In this document: piece by piece, positions 1 through 64,000 of the stretch | Layout: each line of letters begins with the position of its first letter | Numbering within the stretch: the first letter of the stretch is position 1 | NCBI RefSeq assembly: GCF_036320965.1 | Contig: NC_092271.1 | Location: 29,428,536-29,492,535 of the forward strand | Direction: 5' to 3' | Source: Panulirus ornatus | Taxonomy: Eukaryota; Arthropoda; Malacostraca; Decapoda; Palinuridae | DNA length: 64,000 bases | Notes under the pieces: model-generated | What the model saw: the letters and a program-made list of their open reading frames with translations, nothing else | Databases searched by the model: none | What the model was told of the DNA's origin: nothing | Position numbers and translations under genes: made by a program

Positions 1-530
1 TGGATGTGCTGGAAATGAGATGTTTGAGGAAAATGTGTGGTGTGAGGTGGTTTGATCGAGTAAGTAATGTAAGGGTAAGAGAGGTGTGGAAATAAAAAGA
101 GCGTGGTTGAGAGAGCAGAAGAGGGTGTTTTGAAATGGTTTGGGCACATGGAGAGAATGAGTGAGGAAAGACTGACCAAGAGGATATATGTGTCGGAGGT
201 GGAGGGAACAAGGAGAAGTGGGAGACCAAATTGGAGGTGGAAAGATGGAGTGAAAAAGATTTTGTGTGATCAGGGCCTGAACATGCAGGAGGGTGAAAGG
301 AGGGCAAGGAATAGAGTGAATTGGATCGATGTGGTATACTGGGGTTGACGTGCTGTCAGTGGACTGAATCAGGGCATGTGAAGCGTCAGGGGTAAACCAT
401 GGAAAGCTGTGTAGGTATGTATATTTGCGTGTGTGGACGTATGTATATACATATGTATGGGGGTGGGTTGGGCCATTTCTTTCATCTGTTTCCTTGCGCT
501 ACCTCGCAAACGTGGGAGACAGCGAAAAAA
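1..530 (+). mobile_element. RTE-type LINE, 3' fragment (short-tail subfamily), entering from the left edge
   Basis: The first 345 bases encode the C-terminal domain of the repeated RTE polymerase. The reading frame is broken near base 90, where two bases are missing relative to sister copies, and it continues as an open frame at 103-348 containing the GHMERMSEERL and RSGRPNWRWKDG motifs. It stops at a TGA in GGTTGACG, the mark of the short-tail subfamily. The tail at 349-525 is the short version, with GTGGACGTATG, GGTTGGGCC and the terminal hairpin CCTCGC-AAAC-GTGGG, and it ends in an A-run at 525-534. The 5' part lies outside the window. The fragment is not functional. Confidence 0.88.
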
Positions 531-534
531 AAAA

Positions 535-2505
535 ACATAAACATGTACATACATATTCATACTTGCTTGCTTTCATCCATTCCCAGCGCCACCTGCCTCA
601 CAGGAAACAGCACTGCCACCCACCCTACAGGAAACAGCACTGCCACCTGCCCCACAGGAAACAGCACTGCCACCCACCCAGCAACAGCAAGTAGTGCCAG
701 GGAACATGAATTAAGGCCACATCCACTCACATCCATTCTTTAGATGTCGTGTGTAATGCACCAAAACCACAGCTCCCTATCCACATCTAGGCCCCAAATA
801 CCTTTCCATGGTTTATCACAGCCATTTCACATGCCCTGTTTCAGTCAATTGGTGGCATGTCGACCCCAGTATACTACATCATTTCAATTCACTCTATTTC
901 ACGCAAGCCTTTCACCCTCCTGCATCTTCAGACCAAGATCGCTCAAAATCTTTTTCACTTCAGCCTTCCACCTACAGTTTGGTCTCATGCTTCTTGTTCC
1001 CTCCACTTCTGACATATTCATCCTCTTTGTCAACCTTCCTCACTCATTCTCTACATACGTCCAAACTATTTCAATACACCCTCTTCTGCTCTCCCAACCA
1101 CACTTTTTATTACCATACATCTCTCTTACCCTTTCATTACTTACTCGATCAAACCACCTCACACCACATAATGTCCTCAACCATTCCATTTCCAACACCT
1201 CCTTCCTCCTCCATACAACCCTATCTATGGTCCAGTCCATGCTTCACAACCATATAATATTGTTGGAACCAATATTCCTTCAAACGTACCCATTTTTGCT
1301 CCCTTAAATAACGTTCTCTCCTTCCACACATTCTTTGTCACTCCCAGAACCCTTGCCCCCATACCCATCCTATGACTCACTTCCACTTCCTTTGACCCAT
1401 TCGCCTCCAAGTCTACTCCCAGATATTTAAAACACTTCACTTCCTCCACCTTTTCTCCATCCAAACTTACATCCCAATTAACTTGACTCTCATCCCTACA
1501 GAACCCAATAACCTTGCTTTTATTTACATCTACTCTCAATTTTCTTGTTTCACACACTATTCCAAGCTTAGTCACCAACTTCTGCAGTTTCTCATTTGAA
1601 TCAGCCACCACTGCTGCATCAATGGCAAACAACTGAGTCACTTCCCAGGCCCTTTCAACCCAAACACATTGCACACTCTCTTCAAAACTCTTGCATTTAC
1701 CTCCCTCACCACCCCATCCATAAACAAATCAAACTACCATGGGGACATCTTACACCCTTGCCACAGACCAACCTTTACTGGGAACAAATCACTCCTATCC
1801 TCCTACCCATACATATGCCTTACACCCTTGATAAAAACTTTTCACTGCTTCCAGCAGCTTACCTCCCACACCCCATACTCTTAGGACCTTCCACAAAGCA
1901 TCTCTATCAACCCTATCATATGCCTTCTCCAGATCCATAAATGCCACATACAAATCCATCTGTTTTTCTACGTATTTCTCACATTCCTCAAAGCAAACAC
2001 CTTATCCACACATCCTCTACCACTTCTAAAACCACACTGCTCCTTCCCAATCTGATGCTCTGTATGTGACTTCGTCTCGATCAATACCCTCCTATTTGAA
2101 TTTCCAGATATACTCAACAAACTTATGCCTCTGTAGTTTGAACACTCAGTTTTATCACCTTTTTCCCTTTATACAATGGCACTATACATGCATTCTTTCA
2201 ATCCTCAGGCACTTCACCATGATCCAGACATACAACAAATATCTTCACCAACCAAGAAACAACTCCTTTCTTGATAAATTCAACAGCAATACCATCCATT
2301 CTCACCGCCTTGCCAGATTTCATCTCCCACAAGGTGTTCACCACCTCCTCTCTTTTCATCAAACCACTCTCTATGACTCTCACTTAACATACCACCCCAA
2401 ACTAAACAACCTACATCTGCCAATCTATCATCAACCACATTCAACAATCCTTTGAAATACTCACTCCATCTCCTCCTCACATCACTACCTGTGATCACAA
2501 TACTA
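535..2505 (-). mobile_element. Old RTE LINE copy, tail plus most of the reverse transcriptase, decayed
   Basis: Read on the minus strand, this is an RTE copy from the endonuclease-RT linker (near 2480, matching DVRRRWSEYFKGLLN) to the long 3' tail (about 535-840). Recognisable blocks are the YLGVDL strand near 1430, the YGCEAW motif near 1240 and the FKGLLNVVDD linker near 2440. Stops and frameshifts occur throughout, and the catalytic FADD is degraded to something like FAIDAA near 1620. Divergence from the younger copies is high, so this is an early insertion. The tail holds a 27-bp tandem triplication, listed separately. Confidence 0.82.
600..680. repeat. 27-bp tandem repeat, three units, inside a LINE tail
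   Basis: Three consecutive 27-base units begin ACAGGAAACAGCACTGCCAC at 600, 627 and 654. The last seven bases of each unit vary. The corresponding tail region of other copies has one such unit at most, so this is a local expansion. Confidence 0.9.
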
Positions 2506-2594
2506 TACCAGGCAAAAGCATGCAGACACAATTGCTAGTTCACTATAATGGCATATATGCAACATTAATGAGGAAATATGGAAACTTTTTCTAA

Positions 2595-2972
2595 ATTTGC
2601 AAAACCATCTGGCAAAGTGAATCATGGAGTACTACTAAAGAAAGTAACAAAGCATAATATCAAAGTAAAAACAGAAAACTGGATCAAAAAATTTATAACC
2701 AAAAGAAAATTGAAAATAGTCACGAACACTAATATGTTCAGGGAATAAGTCTTTTCAGGTGTCCCACAAAGAACAATATTAGTCTCTATATTATTTGTAA
2801 TCATAATAATTGACATTCATAAGAATGTATACAGGAGTATTGTTATTGTTTTGCAGATGACATGAGTGAATAAAACCAGAAAATGAAGATCAAGAGAAAA
2901 TGCAGATATCTGGATAACATATACAAATGGACAAAAGAGAATCTACTGGAATTCAGTGAAGAGAAATTTTAA
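2595..2972 (+). pseudogene. CR1-like LINE reverse transcriptase fragment, first part
   Basis: Plus-strand translation gives blocks typical of CR1/Jockey-superfamily reverse transcriptases: a GKVNHGVLLKK block (family DKVDHGILL), then WIKKFITKRK, then SGVPQRTIL (family SGVPQGTVL), and after a +1 shift FADDMS at about 2855-2870. It continues as YKWTKENLLEFSEEKF. An in-frame TAA lies before the SGVPQ block. This family is distinct from the abundant RTE element. It is an old, inactive insertion, and its C-terminal continuation resumes at 3531 after an inserted stretch. Confidence 0.72.
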
Positions 2973-3530
2973 CAACTATGTCATGGGACAATTAGGAGGT
3001 AGTGGTTGGTAGGCAGCCAACAACCAGGGAGGTATATTACCAGTACTAACCACCAGGGTATTGGGAGGGTTAGTGGCATCTGCAGTGTTAGCCAACATTT
3101 TAGTTGCACTCCTCTGACTTAGGTAGCTGACTCTCCTTTCTGCCTCACTAACATGCGGACTACTGACATTTTGTCTACACTTGACAACACTTAAGTCACA
3201 CAGACTTTCCTGCAGTGAGCACTATGCACTAGCCCTGCCTTTTGGCAAAATGCTAGGAGCAGTAGGTAGAAGAATTAGGTTGGGACATTTAGGCAAGTAT
3301 TAGGTAGGAGCATTAGATAGTAGTAGTCATTAGGAATATTAGGCAGGAGCCTCTGCAAACACTGCACTAGCGTTGCCCTCTGCCAATGGCCTGTTAAGGA
3401 TAAGGCACAAAAGACTAAGAAGTGGCACTGGAGTGCTTTAGCTATGGAGACTCTGTTGCCGTGGCCACCCCTATGATGGAGTTCCAACTGGAAGAGGCAT
3501 CAGATATAGATAGATAGGACAAGTAGCAAT
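2973..3530. repeat. Unidentified repeat-like stretch splitting the CR1-like LINE, ending in a GATA-type repeat
   Basis: This stretch interrupts the CR1-like element. The first part (2985-3300) has short internal near-repeats around GGTAGTGG, CCAGTACTAACC and AGTAGGTAG but no recognisable coding. The last part (about 3437-3530) reads TGGAGACTCTGTTGCCGTGG and ends in GATAGATAG. It resembles stretches at 18593-18700, 19030-19115 and 56785-56870, which suggests a small dispersed family. Confidence 0.5.
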
Positions 3531-4052
3531 ACTTTGGTACCTATATACAAGACCCTATGGGAAAAGTAGAAACATCCAGGATTTAAGAATCTCTGTAAAC
3601 GAGAATCTTTAATTTAAGGAACACACTAATAAGATAGTGCTCCTAAGCCAATAAATAAGTGGTATTGATGCTAAACACATTTGTAACTAGAAACAGAAAT
3701 GTAACGATGAAAATTTTTAAAATTCATATAAGAAGTAAAACTGAATACTGTTGTGCTTTATAGTTGACAGTAAAACAAAATGAAATAAACAAAATAAATA
3801 GAATTAAAAAACACTTTACAAGTAAAGTCAGAAGACTACAGTATATGAATTACCATGAAGCATTTGGAGAATATGAATTATAGTTAGAAAGGCATATTAG
3901 CATCACAATAAATGGTAGGTATAAAATGACATAGCCTAAACCCGAAAGCAATTCAGTAAGGTAGACACAGAATCATAAAATCAAATGTAATGCCTGGAAA
4001 TACAGTAAAAAGGCACCAGCAATGAAGTTGGAACTATCATTTGATGCGATAC
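3531..4052 (+). pseudogene. CR1-like LINE, C-terminal part (first copy)
   Basis: In one frame the plus strand reads TRNRNVTMKIFKIHIRSKTEYCC, then KQNEINKINRIKKHFTSKV and MNYHEAFGEYEL. These match the C-terminal blocks of CR1-like polymerases (RSKLEYCC, QTEINKIE, LNYHERL). Several stops interrupt the frame. It is probably the continuation of the fragment at 2595-2972. The stretch from about 3675 onward is partly repeated at 4053-4258 and 7639-7880. Confidence 0.7.
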
Positions 4053-4258
4053 CACTTTTGTAACTAGAAACAGAAATCTAACAATGAAAATTTTCAATAT
4101 TCATATCAGAAGTAAAACTGAATACTGTTGTACTTTATAGTTGACAGTTAAACAGAATGAAATAAACAAAATAAAAAGAATCTAAAAACACTAGAAGTAA
4201 TCACCAGCAGACTACAGTATATGAATTACCATGAAAAAATTAGAGAATATGAATTATA
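4053..4258 (+). pseudogene. CR1-like LINE, duplicated C-terminal segment, left of the RTE insertion
   Basis: This is nearly the same sequence as 3670-3885 (ACTAGAAACAGAAAT, GAATACTGTTGT, ATGAATTACCATGAA). It is therefore a partial tandem duplication or a second insertion of the same element. It is cut at AATATGAATTATA, where the RTE copy has inserted, and resumes at 7639. Confidence 0.72.
4246..4258. repeat. Target-site duplication, left copy (AATATGAATTATA)
   Basis: A 13-base direct repeat is identical to 7626-7638 and brackets the full-length RTE insertion. The uninterrupted target sequence is visible in the duplicated CR1-like segment near 3870-3885. Confidence 0.85.
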
Positions 4259-7200
4259 TCTATTTATTCATTTTGCTTTGTCGCTGTCTCCCACATCAGC
4301 GAGGTAGCGCAAGGAAACAGACGAAAGAATGGCCCTACCCACCCACATACATATGTATATACATATATGTCCACACACGCAAATAAACATAACTATACAT
4401 CTCAACGTATACATATATCTACACACACAGATATATACATATATACACATGCACATAATTCATACTGTTTGCCTTTATTCATTCCAATCGCCACCCCACC
4501 ACACATGAAATAACAACCCCCTCCCTCCTCATGTGCACGAGATAGCGCTAGGAAAAGACAACAAAGGCCACATTCATTCACACTCAGTCTCTAGCTGTCA
4601 TGTAATAATGCACTGAAACCACAGCTCCCTTTCCACATCCAGGCCCCACAGAACTTTCCATGGTTTACCCCAGAGGCTTCACATGCCCTGATTCAATCCA
4701 CTGACAGCACATCGATCCCAGTATACCACATCGTTCCAATTCACTCTATTCCTAGCACGCCTTTCACCCTCCTGCATGTTCAGGCCCCGATCACTAAAAA
4801 TCTTTTTCACTCCATCTTTCCACCTCCAATTTGGTCTTCCACTTTTCCTTGTTCCACCCTCCTCCGCACAACTCTATCTATAGCCCACGCCTCGCAACCA
4901 TATAACATTGTTGGAACCACTATTCCTTCAAACATACCCATTTTTGCTTTCCGAGATAATGTTCTCGACTTCCACACACTCTTCCAACGCTCCCAGGATT
5001 TTCGCCCCCTCCCCCACCCTATGATCCACTTCCGCTTCCATGGTTCCATCCGCTGCCAGATCCACTCCCAGATATCTAAAACACTTCACTTCCTCCAGTT
5101 TTTCTCCATTCAAACTTACCTCCCAATTGACTTGTCCCTCAACCCTACTGTACCTAATAGCCTTGCTCTTATTCACATTTACTCTCAGCTTTCTTCTTTC
5201 ACACACTTTACCAAACTCAGTCACCAGCTTCTGCAGTTTCTCACACAAATCAGCCACCAGCGCTGTATCATCAGCGAACAACAATTGACTCATTTCCCAA
5301 GCTCTCTCATCCACAACAGACTGCATACTTGCCCCTATTTCCAAAACTCTTGCATTCACTTCCTAACAACCCCATCCATAAACAAATTAAACAACCATGG
5401 ACACATCACACACCACTACCGCAAACCTACATTCACTGAGAATCAATCACTTTCCTCTCTTCCTACATGTATACATGCCTTACATCCTTGATAAAAACTT
5501 TTCACTGCTTCTAACAACTTACCTCCCACACCATATATTCTTTATATCTTCCACAGAGCATCTCTATCAACTCTCATCATATGCCTTCTTCAGATCCATA
5601 AATGCTACATACAAATCCATTTGCTTTTCTAAGTATTTCTCATATACATTCTTCAAAGCAAACACCTGATCCACATCCTCTACCACTTCTGAAACCACAC
5701 TGCTCTTCCCCAGTCTGATGCTCTGTACATGCCTTCACCCTCTCAATCAATACCCTCCCATATAATTTACCAGGAAGACTCAACAAACTTATACCTCTGT
5801 AATTTGAGCACTCACTTTTATCCCCTTTACCTTTGTACAATGGCACTATGCAAGCATTCCGCCAATCCTAAAGCATTTCACCATGAGTCATACATACATC
5901 AAATAACCTTACCAACCAGTCAACAACACAGTCACCCCCTTTTTTAATAAATTCCACTGCAGTACCATCCAAACCCGCTGCCTTGCTAGCTTTCATCTTC
6001 TGCAAAGCTTTTACTACCTCTTCTCCGTTTACCAAATGATTCTCCCTAACCCTCTCACTTTGCACACCACCTCGACCAAAACACCCTATATCTGCCACTC
6101 TATCATCAAACACATTCAACAAACCTTCAAAATACTCACTCCATCTCCTTCTCACATCACCACTACTTGTTATCACCTCCCCATTAGCCCCCTTCACTGA
6201 AGTTCCCATTTGTTCCCCTGCCTTACGCACTTTATTTACCTCCTTCCAAAACATCTTTTTATTCTCCTTAAAATTTAATGATACTCTCTCACCCCAACTC
6301 TCATTTGCCCTCTTTTTCACCTCTTGCACCTTTCTCTTGACCTCCTGCCTCTTTCTTTTATACATCTCCCACTCATTTGCATTATTTCCCTGCAAAAATC
6401 ATCCAAAAATGCCTCTCTCTTCTCTTTAACTAATAATCTTACTTCATCCCACCACTCACTACCCTTTCTAATCTGCCCACCTCACATGCTTCTCATGCCA
6501 CAAGCATCTTTTGCACAAGCCATCACTGCTTCCCTAAATACATCCCATTCCTACCCCACTCCTCTTACCTCCTTTGTTCTCACCTTTTTCCATTCTGTAC
6601 TCAGAGTCTCCTGGTACTTCCTCACACAAGTCTCCTTCCCAAGCTCACCTACTCTCACCACTCTTTTCACCCCAACATTCTCTCTTCTTTTCTGAAAAAC
6701 CTCTACAAATCTTCACCTTCGCCTCCACAAGATAATGATCAGACATCCCTCCAGTTGCACCTCTCAGCACATTAACATCCAAGAGTCTCTCTTTCGCGCA
6801 CCTATCAATTAACACATAATCCAATAATGCTCTCTGGCCATCTCTCCAACTTACATACGTATACTTATGTATCTCTCTTTTTAAACCAGGTATTCCCAAT
6901 CACCAGTCCTTTTTCAGCACATAAATCTACAAGCTCTTCACCATTTCCACTTACAAAAATGAACACCCCATGTACACCAATTATCCCCTAAACTGCCACA
7001 TTAATCACCTTTGCATTCAAATCACCCATTACTATAACCCGGTATCGTGCATCAAAACTACTAACACACTCATTCAGCTGCTCCCAAAACACTTACCTCT
7101 CATGATCTTTCTTCTCATGCCAAGGTGCATATGCACCAATTATCACCCATCTCTCTCCATCCACTTTCAGTTTTACCCATATCAATCTAGAATTTACTTT

Positions 7201-7625
7201 CTTACACTATATCACATACTCCCACCACTCCTGTTTCAGGAGTAGTGCTACTCCTTCCCTTGCTCTTGTCCTCTCACTAACCACTGACTTTACTCCCAAG
7301 ACATTCCCAAACCACTCTTCCCCTTTACCCTTGAGCTTCGTTTCACTCAGAGCCAAAACATCCAGGTTCCTTTCCTCAAACATACTACCTATCTCTCCTT
7401 TTTTCTCATCTTGGTTACATCCACACACATTTAGACACCCCAATCTGAGCCTTCGAAGAGGATGAGCACTCCCCGGGTGACTCCTTCTTCTGTTTCCCCT
7501 TTTAGAAAGTTAAAATACAAGGAGGAGAGGGTTTCCAGCCCCCTGCTCCCGTCCCCTTTAGTCGCCTTCTATGACATGTGAGGAATGCATGGGAAGTATT
7601 CTTTCACCCCTATCCCCAGGGATAA
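4259..7625 (-). mobile_element. Full-length RTE LINE (long tail) with target-site duplication
   Basis: This is the only copy with both ends present. On the minus strand the 5' leader (7625-7444) begins TATCCCTGGGGATAGGGG. The coding region follows: endonuclease (7443-6650) with LALSETKLKG, then DYVLIDR and MSDHYLVEAKVKI; linker DVRRRWSEYFEGLLN (near 6130); RT with VPLYKGKGDK and NYRGISLLS (5846-5750) and LLFADDTALVAD (near 5270); YLGVDL (near 5060); and a C-terminal region deleted or garbled between about 4860 and 4800. The long 3' tail ends in CAAAGCAAAATGAATAAATAGA at 4259. The first open codons, RRLRLGCLNVCGC, have no ATG at the expected start, where a TTG stands. Several frameshifts make it non-functional. 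Confidence 0.9.
7444..7625 (-). other. 5' leader of the RTE LINE, shared with the SINE family
   Basis: Read on the minus strand, about 150 nt of this leader match the head of the 240-nt SINE: TATCCCTGGGGATAGGGG, then AGAATACTTCCCA, then AGAAGGCGACTAAA, then GGGGGCTGGAAA. After this the LINE and SINE diverge. The LINE continues CACCCGGGGAGTGCTCATCC into the endonuclease frame. Confidence 0.8.
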
Positions 7626-7638
7626 AATATGAATTATA
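7626..7638. repeat. Target-site duplication, right copy (AATATGAATTATA)
   Basis: Identical 13-base partner of 4246-4258. Confidence 0.85.
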
Positions 7639-7950
7639 GCTTGAAAGACATATTAAGCATCACAACTAATGGTAGGTATAAAAGGGCATATCCTAAACCT
7701 GAAAGTAATTCAGTAGGTAGATACAGAATCATGAAATCAAATGTAATGCCTGGAAATACAGTAAAAAGGAACCAGCAATGAAGTTGGAACTATCATAAGA
7801 TGCCATACCAGAACTAAGCAACATAAATGAGGTGACTATGCAAACACTCAAAAGTAAGCTTGACTCATGATGAAGAAAATATCGGATGAACCTACTATCG
7901 ATGAGTATGGTTGGAGAAAAAAAAAAGCATCATACAACAAGCAAGGTATG
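7639..7950 (+). pseudogene. CR1-like LINE, C-terminal end, right of the RTE insertion
   Basis: Continues the CR1-like element interrupted at 4258. The sequence parallels 3885-4050, then goes on to a block that reads LSNINEVTMQTLKSKLD and, after a stop, KKISDEPTIDEYGW. This corresponds to the usual end of CR1-like polymerases (TFKGKLDRYL...IPDQP...YG). An A-run follows at 7917-7926. Confidence 0.65.
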
Positions 7951-8054
7951 AGATGAAAAATAATAGTTACAAGCAAAAAAATAGTACAACAAGCAAGCAG
8001 TGCACTCATGACAAAATCTTGCCACAGGAATTCACAGTTAGGTAGTCTGTTAGA

Positions 8055-8670
8055 CTTTCCTTACACTTCCTTTCCATATATCCAAATCTTTTCAGCACAC
8101 CTCTTCAGCCCTCTCATACATACTCTTCTTGCTTTTATACCTCTATCTTACTTATCATTTCTTGCTTGGGCTACCCTCTCCTCCTAACATCAAATACTGT
8201 CCTCATACATTTCACTTCCAACACACTCCCTCTTCTGCATTATTTTACCTAAGGCCCTTGAATCGTCCACATAACCATCAGAACCACTACACCATCAAAC
8301 AAGCCCATCTTAGCCTTCACAGACAGTAATTGCCCTTTCCAAACACTCATCAGAGTACCCAGAACCTTCACCCCCTCACCCACACTATGGCTTACTTCAG
8401 CTCCCATGGTTCACTGCACACTTATGGGTATCGAAAAAAAAATCCACTTTCTTCAGGTTTTATCTATTCAAGTTCACACTGCAACCAACCTGTCTCTTTC
8501 CCATACTAAATATAATAACTTTACTTTTATTCATATCAACTATTGAACATTCTCTCCTTAAAAACTCTCCCTAACTTTAAAAACTCTCCCTAACTCAAAA
8601 ACTAGCCTCTCCAATTTCCCCACCCAAAGCTGCTACCAGAGCCTTGTCATGAGCAAACAGCAACGGACCC
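8055..8670 (-). mobile_element. Old RTE LINE fragment (C-terminal half of polymerase)
   Basis: Weak but continuous similarity to the minus-strand RTE pattern. ACTACACCATCAAACAAGCC parallels the VVPTMLYGCEAW region. Further right are the YLGVDL region, the KSKVI region (near 8520) and the LVTEFGKV region (near 8600). It has no open frame and is very old. Confidence 0.6.
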
Positions 8671-9151
8671 AAACAAATGAAACTATAACTTTTACCATCA
8701 AAAACATAAACACTATTAAAACAGACATTGTTTCTTTTACTATAAAAACATTTACAAGAATGACCTTATACATCATCCTTTCTGAAATGATAACACAGTT
8801 ACAATTTTGTTTATGATTTGGAAAGTCTTCAATACATGATATTTTCTTCTGCTACACCATAAGGTTCCCAGCATTATCTAAGGGTACAATGTGGAATCAT
8901 ACACAAATTGGAAAATTAAACAAGGAAGCAAAGGTTTAGACACACGAGGATGGCATGGCAAATACTATGTATATCCATAACTGTGGCATGGCACAATGAG
9001 AGGGGTTAGGAATAAATAAGAGTTGATGTATATCACGAAAGGAAGTGACATAAAAACATTTTTGGTAAACTGTTCCTTAGCAGTTAAAAATGAAAAGACT
9101 TAGTAAACAGTGATAATGAAAACAAGCACTAACTGAAGAAGACTCTCATAC
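8671..9151. other. Host intron, no gene recognised
   Basis: AT-rich sequence left of exon g. I looked on the minus strand for the cysteine-rich ZZ finger that follows the EF-hands in the dystrophin family and did not find it. An acceptor-like TTTCAG near 8801 leads straight into a stop in the required frame. Confidence 0.5.
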
Positions 9152-9267
9152 TTGCCTAGTTCTGCTGCTGAGAGTCTATATAAGGTGGTCCACCACACCA
9201 GGGTCTGTGGCTCCTGAAGCAACCATGACAGGAGAACCTCCTCAGTCACTCCTACTTCACCCTCCAC
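9152..9267 (-). CDS. Dystrophin-family protein, exon g (end of EF-hand region)
   Basis: 116-nt exon on the minus strand. The acceptor is CATATCAG at 9268-9275 and the donor AA|GTATGAG at 9151-9150. It starts in phase 0 and ends with two bases of a codon. It encodes VEGEVGVTEEVLLSWLLQEP followed by QTLVWWTTLYRLSAAELG. In dystrophin and utrophin the matching position reads [20 protein letters not shown] and then AAAET, just before the ZZ zinc finger that binds beta-dystroglycan. The match covers the WL.EPQ..VW...L.R..AAE pattern. Its phase fits the end of exon f at 19241. The donor is weaker than consensus. The ZZ exon is not found downstream in this window. Confidence 0.85.
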
Positions 9268-9424
9268 CTGATATGTACCATATTCATAGGTCACCATCAG
9301 CAGTATTAACACATGAACAATTATTTTAGACATGAGACACTAAACTGAATTTAAGAGGTAAAAATGTCTAAAACTGGGACCAACATTAATAAGCATGATT
9401 AAATATCAAATTGCAATAAATAGT

Positions 9425-10281
9425 GCTGAGTGAGTCGTGCCAGAGATGCATGTGGCATGCATAAGGTGGGAGGTGGGCAGATTAGAAAGAGTAGAGGAAT
9501 GAAGAAATAAACTTGCAAGTGAAGGAGAATTGCAAAGTATTTAGGCAGTACTTTCAGAAAAAGGAATGCAAATGATTAGGTGATGTATAAGAAAAAGGGG
9601 CAGAAGGTCACAAAAAACTGCAGGAGCTGAAAAAGGGGCAAATAAGACTTAGGGTGAACAAGCACCAGTAAACTTTAGGGAGAATATGTTTTGGAAGGAG
9701 GTTAACAGTGTGTGAAAAATAAGAGAACAAATAGGAGTATCGGTGAAGGGGGGGAAATGGGAAGTGGAAACAAGCAATAATGAAGTGAGGAGGATAAGGA
9801 AAGAGTATCTTGAAAGACTTGAATGTGTTTGATGATAGGGTGGCAGATGTAGGGTGTTGGGTGGTATGCAAAGTATGAGTCATGTAATGGTATGATGAAG
9901 AGACATGATGCGGTGAAAGCCTTACATGAGATGAAATGTGGCAAGGAGGCTTGACTGGATAGTATTGCAGTTAGACTTATTAAGAAAAGGGGGTAGGGGT
10001 GGTGGTGTTATTGATTGGCTGGTAGAGGATGTTCAATGGATCCTGATGAGCTACCTAGGATTGTCAGAAGGCGTGTATAGTGCCACTGCATCAAGGCAAG
10101 GGGGATAAAGGCAATTCACACTACAGAGGTATAAGTCTGTTGAGTGGAAATGATAAGTTGTATGGAAAGGTATTGATTGAGAGGATGAATGCATTTATAG
10201 AGCATCTGACTGGGGAGGAGCAATATAGTTTCAGAAGTGGTAGAGATTGTGTGGCTCAGGCGTTTGCTTTAAAGAGTATTT
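9425..10281 (+). mobile_element. Old RTE LINE fragment, endonuclease end to early reverse transcriptase
   Basis: Decayed plus-strand copy. It begins in the CAKDACGMR...IRKGSEWWDEE region, passes through the basic linker and the REQMGTSVKG-like block (near 9725), and reaches MPLHQGKGDKG, HYRGISLLS and GEEQYSFRSGRDC in the open frame at 10080-10298. It is cut at about 10281 and joined to an orphan tail in the opposite orientation. Confidence 0.72.
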
Positions 10282-10396
10282 CTTTTTATCATACATAACC
10301 GCAGTTTCCCGCGCCAGCGAAGTAACGCAAGAAAACATACGAAGAATGGCCTAACCACCCACAATTACATATCTATACATAAATTTGGGAACTTTA
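10282..10396 (-). mobile_element. Orphan RTE 3' tail fragment
   Basis: Only the terminal part of the RTE tail is present: the hairpin region CCCGCGCCAGCGAAGTAACG, AATGGCCTAACC and a short TA-rich part. It sits directly before another minus-strand copy. Confidence 0.7.
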
Positions 10397-13143
10397 ATTT
10401 TATTTATTTATTTTGCTTTGTCGCTGTCTCCCGTGTTAGTGGGGTAGCGCAAGGAAACAGACGAAAGAATGGCCCAACCCGCCCACATACACACGTATAT
10501 ACATACAGGTCCACACACGCAAATATACATACCTATACATCTCAATGTACACATATATATACACACACAGACATATACACATGTACATAATTCATACTGT
10601 CTGCCTTTATTTGTTCCCATCGCCACCTCGCCACACATAGAATAACAACCCCCTCCCCCCCTCATGTATGCGAGGTAGCGCTAGGAAAAGACACCAAAGG
10701 CCCCATTCATTCACACTCAGTCTCTAGCTGTCATGTAGTAATGCACCGAAACCACAGCTCCCTTTCCACATCCAGGCCCCACACAACTTTCCATGGTTTA
10801 CCCCAGACGCTTCAAATGCCCTGGTTCAATCCATTGACAGCACGTCGACCCCGGTATACCACATCATTCCAATTCACTCTATTCCTTGCACGCCTTTCAC
10901 CCTCCTGCATGTTCAGGCCCCGATCACTCAAAATCTTTTTCACTCCATCTTTCCACCTCCAATTTGGTCTCCCACTTCTCCTCGTTCCCTCCACCTCTGA
11001 CACATATATCCTCTTGGTCAATCTTTCCTCACTCATTCTTTCCAAGTGACCAAACCATTTCAAAACACCCTCTTCTGCTCTCTCAACCACACTCTTTTTA
11101 TTTCCACACATCTCTCTTACCCTTACATTACTTACTCGATCAAACCACCTCACACCACATATTGTCCTCAAACATCTCATTTCCAGCACATCCACCCTCC
11201 TGTGCACAACTCTATCCATAACCCACGCCTCGCAACCACACAACATTGTTGGAACCACTATTCCTTCAAACATACCCATTTTTGCTTTCCGAGATAATGT
11301 TCTCGACTTCCACACATTCTTCAAGGCTCCCAGAATTTTCGCCCCCTTCCCCACCCTATGATTCACTTCCGCTTCCATAGTTCCATCCGCTGCCAAATCC
11401 ACTCCCAGATATCTAAAACACTTTACTTCTTCCAGTTTTTCTCCATTAAAACTTACCTCCCAATTGACTTGACCCTCAACCCTACTGCATCTAATAACCT
11501 TGCTCTTATTCACATTTACTCTTAACTTTCTTCTTTCATACACTTTACCAAACTCAGTCACCAGCTTCTGCAGTTTCTTACATGAATCAGCCACCAGCGC
11601 TGTATCATCAGCGAACAACAACTGACTCACTTCCCATGTTCTCTCATCCACAACAGACTGCATACGTGCCCCTCTTTCTAAAACTCTTGCATTCACCTCC
11701 CTAACAACCCCATCCATAAACAAATTAAACAACCATGGAGACATCACACACCCCTGCCGCAAACCCACATTCACTGAGAACCAATCACTTTCCTCTCTTC
11801 CTACGCGTACACATGCCTTACCTCCTCGATAAAAACCTTTCACTGCTTCTAACAACTTTCCTCCCACACCATATATTCTTAATACCTTCCACAGAGTATC
11901 TCTATCAACTCTATCATATGCCTTCTCCAGATCCATAAATGCTACATACAAATCCATTTGCTTTTCTAAGTATTTCTCACATACATTCTTCAAAGCAAAC
12001 ACCTGATCCACACATCCTCTACCACTTCTGAAACCACACTGCTCTTCCCCAATCTGATGCTCTGTACATGCCTTCACCCTCTCAATCAATACCCTCCCAT
12101 ATAATCTACCAGGAATACTCAACAAACTTATACCTCTGTAATTTGAGCACTCACTCTTATCCCCTTTGCCTTTGTACAATGGCACTATGCAAGCATTCCA
12201 CCAATCCTCAGGCACCTCACCATGAATCATACATACACCAAATAACCTTACCAACCAGTCAACAACACAGTCACCCCCTTTTTTAATAAATTCCACTGCA
12301 TACCATCCAAACCTGCTGCCTTGCCGGCTTTCATCTTCCGCAAAGCTTTTACTACCTCTTCTCTATTTACCAAATCATTTTCCCTAACCCTCTCACTTTG
12401 CACACCACCTCGACCAAAACACCCTATATCTGTCACTCTATCATCAAACACATTCAACAAACCTTCAAAATACTCACTCCATCTCCTTCTCACATCACCA
12501 CTACTAGTTATCACCTCCCCCTTAGCCCCCTTCACTGAAGTTCCCATTTGCTCCCTTGTCTTATGCACTTTATTTACCTCCTTCCACAACATCTTTTTAT
12601 TCTCCCTAAAATTTAATGATACTCTCTCACCCCAACTCTCATTTGCCCTCTTTTTCACCTCGTGCACCTTTCTCTTGACCTCCTGCCTCTTTCTTTTATA
12701 CCTCTCCCACTCATTTGCATTTTTTCCCTGCAAAAATCGTCCAAAAGCCTCTCTCTTCTCTTTCACCAATAATCTAACTTCTTCATCCCACCACTCACTA
12801 CCTTTTCTAATCAACCCACCTCCCACGCTTCTCATGCCACAAGCATCTTTTGCGCAAGCCATCACTGCTTCACTAAATACATCCCATTCCTCCCCCACTC
12901 TCCTTACCTCCTTTGTTCTCACCTTTTTCCATTCTGTACTCAGTCTCTCCTGGTACTTCCTCACACAAGTCTCCTTCCCAAGCTCACTTACTCTCTTCAC
13001 CCCAACATTCTCTCTTCTTTTCTGAAAACCCCCACAAATCTTCACCTTTGCCTCCACAAAATAATGATCAGACATCCCTCCAGTTGCACCTCTCAGCACA
13101 TTAACATCCAAAAGTCTTTCTTTCATGCGTCTATCAATTAACA
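10397..13143 (-). mobile_element. RTE LINE copy (long tail), 5'-truncated, nearly intact polymerase
   Basis: Minus-strand copy running from the C-terminal part of the endonuclease (LIDRRMKERLLDVN at 13140) to the long tail ending in CAAAGCAAAATAAATAAATA at about 10400. A single missing base near 12300 splits the coding region into two open frames, 13144-12248 and 12296-10812. It is truncated at 13143, next to a 120-bp patch of foreign repeat. It faces the plus-strand copy at 13267 head to head. Confidence 0.92.
10812..12296 (-). CDS. RTE-type reverse transcriptase, 494-codon open frame
   Basis: Longest open frame of the window. It encodes the non-LTR reverse transcriptase that copies the element's RNA at a nicked target. 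Visible motifs, in residues of this frame: VPLYKGKGDK (38-47), NYRGISLLS (52-60), the first catalytic aspartate in FMDLEKAYD (120-128), RQGCVMSP (180-187), the catalytic FADD box (228-231), RYLGVD (295-300), CGCEAW (353-358, normally YGCEAW), and the C-terminal GHLERMSEERLTKRI and RSGRPNWRWKDG blocks (416-451). It ends RRAVNGLNQGI, the long-tail C-terminus. The ATG at 12296 is not the natural start. It lies just after a one-base deletion that separates this frame from the upstream endonuclease end and linker (13144-12248). The catalytic residues are intact, but the element lacks its endonuclease. Confidence 0.88.
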   Translation of the reverse strand: MEFIKKGGDCVVDWLVRLFGVCMIHGEVPEDWWNACIVPLYKGKGDKSECSNYRGISLLSIPGRLYGRVLIERVKACTEHQIGEEQCGFRSGRGCVDQVFALKNVCEKYLEKQMDLYVAFMDLEKAYDRVDRDTLWKVLRIYGVGGKLLEAVKGFYRGGKACVRVGREESDWFSVNVGLRQGCVMSPWLFNLFMDGVVREVNARVLERGARMQSVVDERTWEVSQLLFADDTALVADSCKKLQKLVTEFGKVYERRKLRVNVNKSKVIRCSRVEGQVNWEVSFNGEKLEEVKCFRYLGVDLAADGTMEAEVNHRVGKGAKILGALKNVWKSRTLSRKAKMGMFEGIVVPTMLCGCEAWVMDRVVHRRVDVLEMRCLRTICGVRWFDRVSNVRVREMCGNKKSVVERAEEGVLKWFGHLERMSEERLTKRIYVSEVEGTRRSGRPNWRWKDGVKKILSDRGLNMQEGERRARNRVNWNDVVYRGRRAVNGLNQGI

Positions 13144-13266
13144 CTTACTGTGTTTAATTTCCCTGTGGACTCATAGAAATATACATACGTATACATTTCA
13201 ACGTATACATACATATACATACACAGACATCTACATATATACACATGTACATATTCATGTGTATAT
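13144..13266. repeat. Spacer between head-to-head RTE copies
   Basis: The stretch at 13150-13168 (TTTCCCTGTGGACTCATAG) is the reverse complement of the start of an unidentified repeat at 24943-24961. The rest (13171-13262) is a piece of RTE 3' tail in minus orientation, rich in ATACATAC and TATACACATGTACAT. Confidence 0.6.
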
Positions 13267-16230
13267 ATGGGGTGTCTAAATGTGTGTGGATGTAACCAAG
13301 ATGAGAAAAAAGGAGAGATAGGTAGTATGTTTGAGGAAAGGAACCTGGATGTTTTGGCTCTGAGTGAAACGAAGCTAAAGGGTAAAGGGGAAGAGTGGTT
13401 TGGGAATGTCTTGGGAGTAAAGTCAGGGGTTAGTGAGAGGACAAGAGCTAGGGAAGGAGTAGCACTACTCCTGAATCAGGAGTTGTGGGAGTATGTGATA
13501 GAGTGTAAGAAAGTAAATTCTAGATTGATATGGGTAAAACTGAAAGTTGATGGAGAAAGATGGGTGATTATTGGTGCATATGCACCTGGGCATGAGAAGA
13601 AAGATCATGAGAGGCAAGTGTTTTGGGAGTAGCTGAATGAGTGTGTTAGTGGTTTTGATGCAAAAGACCAGGTTATAGTGATGGGTGATTTGAATGCAAA
13701 GGTGAGTAATGTGGCAGTTGAGGGAATAATTGGTATACATGGAGTGTTCAGTGTTGTAAATGGAAATGGTGAAGAGCTTGTAGATTTATGTGCTGAAAAA
13801 GGACTGGTGATTGGGAATACCTGGTTTAAAAAGCGAGATATACATAAGTATACCTATGTAAGTAGGAGAGATGGCCAGAGAGCATTATTGGATTATGTGT
13901 TAATTGATAGACGCATGAAAGAGAGACTTTTGGATGTTAATGTGCTGAGAGGTGCAACTGGAGGGATGTCTGATCATTATCTTGTGGAAGCAAAGGTGAA
14001 GATTTGTGGGGGTTTTCAGAAAAGAAGAGAGAATGTTGGGGTGAAGAGAGTGGTGAGAGTAAGTGAGCTTGGGAAGGAGACTTGTATGAGGAAGTACCAG
14101 GATAGACTGAGTACAGAATGGAAAAAGGTGAGAACAATGGAAGTAAGGGGAGTGGGGGAGGAATGGGATGTATTTAGGGAAGCAGTGATGGCTTGCGCAA
14201 AAGATGCTTGTGGCATGAGAAGCATGGGAGGTGGGTTGATTAGAAAAGGTAGTGAGTGGTGGGATGAAGAAGTAAGATTATTAGTGAAAGAGAAGAGAGA
14301 GGCATTTGAACGATTTTTGCAGGGAAAAGATGCAAATGAGTGGGAGAGGTATAAAAGAAAGAGGCAGGAGGTCAAGAGAAAGGTGCAAGAGGTGAAAAAG
14401 AGGGCAAATGAGAGTTGGGGCGAGAGAGTATCATTAAATTTCAGGGAGAATAAATAGATGTTTTGGAAGGAGGTAAATAAAGTGCGTAAGATAAGGGAGC
14501 AAATGGGAACTTCAGTGAAGGGGGCAAATGGGAAGGTGATAACAAGTAGTGGTGATGTGAGAAGGAGATGGAGTGAGTATTTTGAAGGTTTGTTGAATGT
14601 GTTTGATGATAGAGTGGCAGATGTGGGGTGTCTTTGTCGAGGTGGTGTGCAAAGTGAGAGGGTTAGGGAAAATGATTTGGTAAATAGAGAAGAGGTAGTG
14701 AAAGCTTTACGGAAGATGAAAGCCGGCAAAGCAGCAGGTTTGGATGGCATTGCAGTGGAATTTATCAAAAAAGGGGGTGACTGTATTGTTGACTGGTTGG
14801 TAAGGTTATTTAATGTGTATATGATTCATGGTGAGGTGCCTGAGGATTGGCGGAATGCTTGCATAGTGCCATTGTACAAAGGCAAAGGGGATAAGAGTGA
14901 GTGCTCAAATTACAGAGGTATAAGTTTGTTGAGTATTCCTGGTAAATTATATGGGAGGGTATTGATTGAGAGGGTGAAGGCATGTACAGAGCATCAGATT
15001 GGGGAAGAGCAGTGTGGTTTCAGAAGTGGTAGAGGATGTGTGGATCAGGTGTTTGCTTTGAAGAATATATGCGAGAAATACTTAGAAAAACAAATGGATT
15101 TGTATGTAGCATTTATGGATCTGGAGAAGGCATATGATAGAGTTGATAGAGACGCTCTGTGGAAGGTATTAAGAATATATGGTGTGGAAGGAAAGTTGTT
15201 AGAAGCAGTGAAAAGTTTTTATCGAGGATGTAAGGCATGTGTATGTGTAGGAAGAGAGGAAAGTGATTGGTTCTCAGTGAATGTAGGTTTGCGGCAGGGG
15301 TGTGTGATGTCTCCATGGTTGTTTAATTTGTTTATGGATGGGGTTGTTAGGGAGGTGAATGCAAGAGTTTTGGAAAGAGGGGCAAGTATGAAGTCTGTTG
15401 TGGATGAGAGAACTTGGGAAGTGAGCCAGTTGTTGTTCGCTGATGATACAGCGCTGGTGGCTGATTCATGTGAGAAACTGCAGAAGCTGGTGACTGAGTT
15501 TGGTAAAGTGTGTGAAAGAAGAAAGTTAAGAGTAAATGTGAATAAGAGCAAGGTTATTAGTAGGGTTGAGGGTCATGTCAATTGGGAGGTAAGTTTGAAT
15601 AGAGAAAAGCTGGAGGAAGTGAAGTGTTTTAGATATCTGGGAGTGGATCTGGCAGCGGATGGAACCATGGAAGCGGAAGTGAATCAAGGGTGGGGGAGGG
15701 GGCGAAAATTCTGGGAGCCTTGAAGAATGTTTGGAAGTCGAGAACATTATCTCGGAAAGCAAAAATGGCTATGTTTGAAGGAATAGTGGTTCCAACAATG
15801 TTGTATGGTTGCGAGGCGTGGGCTATGGATAGAGTTGTGCGCAGGAGGGTGGATGTGCTGGAAATGAGATGTTTGAGGACAATATGTGGTGTGAGGTGGT
15901 TTGATCGAGTAAGTAATGTAAGGGTGAGAGAGATGTGTGGAAATAAAGAGTGTGGTTGAGAGAGCAGAAGAGGGTGTTTTGAAATGGTTTGGTCACATGG
16001 ATAGAATGAGTGGGGAAAGATTGACCAAGAGGATATATGTGTCAGAGGTGGAGGGAACAAGGAGAAGTGGGAGACCAAATTGGAGGTGGAAAGATGGAGT
16101 GAAAAAGATTTTGAGTGATCGGGGCCTGAAAATGCAGGAAGGTGAAAGGCGTGCAAGGAATAGAGTGAATTGGAACGATGTGGTATACCGGGGTCGACGT
16201 GCTGTCAATGGATTGAACCAGGGCATGTGA
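13267..16230 (+). pseudogene. RTE endonuclease-reverse transcriptase polyprotein, four disabling changes
   Basis: Encodes an apurinic-type endonuclease (LNVCGCNQD, LALSETKLKG, WVIIGAYAP, VIVMGDLNAKV, LLDYVLIDRR, GMSDHYLVEAKVKI) that would nick target DNA. A basic linker follows, then an RT with IVPLYKGKGDK, NYRGISLLS, FMDLEKAYDRV, LRQGCVMSP, LLFADDTALVAD and YLGVDL, and the C-terminal GHMDRMSGERL domain. The frame is broken by an in-frame TAG at 13630 (CAG in sisters), a TAG at 14455 (AAG in sisters), a one-base loss near 15688 and a two-base loss near 15948. These restore the original frame for the last 97 codons (15937-16230). The remainder is open. The length of about 990 codons is typical of RTE-type elements with a single ORF. 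Confidence 0.9.
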
Positions 16231-16645
16231 AGCGTCTGGGGTAAACCATGCAAAGTGTGTGGGGCCTGGATGTGGAAAGGGAGCTGTGGTTTCGGTGCAT
16301 TATTACATGACAGCTAGAGACTGAGTGTGAACGAATGGGGCCTTTGGTGTTTTTCCTAGCGCTACCTCGCACACATGAGGGGGGAGGGGGTTGTTATTCC
16401 ATGTGTGGCGAGGTGGCGATGGGAACAAATAAAGGCAGACAGTGTGAATTATGTACATGTGTATATATGTATGTGTCTGTGTGTGTATATATATGTGTAC
16501 ATTGAGATGTATAGATATGTATATTGTGCATGGGTGGACATGTATGTATATACATGTGTATGTGGGCGGGTTGGGCCATTCTTTCGTCTGTTTCCTTGCG
16601 CTACCTCATTAACGCGGAAGACAGCGACAAAGCAAAATAATAATA
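13267..16645 (+). mobile_element. RTE LINE copy (long tail), nearly complete coding region
   Basis: The most complete coding copy. It covers the whole endonuclease, linker, reverse transcriptase, C-terminal domain and long tail, which ends in the hairpin and an AATAATAAAAA run near 16640. It lacks the 5' leader: homology begins exactly at GGGGTGTCTAAATG. Confidence 0.92.
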
Positions 16646-16651
16646 AAAAAA

Positions 16652-17212
16652 AAAATATTCATACTTGCTGCTTTCATCCATTCCCGTCACCACCCCACCA
16701 CACATGAAATAGCATCCCCTCTCCAGCGTGGGAGCGTCAGAAAAAGTAAAAAAAGGCCACATTCGTTCACACTCAGTCTCTAGCTGTCATGTGTAATGCA
16801 CCGAAACCACAGCTCCCTTTCCACATCCAGGCCCCACAGAACTTTCCATGGTTTACCTCAGACGCTTCACATGACCTGGTTCAATCCACTGACAGCATGT
16901 CGACCCTGGTATACCACATCATTCCAATTCACTCTATTCCTAGGACATCTTTCACCCTCCTGTATGTTCAGGCTTCGATCCCTCAAAATCTTTTTCACTC
17001 TATTCTTCCACCTCCAATTTGCTCTCCCGCTTCTCATTATTCCCTCCACCTCTGATACATATATCCTCTTTGTCAATCTTTCCTCACTCATTCTCTCCAT
17101 GTGTCCAAACTGTTTCAAGACACCCTCTTCTGCTCTCTCAACCACTCTTTTTATTTCCACACATCTCTCTGACCCTTTCATTACTTACTCAATCAAACCA
17201 TCTCACACCACA
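16652..17212 (-). mobile_element. Old RTE LINE fragment, tail and C-terminal domain
   Basis: Minus-strand copy with a partial long tail (CATCCATTCCCGTCACCACC, CTCTAGCTGTCATG) and the C-terminal domain. The latter is open at 17181-16867 as CVEIKRVVERAEEG, GHMERMSEERL and RSGRANWRWKN. It is cut near 17212 and abuts a plus-strand fragment. Confidence 0.78.
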
Positions 17213-17815
17213 TATTCAAAGAATGTTTATGAGAAATACTTAGAGAAACAGCTGGATATGTATGTGGCATTGCTGGATCTGGAAAAAGCATATGACAGGG
17301 TTGACAGAGATGCCTTGTAAAAATCTTAAGAATGTGTAGCGAAGGGGAAAGCTGCTAGAAGATGCATGAAGTTTTAATCAAGGGGGTAAGGTTATGGTTG
17401 TTTAATCTGTTTGTGAATGAGGCAGTGAAGGAGGTAAAGGCAAGCATATTGGAGATAGGGGTGAGCATGCAGTTTTTGAGGGAAGACAGGGCCTGAGAAG
17501 AGAGTGAGTTGTCTGCTGATGATACAACACTGGTGGCAGATTCAAATGAGAAACAGCAGAAGTTGGTGACTATTTCAAAGAATGTGTGAAAGGAGAAGGT
17601 TGAGAGTAAATGTGAAATAAAAGCTAGATTATTAGGTTTAGCAGTGCTGAAAAAAGGTTAGTTGGGGTGTAAATGTGAATGGAGAAAACTTGGAGAAAGT
17701 GAAGTGCTTCAGATACCTGAGAGTGAACATGGCAGCAAATGCAGTCAAGGAAGTGGAAATTAATCATAGGGTGGGTGAAGGGGCAAAGGTTCTGGAAGCA
17801 CTGATGAATGTGTGC
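17213..17815 (+). mobile_element. Old RTE reverse transcriptase fragment
   Basis: Plus strand with KNVYEKYLEKQLDMYVALLD and LEKAYDRVDRDAL (17219-17320). Decayed thumb-region blocks follow, including a LSADDTTLVADSN-like box near 17510 and FRYLRVNMAAN near 17720. Multiple stops and frameshifts are present. Confidence 0.74.
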
Positions 17816-18300
17816 AAAGGCTTTCACATTTGTACCTCCTCTCTTTTCAGAATACCATTCTTCAAGACTTTCTCATTCCACATTACATCTTGTCCCAAAC
17901 ACATCACATCAGCCTTCACCTGAAACATTCAAGTCTTTAAAAATAATCACCCCCATCTCTTTTTTTCCATTTCTTTGGCTGTTACCACTTCCCCATCTTC
18001 TCCACTAACTATTGCTCCTATTTGTTTTCTTGTTTGCCCCTCAACATTCACCTTCTTGCAAAACATTTTCTTATTTTTTCTGAGGATCATCAGCACTTTT
18101 TTATGCCATCTCTCATTTGCCCTTTCTCAACCTATGTACCTTTCTCTTGACCTCTTAAACCTTTCTCTTGTACAACTCCAAATCATTTGCACTCCTTCCC
18201 CCAATACAAATATTGCATATTATTCTTTACTGATTATCACCAGAGATCTCATATCTACAAATCATTCCCACTCTCTCCCTCACCTATTCAGCTAAATTGT
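17816..18300 (-). mobile_element. Old RTE linker-region fragment
   Basis: Minus-strand sequence matching the segment between endonuclease and RT: the basic KRK.EVKRKV region near 18160, the ENKKMFWKEV region near 18060 and the FEGLLNVFDD region near 17930. It has no open frame. With its two neighbours it forms a mosaic of three fragments in alternating orientation. Confidence 0.65.
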
Positions 18301-19240
18301 CTGATATACTTAGTTTTCAACATGGACCCATATCTTCAAGAATTCTCTCTAGTTTTCTCCAAATAATAACTTTAACTTCAATATCTCTATCATCACAGGG
18401 TGAATATGCAACCATACAATCACTCTAAACCTAATAATACTTCCATTCTTATATTCATCTTTTAATTGTTATGGGGTTGTTGTCCAAGGAAGACTACTTG
18501 TGATATGGGGAAATAGAGTGGAAGAGTAATGGAAGGAGAGAAAAGAGGGAAGAATACCTGGAATGGTGTACGTGAGAGTATCATATAAGGACATGGTTAA
18601 ATGGAGATTCTTCTGCTATGGCCATCCCCTTGCTGTGAGTCACTATATGGAACAGGCATTAGAAATATATAGATATTCCCATAACACTTCATTCACACGC
18701 ATGAAACTGGCATCACCCTTTCATCTGAGCCTATTCAAAATTTTTGTGAAGATCAATATGTAGATACTGGGTCCCAAGCCTAAACCCAATAGGCTAGCAA
18801 AATTGGCAAGGTAGCCAAACTCCATGTGGGACTTGCTATCCTTGCCACATTCCTTAGTCTACTGGAATAACTAATTAGGCATCTTCTTTTCAATCTTATC
18901 ATCAAAAATTCAAATATAAGGGACAAAATAACTTTTCAGTATCAAAAAAGGAATTCTTAGACAAATGCTTTTCCTGCTGCAAGTGGGATTCTTGGAAGGA
19001 AATGGCAATAACAAACAGCACTGGAGTTAAGTAGCTATGGAGACTATTGCTGTGACCACTCCCTGAAGGGTTCCAGGTGGCAGCAGGAATTAGAGATACA
19101 GATAGAACAGAAAGATAGAAATGGCAATACTGACAATGCAGGTAACTTCAGTGATCTTACCTTTTGGAAAAACAGGCATATGCTTCCTATACCAAGTAAG
19201 ACAACTTGTTCATGAGTGTGATACTGCCAATATATCTTAC
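18301..19240. other. Host intron with two GATA-type repeat remnants
   Basis: No coding recognised. Two diverged members of the small family seen at 3437-3530 lie at about 18593-18700 (GGAGATTCTTCTGCTATGGCCATCCC) and 19030-19115 (TATGGAGACTATTGCTGTGACCACTCCC, ending GATACAGATAGA). Confidence 0.5.
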
Positions 19241-19355
19241 CTCTTTGAAGCAGCTTTCAACTGCAGCTGACACCAAAGATAAGCCAAATGATGGTTGCTC
19301 GGAGAGCAGCTCTGGGATACGAGCCAAATCACGAAGCAAGGCTGCTAATCTCCTT
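19241..19355 (-). CDS. Dystrophin-family protein, exon f (second EF-hand-like region)
   Basis: 115-nt exon on the minus strand. The acceptor is TTGTTTTGTAG (19366-19356) and the donor GAG|GTAAGA (19240). It begins with the last base of a split codon and ends in phase 0. It encodes RRLAALLRDLARIPELLSEQ, then PSFGLSLVSAAVESCFKE. Dystrophin and utrophin have RRLGLLLHDSIQIPRQLGE, then ASFGGSNIEPSVRSCF, at this point. The match is clear but much weaker than expected for an orthologous dystrophin, which suggests a divergent paralogue. It joins in frame to exon e (22726) and exon g (9267). Confidence 0.9.
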
Positions 19356-19762
19356 CTACAAAACAAGTAGGCATTTACATCATAATGCATATCTAGATGA
19401 ACTTTTGTAACTAGTTTTAGTAGGAGATCCAAGAAAACAGAAGCACAATAAGAAAGAAAACCAGTTCAAAAAGCAAACATTCTTGAAATAATTTACTAAG
19501 GGTAATGACATATCCTGTACTTAAAGATTAGGTTTGTTAAAGGCCTTCGATGACAGTAACCATATATGAAGGCCAATCTAACAGATTAACAAAATCTACA
19601 AAATCATTGCTGCCTAAAGAAACTAGCTGAGCTGGGTTGGCTATTGACCACATAGCATCTTTCAGGTTGTTTTTTACATAACTTTCCTGAAATCACAAAA
19701 GAATTTGGAAAAGCCGTGGAATAATCCTTTAAGATCACAGCACAATCAGAGGGAAATGTCAT

Positions 19763-20086
19763 TCAAATTTATTAAAAGAAGGCAAGAATGCCACTTCTTC
19801 ATCTGTTGGCCTTGAAAAAATTAAAAAAGGTGATGTATCCGAGTTGTTACAGTCACATTCTGAGGATCTGACCAACGAGAAACTTATACTATTGGAGGAA
19901 GAAAATCTACTAAACAAAATGGTAGAAAAATCCCCTACCACAAGCCACTTTACAATCAAAAGTATCTTGACAAGATGATGGTCATCATCAATCATGGATC
20001 ATAACTGTGAACACGCTCTAGTGTTCTCTAGAATGCTTACAGATGCTTTACAGGGGTTCATGGCTATAAGAGAATTTATTGGGTGA
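19763..20086 (+). pseudogene. Tigger/pogo-like transposase, C-terminal remnant
   Basis: One plus-strand frame, broken by a single TGA near 19977, reads GLEKIKKGDVSELLQSHSED and LTNEKLILLEEE. Then come a FTIKSI block and, after the stop, DHNCEHALVFSRMLTDALQG. This follows the C-terminal pattern of Tigger-type (Tc1/mariner superfamily, pogo group) transposases: an ELLQ.HSEELTNE.L helix, an FT.K.L block, then D.N.ER....R....AL..Y. The DDE catalytic core is not seen, so this is a fossil. Its location in an intron of the dystrophin-like gene is antisense to that gene. Confidence 0.62.
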
Positions 20087-20527
20087 GAAACAGGTGTGCT
20101 ACACAGGTAACAGTGCATAGCTTTTTCAAAAGGCCTAAAATTTCTAAGTGAAACAATTACAGAATCAGATAAATCATGGGGTAATGTAGACAAGCTTAGA
20201 AGACCTCTCTCCCTTCCTCTCAGTAACTTCTCCATCCCACCACTACCTCAAGCCTACACCACTAAATTTTTTGACACGTTTTCATCAAATAGTGCATAAT
20301 ATAAATGATGAGAAAGTGTGATGTATTGCTCTAAAACTAAGCTGTTTCATATATGTTCCATACTTAAGAGTTACATATGGAAAAGTTCGCTCACAAACAT
20401 AATCCCCCTTATATAATGGGTTTCAGTGGCTCGATTTAATGTGCTCTGACCTGTGAGAGGGTTTCTAGGAGCATAATTCCATCATATATCAGGGGTTCTT
20501 GGTACAAACACCATTTCAAAATATCAC
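20087..20527. other. Host intron, nothing recognised
   Basis: Possibly more of the Tigger-like element near its start (LKFLSETITESDKSWG reads open at about 20140), otherwise unremarkable AT-rich DNA. Confidence 0.4.
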
Positions 20528-20825
20528 AAGACCCCTAAGGCCCATGATGTAACTTTTACAATAAAGACACCAAACATTTGGTGGGGCAAGCACACCAAAC
20601 ATTCATTCCTAAATTTTCATGTGCTTACCCCACAAAAATGCACACACATCTTTGCGGGGCAAGCACAAGAAAATTTTGGAATAAATGTTTGGTGTCTTCA
20701 TTGTAAAAGTTACATCAAAAGACCCCTAAGGCCCATGATGTAACTTTTACAATGAAGATACCAAGCATTTATTCCTAAATTTTCTTGTGTTTGCCCCACA
20801 AAGATGCACACACATATTTTCACCA
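20528..20825. repeat. Foldback repeat with three arms (direct, inverted, direct)
   Basis: The arm GATGTAACTTTTACAAT...CACCAAACATT starts at 20546. Its inverted copy ends at 20716 (AAATGTTTGGTGTCTTCATT...GTTACATC). A second direct copy follows, with AAGACCCCTAAGGCCCATGA at both 20528 and 20719. The centre contains GTGCTTACCCCACAAA and its inverse TTTGCGGGGCAAGCAC. No coding is present. It resembles a MITE or a foldback element. Confidence 0.8.
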
Positions 20826-21109
20826 CACATTCTGGCCACTGGTCCTGCCAAGTGGATGTTCTAAGCTACCTTAGCGTTGCAGGAGGATTATAGAAGGGGC
20901 TTCTGGGTCACAAAGGTAAGATAAAAGTTACATTAACCTTACCTTACCTCCCTGCCCAAGATGGCCTTACTATTAGGCTCTTACAGTGACCAAGAGGTCA
21001 GGCATGTCCATATATTTCTTAACTTTCTTTCTAGCAGTTTCTATCCCAAACAAATATTCTTTTTTTTCAAACATAGCAAATTCTTCTGAAAATAAAATCT
21101 ACAACAGGT
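20826..21109. other. Host intron, nothing recognised
   Basis: Low-complexity ACCTTACCTTACCT near 20938; otherwise no pattern found. Confidence 0.4.
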
Positions 21110-21345
21110 ATTTTTTTCATACGTTTGCTATTTCCCACATAAGTGTAATTGCATCCAGAACAGATGATGGAGCCTGAGGAAAATAAATTCTGGCTAAGCT
21201 CCTTCCCATTTCCTTCTTCTGGAAAGTAATACAGGAGGGAAGGATTTCCAACCTCCTACTCCTGCCCCTCTTGGTCTCCTCGTAAAACATGCGGGAGATA
21301 TATGGACAGTATTCTTTCTCCCCAACCCCCAGAGATAACAACTGG
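21110..21345 (-). mobile_element. SINE-like element, diverged copy
   Basis: Minus orientation. The 3' part is TTTTTTTCATACGTTTGCTATTTCCC at the left, the centre TTCCTTCTTCTGGAAA, and the head TATTCTTTCTCCCCAACCCCC at the right. It clearly belongs to the 240-nt family but is old. Confidence 0.75.
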
Positions 21346-21389
21346 TAATTCAGATACCTTAAAAAAAAGTGATTTTTTTGTTTTTTTTT

Positions 21390-22316
21390 GTTTTGCTTTG
21401 TCGCTGTCTCCCGCGTTTGCGAGGTAGCGCAAGGAAACAGACGAAAGAAATGGCCCAACCCACCACCATACACATGCCTTGATTCAATCCACTGACAGCA
21501 CGTCAACCCCGGTATACCACATCGCTCCAATTCCCTCTATTCTTTGCCCTCCTTTCACCCTCCTGCATGTTCAGGCCCCGATCACACAAAATCTTTTTCA
21601 CTCCATCTTTCCACCTCCAATTTGGTCTCCCTCTTCTCCTCGTTCCCTCCACCTCCGACACATATATCCTCTTGGTCAATCTTTCCTCACTCATTCTCTC
21701 CATGTGACCAAACCATTTCAAAACACCCTCTTCTGCTCTCTCAACCACGCTCTTTTTATTTCCACACATCTCTCTTACCCTTACGTTACTTACTCGATCA
21801 AACCACCTCACACCACACATTGTCCTCAAACATCTCATTTCCAGCACATCCATCCTCCTGCGCACAACTCTATCCACAGTCCACGCCTCGCAACCATACA
21901 ACATTGTTGGAACCACTATTCCTTAAAACATACCCATTTTTGCTTTCCGAGATAATGTTCTCGACTTCCACACATTCTTCAAGGCTCCCAGAATTTTCGC
22001 CCCCTCCCCCACCCTATGATCCACTTCCGCTTCCATGGTTCCATCCGCTGCCAGATCCACTCCCAGATATCTAAAACACTTTACTTCCTCCAGTTTTTCT
22101 CCATTCAAACTCACCTCCCAATTGAATTGACCCTCAACCCTACTGTACCTAATAACCTTGCTCTTATTCACATTTACTCTTAACTTTCTTCTTTCACACA
22201 CTTTACCAAACTCAGTCACCAGCTTCTGCAGTTTCTCACATGAATCAGCCACCAGCGCTGTATCATCAGCGAACAACAACTGACTCACTTCCCAAGCTCT
22301 CTCATCCCCAACAGAC

Positions 22317-22319
<3 letters not shown>
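21390..22319 (-). mobile_element. RTE LINE copy (short tail), 5'-truncated
   Basis: Minus strand. The tail runs from TTGCTTTGTCGCTGTC and has an internal loss, so it joins directly to the coding end (ACATGCCTTGATTCAATCC). The coding part is open as 22321-21923 (LLFADDTALVADSC, CFRYLGVDL) and 21916-21503 (YGCEAWTVDR, GHMERMSEERL). An in-frame stop near 21924 separates them. It is truncated at 22319, where a (TA)n run begins. Confidence 0.88.

Positions 22320-22382
<63 letters not shown>
22319..22382. repeat. (TA)n microsatellite
   Basis: About 30 TA units between a truncated RTE copy and the head of a SINE-like element. Confidence 0.97.
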
Positions 22383-22386
<4 letters not shown>

Positions 22387-22617
22387 CCCTGGGGATAGGG
22401 GATTAAGAATACTTCCCACGTATTCCCTGCGTGTCGTAGAAGGCGACTTAAAGGGGAGGGAGCGGGGGGCTGGAAATCCTCCCCTCTCTTTTTTTTTTAA
22501 ATTTTCCAAAAGAAGGAACAGAGGGGGCCAGGTGAGGATATTCCAAAAAAGGCCCAGTCCTCTGTTCCTAACGCTACCTCGCTAACGCGGGAAATGGCGA
22601 ATAGTTTAAAAGAAAAA
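22383..22617 (+). mobile_element. SINE-like element, well-preserved copy
   Basis: Plus orientation. The head is TTATCCCTGGGGATAGGGG, then AATACTTCCCACGTATTCCC (a GAATAC/GTATTC hairpin), GTCGTAGAAGGCGAC, GGGGGGCTGGAAATCC, a T-run, CCAAAAGAAGGAACAGAGG and GGCCCAGTCCTCTGTTCC. The tail is the hairpin CGCTACCTCGCTAACGCGGG plus AAATGGCGAATAG. It has no open frame. It lies between two (TA)n tracts. Confidence 0.88.

Positions 22618-22618
<1 letters not shown>

Positions 22619-22690
<72 letters not shown>
22619..22690. repeat. (TA)n microsatellite
   Basis: About 35 TA units directly after the SINE tail. It ends 36 bases from the splice donor of exon e. Confidence 0.97.
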
Positions 22691-22692
<2 letters not shown>

Positions 22693-22725
22693 TCATAAAG
22701 AGAATATTAAAGGAAAATACTACAC

Positions 22726-22854
22726 CTGGTACAACAGTTGTTGTGGTCTGCTACCTGAGAGAATAGATACCGATATTTCTCCTGCAGTCGCCCTCCACAC
22801 AAAACCACGAGCAGCACCTTACATCCCAGAACTTGTACCATACCAATGCGACCT
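22726..22854 (-). CDS. Dystrophin-family protein, exon e (EF-hand core, EKYRYLF)
   Basis: 129-nt exon on the minus strand. The acceptor is AAATTGTCAG (22864-22855) and the donor CCAG|GTGTAG (22725). It starts with one base and ends with two bases of split codons. It encodes [20 protein letters not shown], then [20 protein letters not shown] and a final CTR. Dystrophin and utrophin read [20 protein letters not shown], then EDKYRYLFKQVA and STGFCDQRR here. KYRYLF and QVA are the strongest anchors of the whole gene. No long open frame marks this exon, because stops flank it closely. Spliced ends regenerate VYDLGRIG with exon d and CTRRRLAALL with exon f. Confidence 0.9.
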
Positions 22855-23064
22855 CTGACAATTTAAGAGCTGATTATGTTATAAACCACTCAGTAATGAG
22901 AGGCTTTTGAAAGGGTCATTATATTATATATCTAGTTTACTGTTCATTCAATACAAAGGGCAAATAAACAAGTGTCTGACAAGGCTCTGCTATGGGTTGT
23001 CCTATTTTTCTTCATACCTTAGATAACGTCAAATATACAGACATATGCTAAACCTGATATCTCT

Positions 23065-23820
23065 GCATTTATTCACCATTACTCTCAACTTTCTTGTTTC
23101 ACACACTCTCCCAAACTAAAGACACCAACTTCTAGATTTTCACTCAAATTTGCCACCAACATTATGACATCAGCAAACAACAATTGATTCCCTTCCCATG
23201 GCCTCTCATCCTCAATAGACTGCATATTTGCCCCCTCCTCTAACACCCATGCATTTCCTTCCAACATCGTCCATAAAAAATGAAAAAAATCATGGTGACA
23301 TCACTCACTGCTGCTCCAGACCCAGCTTCACCTGGAACCATTCATCTCCCTCTCTACTTCCTTGCACACATACACCTTAGTCTCTTTATAAAAACTTCTC
23401 TGCTTCTAACAGCTTTCCTTCCAGACCATATATTTGTAACATCGAAAAAGCATCTTTATCAACCCCATCATATGCTTTCACCAGATCCAAAAATGCTACG
23501 TATAAATCCTCCTGTTTCTCTAAATATTCTTACACATTCTTCAAGGTAAACAAATAATCCTCAAATCCTATATCAATCATGAAACTACATTGTTCCTCTC
23601 CAGTCTTATACTCTGCACATGCCACCACCCTCTTAGTCACAACTTTTCCATAAAACATACACTCAACAAACTTATACCTCTGTAATTCAAACACTTACCT
23701 ATGTCCCTCTTGCCCTTATAGAATGGCACTATACATATATTCTGCCAATCCTCTAGCACCTCACTAAGATCCAAACATACAATGACAATCTAAACTAACC
23801 AGTCAACAACACAAGCACTA
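23065..23820 (-). mobile_element. Old RTE reverse transcriptase fragment
   Basis: Minus-strand decayed copy from the VPLYKGK region (near 23720) through NYRGISLL (near 23680), a FMDLEKAYD-like block (near 23480) and RQGC.MSP (near 23310) to a LLFADVIMLVANL box (near 23175; the second D of FADD is lost). Frames are broken everywhere. Confidence 0.75.
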
Positions 23821-23957
23821 AACGTCATATAAATAAAATCTAATATACAATAAAACACACTAGGGTACATGACAAAATGAAATACACAGACTAATGACTA
23901 AATACAGTTAACTTTCTAGTACAACAAGATAATCATATAAAAGAAACATGAACTTAC

Positions 23958-24159
23958 AGGTCATAAACATTGAGTAAAAGATTAACTGTAAGCTGGGTAG
24001 CAGGAACTACTTGAACATGGCGTTGTTTGTATGTTGTATATAATATCTTTTGAATCACTTGCTCCACCTGCTTCACTTCAATTAAATCATTGTTTTCCCC
24101 AGCTCGAAGACCAGCATTATCAAAAGCTGAGGCTACACAATGAAGAGATACCTCATGAA
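23958..24159 (-). CDS. Dystrophin-family protein, exon d (first EF-hand-like region)
   Basis: 202-nt exon on the minus strand. The acceptor is TTTATTTACAG (24170-24160) and the donor CT|GTAAGTT (23957). It starts with two bases of a codon completed by exon c and ends with two bases completed by exon e. It encodes HEVSLHCVASAFDNAGLRAG, then ENNDLIEVKQVEQVIQKILY, then TTYKQRHVQVVPATQLTVNL and LLNVYD. The family pattern is LDLLSLSAACDALDQHNL, then the II..L..IY.RLE...... V.V....D..LNWLLNVYD helix pair. LLNVYD is exact. It forms part of the EF-hand-like module that packs against the WW domain in dystrophin. Confidence 0.9.
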
Positions 24160-24440
24160 CTGTAAATAAAATACATTTACACATTTGAAAACAGAATCCC
24201 ATTTACTCAATGCCACCAAATTTATGTGACAGCTGTTAAAAAACTTTCTTATATCCTAATACACATATATCCCTAAATGAAAAAGAAATCACCAGAAAAC
24301 AAAACATTTAGAGAACTAAAGGTATCTTTTCTGCACAAGTTAACCTAAATCACTGGAAGGCACACTTTATGGGAATATAGATTCTTGGTGTCACAAGGAA
24401 CTATAATTAGCACCAGAAAATATCCTAGAATGTCTTTTTT
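24160..24440. other. Host intron, nothing recognised
   Basis: Pyrimidine-rich tract before the exon d acceptor; otherwise AT-rich intron. Confidence 0.4.
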
Positions 24441-24810
24441 GGTTCTGCAACCATATGCATACATATACACACATATACATTCACACTCTATACATGTACA
24501 TATATACATCAACATATACATTTATGCATACATAAACATACACATACATGCCATATTCATACATACCCATGTGCATAGTCATATTCGCTTGCCTTCATAA
24601 ATTCACGGCACCACCCCACCCCTCAGGAAACAGCATTACCAACCTATGCATCAGCGAGGTAGTGCCAGGAAAACAGACAAAAAAAAAGACACATTTGTTC
24701 AAATGCAGTCTCTAGCTGCCATGTGTAATGAACCGAAACCACAGCTCCCTATCCACATCCAAGCCCCACAGACAACATGGTTTACCCAAGACATTTCACA
24801 TGCTCTGACT
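24441..24810 (-). mobile_element. RTE 3' tail fragment, diverged
   Basis: Minus-strand long-tail piece: the TATACATA-rich region, ATGCATCAGCGAGGTAGTGC, CAGTCTCTAGCTGCCATG, GAACCGAAACCACAGCTCCC and the ATGGTTTACCCAAGAC box. It is followed at 24811-24940 by a short plus-strand tail piece (GGAATGGATGAAGGCAAGCA). Confidence 0.72.
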
Positions 24811-24940
24811 GATAAATATGCTATTTCCTGTGGAGCCAGGAATGGATGAAGGCAAGCAAGTATGAATATATACATGTGTATATATGTATATGTACATACA
24901 TGTATATGTGTATATGTTGATATGTATATGTATATATATT

Positions 24941-25120
24941 ACTATGAGTCCACGGGGAAAATGAAACAAGAAAAGTTCCCAAGTGCACTTTTGTGTAATA
25001 ATCACATCATCAGGGGAGACACAAGGGAGAAATATAAGTCAGTTGATATACATCGAAGAGACGAAGCTAGGACGCCATTTGGTAAAAATATGATTGTCCA
25101 AAACATACAACGAGAGTTCA
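24941..25120. repeat. Unidentified dispersed repeat
   Basis: Starts TACTATGAGTCCACGGGG and contains AATCACATCATCAGGGGAGA, GTTGATATACATCGAAGAGA and CCATTTGGTAAAAATATGAT. Its first 19 bases recur in reverse at 13150-13168. Neither strand gives a recognised protein, although an open frame runs through it (KYKSVDIHRRDEARTPFGKN). Confidence 0.45.
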
Positions 25121-25137
25121 TATGTGTGTGTGCAAGG

Positions 25138-25138
<1 letters not shown>

Positions 25139-25176
<38 letters not shown>

Positions 25177-25202
25177 CATATATATATATATAAATATATA
25201 TA
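25139..25202. repeat. (GT)n and (AT)n microsatellite
   Basis: GT repeats (25139-25172) followed by a TA-rich run up to the truncated 5' end of an RTE copy. Confidence 0.95.
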
Positions 25203-26510
25203 TGTTTAATTTGTTTATGGATGGGGTTGTTAGGGAGGTGAATGCAAGAGTTTTGGAAAGAGGGGCAAGTATGAAGTCTGTTGGGGATGAGAGAGCTTGG
25301 GAAGTGAGTCAGTTGTTGTTCGCTGATGATACAGCGCTGGTGGCTGATTCATGTGAGAAACTGCAGAAGCTGGTGACTGAGTTTGGTAAAGTGTGTGAAA
25401 GAAGAAAGTTAAGAGTAAATGTGAATAAGAGCAAGGTTATTAGGTACAGTAGGGTTGAGGGTCAAGTCAACTGGGAGGTAAGTTTGAATGGAGAAAAACT
25501 GGAGGAAGTAAAGTGTTTTATATATCTGAGAGTGGATCTGGCAGCGGATGGAACCATGGAAGCGGAAGTGAATCATAGGGTGGGGGAGGGGGCGAAAATC
25601 CTGGGAGCCTTGAAGAGTGTGTGGAAGTCGAGAACATTATCTCGGAAAGCAAAAATGGCTATGTTTGAAGGAATAGTGGTTCCAACAATGTTGTATGGTT
25701 GCGAGGCGTGGGCTATGGATAGAGTTGTGCGCAGGAGGGTGGATGTGCTGGAAATGAGATGTTTGAGGACAATATGTGGTGTGAGGTGGTTTGATCAAGT
25801 AAGTAATGTAAGGGTGAGAGAGATGTGTGGAAATAAAAAGAGTGTGGTTGAGAGAGCAGAAGAGGGTGTTTTGAAATGGTTTGGTCACATGGAGAGAATG
25901 AATGGGGAAAGATTGACCAAGAGGATATATGTGTCAGAGGTGGAGGGAATGAGGAGGAGTGGGAGACCAAATTGGAGGTGGAAAGATGGAGTGAAAAAGA
26001 TTTTGAGTGATCGGGGCCTGCAAATGCAGGAGGGTGAAAGGCGTGCAAGGAATAGAGTGAATTGGAATGATGTGGTATACCGGGGTCGACATGCTGTCAA
26101 TGGACTGAACCAGGGAATGTGTGGGGCCTGGATGTGGAAAGGGAGCTGTGGTTTCGGTGCATTATTACATGACAGCTAGAGACTGAGTGTGAACGAATGG
26201 GGCCTTTGGTGTTTTTCCTAGCGCTACCTCGCACACATGAGGGGGGAGGGGGTTGTTATTCCATGTGTGGCGAGGTGGCGATGGGAACAAATAAAGGAAG
26301 ACAGTATGAATTATGTACATGTGTATATATGTATATGTCTGTGTGTGTATATATATGTGTACATTGAGATGTATAGATATGTATATTGTGCGTGTGTGGA
26401 CATGTATGTATATACATTTGTATGTGGGCGGGTTGGGCCATTCTTTCGTCTGTTTCCTTGCACTACCTCACTAACGCGGGAGACAGCGATAAAGCAAAAT
26501 AAATAAATAA
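25203..26510 (+). mobile_element. RTE LINE copy (long tail), 5'-truncated, young
   Basis: Begins inside the RT at FNLFMDGVVREVNARV and is open without a break through LLFADDTALVAD, YLRVDL, YGCEAWAMDR, GHMERMNGERL and AVNGLNQGM. A loss of about 40 bases near 26115 removes the normal stop, so the frame runs on to 26179 in tail sequence (CGAWMWKGSCGFGALLHDS). The long tail follows to the hairpin and (AAAT)n at 26500. Confidence 0.9.
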
Positions 26511-26514
26511 ATAA

Positions 26515-26580
<66 letters not shown>
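26502..26580. repeat. (AAAT)n then (TA)n microsatellite
   Basis: The A-rich tail of the plus-strand RTE copy passes into about 30 TA units and then meets the T-rich tail of an opposite copy. The result is a tail-to-tail junction. Confidence 0.95.
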
Positions 26581-26589
<9 letters not shown>

Positions 26590-27385
26590 TACTTTGTCGC
26601 TGTCTCCCGCGTTTGCGAGGTAGCGCAAGGAAACAGATGAAAGAAATGGCCCAACCCCCCCCCCCCATACACATGTACATACACACGTCCACACACGCAA
26701 ATATATATACCTACACAGCTTTCCATGGTTTACCCCAGACGCTTCACATGCCTTGATTCAATCCACTGACAGCACGTCAACCCCTGTATACCACATCGCT
26801 CCAATTCACTCTATTCCTTGCCCTCCTTTCACCCTCCTGCATGTTCAGGCCCCGATCACACAAAATCTTTTTCACTCCATCTTTCCACCTCCAATTTGGT
26901 CTCCCTCTTCTCCTCGTTCCCTCCACCTCCGACACATATATCCTCTTGGTCAATCTCTCCTCACTCATTCTCTCCATGTGCCCAAACCATTTCAAAACAC
27001 CCTCTTCTGCTCTCTCAACCACGCTCTTTTTATTTCCACACATCTCTCTTACCCTTACGTTACTTACTCGATCAAACCACCTCACACCACACATTTTCCT
27101 CAAACATCTCATTTCCAGCACATCCATCCTCCTGCGCACATCTCTATCCATAGCCCACGCCTCACAACCATACAACATTGTTGGAACCACTATTCCTTCA
27201 AACATACCCATTTTTGCTTTCCGAGATAATGTTCTCGACTTCCACACATTCTTCAAGGCTCCCAAGATTTTCGCCTCCTCCCCCACCCTATGATTTACTT
27301 CCGCTTCCATGGTTCCATCCGCTGCCAGATCCACTCCCAGATATCTAGAACACTTTTTTCCTCCAGTTTTTCTCCATTCAAACTT
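26581..27385 (-). mobile_element. RTE LINE copy (short tail), 5'-truncated, young
   Basis: The open frame 27334-26777 on the minus strand encodes DLAADGTMEAEV, YGCEAWAMDRDV and GHMERMSEERL, and ends at the short-tail stop NWSDVVYRG. The short tail reaches 26590. The 5' end is cut at 27385 in the VSLNGEKLEE region by a (TA)n tract. Confidence 0.9.
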
Positions 27386-27404
27386 ATATATATATATATG
27401 TATA

Positions 27405-27436
<32 letters not shown>
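27386..27436. repeat. (TA)n-rich microsatellite
   Basis: Interrupted TA repeat between the truncated RTE copy and a SINE tail. Confidence 0.95.
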
Positions 27437-27443
<7 letters not shown>

Positions 27444-27668
27444 TCAAACTATTCGCCATTTCCCGCGTTAGCGAGGTAGCGTTAAGAACAGAGAACTGGG
27501 CCACTGAGGGAATATCCTCACCTGGCCCCCTTTTCTGTTACTTCTTTTGGAAAATTAAAAAAAATTGAGAGGGGAGGATTTCCAGCCCCCCGCTCCCTCC
27601 CCTTTCAGTCGCCTTCTACGACACGCAGGGAATACGTGGGAAGTATTCTTTCTCCCCTATCCCCAGGG

Positions 27669-27672
<4 letters not shown>
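27437..27672 (-). mobile_element. SINE-like element
   Basis: Minus orientation. The tail at left is TCAAACTATTCGCCATTTCC and CGCGTTAGCGAGGTAGCG. The head at right is TTCTTTCTCCCCTATCCCCA. Flanked by (TA)n on both sides. Confidence 0.87.

Positions 27673-27736
<64 letters not shown>
27673..27736. repeat. (TA)n microsatellite
   Basis: About 30 TA units between the SINE head and the next RTE tail. Confidence 0.96.
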
Positions 27737-27738
<2 letters not shown>

Positions 27739-27739
27739 A

Positions 27740-28788
27740 TTCATTTATTTATTATACTTTGTCGCTGTCTCCCGCGTTTGCGAGGTAGCGCAAGGAAACA
27801 GACGAAAGAAATGGCCCAACCCCCCCCCCCCCATACACATGAATATACATACATCCACACACGCAAATATACATACCTACACAGCTTTCCATGGTTTTCC
27901 CCAGACGCTTCACATGCCTTGCTTCAATCCACTGACAGCACGTCAACCCCGGTATACCACATCGCTCCAATTCACTCTATTCCTTGCCCTCCTTTCACCC
28001 TCCTGCATGTTCAGGCCCCGATCACACAAAATCTTTTTCACTCCATCTTTCCACCTCCAATTTGGTCTCCCTCTTCTCCTTGTTCCCTCCACCTCCGACA
28101 CATATATCCTCTTGGTCAATCTTTCCTCACTCATCCTCTCCATGTGCCCAAACCACTTCAAAACACCCTCTTCTGCTCTCTCAACCACGCTCTTTTTATT
28201 TCCACACATCTCTCTCACCCTTACGTTACTCACTCGATCAAACCACCTCACACCACACATTGTCCTCAAACATCTCATTTCCAGCACATCCATCCTCCTG
28301 CGCACAACTCTATCCATAGCCCACGCCTCGCAACCATACAACATTGTTGGAACCACTATTCCTTCAAACATACCCATTTTTGCTTTCCGAGATAATGTTC
28401 TCGACTTCCACACATTCTTCAAGGCCCCCAGGATTTTCGCCCCCTCCCCCACCCTATGATCCACTTCCGCTTCCATGGTTCCATCGGCTGCCAGATCCAC
28501 TCCCAGATATCTAAAACACTTCACTTCCTCCAGATTTTCTCCATTCAAACTCACCTCCCAATTGACTTGACCCTCAACCCTACTGTACCTAATAACCTTG
28601 CTCTTATTCACATTTACTCTTAACTTTCTTCTTCCACACACTTTTCCAAACTCAGTCACCAGCTTCTGCAGTTTCTCACATGAATCAGCCACCAGCGCTG
28701 TATCATCAGCGAACAACAACTGACTCACTTCCCAAGCTCTCTCATCCCCAACAGACTTCATACTTGCCCCTCTTTCCAAAACTCTTAT
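27740..28788 (-). mobile_element. RTE LINE copy (short tail), 5'-truncated, young
   Basis: The open frame 28833-27943 on the minus strand covers RVLERGASMKSV, LLFADDTALVADSC, YLGVDLAADG, YGCEAWAMDR, GHMERMSEERL and NWSDVVYRG without interruption. It is the longest undamaged short-tail polymerase end in the window. It is truncated at 28788 within VNARVLERG by a short TA tract. Confidence 0.9.
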
Positions 28789-28802
28789 ATATATATATAT
28801 AT

Positions 28803-29042
28803 TTTTCTTTCTTTCTTTCAAACTATTCGCCATTTCCCGCGTTAGCGAGGTAGCGTTAGGAACAGAGGACTGGGCCTTTTTTGGAATATCCTCACCTGGC
28901 CCCCTCTGTTCCTTCTTTTGGAAAATTAAAAAAAAACGAGAGGGGAGGATTTCCAGCCCCCCGCTCCCTCCCCTTTTAGTCGCCTTCTACGACACGCAGG
29001 GAATACGTGGGAAGTATTCTTAATCCCCTATCCCCAGGGATA
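28803..29042 (-). mobile_element. SINE-like element, well preserved
   Basis: Minus orientation. The tail is AAACTATTCGCCATTTCCCG with CGCGTTAGCGAGGTAGCG. The middle is GACTGGGCCTTTTTTGGAAT. The head at right is GTATTCTTAATCCCCTATCC. It is very close to the copy at 22383-22617, including the AATCCCC variant. Confidence 0.88.
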
Positions 29043-29150
29043 CATGTGTATGTGAGTGGGTTGGGCCATTCTTTCGTCTGTTTCCTTGTGCTACCTTGCT
29101 AATGCGGGAGACAGCGACAAAACAAAATAAATAATAAATAAATAATAATT
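29043..29150 (+). mobile_element. Orphan RTE 3' tail end
   Basis: Only the last 100 bases of the tail: ACATGTGTATGTGAGTGGGT, the hairpin CTACCTTGCTAATGCGGGAG and AATAAATAATAAATAAATAA. Confidence 0.78.
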
Positions 29151-29162
29151 TTTATATATATA

Positions 29163-30715
29163 TTCATTTATTTTGCTTTGTCACTGTCTCCTGGATTAGT
29201 GAGGTAGCAAAAAGAAACAGACAAAAGAAATGGCCCAACTCACCCACATACACATGTATATACATACACGTCCACACACGCAAATATACATACCTACACA
29301 TCTCAACGTATACATATAAATACACACACAGACATATACATATATGCACATGTACATAATTCTTACTGTCTGCCCCTATTCATTCCCATCGCCACCCCGC
29401 CACACATGAAATGACAACCCCCTACCCCCATATGTGTGCGAGGTAGCACTAGGAAAAGGTAACAAAGGCCACATTCGTTCACACTCAGTCTCTAGCTGTC
29501 ATGCAATAATGCCTGAAACCACAGCTCCCTTTCCACATCCAGGCTCCTCAAAACTTTCCATGGTTTACCCCAGACGCTTCACATGCCCTGGTTCAATCCA
29601 TGACAGCACGTCAACCCTGGCATACCACATCATTCCAATTCACTCTGTTCCTAACATGCCTTTCACCCTCCTGCATGTTCAGGTCCCGATCACCCAAAAT
29701 CTTTTTCACTTCATCTCTCCACCTCCAATGTGGTCTTCCACTTCTCCTCGTTCCCTCAACCTCTGACACATATATCCTCTTTGTCAAGCTTTCATCACTC
29801 ATTCTCTTCACATGACCGAACCATTTCAAAACACCCTCTTCTGCTCTCTCAACCACACTCTTTTTATCACCACACATCTCTCTTACCCTTTCATTATTTA
29901 CTCGATCAAATCACCTCACACCACATATTGCCCTCAAACATCTCATTTCCAACACATCCACCCTCCTCCGCACAACTCTATCTATAGCCCATGCCTCGCA
30001 ACCATATATCATTGTTGGAACTACTATTCCTTCAAACATACCCATTTTTCCTTTCCAAGATAACATTCTCGCCTTCCACACATTTTTCAACGCTCCCAGA
30101 ACTTTCACCCCCTCCCCCACCCTAAGACTCACTTCTGCTTCCATGGTTCCATCAGCTGCCAAATCCACTCCTAGATATCTAAAACACTTCACTTCCTCCA
30201 GTTTTTCTCCAATCAAACTTACCTCCCAACTGACTTGTCCCTCAACCCTACTGTACCTAATGACCTTGCTCTTATTCACATTTACTCTCAGCTTTCCTCT
30301 TTCACACACTTTACCAAACTCAGTCACCAGCTTCTGCAGTTTCTCACCTGAATCAGCCACCAGCACTGTATCATCAGCGAACAACTACTCGCTTCCCAAG
30401 CCCTCTCATCCACAACAGACTGCATACTTGCCCCTTTCTCCAAAACTCTTGCATTCACCTCCCTAACAACCCCATCCATAAACAAATTAAACAACCATGG
30501 AGACATCACGCACCCCTGCCGCAAACTGACATTCACTGAGAACCAATCACTTTCCTCTCTTCCTACTCGTACACATGCCTTACATCCTCAATAAAAACTT
30601 TTCACTGCTTCTAACAACTTGCCTCCACACCATACTCCTACTCGTACACATGCCTTACATCCTCAATAAAAACTTTTCACTGCTTCTAACAACTTGCCTC
30701 CCACACCATACTCTC
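29163..30715 (-). mobile_element. RTE LINE copy (long tail), 5'-truncated, moderately old
   Basis: Minus strand. The long tail is 29163-29610. The C-terminal frame is 29877-29611 (GHVKRMSDESL). The middle frame is 30384-29911 (FADDTVLVADSG, CFRYLGVDL). RT sequence with LRQGCVMSP is at 30536-30324. It is truncated near 30715 after a 75-bp tandem duplication. Confidence 0.85.
30562..30712. repeat. 75-bp tandem duplication within an RTE copy
   Basis: CCTACTCGTACACATGCC begins at 30562 and again at 30637. Both units run through AATAAAAACTTTTCACTGCT to CACCATACT. It duplicates the KSFYRG...CVRVGR coding stretch. Confidence 0.85.
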
Positions 30716-31552
30716 ATCACATACACATATCCATTTCTTTCCCACATCTACATGTGTATCCTTCTATACCCATAAAATCTGAATACCAGAGCCACCAGGA
30801 CCTAGCCATTTTGAAAACCTGTTGGCACATGGGATTTATCCTTCTTACAGGAGGAAAACAATGTGCCACACAAGGCTATGGACATTTTGTCCCAGCACTG
30901 CAATCAAAGTGACCAAATGGTCAAGCTTTGGAAGGCTACACTCTGGATTTTGGGAAATGTAGTATGAGTCTGAAAGGATATACAATGTTGTATGAGATCA
31001 AACAAACTTTAAGAGACAGGCTTACACTAGTGGAGAATTTAACCTCTGTAATATGCAAACACACAACTTCACTCACATACCTTAAGCTGGGGTGAGTGTA
31101 TCTGTGTGTAAACATACACAGGAGTAGGGACATGGTTCAAAGTTAAGAGATGTGACAACACAAAAATCTCCCACAACAAACAAACAATATTTGGACGGAG
31201 GTAACAGGTGTCATGCTGATACCGACCGAGAAAGTGCTGCCACCTGGGTACCAGGAAGATCAGATACAGCATCAAAGTGAGCCAGCACTACAGCAGCTAT
31301 CATGTTACCTTTCCTGGCCCAGGTTGCTGTCTTTTCTTTCTGCTTCACATACACATGGATCTCTCATCTTGCACAGAACATTTAACACCATGTACCTCAC
31401 ACAACTCTTTATTACTGATCTTAAATTTTCCTGTGGAGAGCCACAAAAGCTGAACCTGCTTAATGGCAAAGTATCAGCACACGTAAAGAGAGCTCAAATT
31501 ATGGGGCTTAATGTGGAAAATGGTGATCGTCTGAGAAAAAAATTATTTATTT
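30716..31552. other. Host intron, no gene recognised
   Basis: Several short open frames with no recognisable motif. A stretch near 31213-31330 (CCACCTGGGTACCAGGAAGA) has a repeat-like look but no partner identified here. Confidence 0.4.
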
Positions 31553-32488
31553 AGTTATCTATTTTACTTTGTTGCTGTCTCCCGCGTTAGCAAGGTAGCG
31601 CAAGGAAACAGATGAAAGAATGGCCCAACCCACCCACATACACATGTATATACATAAACGTCCACACATGCACATATACATACCTATACATTTCAAGGTA
31701 TACATACATATACAAACACAGGCGTATACATACATATACACATACATATTCATACATGCTGCCTTCATCCATTCCCGCCACCACATGAAATGATACCCCC
31801 CTCCCCAGCATGCGCACGAGGTAGCGCTAGGAAAAGACAACAAAGGCTACATTCGTTCACACTCAGTCTCTAGCTGTCATGTGCAAAGACTTAAAACCAC
31901 AGCTCCCTTTCCACATCCAGGCCCCGTAAAACTTTCCATGGTTATTTTGCACTACTTCCCTGCAAAAATCCTCCAAATACCTCTCTCTTCTCTTTCACTA
32001 ACAATCTTACTTCTTCATCCCACCACTCACTACCCTTTCTAATCTTCCCACCTCCCACCTTTCTCATGCCACAGGCATCTTTTGCACAAGCCATCACTGC
32101 TTCCCTAAATACACTCCATTCCCCCTTCATTATTTGCTCTCACCTTTTTTTGCATTCTACACTCAGTCTCTCCTGGTACTTCCTCACACGTCTCCTTTCC
32201 AAGCTCACTTATTCTCACCACTCTCTTCACCCCAACATTCTCTCTTCTTTTATGAAAACCTATACAAATCTTCACCTTCGCCTCCACAAGATAATGATCA
32301 GACATCCCTCCAGTTGCCCCTTTCAGCATATTAACATCCAAAAGTCTCTCTTTCACGTGGCTATCAATTAACACGTAATCCAATAATGCTCTCGGGCCAT
32401 TTCTCCTACTTACATACGTATGCTTATGTATATCTCTCTTTTTAAACCAGGTATTCCCAATCACCAGTCCTTATTCAGCACAAAAATC
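31553..32488 (-). mobile_element. RTE LINE copy with the reverse transcriptase deleted
   Basis: Minus strand. The long tail (31553-31943) is joined at the CATGGTT box directly to the end of the endonuclease and start of the linker (31945, GGFLQGSSAK, SEWWDEEVRLLVKEKRE). It continues to GNTWFKKRDIHKHTYVSRRN at about 32460. The whole RT and C-terminal domain are absent, giving an internally deleted element of about 0.94 kb. Confidence 0.82.
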
Positions 32489-33172
32489 TGAACTATTAGT
32501 TATTCAAAAACACTGGGCAATCTCACCACAGATCTGAAACTACAAGACTTAAATTCTCCTTTAATCATGCTTTTATTAAAAAAAAATCTTTTTCCATCAC
32601 GTCCATCAGTCATGAAATTACAATCTGATGCCTGAGAAAAGTTCTTCATTTAGGGAAGGACCTTACATAACCATCACCACATCTGAGCATGCTAAAAAAA
32701 AAATAATAAATAAATAAATTCATGTCCTCTTGCTGTGAATACATTACGCTTCTAGCAGCATCAGCAAGATTCAAGACATAAATGACATTAAAAGATAAAA
32801 CCATGACTTCAGTTGTTCTACACATCAGCAAGGAATTTAGTGCTTGACTAAACAAACCATTGGGTTATGTTATGTCAAAGTCATGTGGGCAAGTAAATCC
32901 TGATGTATAAGAAGAAAGCAATTTCAAATGGTGATAAGGAGAACATGTACACATATGACTGGGTCTCAGTTTAAATCAGATGTAGTGCCTGAGAGATGGT
33001 CAAACAGAACTTCACAATATCATCTCATTGGCATCACTCCCAAAATGAACCACATACAAAAAATCTACTGGGTAGTCTATTCTATTGCATAGCTACTTAT
33101 GATACCTACACTACATTCATAAGGCAATAGTGGAAACAATCTTTACAATTCGTTGAAAGTTAAAGAACTCAC
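32489..33172. other. Host intron, no gene recognised
   Basis: AT-rich, with an AAATAAATAAAT run near 32700. Nothing coding identified. Confidence 0.45.
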
Positions 33173-33309
33173 ATTTAAGTCGTGTCTGAAGACGATGTAA
33201 CTTGCACGCAGTACGATATGCAGCATATTTCACTGAATTAACAGTCTGAATTTCTTCTAAGATACGAACATACTCTGGATGGTCCCACTGGGTAACTCCA
33301 TGCCTATGA
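33173..33309 (-). CDS. Dystrophin-family protein, exon c (end of WW domain, start of EF-hand region)
   Basis: 137-nt exon on the minus strand. The acceptor is TTACTTTTCTAG (33321-33310) and the donor AAAT|GTGAGTT (33172). It begins with one base that completes the Asn codon of exon b and ends with one base that begins the Phe codon completed by exon d. It encodes HRHGVTQWDHPEYVRILEEI, then QTVNSVKYAAYRTACKLHRL and QTRLK. The family reads HETQTTCWDHPKM, then [20 protein letters not shown] and LQKAL. The second WW-domain tryptophan and the AYRTA.KL.RLQ helix are both present. The WW domain and EF-hands together bind the PPxY tail of beta-dystroglycan in dystrophin. Confidence 0.93.
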
Positions 33310-33831
33310 CTAGAAAAGTAAAAAACATGAACTCTCAAAGCGTGCTAATACTCAGTGACATACAGTTACGTGGCAGATACTGGGCCATAAATTCGAGTGC
33401 TGCTTACCAAACATACTAATGTATTGAAGTTATGACCAATAATTATAATTCATAGGTTACAGGTGTTTATAGTCCGTCCTCTGCATTTGCAAAGCTGCAA
33501 TTATGAGAAAAAATGTGCAAATAATTCCATTCTAGATATACAAGAGCTTTTGTGACAATGCTGCAGCAAGCAAAGTATCTAATTTCAAAAAGACATGCAA
33601 TGAAAGTTTAAATCTCTCATGCTATAACCATGAGAGACAACAGAATAAAGTAAAAGGATAAACCATAATCAACTCAAAGAGAGTACATGGAAAGTGAGGA
33701 TTGGGTCACTGATAAGGCATATAGCCTTAGATGTATTTGGTCTAAGGAATTCATGAAGGACTACAATGCAGCTCTGATATGAGAGATGGCTTTCAAGTAC
33801 GATAATAGACATGACTTTTATTATCATTATA
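33310..33831. other. Host intron, nothing recognised
   Basis: AT-rich. No repeats or coding identified. Confidence 0.45.
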
Positions 33832-34592
33832 TATATTTTGCTTTGTCGCTGTCTCCCGCGTTAGCAAGGTAGCACAAGGAAACAGACGAAAGAATGGCCC
33901 AACCCACCCACATACACATGTACATACATACACGTCTACACATGCAAATATACATACCTATACATCTTAATGTATACATATATATATACACACACAGACA
34001 TATACATATATACAAATGTACATAATTCATACTGTCTGCCTTTATTCATTCCCATCGCCACCTCACCACACATGGAATAACAACCCCCTCCCCCTCATGT
34101 GTGCGAGGTAGTGCTAGGAACAGACAACAAAGGCCCCATTCGTTCACACTCAGTCTCTAGCTGTCATGCAATAATGCACCAAAACAACAGCTCCCTTTCC
34201 ACATCCAAACCCCACAGAACTTTCCATGGTTTACTTCAGACGCTTCACATGCCCCGGTTCAATCCATTGACAGCATGTCGACCCCGGTATACCGCATTGT
34301 TCCAATTCACTCTACTCCTTGCACGCCTTTCACCCTCCTGCATGTTCAGGCCCCGATCACTCAAAATCTTTTTCACTCCATCTTTCCATCTCCAGTTTGG
34401 TCTCCCACTTCTCCTCGTTCCCTCCACCTCTGACACATATATCCTCTTGGTCAATCTTTCCTCACTCATTCTCTCCGTGTGACGAAACCATTTCAAAACA
34501 CCTTTCCACGCATCTCTCTTACCCTTACGTTACTTACTCGATCAAACCACCTCACACCACATATTGTCCTCAAACATCTCATTTCCAGCACA
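33832..34592 (-). mobile_element. RTE LINE copy (long tail), short, 5'-truncated
   Basis: Minus strand. The full long tail is 33832-34255. The C-terminal coding is 34496-34245 (ERMSEERLTKRI, RSGRPNWRWKDG, AVNGLNRGM). A loss of about 35 bases near 34500 removes the VVERAEEG region. It is cut at 34592 in VDVLEMRCLR. Confidence 0.87.
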
Positions 34593-34850
34593 TGGCTTTT
34601 ACACATGATAATATAGGGAACAGAAAAGATTGGAGTGAGAACAGATAGGAAAATTTTTTTTTGTAAATCTAACAGGCTCATTAAACATTTATTCTGAGTA
34701 TGTAAGAACAAATAATTAATCCAAGACACTGATATAATACAAGAGTGCAAGAGAAGAATTCTTGAAGATAATTGATGAAAATGACCTTCATGACAAGAAA
34801 TCATAAAATATATAAAGCATCTTATATGAAAAGTTTTAATATATTCTAGT

Positions 34851-35375
34851 ATGCAAACTACAAAAAATCAGGCACTTAGAACAATCAGTGGCTGCCTAGT
34901 GACCACAAACAATCAACTTCTTTGCACTGAAACAACGACCCTCCCAATACAATCCCACTTTAACATGCTTGGCACCTCATTCTTTGCAAAAGCACTAGAT
35001 CTATCTCATCCAAATCACTCCATAACTGATCTCAAACCTAAAGAAACACAGTATGAGCAAAACATAGACACCAAAATGACCCAACTAAACAATCACTTAT
35101 CTGAAACTACACTTTTCAAACACAAAAGAATTACACTTTCTAATCTCTGCTTTGGACATAACCCATGCCTATAACGCTACAAAGACTAGCTCAGCATATC
35201 TCAACACCTTCCATGCCCATAATGCTTCTACTTCAGTGAAAAAAATGAAGACTTACTGCACATTACTCACAATACTAGACTTTATGGCTTGTGATCCCAC
35301 CAGATGGATGCGGTTAGCTTCCTGAGTGCTATGAGAGCCCCAGAAATGAAACAAGGGACACCTGGGGCAGGAAGT
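34851..35375 (+). pseudogene. Jockey-like LINE, C-terminal remnant
   Basis: The open frame 34851-35174 reads MQTTKNQALRTISGCLVTTN, LCTETTTLPIQSHFNMLGTS and LDLSHPNH. This corresponds to the LQTTQNKALRTITGC...HTETK.LP...H..ML...F pattern at the C-terminus of Jockey-type polymerases, familiar from arthropods. After a frameshift near 35174 the sequence still resembles the cysteine block (LPCP-C...LLHI..NTRLYGL) to about 35330. The RT core is missing here. A separate fragment of a similar family lies at 60006-60320. Confidence 0.62.
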
Positions 35376-35384
35376 ACATATTTT

Positions 35385-35592
35385 TTCTTTTCATACGTGT
35401 TCACCATTTCGTGCATAAGTGAGGCAGCACCAGAAACAGACAAATGAGCTTGGCTTCTTCCCCTGTTCCTTCTTTTGGAAAGCTATACTAGAGCAAAGGA
35501 TTTCTAGCCCCTTTCTCCCACCCCTCTTAGTCACCTTCTACTACACATAGGAAATATAAGGATAGTATTGTTTCTTCCCTATCCACAGGGAT
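35385..35592 (-). mobile_element. SINE-like element, diverged copy
   Basis: Minus orientation: TTTCATACGTGTTCACCATT, then TTCCTTCTTTTGGAAAGC, TTTCTAGCCC and the head CCTATCCACAGGGAT at right. About as diverged as the copy at 21110. Confidence 0.72.
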
Positions 35593-35629
35593 GGTCTATA
35601 AGTATATAATTCATACAAATAATTCATAA

Positions 35630-36125
35630 AATTGATGGGCATGCACAGGATAGAATCTTGGATATGACTATGCTGAAATGGGTAGCTGGAAGGATGTCTG
35701 ATAATTTCCTGGTGAAATCCTAGGGGAAGATTTGCCGAGACTTTCAGAGTACACAAAATGATGTGGGTGAGACGAAGATGGTGAAAGTGACTTTGGAAAA
35801 GAGGCTTGTGTGGAGACATACCAGGAGAGGTTGAGTGTTGAGCAGTAAAAGGTGAGTGTAAACGAAGCTTGAAGGATTGGTGAGGAATAGAAGTGGATGG
35901 CATTGGAAGGTGTAAGAAGGGCATGTATGAAAGGGGAAAAAGTGGTAGGCGACAAAGTCAGTTGTTAATGAAAAAGAAAAGTGAGGGGTATGGATGATAC
36001 TTACAGGGAAGGAGTGTGAGTGATTGAGAGAAATACTTGAAAAAGTGGCAAAAGGTCAAGAGGGAGGTGCAGGGGCACAGGGGGAAAATGAAAGCTGGGC
36101 AAAGATAAGGAAACTTCAGTGTAAG
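35630..36125 (+). mobile_element. Old RTE fragment, left part, interrupted by a younger RTE
   Basis: Decayed plus-strand endonuclease end and linker (GGTAGCTGGAAGGATGTCTGAT parallels the GATGGMSD coding). It continues to about 36125 (AACTTCAGTG) and resumes at 37461 (GCTGAAGGGGGC) after the younger insertion. Confidence 0.65.
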
Positions 36126-37422
36126 AAAAGCAAATGGATTTGTATGTAGCATTTATGGATCTGGAGAAGGCATATGATAGAGTCGATAGAGATGCTCTGT
36201 GGAAGGTATTAAGAATATATGGTGTGGGAGGAAAGTTGTTAGAAGCAGTGAAAAGTTTTTATCGAGGATGTAAGGCATGTGTATGTGTAGGAAGAGAGGA
36301 AAGTGATTGGTTCTCAGTGAATGTAGGTTTGCGGCAGGGGTGTGTGATGTCTCCATGGTTGTTTAATTTGTTTATGGATAGGGTTGTTAGGGAGGTGAAT
36401 GCAAGAGTTTTGGAAAGAGGGGCAAGTATGAAGTCTGTTGGGGATGAGAGAGCTTGGGAAGTGAGTCAGTTGTTGTTCACTGATGATACAGCACTGGTGG
36501 CTGATTCATGTGAGAAACTGCAGAAGCTGGTGACTGAGTTTGGTAAAGTGTGTGAAAGAAGAAAGTTAAGAGTAAATGTGAATAAGAGCAAGGTTATTAG
36601 GTACAGTAGGGTTGAGGGTCAAGTCAATTGGGAGGTAAGTTTGAATGGAGAAAAACTGGAGGAAGTAAAGTGTTTTAGATATCTGGGAGTGGATCTGGCA
36701 GCGGATGGAACCATGGAAGCGGAAGTGGATCATAGGGTGGGGGAGGGGGCGAAAATTCTGGGAGCCTTGAAAAATGTGTGGAAGTCGAGAACATTATATC
36801 GGAAAGCAAAAATGGGTATGTTTGAAGGAACAGTGGTTCCAACAATGTTGTATGGTTGCGAGGCATGGGCTATGGATAGAGTTGAGCGCAGGAGGATGGA
36901 TGTGCTGGAAATGAGATGTTTGAGGACAATGTGTGGTGTGAGATGGTTTGATCGAGTAAGTAACGTAAGGGTAAGAGATGTGTGGAAATAAAAAGAGCGT
37001 GGTTGAGAGAGCAGAAGAGGGTGTTTTGAAGTGGTTTGGGCACATGGAGAGAATGAGTGAGGAAAGATTGACCAAGAGGATATATGTGTCGGAGGTGGAG
37101 GGAACAAGGAGAAGTGGGAGACCAAATTGGAGGTGGAAAGATGGAGTGAAAAAGATTTTGTGTGATCGGGGCCTGAACATGCAGGAGGGTGAAAGGAGGG
37201 CAAGGAATAGAGTGAATTGGATCGATGTGGTATACCGGGGTTGACGTGCTGTCAGTGGATTGAATCAGGGCATGTGAAGCGTCTGGGGTAAACCATGGAA
37301 AGCTGTGTAGGTATGTATATTTGCGTGTGTGGACGTATGTATATACATGTGAATGGGGGTGGGTTGGGCCATTTCTTTCGTCTGTTTCCTTGCGCTACCT
37401 CGCAAACGCGGGAGACAGCGGG

Positions 37423-37423
<1 letters not shown>
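36126..37423 (+). mobile_element. RTE LINE copy (short tail), young, inserted in an older copy
   Basis: The open frame 36134-36991 begins KQMDLYVAFMDLEKAYDRVD and runs through LRQGCVMSP, YLGVDL and YGCEAWAMDRVE. The catalytic box reads LLFTDDTALVAD, with FADD changed to FTDD. A two-base loss near 36975 shifts to frame 36978-37244 (GHMERMSEERL), ending at the short-tail stop. The short tail leads into the A-run at 37423-37460. Confidence 0.9.

Positions 37424-37460
<37 letters not shown>
37423..37460. repeat. Poly(A) tract of the inserted RTE copy
   Basis: A run of 37 As, unusually pure for this family, whose tails normally end in AAT or TA repeats. Confidence 0.9.
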
Positions 37461-37462
<2 letters not shown>

Positions 37463-37895
37463 ACATATGAGATGATCGCTGAAGGGGGCTACTGTGGGTG
37501 TGGTAACAAGCAGAGATGAGGTGAAGAGGTGATGGCTTAAGTACTTTGGAGGACTCCTGAATGTGTTTGATGACATGGTAGCAGATCTGGGGTGCTTGGG
37601 TATGAGAGATATGTAAAATGAAAGAGCCATAGCAAGTGATTTCCTTAAATAAGCAACTATGTAGAAAGCTTTGCATGCATCAGATGAAATGAGGAAAGGC
37701 CTCTGGAGTGGATGGTACTGCAGCTGAATTTCTTAAAAAAACATGACTGTGCTGTTGACTGAACTGCCTGAAGACCGGTAGAACGCTTGTATAGTGCCAT
37801 CATGTATATAAAAAGCAAGGGGTACAAAGACGAGTGTTTGAATTAAAGAGGGATAAGCTTTTGAGTGTACCTGGTAAGCTGTATGCAAGGGTAGT
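37461..37895 (+). mobile_element. Old RTE fragment, right part
   Basis: Continuation of 35630-36125. It has the linker (GTAACAAGCAGAGATGAGGT), GGACTCCTGAATGTGTTTGATGA (the GLLNVFDD coding) and decayed RT starts (GATAAGCTTTTGAGTGTACC), and fades at 37895. Confidence 0.65.
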
Positions 37896-37904
37896 TAAAA
37901 AAAA

Positions 37905-37905
37905 T

Positions 37906-37936
<31 letters not shown>

Positions 37937-38038
37937 GGAAAGGATATCCAGTCCCCCGCTCCCTTCCCTTTTAGTCGCCTTCTACGACACGCAACGAAAA
38001 CGTGGAAAGTATTCTTTCTCCCCTATCCACAGGGATAA
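37905..38038 (-). mobile_element. SINE-like element, head only, with A-run
   Basis: The A-run is at 37909-37936. Then come GGAAAGGATATCCAGTCCCC, TAGTCGCCTTCTACGACACG and the head TATTCTTTCTCCCCTATCCA. The half with the 3' hairpin is missing. Confidence 0.78.
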
Positions 38039-38069
38039 TATACATACATATATATATATTTATATTCAT

Positions 38070-38620
38070 TTATTATACTTTGTCGCTGTGTCCCGCGTTA
38101 GAGAGGTAGCGCAAGGAAACAGAGGAAAGAATGGCCCACCCCATCCACATAAACATATATCCTCTTTGTCAACCTCTCCTCACTCATTCTCTTCATATGT
38201 CCAAACCATTTCAACACACACTCTTCTGCTCTCTCAACCACACTCTTAATTACCACATTTCTCTCTTACTCTCATTTCTTACTCAATCTGACTGCCTCAC
38301 ACCACAAATTGTTCTCAAGCATTTCATTTTTAACCCATCCACCCTCCTCTGTACAACCATATCTATAGCCCATGCCCTGCAACCATATGATATTGTTGGA
38401 ACTACTATTCCTTCAAACATACCCATTTTTGCTCCCCAAGATAACTTTCTCTCCTTCCACTTATTCTTCATTGCTCCCAGAACCTTTGCCCCCTCCCCAA
38501 CCCTGTGGTTACTTCCATTTCCATGGTTCATTTTGCTGCTATGTTCACTCCCAGATATCTAAAATACATCACTTCCCCTAATTTTTCTCCATTCAAACTT
38601 ACATGCCAACTAACATGTAA
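38070..38620 (-). mobile_element. RTE LINE fragment with internally shortened tail
   Basis: Minus strand. The end hairpin GTCGCTGTGTCCCGCGTTAG runs only to ACCCCATCCACATAAACATA, then passes directly into coding that corresponds to KRIYVSEVE, so the C-terminus and most of the tail are deleted. The older polymerase end continues (38531-38283, YGCRAWAID) to a YLG-like region near 38560. Confidence 0.75.
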
Positions 38621-38626
38621 ATATAT

Positions 38627-38628
38627 AT

Positions 38629-38666
<38 letters not shown>
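38627..38666. repeat. (TA)n microsatellite
   Basis: TA-rich run separating the minus-strand fragment from the truncated 5' end of the next plus-strand copy. Confidence 0.93.
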
Positions 38667-38667
<1 letters not shown>

Positions 38668-38668
<1 letters not shown>

Positions 38669-40950
38669 TGAGTACAGAATGGAAAAAGGTGAGAACAATG
38701 GAAGTAAGGGGAGTGGGGGAGGAATGGGATGTATTTAGGGAATCAGTGATGGATTGCGCAAAAGATGCTTGTGGCATGAGAAGAGTGGGAGGTGGGTTGA
38801 TTAGAAAGGGTAGTGAGTGGTGGGATGAAGAAGTAAGAGTATTAGTGAAAGAGAAGAGAGAGGCATTTGGATGATTTTTGCAGGGAAAAAATGCAATTGA
38901 GTGGGAGATGTATAAAAGAAAGAGACAGGAGGTCAAGAGAAAGGTGCAAGAGGTGAAAAAAAGGGCAAATGAGAGTTGGGGTGAGAGAGTATCATTAAAT
39001 TTTAGGGAGAATAAAAAGATGTTCTGGAAGGAGGTAAATAAAGTGCGTAAGACAAGGGAGCAAATGGGAACTTCAGTGAAGGGCGCAAATGGGGAGGTGA
39101 TAACAAGTAGTGGTGATGTGAGAAGGAGATGGAGTGAGTATTTTGAAGGTTTGTTGAATGTGTTTGATGATAGAGTGGCAGATATAGGGTGTTTTGGTCG
39201 AGGTGGTGTGCAAAGTGAGAGGGTTAGGGAAAATGATTTGGTAAACAGAGAAGAGGTAGTGAAAGCTTTGCGGAAGATGAAAGCCGGCAAGGCAACAGGT
39301 TTGGATGGTATTGCAGTGGAATTTATTAAAAAAGGGGGTGACTGTATTGTTGACTGGTTGGTAAGGTTATTTAATGTATGTATGACTCATGGTGAGGTGC
39401 CTGAGGATTGGCGGAATGCGTGCATAGTGCCATTGTACAAAGGCAAAGGGGATAAGAGTGAGTGCTCAAATTACAGAGGTATAAGTTTGTTGAGTATTCC
39501 TGGTAAATTATATGGGAGGGTATTGATTGAAAGGGTGAAGGCATGTACAGAGCACCAGATTGGGGAAGAGCAGTGTGGTTTCAGAGGTGGTAGAGGATGT
39601 GTGGATCAGGTGTTTGCTTTGAAGAATGTATGTGAGAAATACTTAGAAAAGCAAATGGATTTGTATGTAGCATTTATGGATCTGGAGAAGGCATATGATA
39701 GAGTTGATAGAGATGCTCTGTGGAAGGTATTAAGAATATATGGTGTGGGAGGAAAGTTGTTAGAAGCAGTGAAAAGTTTTTATCGAGGATGTAAGGCATG
39801 CGTACGTGTAGGAAGAGAGGAAAGTGATTGGTTCTCAGTGAATGTAGGTTTGTGGCAGGGGTGTGTGATGTCTCCATGGTTGTTTAATTTGTTTATGGAT
39901 GGGGTTGTTAGGGAGGTAAATGCAAGAGTTTTGGAAAGAGGGGCAAGTATGAAGTCTGTTGGGGATGAGAGAGCTTGGGAAGTGAGTCAGTTGTAGTTCG
40001 CTGATGATAGAGCGCTGGTGGCTGATTCATGTGAGAAACTGCAGAAGCTGGTGACTGAGTTTGGAAAAGTGTGTGGAAGAAGAAAGTTAAGAGTAAATGT
40101 GAATAAGAGCAAGGTTATTAGGTACAGTAGGGTTGAGGGTCAAGTCAATTGGGAGGTGAGTTTGAATGGAGAAAAACTGGAGGAAGTGAAGTGTTTTAGA
40201 TATCTGGGAGTGGATCTGGCAGCGGATGGAACCATGGAAGCGGAAGTGGATCATAGGGTGGGGGAGGGGGCGAAAATCCTGGGGGCCTTGAAGAATGTGT
40301 GGAAGTCGAGAACATTATCTCGGAAAGCAAAAATAGGTATGTTTGAATGAATAGTGGTTCCAACAATGTTGTATGGTTGCGAGGCGTGGGCTATGGATAG
40401 AGTTGTGCGCAGGAGGATGGATGTGCTGGAAATGAGATGTTTGAGGACAATGTGTGGTGTGAGGTGGTTTGATCGAGTGAGTAACATAAGGGTAAGAGAG
40501 ATGTGTGGAAATAAAAAGAGCGTGGTTGAGAGAGCAGAAGAGGGTGTTTTGAAGTGGTTTGGGCACATGGAGAGGATGAGTGAGGAAAGATTGACCAAGA
40601 GGATATATGTGTCGGAGGTGGAGGGAACGAGAAGTGGGAGGCCAAATTGGAGGTGGAAAGATGGAGTGAAAAAGATTTTGTGTGATCGGGGCCTGAACAT
40701 GCAGGAGGGTGAAAGGAGGGCAAGGAATAGAGTGAATTGGATCGATGTGGTATACCGGGGTTGACGTGCTGTCAGTGGGTTGAATAGGGCATGTGAAGCG
40801 TCTGGGGTAAACCATGGAAAGCTGTGTAGGTATGTATATTTGCGTGTGTGGACGTATGTATATACATGTGTATGGGGGTGGGTTGGGCTATTTCTTTCGT
40901 CTGTTTCCTTGCGCCACCTCGCAAACGCAGGAGACAGCGACAAAGCAAAA
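38668..40950 (+). mobile_element. RTE LINE copy (short tail), 5'-truncated within the endonuclease
   Basis: Young copy from LSTEWKKVRT at the end of the endonuclease to the full short tail and hairpin at 40945. Coding is described in the pseudogene entry. Confidence 0.93.
38689..40764 (+). pseudogene. RTE reverse transcriptase, one frame with three nonsense codons and no frameshift
   Basis: A single plus-strand frame spans about 692 codons and is broken only by TGA at 38872 (CGA in sisters), TAG at 39994 (TTG in sisters, just before FADD) and TGA at 40348 (GGA in sisters). It contains SEWWDEEVR, the basic linker, DVRRRWSEYFEGLLN, VPLYKGKGDK, NYRGISLLS, FMDLEKAYDRV, LWQGCVMSP (normally LRQG), FADDRALVAD (normally FADDTALVAD), YLGVDL, YGCEAWAMDR and GHMERMSEERL. 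It ends NWIDVVYRG at the short-tail stop. One codon is lost in the GTRSGRP block. The polymerase is dead, but recently so. Confidence 0.9.
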
Positions 40951-40969
40951 ATATATATATATATATATT

Positions 40970-41194
40970 CTTTTTTTCATACTATTCGCCATTTCCCGCA
41001 TTAGCGAGGTAGCGTTAAGAACAGAGGACTGGGCCTTTGAGGGAATATCCTCATATGGCCCCCTTCTCTGTTCCTTCTTTTGGAAAATTTAAAAAAAAAT
41101 GAGAGGGGAGGATTTCCAGCCCCCCGCTCCCTTCCCTTTTAGTCGCCTTCTACGACATGCAGGGAATACGTGGGAAGTATTCTTTCTCCCCTAT
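40970..41194 (-). mobile_element. SINE-like element
   Basis: Minus orientation, preceded by (TA)n at 40951-40968. The tail is CATACTATTCGCCATTTCCC with CGCATTAGCGAGGTAGCG. The head at right, TATTCTTTCTCCCCTAT, ends in TATATATT instead of the usual CCCCAGGGATA. Confidence 0.86.
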
Positions 41195-41199
41195 ATATA

Positions 41200-41552
41200 T
41201 TTATCTATTTATTCACTTTGCCCCGTCGCCGTCCCCCGCGCCAGCGAGGCAGCGCAAGGAAACAGACGAAAGAATGGCCCAACCCACCCACACACACACG
41301 TATATACATACACGTCCACACACACCACATATACACACCTATACATCTCAACGCACACACACATATACACACACAGACATACACATACATACCCATGTAC
41401 ACAATTCACACTGTCTGCCCCCATTCATTCCCATCGCCACCCCGCCACACACGGAACAACAACATCCTTCCCCCATGTGTGCGAGGCAGCGCTAGGAAAA
41501 GACAACAAAGGCCCCACTCGCTCACACTCAGTCTCCAGCTGCCATGCAACAA

Positions 41553-41556
<4 letters not shown>
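41200..41556 (-). mobile_element. RTE long-tail fragment with strand-biased T-to-C changes
   Basis: Minus-strand long tail only. Relative to sister tails it has about 29 T-to-C changes on the plus strand and very few others. Examples are GCTTTGTCGCTG to GCCCCGTCGCCG, GCGTTAGCGAGGTAG to GCGCCAGCGAGGCAG, GCCTTTATT to GCCCCCATT and CTGTCATGCAATAATG to CTGCCATGCAACAATG. On the element's own strand these are A-to-G. The neighbouring SINE and RTE copies do not show it. Confidence 0.85.
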
Positions 41557-41649
<93 letters not shown>

Positions 41650-41650
41650 A
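41557..41650. repeat. (TA)n followed by T-run
   Basis: About 34 TA units, then 27 Ts before the tail of the next minus-strand RTE copy. The T-run is its poly(A) on the other strand. Confidence 0.95.
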
Positions 41651-42264
41651 TACTTTGTCGCTGTCTCCCGCGTTTGCGAGGTAGCGCAAGGAAACAGACG
41701 AAAGAAATGGCCCAACCCCCCCCCCATACACATGTACATACACACGTCCACACACGCAAATATACATACCTACACAGCTTTCCATGGTTTACCCCAGACG
41801 CTTCACATGCCTTGATTCAATCCACTGACAGCACGTCAACCCCTGTATACCACATCGCTCCAATTCACTCTATTCCTTGCCCTCCTTTCACCCTCCTGCA
41901 TGTTCAGGCCCCGATCACACAAAATCTTTTTCACTCCATCTTTCCACCTCCAATTTGGTCTCCCTCTTCTCCTCGTTCCCTCCACCTCCGACACATATAT
42001 CCTCTTGGTCAATCTTTCCTCACTCATTCTCTCCATGTGCCCAAACCATTTCAAAACACCCTCTTCTGCTCTCTCAACCACGCTCTTTTTATTTCCACAC
42101 ATCTCTCTTACCCTTACGTTACTTACTCGATCAAACCACCTCACACCACACATTTTCCTCAAACATCTCATTTCCAGCACATCCATCCTCCTGCGCACAT
42201 CTCTATCCATAGCCCACGCCTCGCAACCATACAACATTGTTGGTACCACTATTCCTTCAAACAT
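41651..42264 (-). mobile_element. RTE LINE copy (short tail), 5'-truncated, young
   Basis: The open frame 42318-41836 contains FEGIVVPTMLYGCEAWAMDR, LRKMCGVRWFD and GHMERMSEERL. It ends NWSDVVYRG at the short-tail stop. Truncated at 42264 by a short TA tract. It shares LRKM and RDV variants with 26581-27385, so the two copies are close relatives. Confidence 0.9.
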
Positions 42265-42283
42265 ATATATATATATATATATT

Positions 42284-42515
42284 ATCCCTGGGGATAGGGG
42301 AGAAAGAATACTTCCCACGTATTCCCTGCGTGTTGTAGAAGGCGACTAAAAGGGAAGGGAGCGGGGGGGCTGGAAATCCTCCCCTCTTGTTTGCTTTTTT
42401 TTCTCCAAAGAAGGAACAGAGAAGGGGGCCAGATGAGGATATTCCCTCAAAGGCCCAGTCCTCTGTTCTTAACGCTACCTCTCTAACGCGGGAAATGGCG
42501 AATAGTATGAAAAAA
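42284..42515 (+). mobile_element. SINE-like element
   Basis: Plus orientation. The head is TTATCCCTGGGGATAGGGGA, the centre GGCTGGAAATCCTCCCCTC, and the tail AACGCTACCTCTCTAACGCG with AAATGGCGAATAG and an A-run. Preceded by TA repeats (42265-42283). Confidence 0.86.
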
Positions 42516-42527
42516 AAAATATATGTA

Positions 42528-42690
42528 TGTGTGTGTGTGTGTGTGTGTATAGTTTGATATGTATACGTACATGTATGGGTGTTTTCGTATATATTTGTGT
42601 ATATGAGTGGATGGTTCATTCTTCATCTGTTTCCTGATGCTACCTCACTGACACGGGAAACAACAATCAAGTATAATGAATAAATAAACA
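42528..42690 (+). mobile_element. (GT)n and old RTE 3' tail fragment
   Basis: GT repeats at 42530-42548, then a diverged tail end (GGATGGTTCATTCTTCATCT, TGCTACCTCACTGACACGGG, AATAAATAAACAAATG). Confidence 0.68.
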
Positions 42691-42709
42691 AATGAAAAAA
42701 AAGCAATAT

Positions 42710-43490
42710 TATTAGCTTTCGGAGAGCAGAGACAGGTTTATGGGGATATGAATATAAAATTTCAGGAGAAAACTTAAGAGGAAGTGAAGTGATTCAGATA
42801 CCTCAGAGAGGACATAGCAGCAAGTGGAACCTTGGAAGCGAAAGTGATTCATAGAGTGGACGAAGGGATAAAGATCCTGGGAGCATTTAGGAATGTGTGG
42901 AAGATCAATATCTACAAGGGTGAAAATGGGTATGTTTGACAGTAACATGGTGAAAAAGGGTATGTTTGACAGTAACATAGTCCCAGTGATATAGTAAAGA
43001 TGTGAAGCATGAGCTTTTCTTTTCTTTCAAACTATTCGCCATTTCCCGCATTAGCAAGGTAGCGTTAAGAACAGAGGACTGGGCCTTTGAGGGAATATCC
43101 TCACCGGGCCCCCTTCTCTGTTCCTTCTCTTGGAAAATTAAAAGGAGAAATGAGAGGGGAGGATTTCCAGCCCCCACTCCCTCCCCTTTTAGTCGCCTTC
43201 TACGACATGCAGGGAATACGTGGGAAGTATTCTTTCTCCCCTATCCCCGGGGTGATGAAGCATGAGATATAGATGAGAATTTTGCTTAGGGCCTGAACAT
43301 TCAGGAAAGCAAAAGGAGAGCATGGCATATGGTAAATTGGCATGATGTATAAAAAGGGCAATATGCTATCAATGGACTGAACTAAGGCATATGGAGCAGC
43401 CAGAGGAAATCATGGAAAGGTCTGTGGGTCCTAGTTGTTGGTAGGAGGTTGTGCTTTCAGTGTTGTATTTGGCAGATATAGAATAGATGT
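42710..43490 (+). mobile_element. Old RTE fragment split by a SINE insertion
   Basis: The left part (42710-43013) has decayed YLGVDL to YGCEAW coding, with a small duplication of GGTATGTTTGACAGTAACAT near 42928 and 42958. The right part (43256-43490) carries the GLNIQE...RAWHMVNWHDV coding and the start of the tail (GACTGAACTAAGGCATATGG). Confidence 0.72.
43014..43255 (-). mobile_element. SINE-like element with 11-bp target-site duplication
   Basis: A 242-bp minus-strand element flanked by TGAAGCATGAG at 43003-43013 and 43256-43266. Its 5' end here reads TCACCCCGGGGATAGGGG. Its 3' end is GGCGAATAGTTTGAAAGAAA and an A-rich tail. This copy defines the boundaries of the family and shows LINE-style integration. 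Confidence 0.88.
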
Positions 43491-43500
43491 GTTTCTGGAG

Positions 43501-43654
43501 CTATCTGGCCAAAACAGGAAATGGCAAACATTTGTGAAGGAAAGAAAATTTCTCTTTTCACTTCATTACCCTTATTGCTATCTGGCCAAAACAGGAAATG
43601 GCAAACATTTGTGAAGGAAAGAAAATTTCTCTTTTCACTTCATTACCCTTATTG
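43501..43654. repeat. Perfect 77-bp tandem duplication
   Basis: CTATCTGGCCAAAACAGG begins at 43501 and again at 43578. The two 77-base units are identical, so the event is recent or an assembly artefact. Confidence 0.92.
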
Positions 43655-43922
43655 CTTTCAATAATCAAAAATGATGATACCATTTCATAAACTATAAAAG
43701 TACATTTGTCATGTGCAAACAAATTCAGATAATAACAATTCAATGTTCACAGTTAGAAAAGATAATACAATCAAAATTATGGATACAGACCTTTGTAGCA
43801 ATCACAGCTGCACAGCTGCAACACCCATCAGGTAAACTTATGCAATGCACATACTGTCCATCATTCCATGTGCTGTATTTCTCAGGGTAACATAAAACAA
43901 GACATAATATTACAGTACTCAC
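43655..43922. other. Host intron next to exon b
   Basis: An open minus-strand frame (43922-43740) abuts the exon b donor, but it is read-through of the intron. Exons b and c join perfectly without it. Confidence 0.55.
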
Positions 43923-43983
43923 TTAACATAGTATGGAACCCCAGATGAGGTACGAGCCATTGCCCAGGCTTCCAACACATGAC
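43923..43983 (-). CDS. Dystrophin-family protein, exon b (first half of WW domain)
   Basis: 61-nt exon on the minus strand, too short to show as an open frame. The acceptor is ATTTTACAG (43992-43984) and the donor GTTAA|GTGAGTA (43922). It starts with two bases of a codon begun in exon a (giving Gly) and ends with two bases completed in exon c (giving Asn). It encodes HVLEAWAMARTSSGVPYYV. In dystrophin the matching stretch is VQGPWERAISPNKVPYYIN: first WW tryptophan, loop, and the aromatic VPYY strand that forms the proline-binding surface. Fused to exon c it gives VPYYVNHRHGVTQWDHPEY, a complete WW domain. Confidence 0.9.
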
Positions 43984-44884
43984 CTGTAAAATATTATCAG
44001 TACCAGTTGTAAAAGTTGTCCTGTTAGGAAATCAGACACCCTGACATATATCACAATAAGGAATACTTAATATGGGGAGACATAAACTTACTTCTGCTGT
44101 CAGCTACAATAAAAGAGTAAAAAAAAAAAATAAAAAGATTAGTAACATGAAGCACTTCAGGGTCTGAAGGACAGAGGTATGACAAATGAAAAGCATTCTT
44201 TGTTGCAATTAGAATATGAAATCATACCTTAAAAACAGCACAATTTATGATTACAGTAACAATGGAATACAGTGGGATAAATTGTACATGGGTACCATTA
44301 GTATAAACAGATACAAAGGAATAGAAGTTAATCAAGTGGACAAGAGGTATTTTGTGTATGAGGGTATGGTAGTGTGAATGGAATATAGATACTGGTGTCA
44401 CAGGACAAATCAGCTGTAGTGAGAAATGCAAATACAGTAATTAAGAAGTGATGATATGAATTCTATGCTCCCATTAGCACAATGGATATATGTTATGTTA
44501 GAAGTATGCATAACTGACCCGGAGAGCTATCTTCATCCAATTTACTCCATACATATGTGAAAATGCAGAGAAGTATGTCAGATATATATCTCAAACAGAT
44601 ACTTACTAAAAAATGAAATGTAACAACAGGCACTAAGGTTCTAACTACTGCTAGCATACTGCTGAGCTCCTAGAACCATTTGCAGCAGTCCATGGACTTT
44701 TTTTTCAGAAAAAATTAAAATAAGGGCCATACCTTAAGCAAGCAGTATTTCTTAATAAAATCTGAACAAGAAATGCTTGCAATGCCTGATGCTCCAACAT
44801 GAGTTATGTAAAAGGAAAAACAGAGCTCATTAATTTGCAAAAATCTATCCATCTAAGAAAAGTATTTGTTTTTGCCTAATACAT
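43984..44884. other. Host intron, no gene recognised
   Basis: AT-rich sequence with short A-runs and no recognised repeat. Confidence 0.5.
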
Positions 44885-47195
44885 ATATTTGGACGATTTT
44901 TGCCGGGAAGTAGTGCGAATGACTGGGAGATGTATAAAAGAAAGAAGCAGGAGGTCAAGAGAAAGGTGCAAGAGGTGAAAAAGAGGGCAAATGAGAGCTG
45001 GGGTAAGAGAGTATCATTAAATTTTAGGGAGAATAAAATGTTCTGGAAGGAAGGTAAATAAAGTGCGTAAGACAAGAGAACAAATGGGAACATCAGTGAA
45101 GGGGGATAATGGGGAGGTAATAACAAGTAGTGGTGAAGTGAGAAGGAGATGGAGTGAGTATTTTGAAGGTTTGTTGAATGTGTTTGATGATAGAGTGGCA
45201 GATATAGGGTGTTTTGGTCGAGGTGGTGTGCAAAGTGAGAGGGTTAGGGAAAATGGTTTGGTAAACAGAGAAGAGGTAGTGAAAGCAGTGCGGACGATGA
45301 AAGCCGGAGGGTTTGGATGGTACTGCAGTGGAATTTATTATAAAAAGGGAGTGACTGTGTTGTTGACTGGTTGGTAAGGATATTCAATGTATGTATGGTT
45401 TATGGTAAAGTGCTTGAGGATTGGAGGAATGCATGCACAGTGCCATTGTACAAAGGCAAAAGGGATAAAGGTGAGTGTTCAAATTACAGAGGTATAAGTT
45501 TGTTGAGTATTCCTGGGAAATTGTATGGGAGGGTATTGATTGAGAGGGTAAAGGCATGTACAGAGCATCAGATTGGGAAAGAGCAGTGTGGTTTCAGAAG
45601 TGATAGAGGATGTGTGGATCAGGTGTTTGCTTTGAAGAATGTATGTGAGAAATACTTAGAAAAACAAATGGATTTGTATGTAGCATTTGTGAATCTGGAG
45701 AAGGCGTATGATAGAGTTGACAGAGATGCTCTTTGGAAGGTATTAAGAATATATGGTGTGGGAGGTAAGTTGCTAGAAGCAGTGAAAAGGTTTTATCAAG
45801 GATGTAAGGCATGTGTATGAGTAGGAAGAGAGGAAAGTGATTGGTTCTCAGTGAATGTCGGTTTGCGGCAGGGTTGCATGGTCTCCATGGTTGTTTAATC
45901 TGTTTATGGATGGGGTTGTTTGGGAGGTGAATGCAAGAGTTTTGGAGAGAGGGGCAAGTATGCAGTCTGTTGTGGATGAGAGGACTTGGGAAGTGAGTCA
46001 GTTGTTGTTTGCTGATGATACAGCGATGGTGGCTGATTCGGGTGAGAAACTGCAGAAGTTGGTGACTTAGTTTAGTAAAGTGTGTGAATGAAGAAAGCTG
46101 AGCGTAAATGTGAATAAGAACAAGGTTATTATGTTCAGTAGGGTTGGGGGACAAGTTAATTGGGAGAAAAGTTTGAATGGAGAAAAACTGGAGGATGTGA
46201 AGTGTTTTAGATATCTGGGTATGAATTTAGCAGTGGATGGAACCATGGAAGCATAAATAAGTCACAGGGTGGGGGAAGGTGCGAAGGTCCTGGGAGCATT
46301 GGAGAATGAGTTGAAGGTGAGAATTTTATGTCGGAGAACAAAAATGGGTATGACTGAAGGAATAGTGGTTCCAACAATGTTATATGGTTGCAAGGCATGG
46401 GTTATTGAATGAGTTGTGCAGGGGAGGGTGGATGTGTTGGAAATGAGATGTTTGAGGACAATGTGGTGTGAGGTGGTTTAAGTAATGAAAGGGTAAGAGA
46501 GATATGTGGTAATAAAAAGAGTGTGGTTGAGAAAGCAGAAGAGGGTGCATTGAAATGGTTTGGTCACGTGGAGAGAATGAGTGAGGAAACATTGACAAAG
46601 AGGATATATGTGTCACAGGTGGAGGGAACAAGGAGAAGTGGGAAACCAAATTGGAGGTGGAAGGATGGAGTGAAAAAGATTTTGAGTGGTTGGGGCCTGA
46701 ACATAGAGAGGGGTGAGAGGTGTGCAAGGAATAGAGTGAACTGGAACGATGTGGTATACCAGGGTCGATGTGCTGTCAATGGATTGAACCAGAGCATGTG
46801 AAGCGTCTGGGGCAAACCATAGAAAGTTCTGCGGGGCCTGGATGTGGAAAGAGAGCTGTGGTTTTGATGCATTACACATAACAGCTAGAGACTGAGTGCG
46901 AACAAATGTGGCCTATGTTGTCTTTTCCTAGCGCTACCTCACACGCGCACACAGGGGGAGGGGGTGCCAATTCATGTGTGGTGGGGTGGCAATGGGAATG
47001 GATGAAGGCAGCAAGTATGAATATGTACATGTGTACATATGTGTGTCTGTGTATGTATATGTATACGCTGAAATGTATAGGTATGCATATGTGCGTGTAG
47101 GAGTTTATACATATGCATGTGTATGTCGGTTGGTTGGGCCATTCTTTCATCTGTTTCCTTGCACTACCTTGATACTGCGGGAGATAGCGACTAAG
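44885..47195 (+). mobile_element. RTE LINE copy (long tail), 5'-truncated, middle-aged
   Basis: Plus strand from the linker (FGRFLPGSSANDWEMYKRKK region) to the long tail and hairpin at 47185. Open pieces: 45063-45377 (DVRRR-like EVRRRWSEYFEGLLN), 45371-45820 (VPLYKGKRDKG, NYRGISLLS, FVNLEKAYDRV in which the catalytic Asp is Asn), 45855-46070 (LLFADDTAMVADSG) and 46523-46801 (GHVERMSEETL, AVNGLNQSM). Many frameshifts are present. Confidence 0.88.
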
Positions 47196-48687
47196 TATAA
47201 TAAATATAATGAACATATATGGTGTGATATAAATTTGAATTCCCATCATTTACCATTCCTGACTCGTAAAACTTGCAATAGTCAGTTTTCCAGATCAAAT
47301 AGAAAATCTATGAAATTGTGCCATAAAATCTAATTAACCATTTTGTCAAATACTGTTTTTGAGTTACAATGCTAACAAGGATGTACACACACACACACAC
47401 ACAAACAGATGTAGGGGTAATAACAAATTCTTGCATAACTTATGTAGCAGCAAGACATAAAAATATAAAGAAAACATGGTTGGAAACTTGCATGGTAAAT
47501 CATGTAATAGTTGTACTAATGATAACAAAAATGCCCGAGATTCATGAAGTATGCTACTTCAAAAATATGTTTTCCTTATAACAAAGGCTAGTACATCTTC
47601 ATCTAATTCTTTCCATGAAATTTCCATAACTAGCAATACCTTTATGAAACTGTAAGATCTTAAGCAGGTGAATACCATATAAACATTTATCTTGCTGTTT
47701 TTTCCAGGCAAAACTTAGGTCTCACTAGGTCAAATGAAATATGGGGAAAAGGCACATGTTCAAATGAAATATGGGGAGAAGGAATGTGTAGTCTGGTATC
47801 TTACTTTTCATCAGACTGAAAGTCAAACTTCCTAAATGAAGATAAGTAGCATCTAACAAAAAAATCATGAATAACCCAATAAAATAGATTACGAAGGAAT
47901 AAAGACTGCAGCATACTTGAAGATATACCAGTATTTAAGACAATAAGATAAAACTAAGTATATGCCTGCTGAACATTCAAACATTTAAAATGTTGCTACA
48001 ACATGAATTCCAGGATAACCAGAGTGATATTTCTCGAGAACACTCTTATTCAGCAAACACGGTATTTTGAATTCAATTACACTGTTAAGGTCCCTCATGC
48101 TTATTCATCTATAAACCTTATTAATAAATTAAGGTTATCAGACCAACCAATAACTGTCCTTGAACTCTGCTCATAATAACAATAGCATAATTCCAACTAA
48201 AACATTTAACTGGCATCATTTCTCATTTGTTAATTCATCAGTTTACCCTCATCAAAACTAGCTCTGGATATTGGGTGACTTTGTCTGCAATACTTGTCCA
48301 GTATTCAGAAAGTACAATAACAGTTGCAGAGCATGATTGGGACCATTACACTATGTTTCATTATGAAAGTAAATTACATAATAGTAATGGGGATTATGTA
48401 CACCTAGAAAAATGTGGTGAATAATGAAAAAGGTGAAAAACTTGTAAAAACCAAATGAACCTATGAAACTTGTAACCTCCCCTAATAAATGAGATGTATG
48501 CTATACTACATGGTAACAGAAATGTACCAACATTAAACTGGTCTGCTGCTGAGAATCACATGGAATAGCTAACTTCAGAGTATGTGAGGATAACCTACAT
48601 CGTCGTCTTCACCATACCCGAAACCACATTCAAGAGTTTCTATATTATCACTAAGTTAACATTATCGATATTACCCATACAACTTAC
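47196..48687. other. Host intron, no gene recognised
   Basis: AT-rich. (CA)n at 47384-47402 and a near-repeat of GTTCAAATGAAATATGGGG around 47730-47780. The plus-strand open frame 48227-48424 has no recognisable motif. Confidence 0.5.
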
Positions 48688-48814
48688 CCTCCATAGTCTC
48701 CACCATGATGAGAGCTTTGAATGAAACCCTTATACAGTATAATATATTTTTTCCACAATACAGAACTTTCTGCTTGACCACTTTAACACGAGTTTGAAAT
48801 GAGCGACGGCAGGC
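48688..48814 (-). CDS. Dystrophin-family protein, exon a (region before the WW domain)
   Basis: 127-nt exon on the minus strand. The acceptor is GGGTTGGCAG (48824-48815) and the donor GAGG|GTAAGTT (48687), a strong consensus donor. It starts in phase 0 and ends with the first base of the Gly codon completed by exon b. It encodes ACRRSFQTRVKVVKQKVLYC, GKNILYCIRVSFKALIMVET and ME. I do not recognise this stretch directly. In dystrophin this position is the end of the last spectrin repeat, and the sequence is basic and amphipathic enough to be helical. The call rests on the matching phase and strong splice sites. The preceding exon (needing phase 0) was not found. Confidence 0.62.
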
Positions 48815-49639
48815 CTGCCAACCCAAACATAAACAACAATTGAAGTCCAAGTGATTATTCATTTTCAAAATTGAATATAGTCTACATGAAAATTCAGTTC
48901 TAAATTTCTAATGTACAAAGTTACTTTCCTGTTGTAGTGGGGAATATAGAACTAGTCACAAGAGCACATCTAATAAATTAAGATTAGAACTTTCGTCGCT
49001 CTTTAAATTTAAACCAAAGAACAATTAGATATTCCTTGGTTTAAATTCTACCAATTGTTTGTTGTACTAATACGTAACGACTTCCTATGCTGCACATACA
49101 AGGAAAAGTACAGTGCAATGAAACAGGAAGAACACCTTGTTACGTGGTGGATCTCTAGGTAGATAAAAGTCTTAGACGTTCATCTTCCTGTTTAGTCTGT
49201 CGAATCATAGAAACTTTCAGTGGGCCTATATCATACCGGCTATGATTTTTTTTCAACTCGACATTTCTGCTCTGTGTGTTCTATATCTTTGAACTGGGCA
49301 GTTTGTTTATAAATTCTTCCGAATGAGTTAAGTCCTACACATTAAGTTGTTTGTAAACTCTGTTAGCTTGCTTCTTTTTTTCTGGAATTTTCATGGTATG
49401 AGGACTGCATTTATGTATGAGTATGAGGGTAAATACATCAGGTAATTGAAATGTTTTGATTAACCTCATCACCAAACTGGCTCTTTTTCTTTTAAAAAGA
49501 CGATCCCCATGTCACTGGTAATCTGTACCATATAACTACACCGTCAGCACATCATTAAGATGGCTTTTTTACTACAAATTTGCGTCCTCTTCTCTTCCAT
49601 CATGCAATCCGTGGCAATAGCAAGCTGAAGATATTTTTT
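48815..49639. other. Host intron or upstream region, no gene recognised
   Basis: No repeat or coding recognised. No convincing promoter or first exon was identified. Confidence 0.45.
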
Positions 49640-50700
49640 CATCAAAAAAGATAAATATTAGAACCTCCTTACTCTATGAGATCATTTGTATAACAGAGTA
49701 TGGGTCGAATTACTGACCCATGTAGGATACGCGATGTATCTTCTTGACACATTTTGCTGTTTTCTAGATAGCAATTGTTATCCCCCTAAATGACTTAAAT
49801 TTCTGATTCTTATGCAGATATTTTAGCTAGAACTCTTTGATGCGGAAACCTACCAAAAGCTTGTGAGTCATGGTAAATGTAATCTATAGACATACCCTAC
49901 CATGAGCTTGGGTCCATGTGGTCAGCACCTCTATAAGCTGTAAGATAGATCTCCCACTTAGGAACAAAGTGTTTTTGATGAGATCATTTGCGTCCTTGTA
50001 TTCGAAAATATTCCCTCTTGTGAAAGATTTGAGGGATTTTTAGACCTCTTAGGTCAGATTTACTGGACAATAATTCCACGTTGGATGTATGTTCCCTTTC
50101 TTGTACATAACATATATTTTTTTTCCAATATCCTAAAGACTGCCGTCCTCAACTATTGTTCAGATAAATCTGGTAATGACCGTCTGTAGAATAAGCTGTC
50201 ACTTTCAGGAGCCTTATTTTTCCTAGAAGTAAGTAATAACTCGTTATTTTTTTCTTGGTATTGCCATAGCTTCAATGGGATATTCTATCTCCTTGGTATC
50301 CATCTCTGATATTCTATTCTAGTTTTCTAAAGTCAATATTTCGCTGAAAGAAATATGTTCGCTTTTGTTCCTTTTTATCTACCGTTACATAGTCTGGGTT
50401 CACTGGGTCTTCCTAAACATTTCTAATATAAGTTTTTGGCTTGGACTTAGACTTGATATAATCCCATGTTACCTTTGGGATAGTTGTACTTTTCTAAAAC
50501 AAGTCTTCCTCAAACTTTTGTCTCAGTCATCTCCTTCCTGCAGATCCTCTTGTATTGTTTTCTTGTTTAGAGGCTTCCTTGAGTTGCTGCTTTACAGGCC
50601 AGAGAATGTATTTTCTTTATCCTAATAGATATTCATCTTCCCTGGTTATTTAAATTTGACCTTGCTGGCTTTGAATACTTTTATTGAACTATTTTTAGGC
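49640..50700 (-). pseudogene. CR1-like LINE reverse transcriptase fossil
   Basis: Minus-strand translation shows the RT core in order despite many stops: YKKGNIHPTWNYCPVNLT (family NYRPVSLTS), IFEYKDANDLIKNT (family NDLI..TQHGF), GRSILQLIEVLTTWTQAHGR, a decayed LDFxKAFDKVPHxRL stretch (MTHKLLVGFRIKEF), and finally HGSVIRPILCYTNDLIE (family QGSVLGPILFVIYINDL) near 49690. Upstream, 50380-50700 reads like the connecting region before the RT, with weak similarity only. This is an old insertion near the 5' side of the recognised host exons. It is much more decayed than the element at 2595-4258, so I cannot tell whether they are one family. Confidence 0.58.
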
Positions 50701-51054
50701 TCAGTATCCCATATTCTTAAAAAGATAGAAAATATCTAGTGCTCCGTTCTCAAAGTTACGCTCATGTTGTAAACCTTTGCAAAGGCAGCTCTGTTGCATT
50801 ACTCGCTTGCTGTATCCCTCATTGCTGTGTACCACCTATACATAAAATATGATACATAATGATCGTTCTATCCAAAAGGAATTCGTTATCCATTGTTTTC
50901 AAGCATGTCACTCTCATTTACCATCATTTATCATAAATGAACATCATCAGTGTCATTCTATATAGTCTTTTTTTTCTGTATTACTTAAATAAACACCTTC
51001 AGTACATTCGAAAAAATATAAAATCCTTTTGCCACTCGATTATTTGTCTGAAAA
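50701..51054. other. No gene recognised
   Basis: AT-rich sequence, possibly further 5' sequence of the CR1-like fossil. Confidence 0.35.
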
Positions 51055-51910
51055 AAGACTTGTGACTGGGAATACCTGGTATAAAAAGAGACATACATAA
51101 GTATACGTATGTGAGAAGGAGAGATGGTCAAAGGGCATTATTGGATTTCATGTTAATTGATAGGTGTGTTTAAGAGAGCCTTTTGGATGTTAATGTGGTG
51201 AGAGCAGCTGTAGGGATGTCTAATCACTATCATGTGGAGGCGAAGGTGAAGATCTGTAGAGGTTTTCAAAAAAAATAATGTTGCGGAGAAAAGAGTGGTG
51301 AAAGTAAGTGAGCTTGGAAGGGAGACTTCTGTGAGAAGGTACAAAGAGAGACTGAGTGTAGAATGCCAAAAGGTGAGAGCAAATGATGTGAGAGGAGTGG
51401 GTGAGGAATGGGATGTATTTAGGGAAGCAGTGATAGCATGCATAAAAGATGCATGTGGCATTAGAAAGGTGGGAGGGGGGCAGATTAGACAGGGTACCGA
51501 GTGGTGGGATGAAAAAGTAAGGTTGTTAGTCAACGAGAAAAGAGAGGAATTTGGACGATACTTGCAGGGAAGTTGTGCAAATGATTGGGAGATGTATAAA
51601 AGAAAGCGACAGGTCAAGAGAGAGGTGAAAGGGTTGCAAATGAGGGCAAATGAGAGTTGGGGGTCAGAGTATCATTAAATCTTAGAAAGATTAAAAAGAT
51701 GTTTTCGAAGGAGGTAAATAACTTGCGTAAGACAAGAGAACAAATGGGAACATCGGCAAAAGGGGCAAGTGGGGAGGTATTAACAGGTAGTGATGAAGTG
51801 AGTATTTTGAAAGTTTGTTCAATGTGTTTGATGATAGAGTGGCAGATATTGGGTGATTTGGTTGGGTTGGTGTGCAAAGTGAGAGGGTCAGGGAGAATGG
51901 TTTGGTAAAG
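51055..51910 (+). mobile_element. Old RTE fragment, endonuclease end and linker
   Basis: Plus strand from GNTWYKKRHT and RRRDGQRALLDF-like coding through VSELGRETSVRRYKERLSVE, SEWWDEKVRLLVNEKREEF and MGTSAKGASGE to AKSERVRENGLVK at about 51910. The open frame 51295-51678 is the best-preserved part. Confidence 0.82.
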
Positions 51911-52146
51911 AGAAAAGAGGATGAAAGAATGGCCCACTTACACATGTATATACATAAACACCCACACATGCACATATACATACCTATACATTTCAATGTA
52001 TACATACATATACATACACAGACATTACACATGTACACATTCATACTTGCTGCCTTCATCCATTCCTGTCGCCACCCTGCCACACTTACATTCTTCAAAG
52101 TAAACACCTGATCCACACATCCTCTACCATTTCAGAAACCACACTG
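51911..52146 (-). mobile_element. Two joined RTE pieces in minus orientation
   Basis: 51911-52087 is tail (GAAAGAATGGCCCAC, CACACATGCACATATACATA, TCATCCATTCCTGTCGCCAC). 52088-52146 is RT coding for CGFRSGRGCVDQVFALKN (ACATTCTTCAAAGTAAACACC). They are followed at once by a plus-strand copy. This is a mosaic junction. Confidence 0.72.
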
Positions 52147-53200
52147 AAGTTTGAATGGAGAAAAACTGGAGGAAGTAAAGTGTTTTAGATATCTGGGAGT
52201 GGATCTGGCAGTGGATGGAACCATGGAAGCAGAAGTGAATCATAGGGTGGGGGAGGGGGTGAAAATTCTGGGAGCCATGAAGAATGTTTGGAAGTCAAGA
52301 ACATTATCTCGGAAAGCAAAAATGGCTATGTTTGAAGGAATAGTGGTTCCAACAATGTTGTATGGCTGCGAGGCGTGGGCTATGGATACAGTTGTGTGCA
52401 GGAGGGTGGATGTGCTGGAAATGAGATGTCTGAGGACAATATGTGGTGTGAGGTGGTTTGATCGAGTAAGTAATGTAAGGGTAAGAGAGATGTGTGAAAA
52501 TAAAAAGAGCGTGGTTGAGAGAGCAGAAGAGGGTGTTTTGAAATGGTTTGGGCACATGAAGAGAATGAGTGAGGAGAGATTGATCAAGAGGATATATGTG
52601 TCGGAGGTGGAGGGAACGAGGAGAAGTGGGAGATCAAATTGGAGGTGGAAAGATGGAGTGAAAAAGATTTTGAGTGATCAGGGCCTGAACATGCAGGAGG
52701 GTGAAAGGCGGGCAAGGAATTGAGTGAATTGGAACGATGTGGTATATTGGGGTTGACTTGCTGTCAATGGATTGAACCAGGGCATGTGAAGCGTCTGGGG
52801 TAAACCATGGAAAGTTTTGTGTGGCTTGGATGTGGAAAGGGAGCTGTGGTTTCGGTGCATTATACATGACAGCTAGAGACTGAGTGTGAACGAATGTGGC
52901 CTTTGCTGTCTTTTCCTGGCATTACCTCGCGCAAATGCGGGGGGGAGGGGTTATTCATTTCATGTGAGTTGGGGTGGCGACGGGAAGTGAATGAGGGCAG
53001 ACTATGAATTATGTATATGTGTACATATGATATGTCTGTATGTGTATATATATATGTATACGTTGCGATGTATAGGTATGTTTATGTCCGTGTGTGGACG
53101 TGTATGTATATACATGTGTAAGTGGGTGGGTTGGGCCATTCTTTTGTCCATTTCCTTGTGCTGCCTCGCTAACGCGGGAGACAGCGACAAAGTATAATAA
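52147..53200 (+). mobile_element. RTE LINE copy (long tail), C-terminal end
   Basis: The open frame 52151-52723 covers NGEKLEEVKCFRYLGVDLAV, YGCEAWAMDTVV, GHMKRMSEERL and RSGRSNWRWKDG. It ends early at ARN* (TGA near 52721). The long tail with (TATA)-rich middle and hairpin CTGCCTCGCTAACGCGGGAG reaches 53200. Confidence 0.87.
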
Positions 53201-53545
53201 TAAAAAAACAAAAAACAAAGACATATACATATATACACATGTATATATCCATGCTTGCCTTCATCAATTCCTGATGCTACCCCACTCCACAGGAAACAGC
53301 ATCTATAGAACATTGGCAAGTGTGGTTAGATCCGAACTCTCTTCGAGATAAGAGGGAAGGATATGGAGGTCTGGTCTTGTTTCCTTTTTTTTTTTTTTTG
53401 AATAGTGACCAACACGGAGGAGGCAAATAACATGACCCAGTTAAGGCCATATTGGGTGAAAGAAAAAAGTAAAAAGGACGTCGAAATTAATCAGAGCTCA
53501 ACAAGTGTTTGTAGAGATGACTCATAAAGGAAGAAAGGTTGAGGG
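53201..53545. other. Intergenic or intronic DNA, no gene recognised
   Basis: A short tail-like remnant (ACACATGTATATATCCATGC) up to 53300 and a T-run at 53382-53399. Confidence 0.45.
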
Positions 53546-53551
53546 GAGGGA

Positions 53552-53612
<61 letters not shown>
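53546..53612. repeat. (GA)n microsatellite
   Basis: About 32 GA units. An LSLS-type open frame on the other strand is a product of the repeat. Confidence 0.97.
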
Positions 53613-53616
<4 letters not shown>

Positions 53617-54265
53617 TGAGCAATAACAAATACTTGTTAGAATAAAACCCCTATAAATATGAAACCTCACAAAAATAATTATGGTAACTATACAGTTCTC
53701 ACAAAAATAATTATGGTAACCATACAACACTCCCAGCTTTTGGGAAGCAGACTTTTTGATGTTGATCATGTGGGGTTTCCAGTAAAGTGTGGGGGATATG
53801 CCCAGCATATTTATATTATTACAGGGTTGAATTGTGTTTTTTTTTAAGTGAACAGGGGGAACAAATGGTTCATGGAAAGAGATAAAGGGAGAAAGTGCAT
53901 TTTAGCACAAAATTTCACAAGGCTACAGCATCCCAACTCTGAAATGGTACACAGGTCTGTTAGTGAATAACATGGATATACTCTATGTAGAAACATTACA
54001 CTGCCACTCCTTTATACAATAATACTTTTCACGTCAGTTAATACTTGGAAATATTCTTGCCATGTACTGTACTGTTTTGCAAGTCATTTAATGCTTGTAA
54101 AGATTCTAGCACTATGCTGTTTTCTGTTACCAAGGGAGTTACTGGCTTTTCAAAAATGAGGGGGACATTAAAGAAATGGCAAAAAGCAATTAGTATAAAG
54201 CAGCAACCTTATATATATTTTTCAAAAAAAAGTGTGTTAAAATTTAATTGAAAGTTTCCACATGA
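53613..54265. other. No gene recognised
   Basis: Contains two copies of CTCACAAAAATAATTATGGTAAC (53665 and 53698), a 33-bp tandem repeat. Otherwise AT-rich. Confidence 0.5.
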
Positions 54266-54333
54266 AACAATTTATTTTTATTTTATTATACTTTGTCGCT
54301 GTCTCCCGCGTTTGCGAGGTAGCGCAAGGAAAC
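54266..54333 (-). mobile_element. Minimal RTE 3' end insertion
   Basis: Only the last 60 or so bases of the LINE are present: ATTATACTTTGTCGCTGTCT and the hairpin CCGCGTTTGCGAGGTAGCGC, then unique DNA. This is an extreme 5' truncation. Confidence 0.8.
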
Positions 54334-55150
54334 AAAACATTGAAAAATGCCAATAGATATTGTAATGAAACATCTTCAAATCACATGGTAATAGCGATAC
54401 AGTATACTAATATAATTTTCAAGCAAAATCTTTATGTGTTAATTAAAACATTAAAAGTTCTGATTTGATTTTTTACTCTAGATACAGCTGAGTAAATGAG
54501 ACATATAAGTGATAGTAGATGGAATATATAAAACGAACAATGCCAGTTAAATGTGGTTGATAAGAGTTGCACTTGTCTGATTAACTTTTTCCAAAGACTT
54601 GACTTCCTGTATCTACTGATTGATTTCCTGTATCTACTGATCTTAAAACTACTATAGTATTGCAATGAATTGTACATCAAGTTTTGCCAGTTGATCTCGT
54701 ACATGATACACCAAAAGAATCTTTTTGCATTTATGACTTAAGGTAGAGCATCGAGATAACTTTTGGTATTTCTGACCTGGCTATGGTCTATCTGAGGGCT
54801 GCTATGTCTTTAAGCATCTTTGCATGTTGTGCAAGTACTGGCTGGTGAGATTAACAGAAGTATGACCAGCTGTTCTACCTAAGGAAGCATTCCACAAACT
54901 TAAGGCACCATAGGTAAGAAAATCTTCAGTGGCTGTTTCCCTGAATTGCTTACATAAGAAAGCTAAGTTCTTGTTCCAGAGAATCTGTCAGCTTGGATAT
55001 TTATGGTCTACTGGTATATTGAAATATTCGGTCAGTAGCACTGAACCTAATGTTTATACTCAATTTATAAAAAAAGATTTAATTTGCAAATATCAATCAG
55101 AAATACACTAAAATAGAATATTTATCATAACTATATTATTTCACTGATTT
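54334..55150. other. No gene recognised
   Basis: A short repeat of GACTTCCTGTATCTACTGAT near 54600 and 54626. Otherwise AT-rich with no convincing coding. Confidence 0.45.
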
Positions 55151-55151
55151 A

Positions 55152-55191
<40 letters not shown>

Positions 55192-56048
55192 CTTTGTCGC
55201 TGTCTCCCGCGTCTGCGAGGTAGCGCAAAGGAAACAGACGAAAGAAATGGCCCAACCCCCCCCCCCCATACACATGTACATACACACGTCCACACACGCA
55301 AATATACATACCTACACAGCCTTCCATGGTTTACCCCAGACGCTTCACATGCCTTGCTTCAATCCACTGACAGCACGTCAACCCCTGTATACCACATGAC
55401 TCCAATTCACTCTATTTCTTGCCCTCCTTTCACCCTCCAGCATGTTCAGGCCCCGATCACACAAAATCTTTTTCACTCCATCTTTCCACCTCCAATTTGG
55501 TCTCCCTCTTCTCCTCGTTCCCTCCACCTCCGACACATATATCCTCTTGGTCAATCTCTCCTCACTCATTCTCTCCATGTGCCCAAACCATTTCAAAACA
55601 CCCTCTTCTGCTCTCTCAACCACGCTCTTTTTATTTCCACACATCTCTCTTACCCTTACGTTACTTACTCGATCAAACCACCTCACACCACACATTGTCC
55701 TCAAACATCTCATTTCCAGCACATCCATCCTCCTGCGCACATCTCTATCCATAGCCCACGCCTCGCAACCATACAACATTGTTGGAACCACTATTCCCTC
55801 AAACATACCCATTTTTGCTTTCCGAGATAATGTTCTCGACTTCCACACATTTTTCAAGGCTCCCAAAATTTTCGCCCCCTCCCCCACCCTATGATCCACT
55901 TCCGCTTCCATGGTTCCATCCGCTGACAGATCCACTCCCAGATATCTAAAACACTTCACTTCCTCCAGTTTTTCTCCATTCAAATTCACCTCCCAATTGA
56001 CTTGACCCTCACCCCTACTGTACCTAATAACCTTGCTCTTATTCACAT
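55152..56048 (-). mobile_element. RTE LINE copy (short tail), 5'-truncated, with long T-run
   Basis: The T-run 55152-55188 is the poly(A) tail. The hairpin follows, then the short tail with a run of nine or more Cs at 55254. The minus-strand open frame 56046-55378 is intact: NKSKVIRYSRGEGQVNWEV, YLGVDLSADG, YGCEAWAMDRDV, GHMERMSEERL, ending at the short-tail stop. Truncated at 56048. Confidence 0.92.
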
Positions 56049-57059
56049 TTATATCCTAACCTCAAATTGTCAACCAGGATTCTGAATTTTAAAAAATAGA
56101 TTTTTAAAAATGTCCAAGTGCCACTATAATTCATTAGCTAAAATGAGAAAATAGGAAATTACATCAAATTTTGTGTCAACATATTAATAAATGTATAAAA
56201 TTTCAATTTTAGTTAAAACATTGACAAATTACCTTCAATCTGAATGTGTAATCTGCTTATTGACATGGTTAGGTTCATTTTCATTTGGGCTGTCACACTG
56301 ATAGTAAGAGTACCTGCCCCAAACTGATATACAATATTTTTCTTCAAAACCACTGCATTGCACTAAAACTCAAAAATTCACCCACTGTAATACATTCAAT
56401 ATTATTCCCCTGTACATCCCACAGTAAAAGTGTGCATGTATGTGTTAGAGGAGGGGGACAACTGTGTTGTCCTTCCATTAAAAAGGGAAGGATGCATCCA
56501 CCCAACCCCTACTGATTAAAGTTCATTTCTGTTACCAAAATCCCTCCATCCCAGAAATGGACAAGGGGAAATTAGATGGAGTTTTTTTGTAATTTCAAAG
56601 TCAAGTGCAAGAGTGTCTGATAGAGGTGGGTAGGTCCTGTGCTTGTCTCATTACTCCCTAAGTATTCCCACAAAGATCACAGTTAGTTATTTATTCACAT
56701 TTTTCATTTTCTTCTTCACTTTCCTCATCACTTGATAGATATAATAAGATATAAGATAGATATAATACTAGGCATACTAGGACAGGGATGAGTGGAAACC
56801 CTTTTGCCTTGGCCACCCCGTTAATGGGAGTTCTAATGGGCATCAGAGATACAGATAGATAGAAAGGGGATACTTAAATGAACAGAATTTTTTTCTGAAT
56901 CTATCTGGTGACAGAAGAGGCCTCAGTAGCTGCTAATGGTATAATAAATTTGCTGGGTATACAAAAAGCAGTATGAGAAGTTAAAACAAACAGATGTTGA
57001 TTACTGTCCTGTAAGAGAACATCTACATATCTTGACTGCCAATTTAAGGGTTAAGGAAT
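56049..57059. other. No gene recognised; GATA-type repeat remnant at 56785-56870
   Basis: AT-rich. At 56785-56870 AGTGGAAACCCTTTTGCCTT, GGCCACCCCGTTAATGGGAG and GGGCATCAGAGATACAGATA form the clearest member of the small family also seen at 3437-3530, 18593-18700 and 19030-19115. Confidence 0.55.
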
Positions 57060-57660
57060 GTGTAGAAGGAAAGGTCACTGTTGGTTAGGGCATAAATGGG
57101 TAGGTTTGAAGATGTAGTAGTCCCAACAGTGCTGTATGGATGAGTCTTGGGCTCTGAATGCAAAAGTAAGGAGGTGGGTAGTAGTCCCAGCAGTACTGTA
57201 TATACGAGTCTTGCGCTCAGAATGCAAAAGTAAGGAGGTGGGTAGATGTGTTGGAAATAAAGTGCATGAAGACAATATATGGTGAAAGAGGTTGATCAAG
57301 TAATGAATAACAGTTTTAGAGAAAGGAGTGGTAGTAAGCACAGTCTGATACGGAGAGCAACCAGGTTTTAATGAAATGGTTACATTTAGATGATGAGTAA
57401 AGAAAGATGTATATGATCTACTTGTCAGAAATGGAGGGAACAAGGGCAAGACCAAGAGGGAGATGGAAGGATGGGTTGAAAGAGGCTTTGTGGTAACAGA
57501 GACTGAATGTTTAGGATGGTAAAAGGCATGCACAGGACAATGAATTGGGTCAATGTTGTAAATGGGGATGATGTGCTGTTGGTGGCTTAACAAGGGCATA
57601 TGAAGCAGTCAAGGTAGTCCATGGAATAGTCTGTGGGACTTGGCTATCGGTAGTTACTGG
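57060..57660 (+). mobile_element. Old RTE fragment with internal duplication
   Basis: Decayed C-terminal domain: GGTAGGTTTGAAGATGTAGT (FEGIVV coding), CAGTGCTGTATGGATGAGTC (the YGCEAW region), then a second copy of that stretch (near 57117 and 57180), then MSKERC-like and tail-start coding up to GGGCATATGAAGCAG. Confidence 0.7.
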
Positions 57661-57902
57661 TTACACTTTATGAACACAAAACCTGAGGAGTGGATACGTG
57701 CAAATGAGACAGATGTTCCTTTGTTCTTGATGATATTGTGCTGAAGTGGAAGAAGCAATTTAGTATAAAAATAGAAAAATGTGCAAAACTGGCTCATTGA
57801 TAGAAGAAAACACATTATGCTAAAAATTACGTGTGAGCTGAAATTAGCAAAGCATGATCTACAATGATTTTTTGGTATATCTTTTAAACTGCCCTCATTT
57901 AC

Positions 57903-59310
57903 CTCTGTGGAAGGTATTAAGAATATATGGTGTGGGAGGCGAGTTGTTAGAAGCAGTGAAAAGTTTTTATCGAGCATGTAAGGCATGTGTACATGTAGGA
58001 AGAGAGGAAAGTGATTGGTTCTCAGTGAATGTAGGTTTGCGGCAGGGGTGTGTGAAGTCTCCATGGTTGTTTAATTTGTTTATGGATGGGGTTGTTAGGG
58101 AGGTGAATGCAAGAGTTTTGGAAATAGGGGCAAGTATGCAGTCTGTTGGGGATGAGAGAGCTTGGGAAGTGAGTCAGTTGTTGTTCGCTGATGATACAGC
58201 GCTGGTGGCTGATTCATGTAAGAAACTGCAGAAGCTGGTGACTGAGTTTGGTAAAGTGTGTGAAAGAAGAAAGTTAAGAATAAATGTGAATAAGAGCAAG
58301 GTTATTAGGTACAGTAGGGTTAAGGGTCAAGTCAATTGGGAGGTAAGTTTGAATGGAGAAAAAGTGGAGGAAGTAAAGTGTTTTAGATATCTGGGAGTGG
58401 ATCTGGCAGCGGATGGAACCATGGAAGCGGAGGTGAATCATAGGGTGGGGGAGGGGGCAAAAATCCTGGGAGCCTTGAAGAATGTGTGGAAGTCGAGAAC
58501 ATTATCTCGGAAAGCAAAAATGGGTGTTTGAAGGAATAGTGGTTCCAACAATGTTGTATGGTTGCGAGGCGTGGGCTATGGATAGAGTTGTGCGCAGGAG
58601 GGTGGATGTGGAAATAAAAAGAGCGTGGTTGAGAGAGCAGAAGAGGGTGTTTTGAAATGGTTTGGGCACAAGGAGAGAGAGTGAGGAAAGATTGACCAAG
58701 AGGATATATGTGTCGGAGGTGGAGGGAACAAGGAGAAGTGGGAGACCAAATTGGAGGTGGAAAGATGGAGTGAAAAAGATTTTGAGTGATCAGGGCCTGA
58801 ACATGCAGGAGGGTGAAAGGCGGGCAAGAAATAGAGTGAATTGGATCGATGTGGTATACCTGGGTCGACGTGCTGTCAATGGATTGAATCAGGGCATGTG
58901 AAGCGTCTGGGGTAAACCATGGAAAGTTGTGTGGGGCCTGGATATGGAAAGGGAGCTGTGGTTTCAGGCATTATTGCATGACAGCTAGAGACTGAGTGTG
59001 AACGAATGGGGCCTTTGTTGTCTTTTCCTAGCGCTACCTTGCACACATGAGGGGGGAGGGGGATGTTATTCCATGTGTGGCGAGGTGGCGACGGGAATGA
59101 ATAAAGGCAGACAGTGTGACGTATGCATGTGTATATATGTATGTGTCTGTCTGTGTATATATATGTGTACATTGAGATGTATGGGTATGTATATTTGTGT
59201 GTGGACATGTATGTATATACATGTGTATGGGGGTGGGTTGGGCCATTTCTTTCATCTGTTTCCTTGCGCTACCTTGCAAACGCGGGAGACAGTGACAAAG
59301 CAAAATATAT
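57903..59310 (+). mobile_element. RTE LINE copy (long tail), 5'-truncated, young
   Basis: The open frame up to 58531 covers LWKVLRIYGVGGELLEAVKS, VGLRQGCVKSPWLFN, LLFADDTALVADSC and YLGVDLAADG. A two-base loss at about 58526 and a loss of about 75 bases at about 58610 (between two GATGTG..GGAAAT repeats) break the C-terminal domain. It reopens at 58662-58901, ending AVNGLNQGM. The long tail with hairpin runs to 59310. Confidence 0.9.
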
Positions 59311-60005
59311 ATATATATAAACTGGAGTGTATTCTTTCATTTGCAGGTATCCTTAACATACTTAGTGAGCTAAAGTGAAGAGAGGCTTAAGCATTTACAT
59401 AAATTTTTCACTTTTTACAAACAATTTGTCTCCTTTTACATAACAAAATGCATCCATTACACATGATAAGAATTCATTCCCTTGGTATACTCATTTGAAT
59501 ACTTTAATCTCATAACAAATAACTCGCTGCACCTATTCAACTCCTTTCTTTTTTCAGTTTCTGTATTTCCTTACCTTCAATATAATACCATGAAACTTCA
59601 CCAAACTGTCTTTGGCCATACTTTCCTTATAATATTTTTTTAAGGGTCCAGTCTGATGAGGTCAGGTAATACTTGAAGTATGAAAAGGGTTAAAGAGAAG
59701 TAAGGATAGAAGAGATAATCTAAGTCTTGGAGGATTTGGACAACCTGCCTTTTAAAAAGGATTAGATCGTAGTTCTTAGGAAAGACAAGAAAAGGTACAG
59801 TTTGTGGTGCTGGGAAGGAAACATATGTTACAATGACCCAACTTTCAGTTTCCAATGGCAGTACAAAAATCGTGAGAGGCAGCAGCTTGCAGATTTGGAT
59901 TTTAGTAGGGGCAAGTAAGCAGCCAGTTCTGTGTCCCTAATACTAGCTAGATCATATAATACTCTGCAAGCTACTGTACACATTATTTCTGTATGGCCAC
60001 TGGAA
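59311..60005. other. No gene recognised
   Basis: Starts with (TA)n. Contains pyrimidine-rich AT-rich DNA and no convincing coding. Confidence 0.45.
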
Positions 60006-60320
60006 ACTTGAGGAAGGGTGGGCCATGTGGTCTCTTTCCTCAAAGAGCAGTCTTTCTCCAACTCTCTTGAGTCAGTTCCTACATGACCTATTATCTTACA
60101 CAAACCTCAAAATGAAGGTCCTTTCATATGCAGAGGACCTAACAATCACATTACAACACCTTAACATCACAGTAGCAACTTCACACATGCAGCTCTTCAT
60201 TACATAACTGAAACAATGGCTTATACACAACAGAATGTCTACATCTCTGCAGAAGTCTTCCATCACCCTTTTAAATCCAGACAGACATGAATCCATCACA
60301 CACACACTCTAGTCAGGCAA
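60006..60320 (+). pseudogene. Jockey-like LINE reverse transcriptase fragment
   Basis: The plus-strand frame reads SSLSPTLLSQFLHDLLSY (family GSVLSPTLFNFFLHDLP), then MKVLSYAEDLTITLQHLN (family VLSYADDLTI; the first catalytic Asp of YADD is Glu here). After a stop it reads QWLIHNRMSTSLQKSSITLL and NPDRHES (family WLT.NRM.VS..KSSITL..PDRHE). It is a Jockey-type element with one stop and the active site altered. It may be the same family as 34851-35375. Confidence 0.68.
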
Positions 60321-60498
60321 ACACTGAGGTAATTACATCTTTTACTTTTGAATACTAATCTATCCATTCATTTAAGAAATGTTTTGTGTACATAAGGTTA
60401 AAGGATCTTCAAACCAATCCCTCCACTAAGGGATTAATAAGACATCCTACAACAACATATAGGCTTTTAACATACTGTATTTCTACAGAAAAACATTG

Positions 60499-60680
60499 TT
60501 AATAATAAGTGATACCAAATGAGAGAGATTTGGTAGTATCAATAAGGTTGATAGCCTCCAGGTAATCATCCAAGGAAGTCTTACGGAAGCCTGTGATGCT
60601 GAAGGATGCAAGTTGTTTCTTCCACTCTGGAAGCTTATGGATGTTCAACAAGGCCTCCTTAATGCTATTCTTTTTATCTT
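60499..60680 (-). CDS. Candidate terminal exon of an unidentified gene
   Basis: Minus strand. A good acceptor TTGTTTTTCAG (60691-60681) is followed by a 182-nt open stretch starting with two bases of a split codon and ending in TAA at 60499. It encodes EDKKNSIKEALLNIHKLPEW, KKQLASFSITGFRKTSLDDY and LEAINLIDTTKSLSFGITYY. Codon use and helix-like charge pattern look like real protein, and it does not match any repeat in the window. I do not recognise the family. Internal donors (CC|GTAAGA near 60581, TTTG|GTATCA near 60515) would both leave phase 1, which does not fit exon a of the dystrophin-like gene, so it may be the end of a different gene. No AATAAA was seen just downstream. Confidence 0.4.
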
Positions 60681-60915
60681 CTGAAAAACAATGCACAGCC
60701 CTGTTACTTGGAGAATGAATGAAAGTAATTAACAGTGAATTAGAATACAATGAGTGGGAACAGACTAGAATTTAGAGCTAAGGTAAACTGAAAGGATTAA
60801 ATAGAGTTTGAAAGATAGGTAAAATGTACAGCAACCCTTATGACCAAGAGGAATCTGCTTTCAGTGTATTACATCAGGAAAAGGAATGATAAACACAATT
60901 TATTTATTATTCGTT
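60681..60915. other. No gene recognised
   Basis: Pyrimidine tract of the acceptor and AT-rich sequence. Confidence 0.4.
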
Positions 60916-61276
60916 ATACTTATCCACCGTCTCCAAAGTTAGTGAGATAGTGCAAGGAAACAGACGAGGAATGGCTCAACCCACCCACATACACATGTAT
61001 ATATACAAACGCCCACACATACACATATACATACCTACACATTTCAACGTATACATACATATACATACACAGACAAGTGTATGTATATGTATATATATGT
61101 ATACTTATCCACCGTCTCCAAAGTTAGTGAGATAGTGCAAGGAAACAGACGAGGAATGGCTCAACCCACCCACATACACATGTATATATACAAACGCCCA
61201 CACATGCACATATACATACCTACACATTTCAACGTATACATACATATACATACACAGACAAGTGTATGTATATGTA
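60916..61276 (-). repeat. 185-bp tandem duplication of an RTE 3' tail
   Basis: ATACTTATCCACCGTCTCC begins at 60916 and 61101. Both units run through GAAACAGACGAGGAATGGCT and ACACAGACAAGTGTATGTAT. The two are almost identical (CACATACAC versus CACATGCAC). It leads directly into the next plus-strand RTE copy. Confidence 0.9.
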
Positions 61277-63994
61277 TGTGAGAGGCAAGTGTTTTTGGAG
61301 CAGATGAGTGATTGTGTTAGCAGTTTTGATGCACAAGAGCGGGTTATAGTGATGGGTGATTTGAATGCAAATGTAAGTAATGTGGCAGTTGAGGGAATAA
61401 TTGGTGCACATGGGGTGTCTAGTGCTGTAAATGGAAATGGTGAAGAGCTTGTAGATTTGTGTGCTGAAAAAGGACGGTGATTGGGAATACTTGGTTTAAA
61501 AAGAGAGATATACATAAGTATATGTATGCAAGTAGGAGAGATGGCCAGAGAGCATTATTGGATTACGTGTTAATTGATAGGTGTGGGAAAGAGAGACTTT
61601 TGGATGTTTATGTGCTGAGAGGTGCAACTGGAGGGATATCTGATCATTATTTTGTGGAGGCAAAGGTAAAGATTTGCAGAGGTTTTCAGAAAAGATGAGA
61701 GAATGTTGGGGTGAAGAGAGTTGTGAGAGTGAGCTTGGGAAGGAGACTTTTGTGAGGAAGTACCAGGAGAGACTGAGTGTAGAATGGAAAAGGGTGAGAG
61801 CAAAGGACATAAGGGGAGTGAGGGAGGAATGGGATGTATCTAGGGAAGCAGTGATGGCTTGCGCAAAAGATGCTTGTGGCATGAGAAGCGTGGGAGGTGG
61901 GCAGATTAGAAAAGGTAGTGAGTGGTGGGATGAAGAAGTAAGATTAGTAGTGAAAGAGAAGAGAGAGGTATTTGGACGATTTTTGCATGGAAAATAGTGC
62001 AAATAACTGGGAGATGTATAAAAGAAAGAGGCAGGAGGTCAAGAGAAAGGTGTAAGAGGTGAAAAAGAGGGCAAATGAGAGTTGGGGTGAGAGAGTATCA
62101 TTAAATCTTAGGGAGAATAAAAATGTTTTGGAAGGAGGTAAATAAAGTGCATAAGACAAGAGAACCAATGGGAACATCGGTGATGGGGCTAATGGGGAGG
62201 TGATAACAAGTAGTGGTATGTGAGCACGAGATCAAAGTGAGTATTTTGAAGTTTAGTTGAATATGCTAGATGACAGAGTGGCAGATATAGGGTGTTTTGG
62301 TTGAGGTGGTGTGCAAAGTGAGAGGGTCAGGGAGAATGATTTGGTAAACAAAGAAGAGGTAGTGAAAGCAGGCAAGGCAGCAGGTTTGGATGGTATTGCA
62401 GTGGAATTTATTAAAAAAGGGGTTGACTGATGTTGACTGGTTGATGAGGATATTCAATGTATGTATGACTCATGGTGAAATGCTTGAGGATTGGCAGAAT
62501 GCATGCATAGTGCCATTGTACAAAGGCAAAGGGGATAAAGGCGAGTGTTCAAATTACAGAGGTATATGTTTGTTGAGTATTCCTGGTAAATTATATGGGA
62601 GGGTATTGATTGAGAGGATGAAGGCATGTACAGAACATCAGATTGGGGAAGACCAGTATGGTTTCAGAAGTGGGAGAGGATGTGTGGATCAGGTGTTTGC
62701 TTTGAAGAATGAATGTGAGAAATACTTAGAAAAACAAATGGATTTACATGTAGCATTTATGGATCTGGAGAAGGCATACGATAGAGTTGATAGAGATGCT
62801 CTGTGGAAGGTATTAAGAGTATATGGGGTAGGAGGCAAACTGCTGGAATCAGTGAAAAGTTTTATCAAGGATGTAAGGCATGTGCACAAGTAGGAAGAGA
62901 GGAAAGTGATTGGTTCTCAGTGAATGTCGGTTTGTGGCAGGGGTGCATGATGTCTCCATGATTGTTTAATTTGTTTATGGATGGGGTTGTTAGGGAGATG
63001 AATGCAAGTTTTGGAGAGAGGAGCAAGTATGAAGTCTGTTGGGGATGAGAGAGCTTGGGAAGTGAGTCAGTTGTTGTTCGCTGATGATACAGCACTGGTG
63101 GCTGATTCATGTGAGAAACTGCAAAAGCTGGTGACTGAGTTTGGTAAAGTGTGTGAAAGAAGAAAGTTAAGAGTAAATGTGAATAAGAGCAAGGTAATTA
63201 GGTACAGTAGGGTTGAGGGTCAAGTCAATTGGGAGGTAAGTTTGAATGGAGAAAAACTGGAGGAAGTAAAGTGTTTTAGATATCTGGGAGTGGATCTGGC
63301 AGCGGATGGAACCATGGAAGCGGAAGTGGATCATAGGGTGGGGGAGGGGGCGAAAATCCTGGGAGCCTTGAAGAATGTGTGGAAGTCGAGAACATTATCT
63401 CGGAAAGCAAAAATGGGTATGTTTGAAGGAATAGTGGTTCCAACAATGTTGTATGGTTGCGAGGCGTGGGCTATGGATAGAGTTGTGCGCAGGAGGATGG
63501 ATGTGCTGGAAATGAGATGTACGAGTACAATGTGTGGTGTGAGGTGGTTTGATTGAGTAAGTAACGTAAGGGTAAGAGAGATGTGTGGAAATAAAAAGAG
63601 CGTGGTTGAGAGAGCAGAAGAGGGTGTTTTGAAATGGTTTGGGCACATGGAGAGAATGAGTGAGGAAAGATTGACCAAGAGGATATATGTTTCGGAGGTG
63701 GAAAGATGGAGTGAAAAATATTTTGTGTGATCGGGGCCTGAACATGCAGGAGGGTGAAAGGAGGGCAAGGAATAGAGTGAATTGGATCGATGTGGTATAC
63801 CGGGGTTGACGTGCTGTCAGTGGATTGAATCAGGGCATGTGAAGCGTCTGGGGTAAACTATGGAAAGCTGTGTAGGTATGTATATTTGCGTGTGTGGACG
63901 TATGTATATACATGTGTATGGGGGTGGGTTGGGCCATTTCTTTCGTCTGTTTCCTAGCGCTACCTCGCAAACGCGGGAGACAGTGACAAAGCAT
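61277..63994 (+). mobile_element. RTE LINE copy (short tail), 5'-truncated in the endonuclease, reaching the right edge
   Basis: Starts in the endonuclease (ERQVFLEQMSDCVSSFD, VIVMGDLNANV, DYVLIDR, SDHYFVEAKVKI) and continues through the linker to VPLYKGKGDKG, NYRGICLLS, FMDLEKAYDRV, LLFADDTALVADSC (63080), YLGVDL and YGCEAW. It ends at the short-tail stop near 63805. The endonuclease-linker part (61680-62400) has many small indels, while the RT end after 63000 is almost clean. Near 63700 a loss of about 40 bases removes the TRRSGRPNWRW stretch. The tail hairpin ends at 63990 with an A-run. Confidence 0.9.
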
Positions 63995-64000
63995 AAAAAA

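What the first reader, a model, noticed from the sequence alone, without database searches (positions are those of the whole stretch)
9152..48814. A dystrophin-family gene hidden in about 40 kb of retrotransposons
Seven minus-strand exons of 61-202 nt have proper splice sites and join in phase (0-1, 1-2, 2-1, 1-2, 2-2, 2-0, 0-2) for 887 nt. Together they encode a WW domain (AW...VPYYVNHRHGVTQWDHPE) and the EF-hand block ([43 protein letters not shown]). The order along the minus strand equals the order in dystrophin. Two of the exons (43923-43983 and 22726-22854) are invisible as open frames and were found only by motif and phase.
Basis: partly seen in the sequence, partly recalled or inferred. 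Interest (0 to 1): 0.88.

Follow-up and report, generated by a model that had tools for sequence, protein, structure and literature searches.

The report
Short second dystrophin gene, spiny lobster
The window holds the first part of a real gene of the ornate spiny lobster that makes a short relative of the muscle protein dystrophin, without dystrophin's long actin-binding arm; the gene is already listed in public databases, but it seems to belong to an old animal gene branch whose place next to dystrophin and dystrotelin has not been worked out.

Summary
Seven minus-strand exons join in frame and, after two corrections, encode exactly residues 1-258 of NCBI's Panulirus ornatus 'dystrophin-like isoform X3' (P0014). 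Correction 1: translation starts at the ATG at 48706, so most of exon 1 is 5' untranslated. ZZ and tail exons lie below the window; the coding gene spans about 83 kb of contig C48. About 63% of the named span is sequence repeated within the window; no exon lies in it.

It is not this animal's dystrophin. The same genome has a canonical dystrophin on C46 and dystrobrevin-like exons on C20. The window gene is a separate, short paralogue starting right at the WW domain, with relatives from sponges to arthropods. Five of its six internal splice sites match human DMD exon ends in codon and phase. It may be the invertebrate counterpart of vertebrate dystrotelin with the WW domain kept: favoured by some trees, not proven. 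The gene is known; the WW-first branch is the interesting part.

The parts
48688..48706 (-).
   Evidence: P0014 begins here; start shared with other crustacean rows
43923..43983 (-). Exon 2, 61 nt, phase 1-2: first half of the WW domain; same borders as human DMD exon 62
33173..33309 (-). Exon 3, 137 nt, phase 2-1: second half of WW and start of EF-hand_2; outer borders those of human DMD exons 63+64
23958..24159 (-). Exon 4, 202 nt, phase 1-2: EF-hand_2; same borders as human DMD exon 65
22726..22854 (-). Exon 5, 129 nt, phase 2-2: end of EF-hand_2 and start of EF-hand_3; its 3' border differs from DMD
19241..19355 (-). Exon 6, 115 nt, phase 2-0: EF-hand_3; 3' border equals DMD exon 67/68
9156..9267 (-). 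Exon 7, 112 nt, phase 0-1, GC donor (AG|GCAAGT); corrected from 9152
   Evidence: junction to exon 8 at C48:29417879 gives the P0014 sequence

Best explanation
The exons are the 5' part of an intact gene of the ornate spiny lobster Panulirus ornatus for a short dystrophin-superfamily protein of about 635-700 aa. From the N-terminus it has a WW domain at the very start, EF-hand_2 and EF-hand_3 blocks, a ZZ zinc finger, two predicted helices where dystrophin has its coiled coils, and two more helices at the C-terminus. No actin-binding domain or spectrin rod was found. It is a separate paralogue, not an isoform of the animal's dystrophin. Mechanism (inferred): the WW-EF-ZZ unit grips a PPxY-type cytoplasmic tail, most simply that of dystroglycan, and the coiled coils bring in dystrobrevin-type partners; it would act as a Dp71-like membrane-side scaffold that cannot itself reach actin through a rod. 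Shown: gene structure, identity with the annotated protein, domains, predicted fold of the head, separate canonical dystrophin locus, wide animal spread of the WW-first group. Inferred: ligands, partners and biological role.
Against: No RNA evidence was examined here. Binding to dystroglycan or dystrobrevin is inferred from fold and residues only. Much of the tail after about residue 340 is low-confidence in the model (168 of 635 residues under pLDDT 50). NCBI's two Panulirus models differ at the start and in the tail (P0014 against P0017), so the exact protein is not settled. A spectrin-family search of the whole genome did not complete and a CH-domain search was not made, so absence of rod and actin-binding exons upstream on C48 rests and on the conserved start.
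Confidence: 0.85

Rival explanations
1. It is the invertebrate orthologue of vertebrate dystrotelin (and perhaps of fly DAH), which has kept a WW domain that vertebrate dystrotelin lost. This adds to the best explanation and does not exclude it.
For: The EF-hand_2 family finds 5 matches in 3 loci of the genome: dystrophin C46, dystrobrevin-like C20 and this one (counts are lower bounds), so it may fill the third slot. With the single dystrobrevin row left out, 5 mammalian dystrotelins group with the 26 bilaterian rows, 98/84. 8 of 8 dystrotelins score 28-45 bits higher on WW-first than on dystrophin profiles. 7 of 8 share the T of LPT.HR, where 13 of 15 dystrophin rows have V.
Against: With the dystrobrevin row present, dystrotelin leaves the group and joins that long branch. 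AU tests do not reject dystrotelin with dystrophin (p 0.197 without and 0.233 with the dystrobrevin row). The dystrobrevin control also scores 21 bits higher on the WW-first profile. Of only 4 diagnostic columns dystrotelin is WW-first-like in 2, dystrophin-like in 1, neither in 1. In 4 simpler trees dystrotelin sits with the 26 rows at support 66 and 50, with all WW-first groups at 0, and with a single row at 86. Only mammalian dystrotelins were held.
Confidence: 0.5
2. It is a short isoform (Dp71-like internal promoter product) of the lobster's ordinary dystrophin gene.
For: Architecture resembles Dp71, and exon 1 joins exon 2 at the codon and phase of DMD exon 61/62.
Against: A canonical dystrophin with its own WW, EF and ZZ exons and rod-region matches lies on another contig, C46; its WW, EF and ZZ stretches are only 31-46% identical to the window gene's protein (four matches).
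Confidence: 0.03
3. It is a decaying pseudogene fragment held open by chance.
For: Large introns full of repeats.
Against: 258 codons open, splice sites usable, downstream exons present on the same strand. Identity to P0014 in the alignment: 69-76% for 8 of 8 named decapod rows, 72, 72 and 65% for three unnamed rows, 61% for the mantis shrimp.
Confidence: 0.03

Closest known systems
Panulirus ornatus dystrophin-like isoform X3 (P0014) and decapod relatives in NCBI (Penaeus, Macrobrachium, Homarus, Procambarus and others)
   Same: P0014 is the same gene; relatives have the same start, domains and mostly a length near 700 aa
   Different: Source names call them dystrophin, dystrophin-like, DRP2-like or hypothetical; the names do not tell that this is a separate branch
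Human dystrophin (DMD), C-terminal part and its Dp71 isoform
   Same: WW-EF-EF-ZZ head, same fold, five of six internal intron positions
   Different: No actin-binding domain or rod found; separate gene. The Dp71 start codon lies in DMD intron 62 (c.9225-5813, PMC2808359, passage), inside the WW-coding stretch, so Dp71 should have only part of the WW domain (my inference); this protein has all of it
Vertebrate dystrotelin (DYTN)
   Same: Short, no rod, third member beside dystrophin and dystrobrevin; possible sister in part of the trees
   Different: Dystrotelin has no WW domain (PMC1790709, section 18); placement unresolved here
Drosophila DAH (discontinuous actin hexagon)
   Same: Short insect superfamily member, proposed by Jin et al. 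as possible dystrotelin orthologue (PMC1790709, section 18)
   Different: No DAH sequence was compared here

Membership tests
Dystrophin/dystrobrevin/dystrotelin superfamily | EF-hand_2 and EF-hand_3 blocks followed by ZZ | tested here: met
   Pfam hits on the window product; ZZ in P0014/P0017 and on C48 below the window
Canonical dystrophin | WW domain before the EF-hands | tested here: met
   Pfam WW 4.2e-9; intron inside WW at the codon and phase of DMD exon 62/63
Canonical dystrophin | Spectrin rod before the WW domain | tested here: not met
   Protein starts 12 residues before the first WW tryptophan, a start shared with other crustacean rows; rod-bearing query P0106 finds rod matches on C46, none on C48 at E up to 1. 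The spectrin-family search did not complete
Canonical dystrophin | N-terminal actin-binding (CH) domain | not tested
   Absent from P0014 and P0017 (Pfam) and from the window product, but the genome upstream was not searched for CH exons
Canonical dystrophin | Groups with dystrophin, utrophin, DRP2 in trees | tested here: not met
   15 dystrophin-class rows form a 100/100 group without it; it lies in the 26-row bilaterian group, 94/88
Dystrotelin | No WW domain (as described for vertebrates) | tested here: not met
   WW present; definition from PMC1790709 section 18
Dystrotelin | Common descent with vertebrate dystrotelin | tested here: inconclusive
   98/84 without dystrobrevin, lost with it; AU tests undecided
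Dystrobrevin | No WW domain; groups with dystrobrevin | tested here: not met
   WW present; dystrobrevin-like exons lie elsewhere, on C20; the one dystrobrevin row stands apart in the tree
DAH | Sequence kinship with fly DAH | not tested
Dystroglycan-binding dystrophin head | Binding of the PPxY tail of beta-dystroglycan | not testable with these tools
   Fold and WW residues kept; binding needs an experiment

The most novel reading that the evidence does not exclude
WW-first short proteins are the ancestral form of the dystrophin side of the superfamily. Invertebrates from corals to lobsters still carry one as a third gene; vertebrate dystrotelin is its descendant that lost the WW domain; and long dystrophin arose when an actin-binding domain and rod were joined to a WW-first gene through the intron at the 5' edge of the WW domain, whose codon and phase this gene shares with human DMD exon 61/62. 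This would replace the view that the WW domain came to dystrophin together with the rod.
Probability: 0.35. Interest if true: 0.7.

Novelty: new variant of a known kind. Interest (0 to 1): 0.45.

Why it matters
Jin et al. 2007 (PMC1790709, passages and section 18) left the branching of dystrophin, dystrobrevin and dystrotelin unresolved, with dystrotelin and dystrobrevin both lacking the WW domain, and credited the WW domain to the large N-terminal extension that the dystrophin branch acquired. A 2023 review (PMC10293626, section 5) says that invertebrates do not contain a dystrophin paralogue. A WW-first, rod-less gene beside dystrophin, with relatives in sponges, corals, molluscs, annelids, a brachiopod, amphioxus, a hemichordate, a starfish and arthropods, sits badly with the second statement and gives the first question a testable answer. 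It also offers a natural dystrophin-type head without the rod, a useful contrast for asking what the head does by itself.

Tried and rejected
Exon 1 as fully coding: rejected, the shared start lies 108 nt into it. Exon 7 ending at 9152: rejected, gives a stop in exon 8. ZZ exon inside the window below exon 7: not found. Short isoform of the ordinary dystrophin: rejected by the C46 locus. Rfam scan of the window: 0 matches at gathering score. tRNA scan with bacterial settings: 0. Pfam on seven further open frames: 0 families. In the structure comparison the only hits at E 0.001 or less were five dystrophin and dystrobrevin chains; the tail helices had no listed match of their own. A first tree held 69 rows; before the second I dropped 10 rows (long, partly filled, badly cut, mislabelled or near-duplicate: P0124, P0122, P0095, P0120, P0115, P0053, P0111, P0121, P0092, P0094) and thinned 5 more (P0215, P0191, P0137, P0025, P0024). 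Three of the dropped rows (P0094, P0121, P0092) I had labelled WW-first by mistake; they fell among the dystrophins. Of the 26 bilaterian rows kept under the WW-first label, 23 begin with a WW-like stretch; P0031 is a partial record cut inside it, P0090 shows half of it and P0110 none.

I found no paper in the held library that describes the WW-first branch: searches (25 of 970 papers listed; 3 papers; 0; 0; 1; 1; 2). Open-licence PMC only; of these I looked into two (PMC1790709, PMC10293626), not in full.
Full report
What is in the window. Seven exons on the minus strand were re-read with their flanks. Pfam finds WW, EF-hand_2 and EF-hand_3, each above cut-off. The nearest solved structure by sequence is the dystrophin WW-EF fragment 1eg3.

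Whose gene it is. The nearest protein of the first search is a 248-aa hypothetical protein of the shrimp Halocaridina, 76% identical. An alignment search then returned P0014, 'dystrophin-like isoform X3' of Panulirus ornatus, whose first 258 residues are identical to the window product. Its contig length, 30,773,430, is that of contig C48 of the window's own genome. I conclude that the window is ornate spiny lobster, C48:29428536-29492535, and that the gene is already annotated, though under a name that does not tell its place in the family.

Corrections. Translation starts at 48706 (MVETMEG). Exon 7 ends at 9156 at a GC donor in the context AG|GCAAGT. Exon 8 begins at C48:29417879; the GC join gives ...AAELVCHDVKCGVC as in P0014, while the GT join at 9152 gives four residues and a stop. 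The rest of the gene lies below the window: matches for residues 245 to 686 of P0017 on the same strand, down to C48:29393801, so the coding gene spans about 83.4 kb.

Repeats. Of the 39,663 bases from 9152 to 48814, 24,864 are repeated elsewhere in the window at 75% identity or more over at least 150 bases; 19,359 match, as protein, three reading frames taken from the window's retroelements; 0 of 7 exons overlap a repeat. Two of those three frames carry Pfam RVT_1, the third no family.

Not the animal's dystrophin. The EF-hand_2 family finds five matches in three places of the genome, a lower bound. C46 has WW, EF, ZZ and tail exons of the canonical type ([27 protein letters not shown]), 46-73% identical to a Nymphon dystrophin, with rod-region matches upstream. 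C20 has exons that I read as dystrobrevin. C48 is the window gene. A query with a rod finds no rod match on C48 at E up to 1; a whole-genome spectrin search did not complete and CH exons were not searched.

An old branch. Among 124 proteins of the first two searches (the second lists the best 120 of 168), I sorted by eye those that begin at the WW domain. In 45 of them the first WW tryptophan has 3-55 residues before it, median 12. By the names that the sources give they come from decapods, a mantis shrimp, insects, Limulus, a sea spider, molluscs, annelids, Lingula, amphioxus, a hemichordate, a starfish, corals and a sponge; two more sponge rows begin the same way. The search accepted only lengths of 0.55-1.75 times the query, so full-length dystrophins could not appear, and a few rows may be partial models. 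In a tree of 54 rows the 26 bilaterian members form one group (94/88) and 15 canonical dystrophin-class rows another (100/100); cnidarian and sponge WW-first rows lie between them. 23 of the 26 show a WW-like start; one is a cut record, one has half and one none. Inside the group the deuterostome, mollusc and arthropod rows each fall together. Timema bartmani and Nymphon striatum each have one of both kinds, 33% and 34% identical, which shows separate genes. Whether cnidarian rows belong with the bilaterian ones is open: cnidarian rows with dystrophin are not rejected (p 0.197), dystrophin directly with the bilaterian group is weakly rejected (p 0.045).

Intron positions. Aligned to human dystrophin, five of the six internal junctions of the window gene fall in the same codon and phase as DMD exon ends 61, 62, 64, 65 and 67 (c.9163, 9224, 9361, 9563, 9807); the junction of exons 5 and 6 does not. 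The first of these is extrapolated four residues beyond the aligned part, without gaps. DMD coordinates were written from memory; passages confirm c.9164-, c.9224+1, c.9225-, c.9563+1 and c.9808- (PMC8534830, PMC2808359, PMC3607557), while c.9361 was not seen for DMD in print. The WW domain, split by the same intron, was thus most likely in place before the two genes parted.

Link to dystrotelin. Jin et al. (PMC1790709; abstract, passages and section 18 read) describe dystrotelin as a third branch without a WW domain and could not resolve the order of branching. Here 5 mammalian dystrotelins join the 26-row group at 98/84 when the one dystrobrevin row is left out, but join that long row when it is present. 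AU tests do not decide: dystrotelin with dystrophin p 0.197 and 0.233, dystrotelin with the 26 rows p 0.395 when dystrobrevin is in. Four simpler trees give weak or shifting support. A profile comparison favours WW-first by 28-45 bits in 8 of 8 dystrotelins, but the dystrobrevin control also favours it by 21. Four diagnostic columns split 2, 1, 1. I call this suggestive.

Verdict. What these calls add is that it belongs to an old WW-first branch beside dystrophin, which two papers on the family's evolution do not mention in the parts that I read (PMC1790709; PMC10293626, section 5 and passages).

Noticed in passing
window 4679-7077, 10812-16230, 25190-30626, 36125-40791, 61304-63842 and others (30 stretches): Many copies, on both strands, of retroelement-like frames; two of three tested carry Pfam RVT_1. 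TA- and CA-rich tandem arrays are frequent in the window. Lineage not determined.
   Followed up: partly
window 43500-43656: Perfect 77-base tandem duplication in the intron 267 bases below exon 2.
   Followed up: no
window 60915-61277: 185-base tandem duplication, 99% matching.
   Followed up: no
window about 48862: An in-frame upstream ATG is open into exon 1; if used, the protein would be longer at the N-terminus, which the other crustacean rows do not show.
   Followed up: partly
P0014 versus P0017 (Panulirus): NCBI's two models differ: P0017 starts at M15 of P0014 and carries 65 more residues in the tail, encoded by the exon at C48:29402690-29402902; alternative first and tail exons are possible.
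   Followed up: partly
P0090 (Timema), P0110 (Anabrus): Insect members of the branch with half or no WW stretch, a possible parallel to the absence of WW in dystrotelin.
   Followed up: no
P0018, P0027, P0110, P0090, P0068: A short tail motif ESTP, followed in four of these five by SPI some 10-25 residues on, recurs in arthropod members (seen by eye); no function known to me.
   Followed up: no
G000 C46:36806809-37045459: Canonical dystrophin of the same lobster, matches over at least 238 kb, with retroelement-like frames of the same look near its exons.
   Followed up: partly
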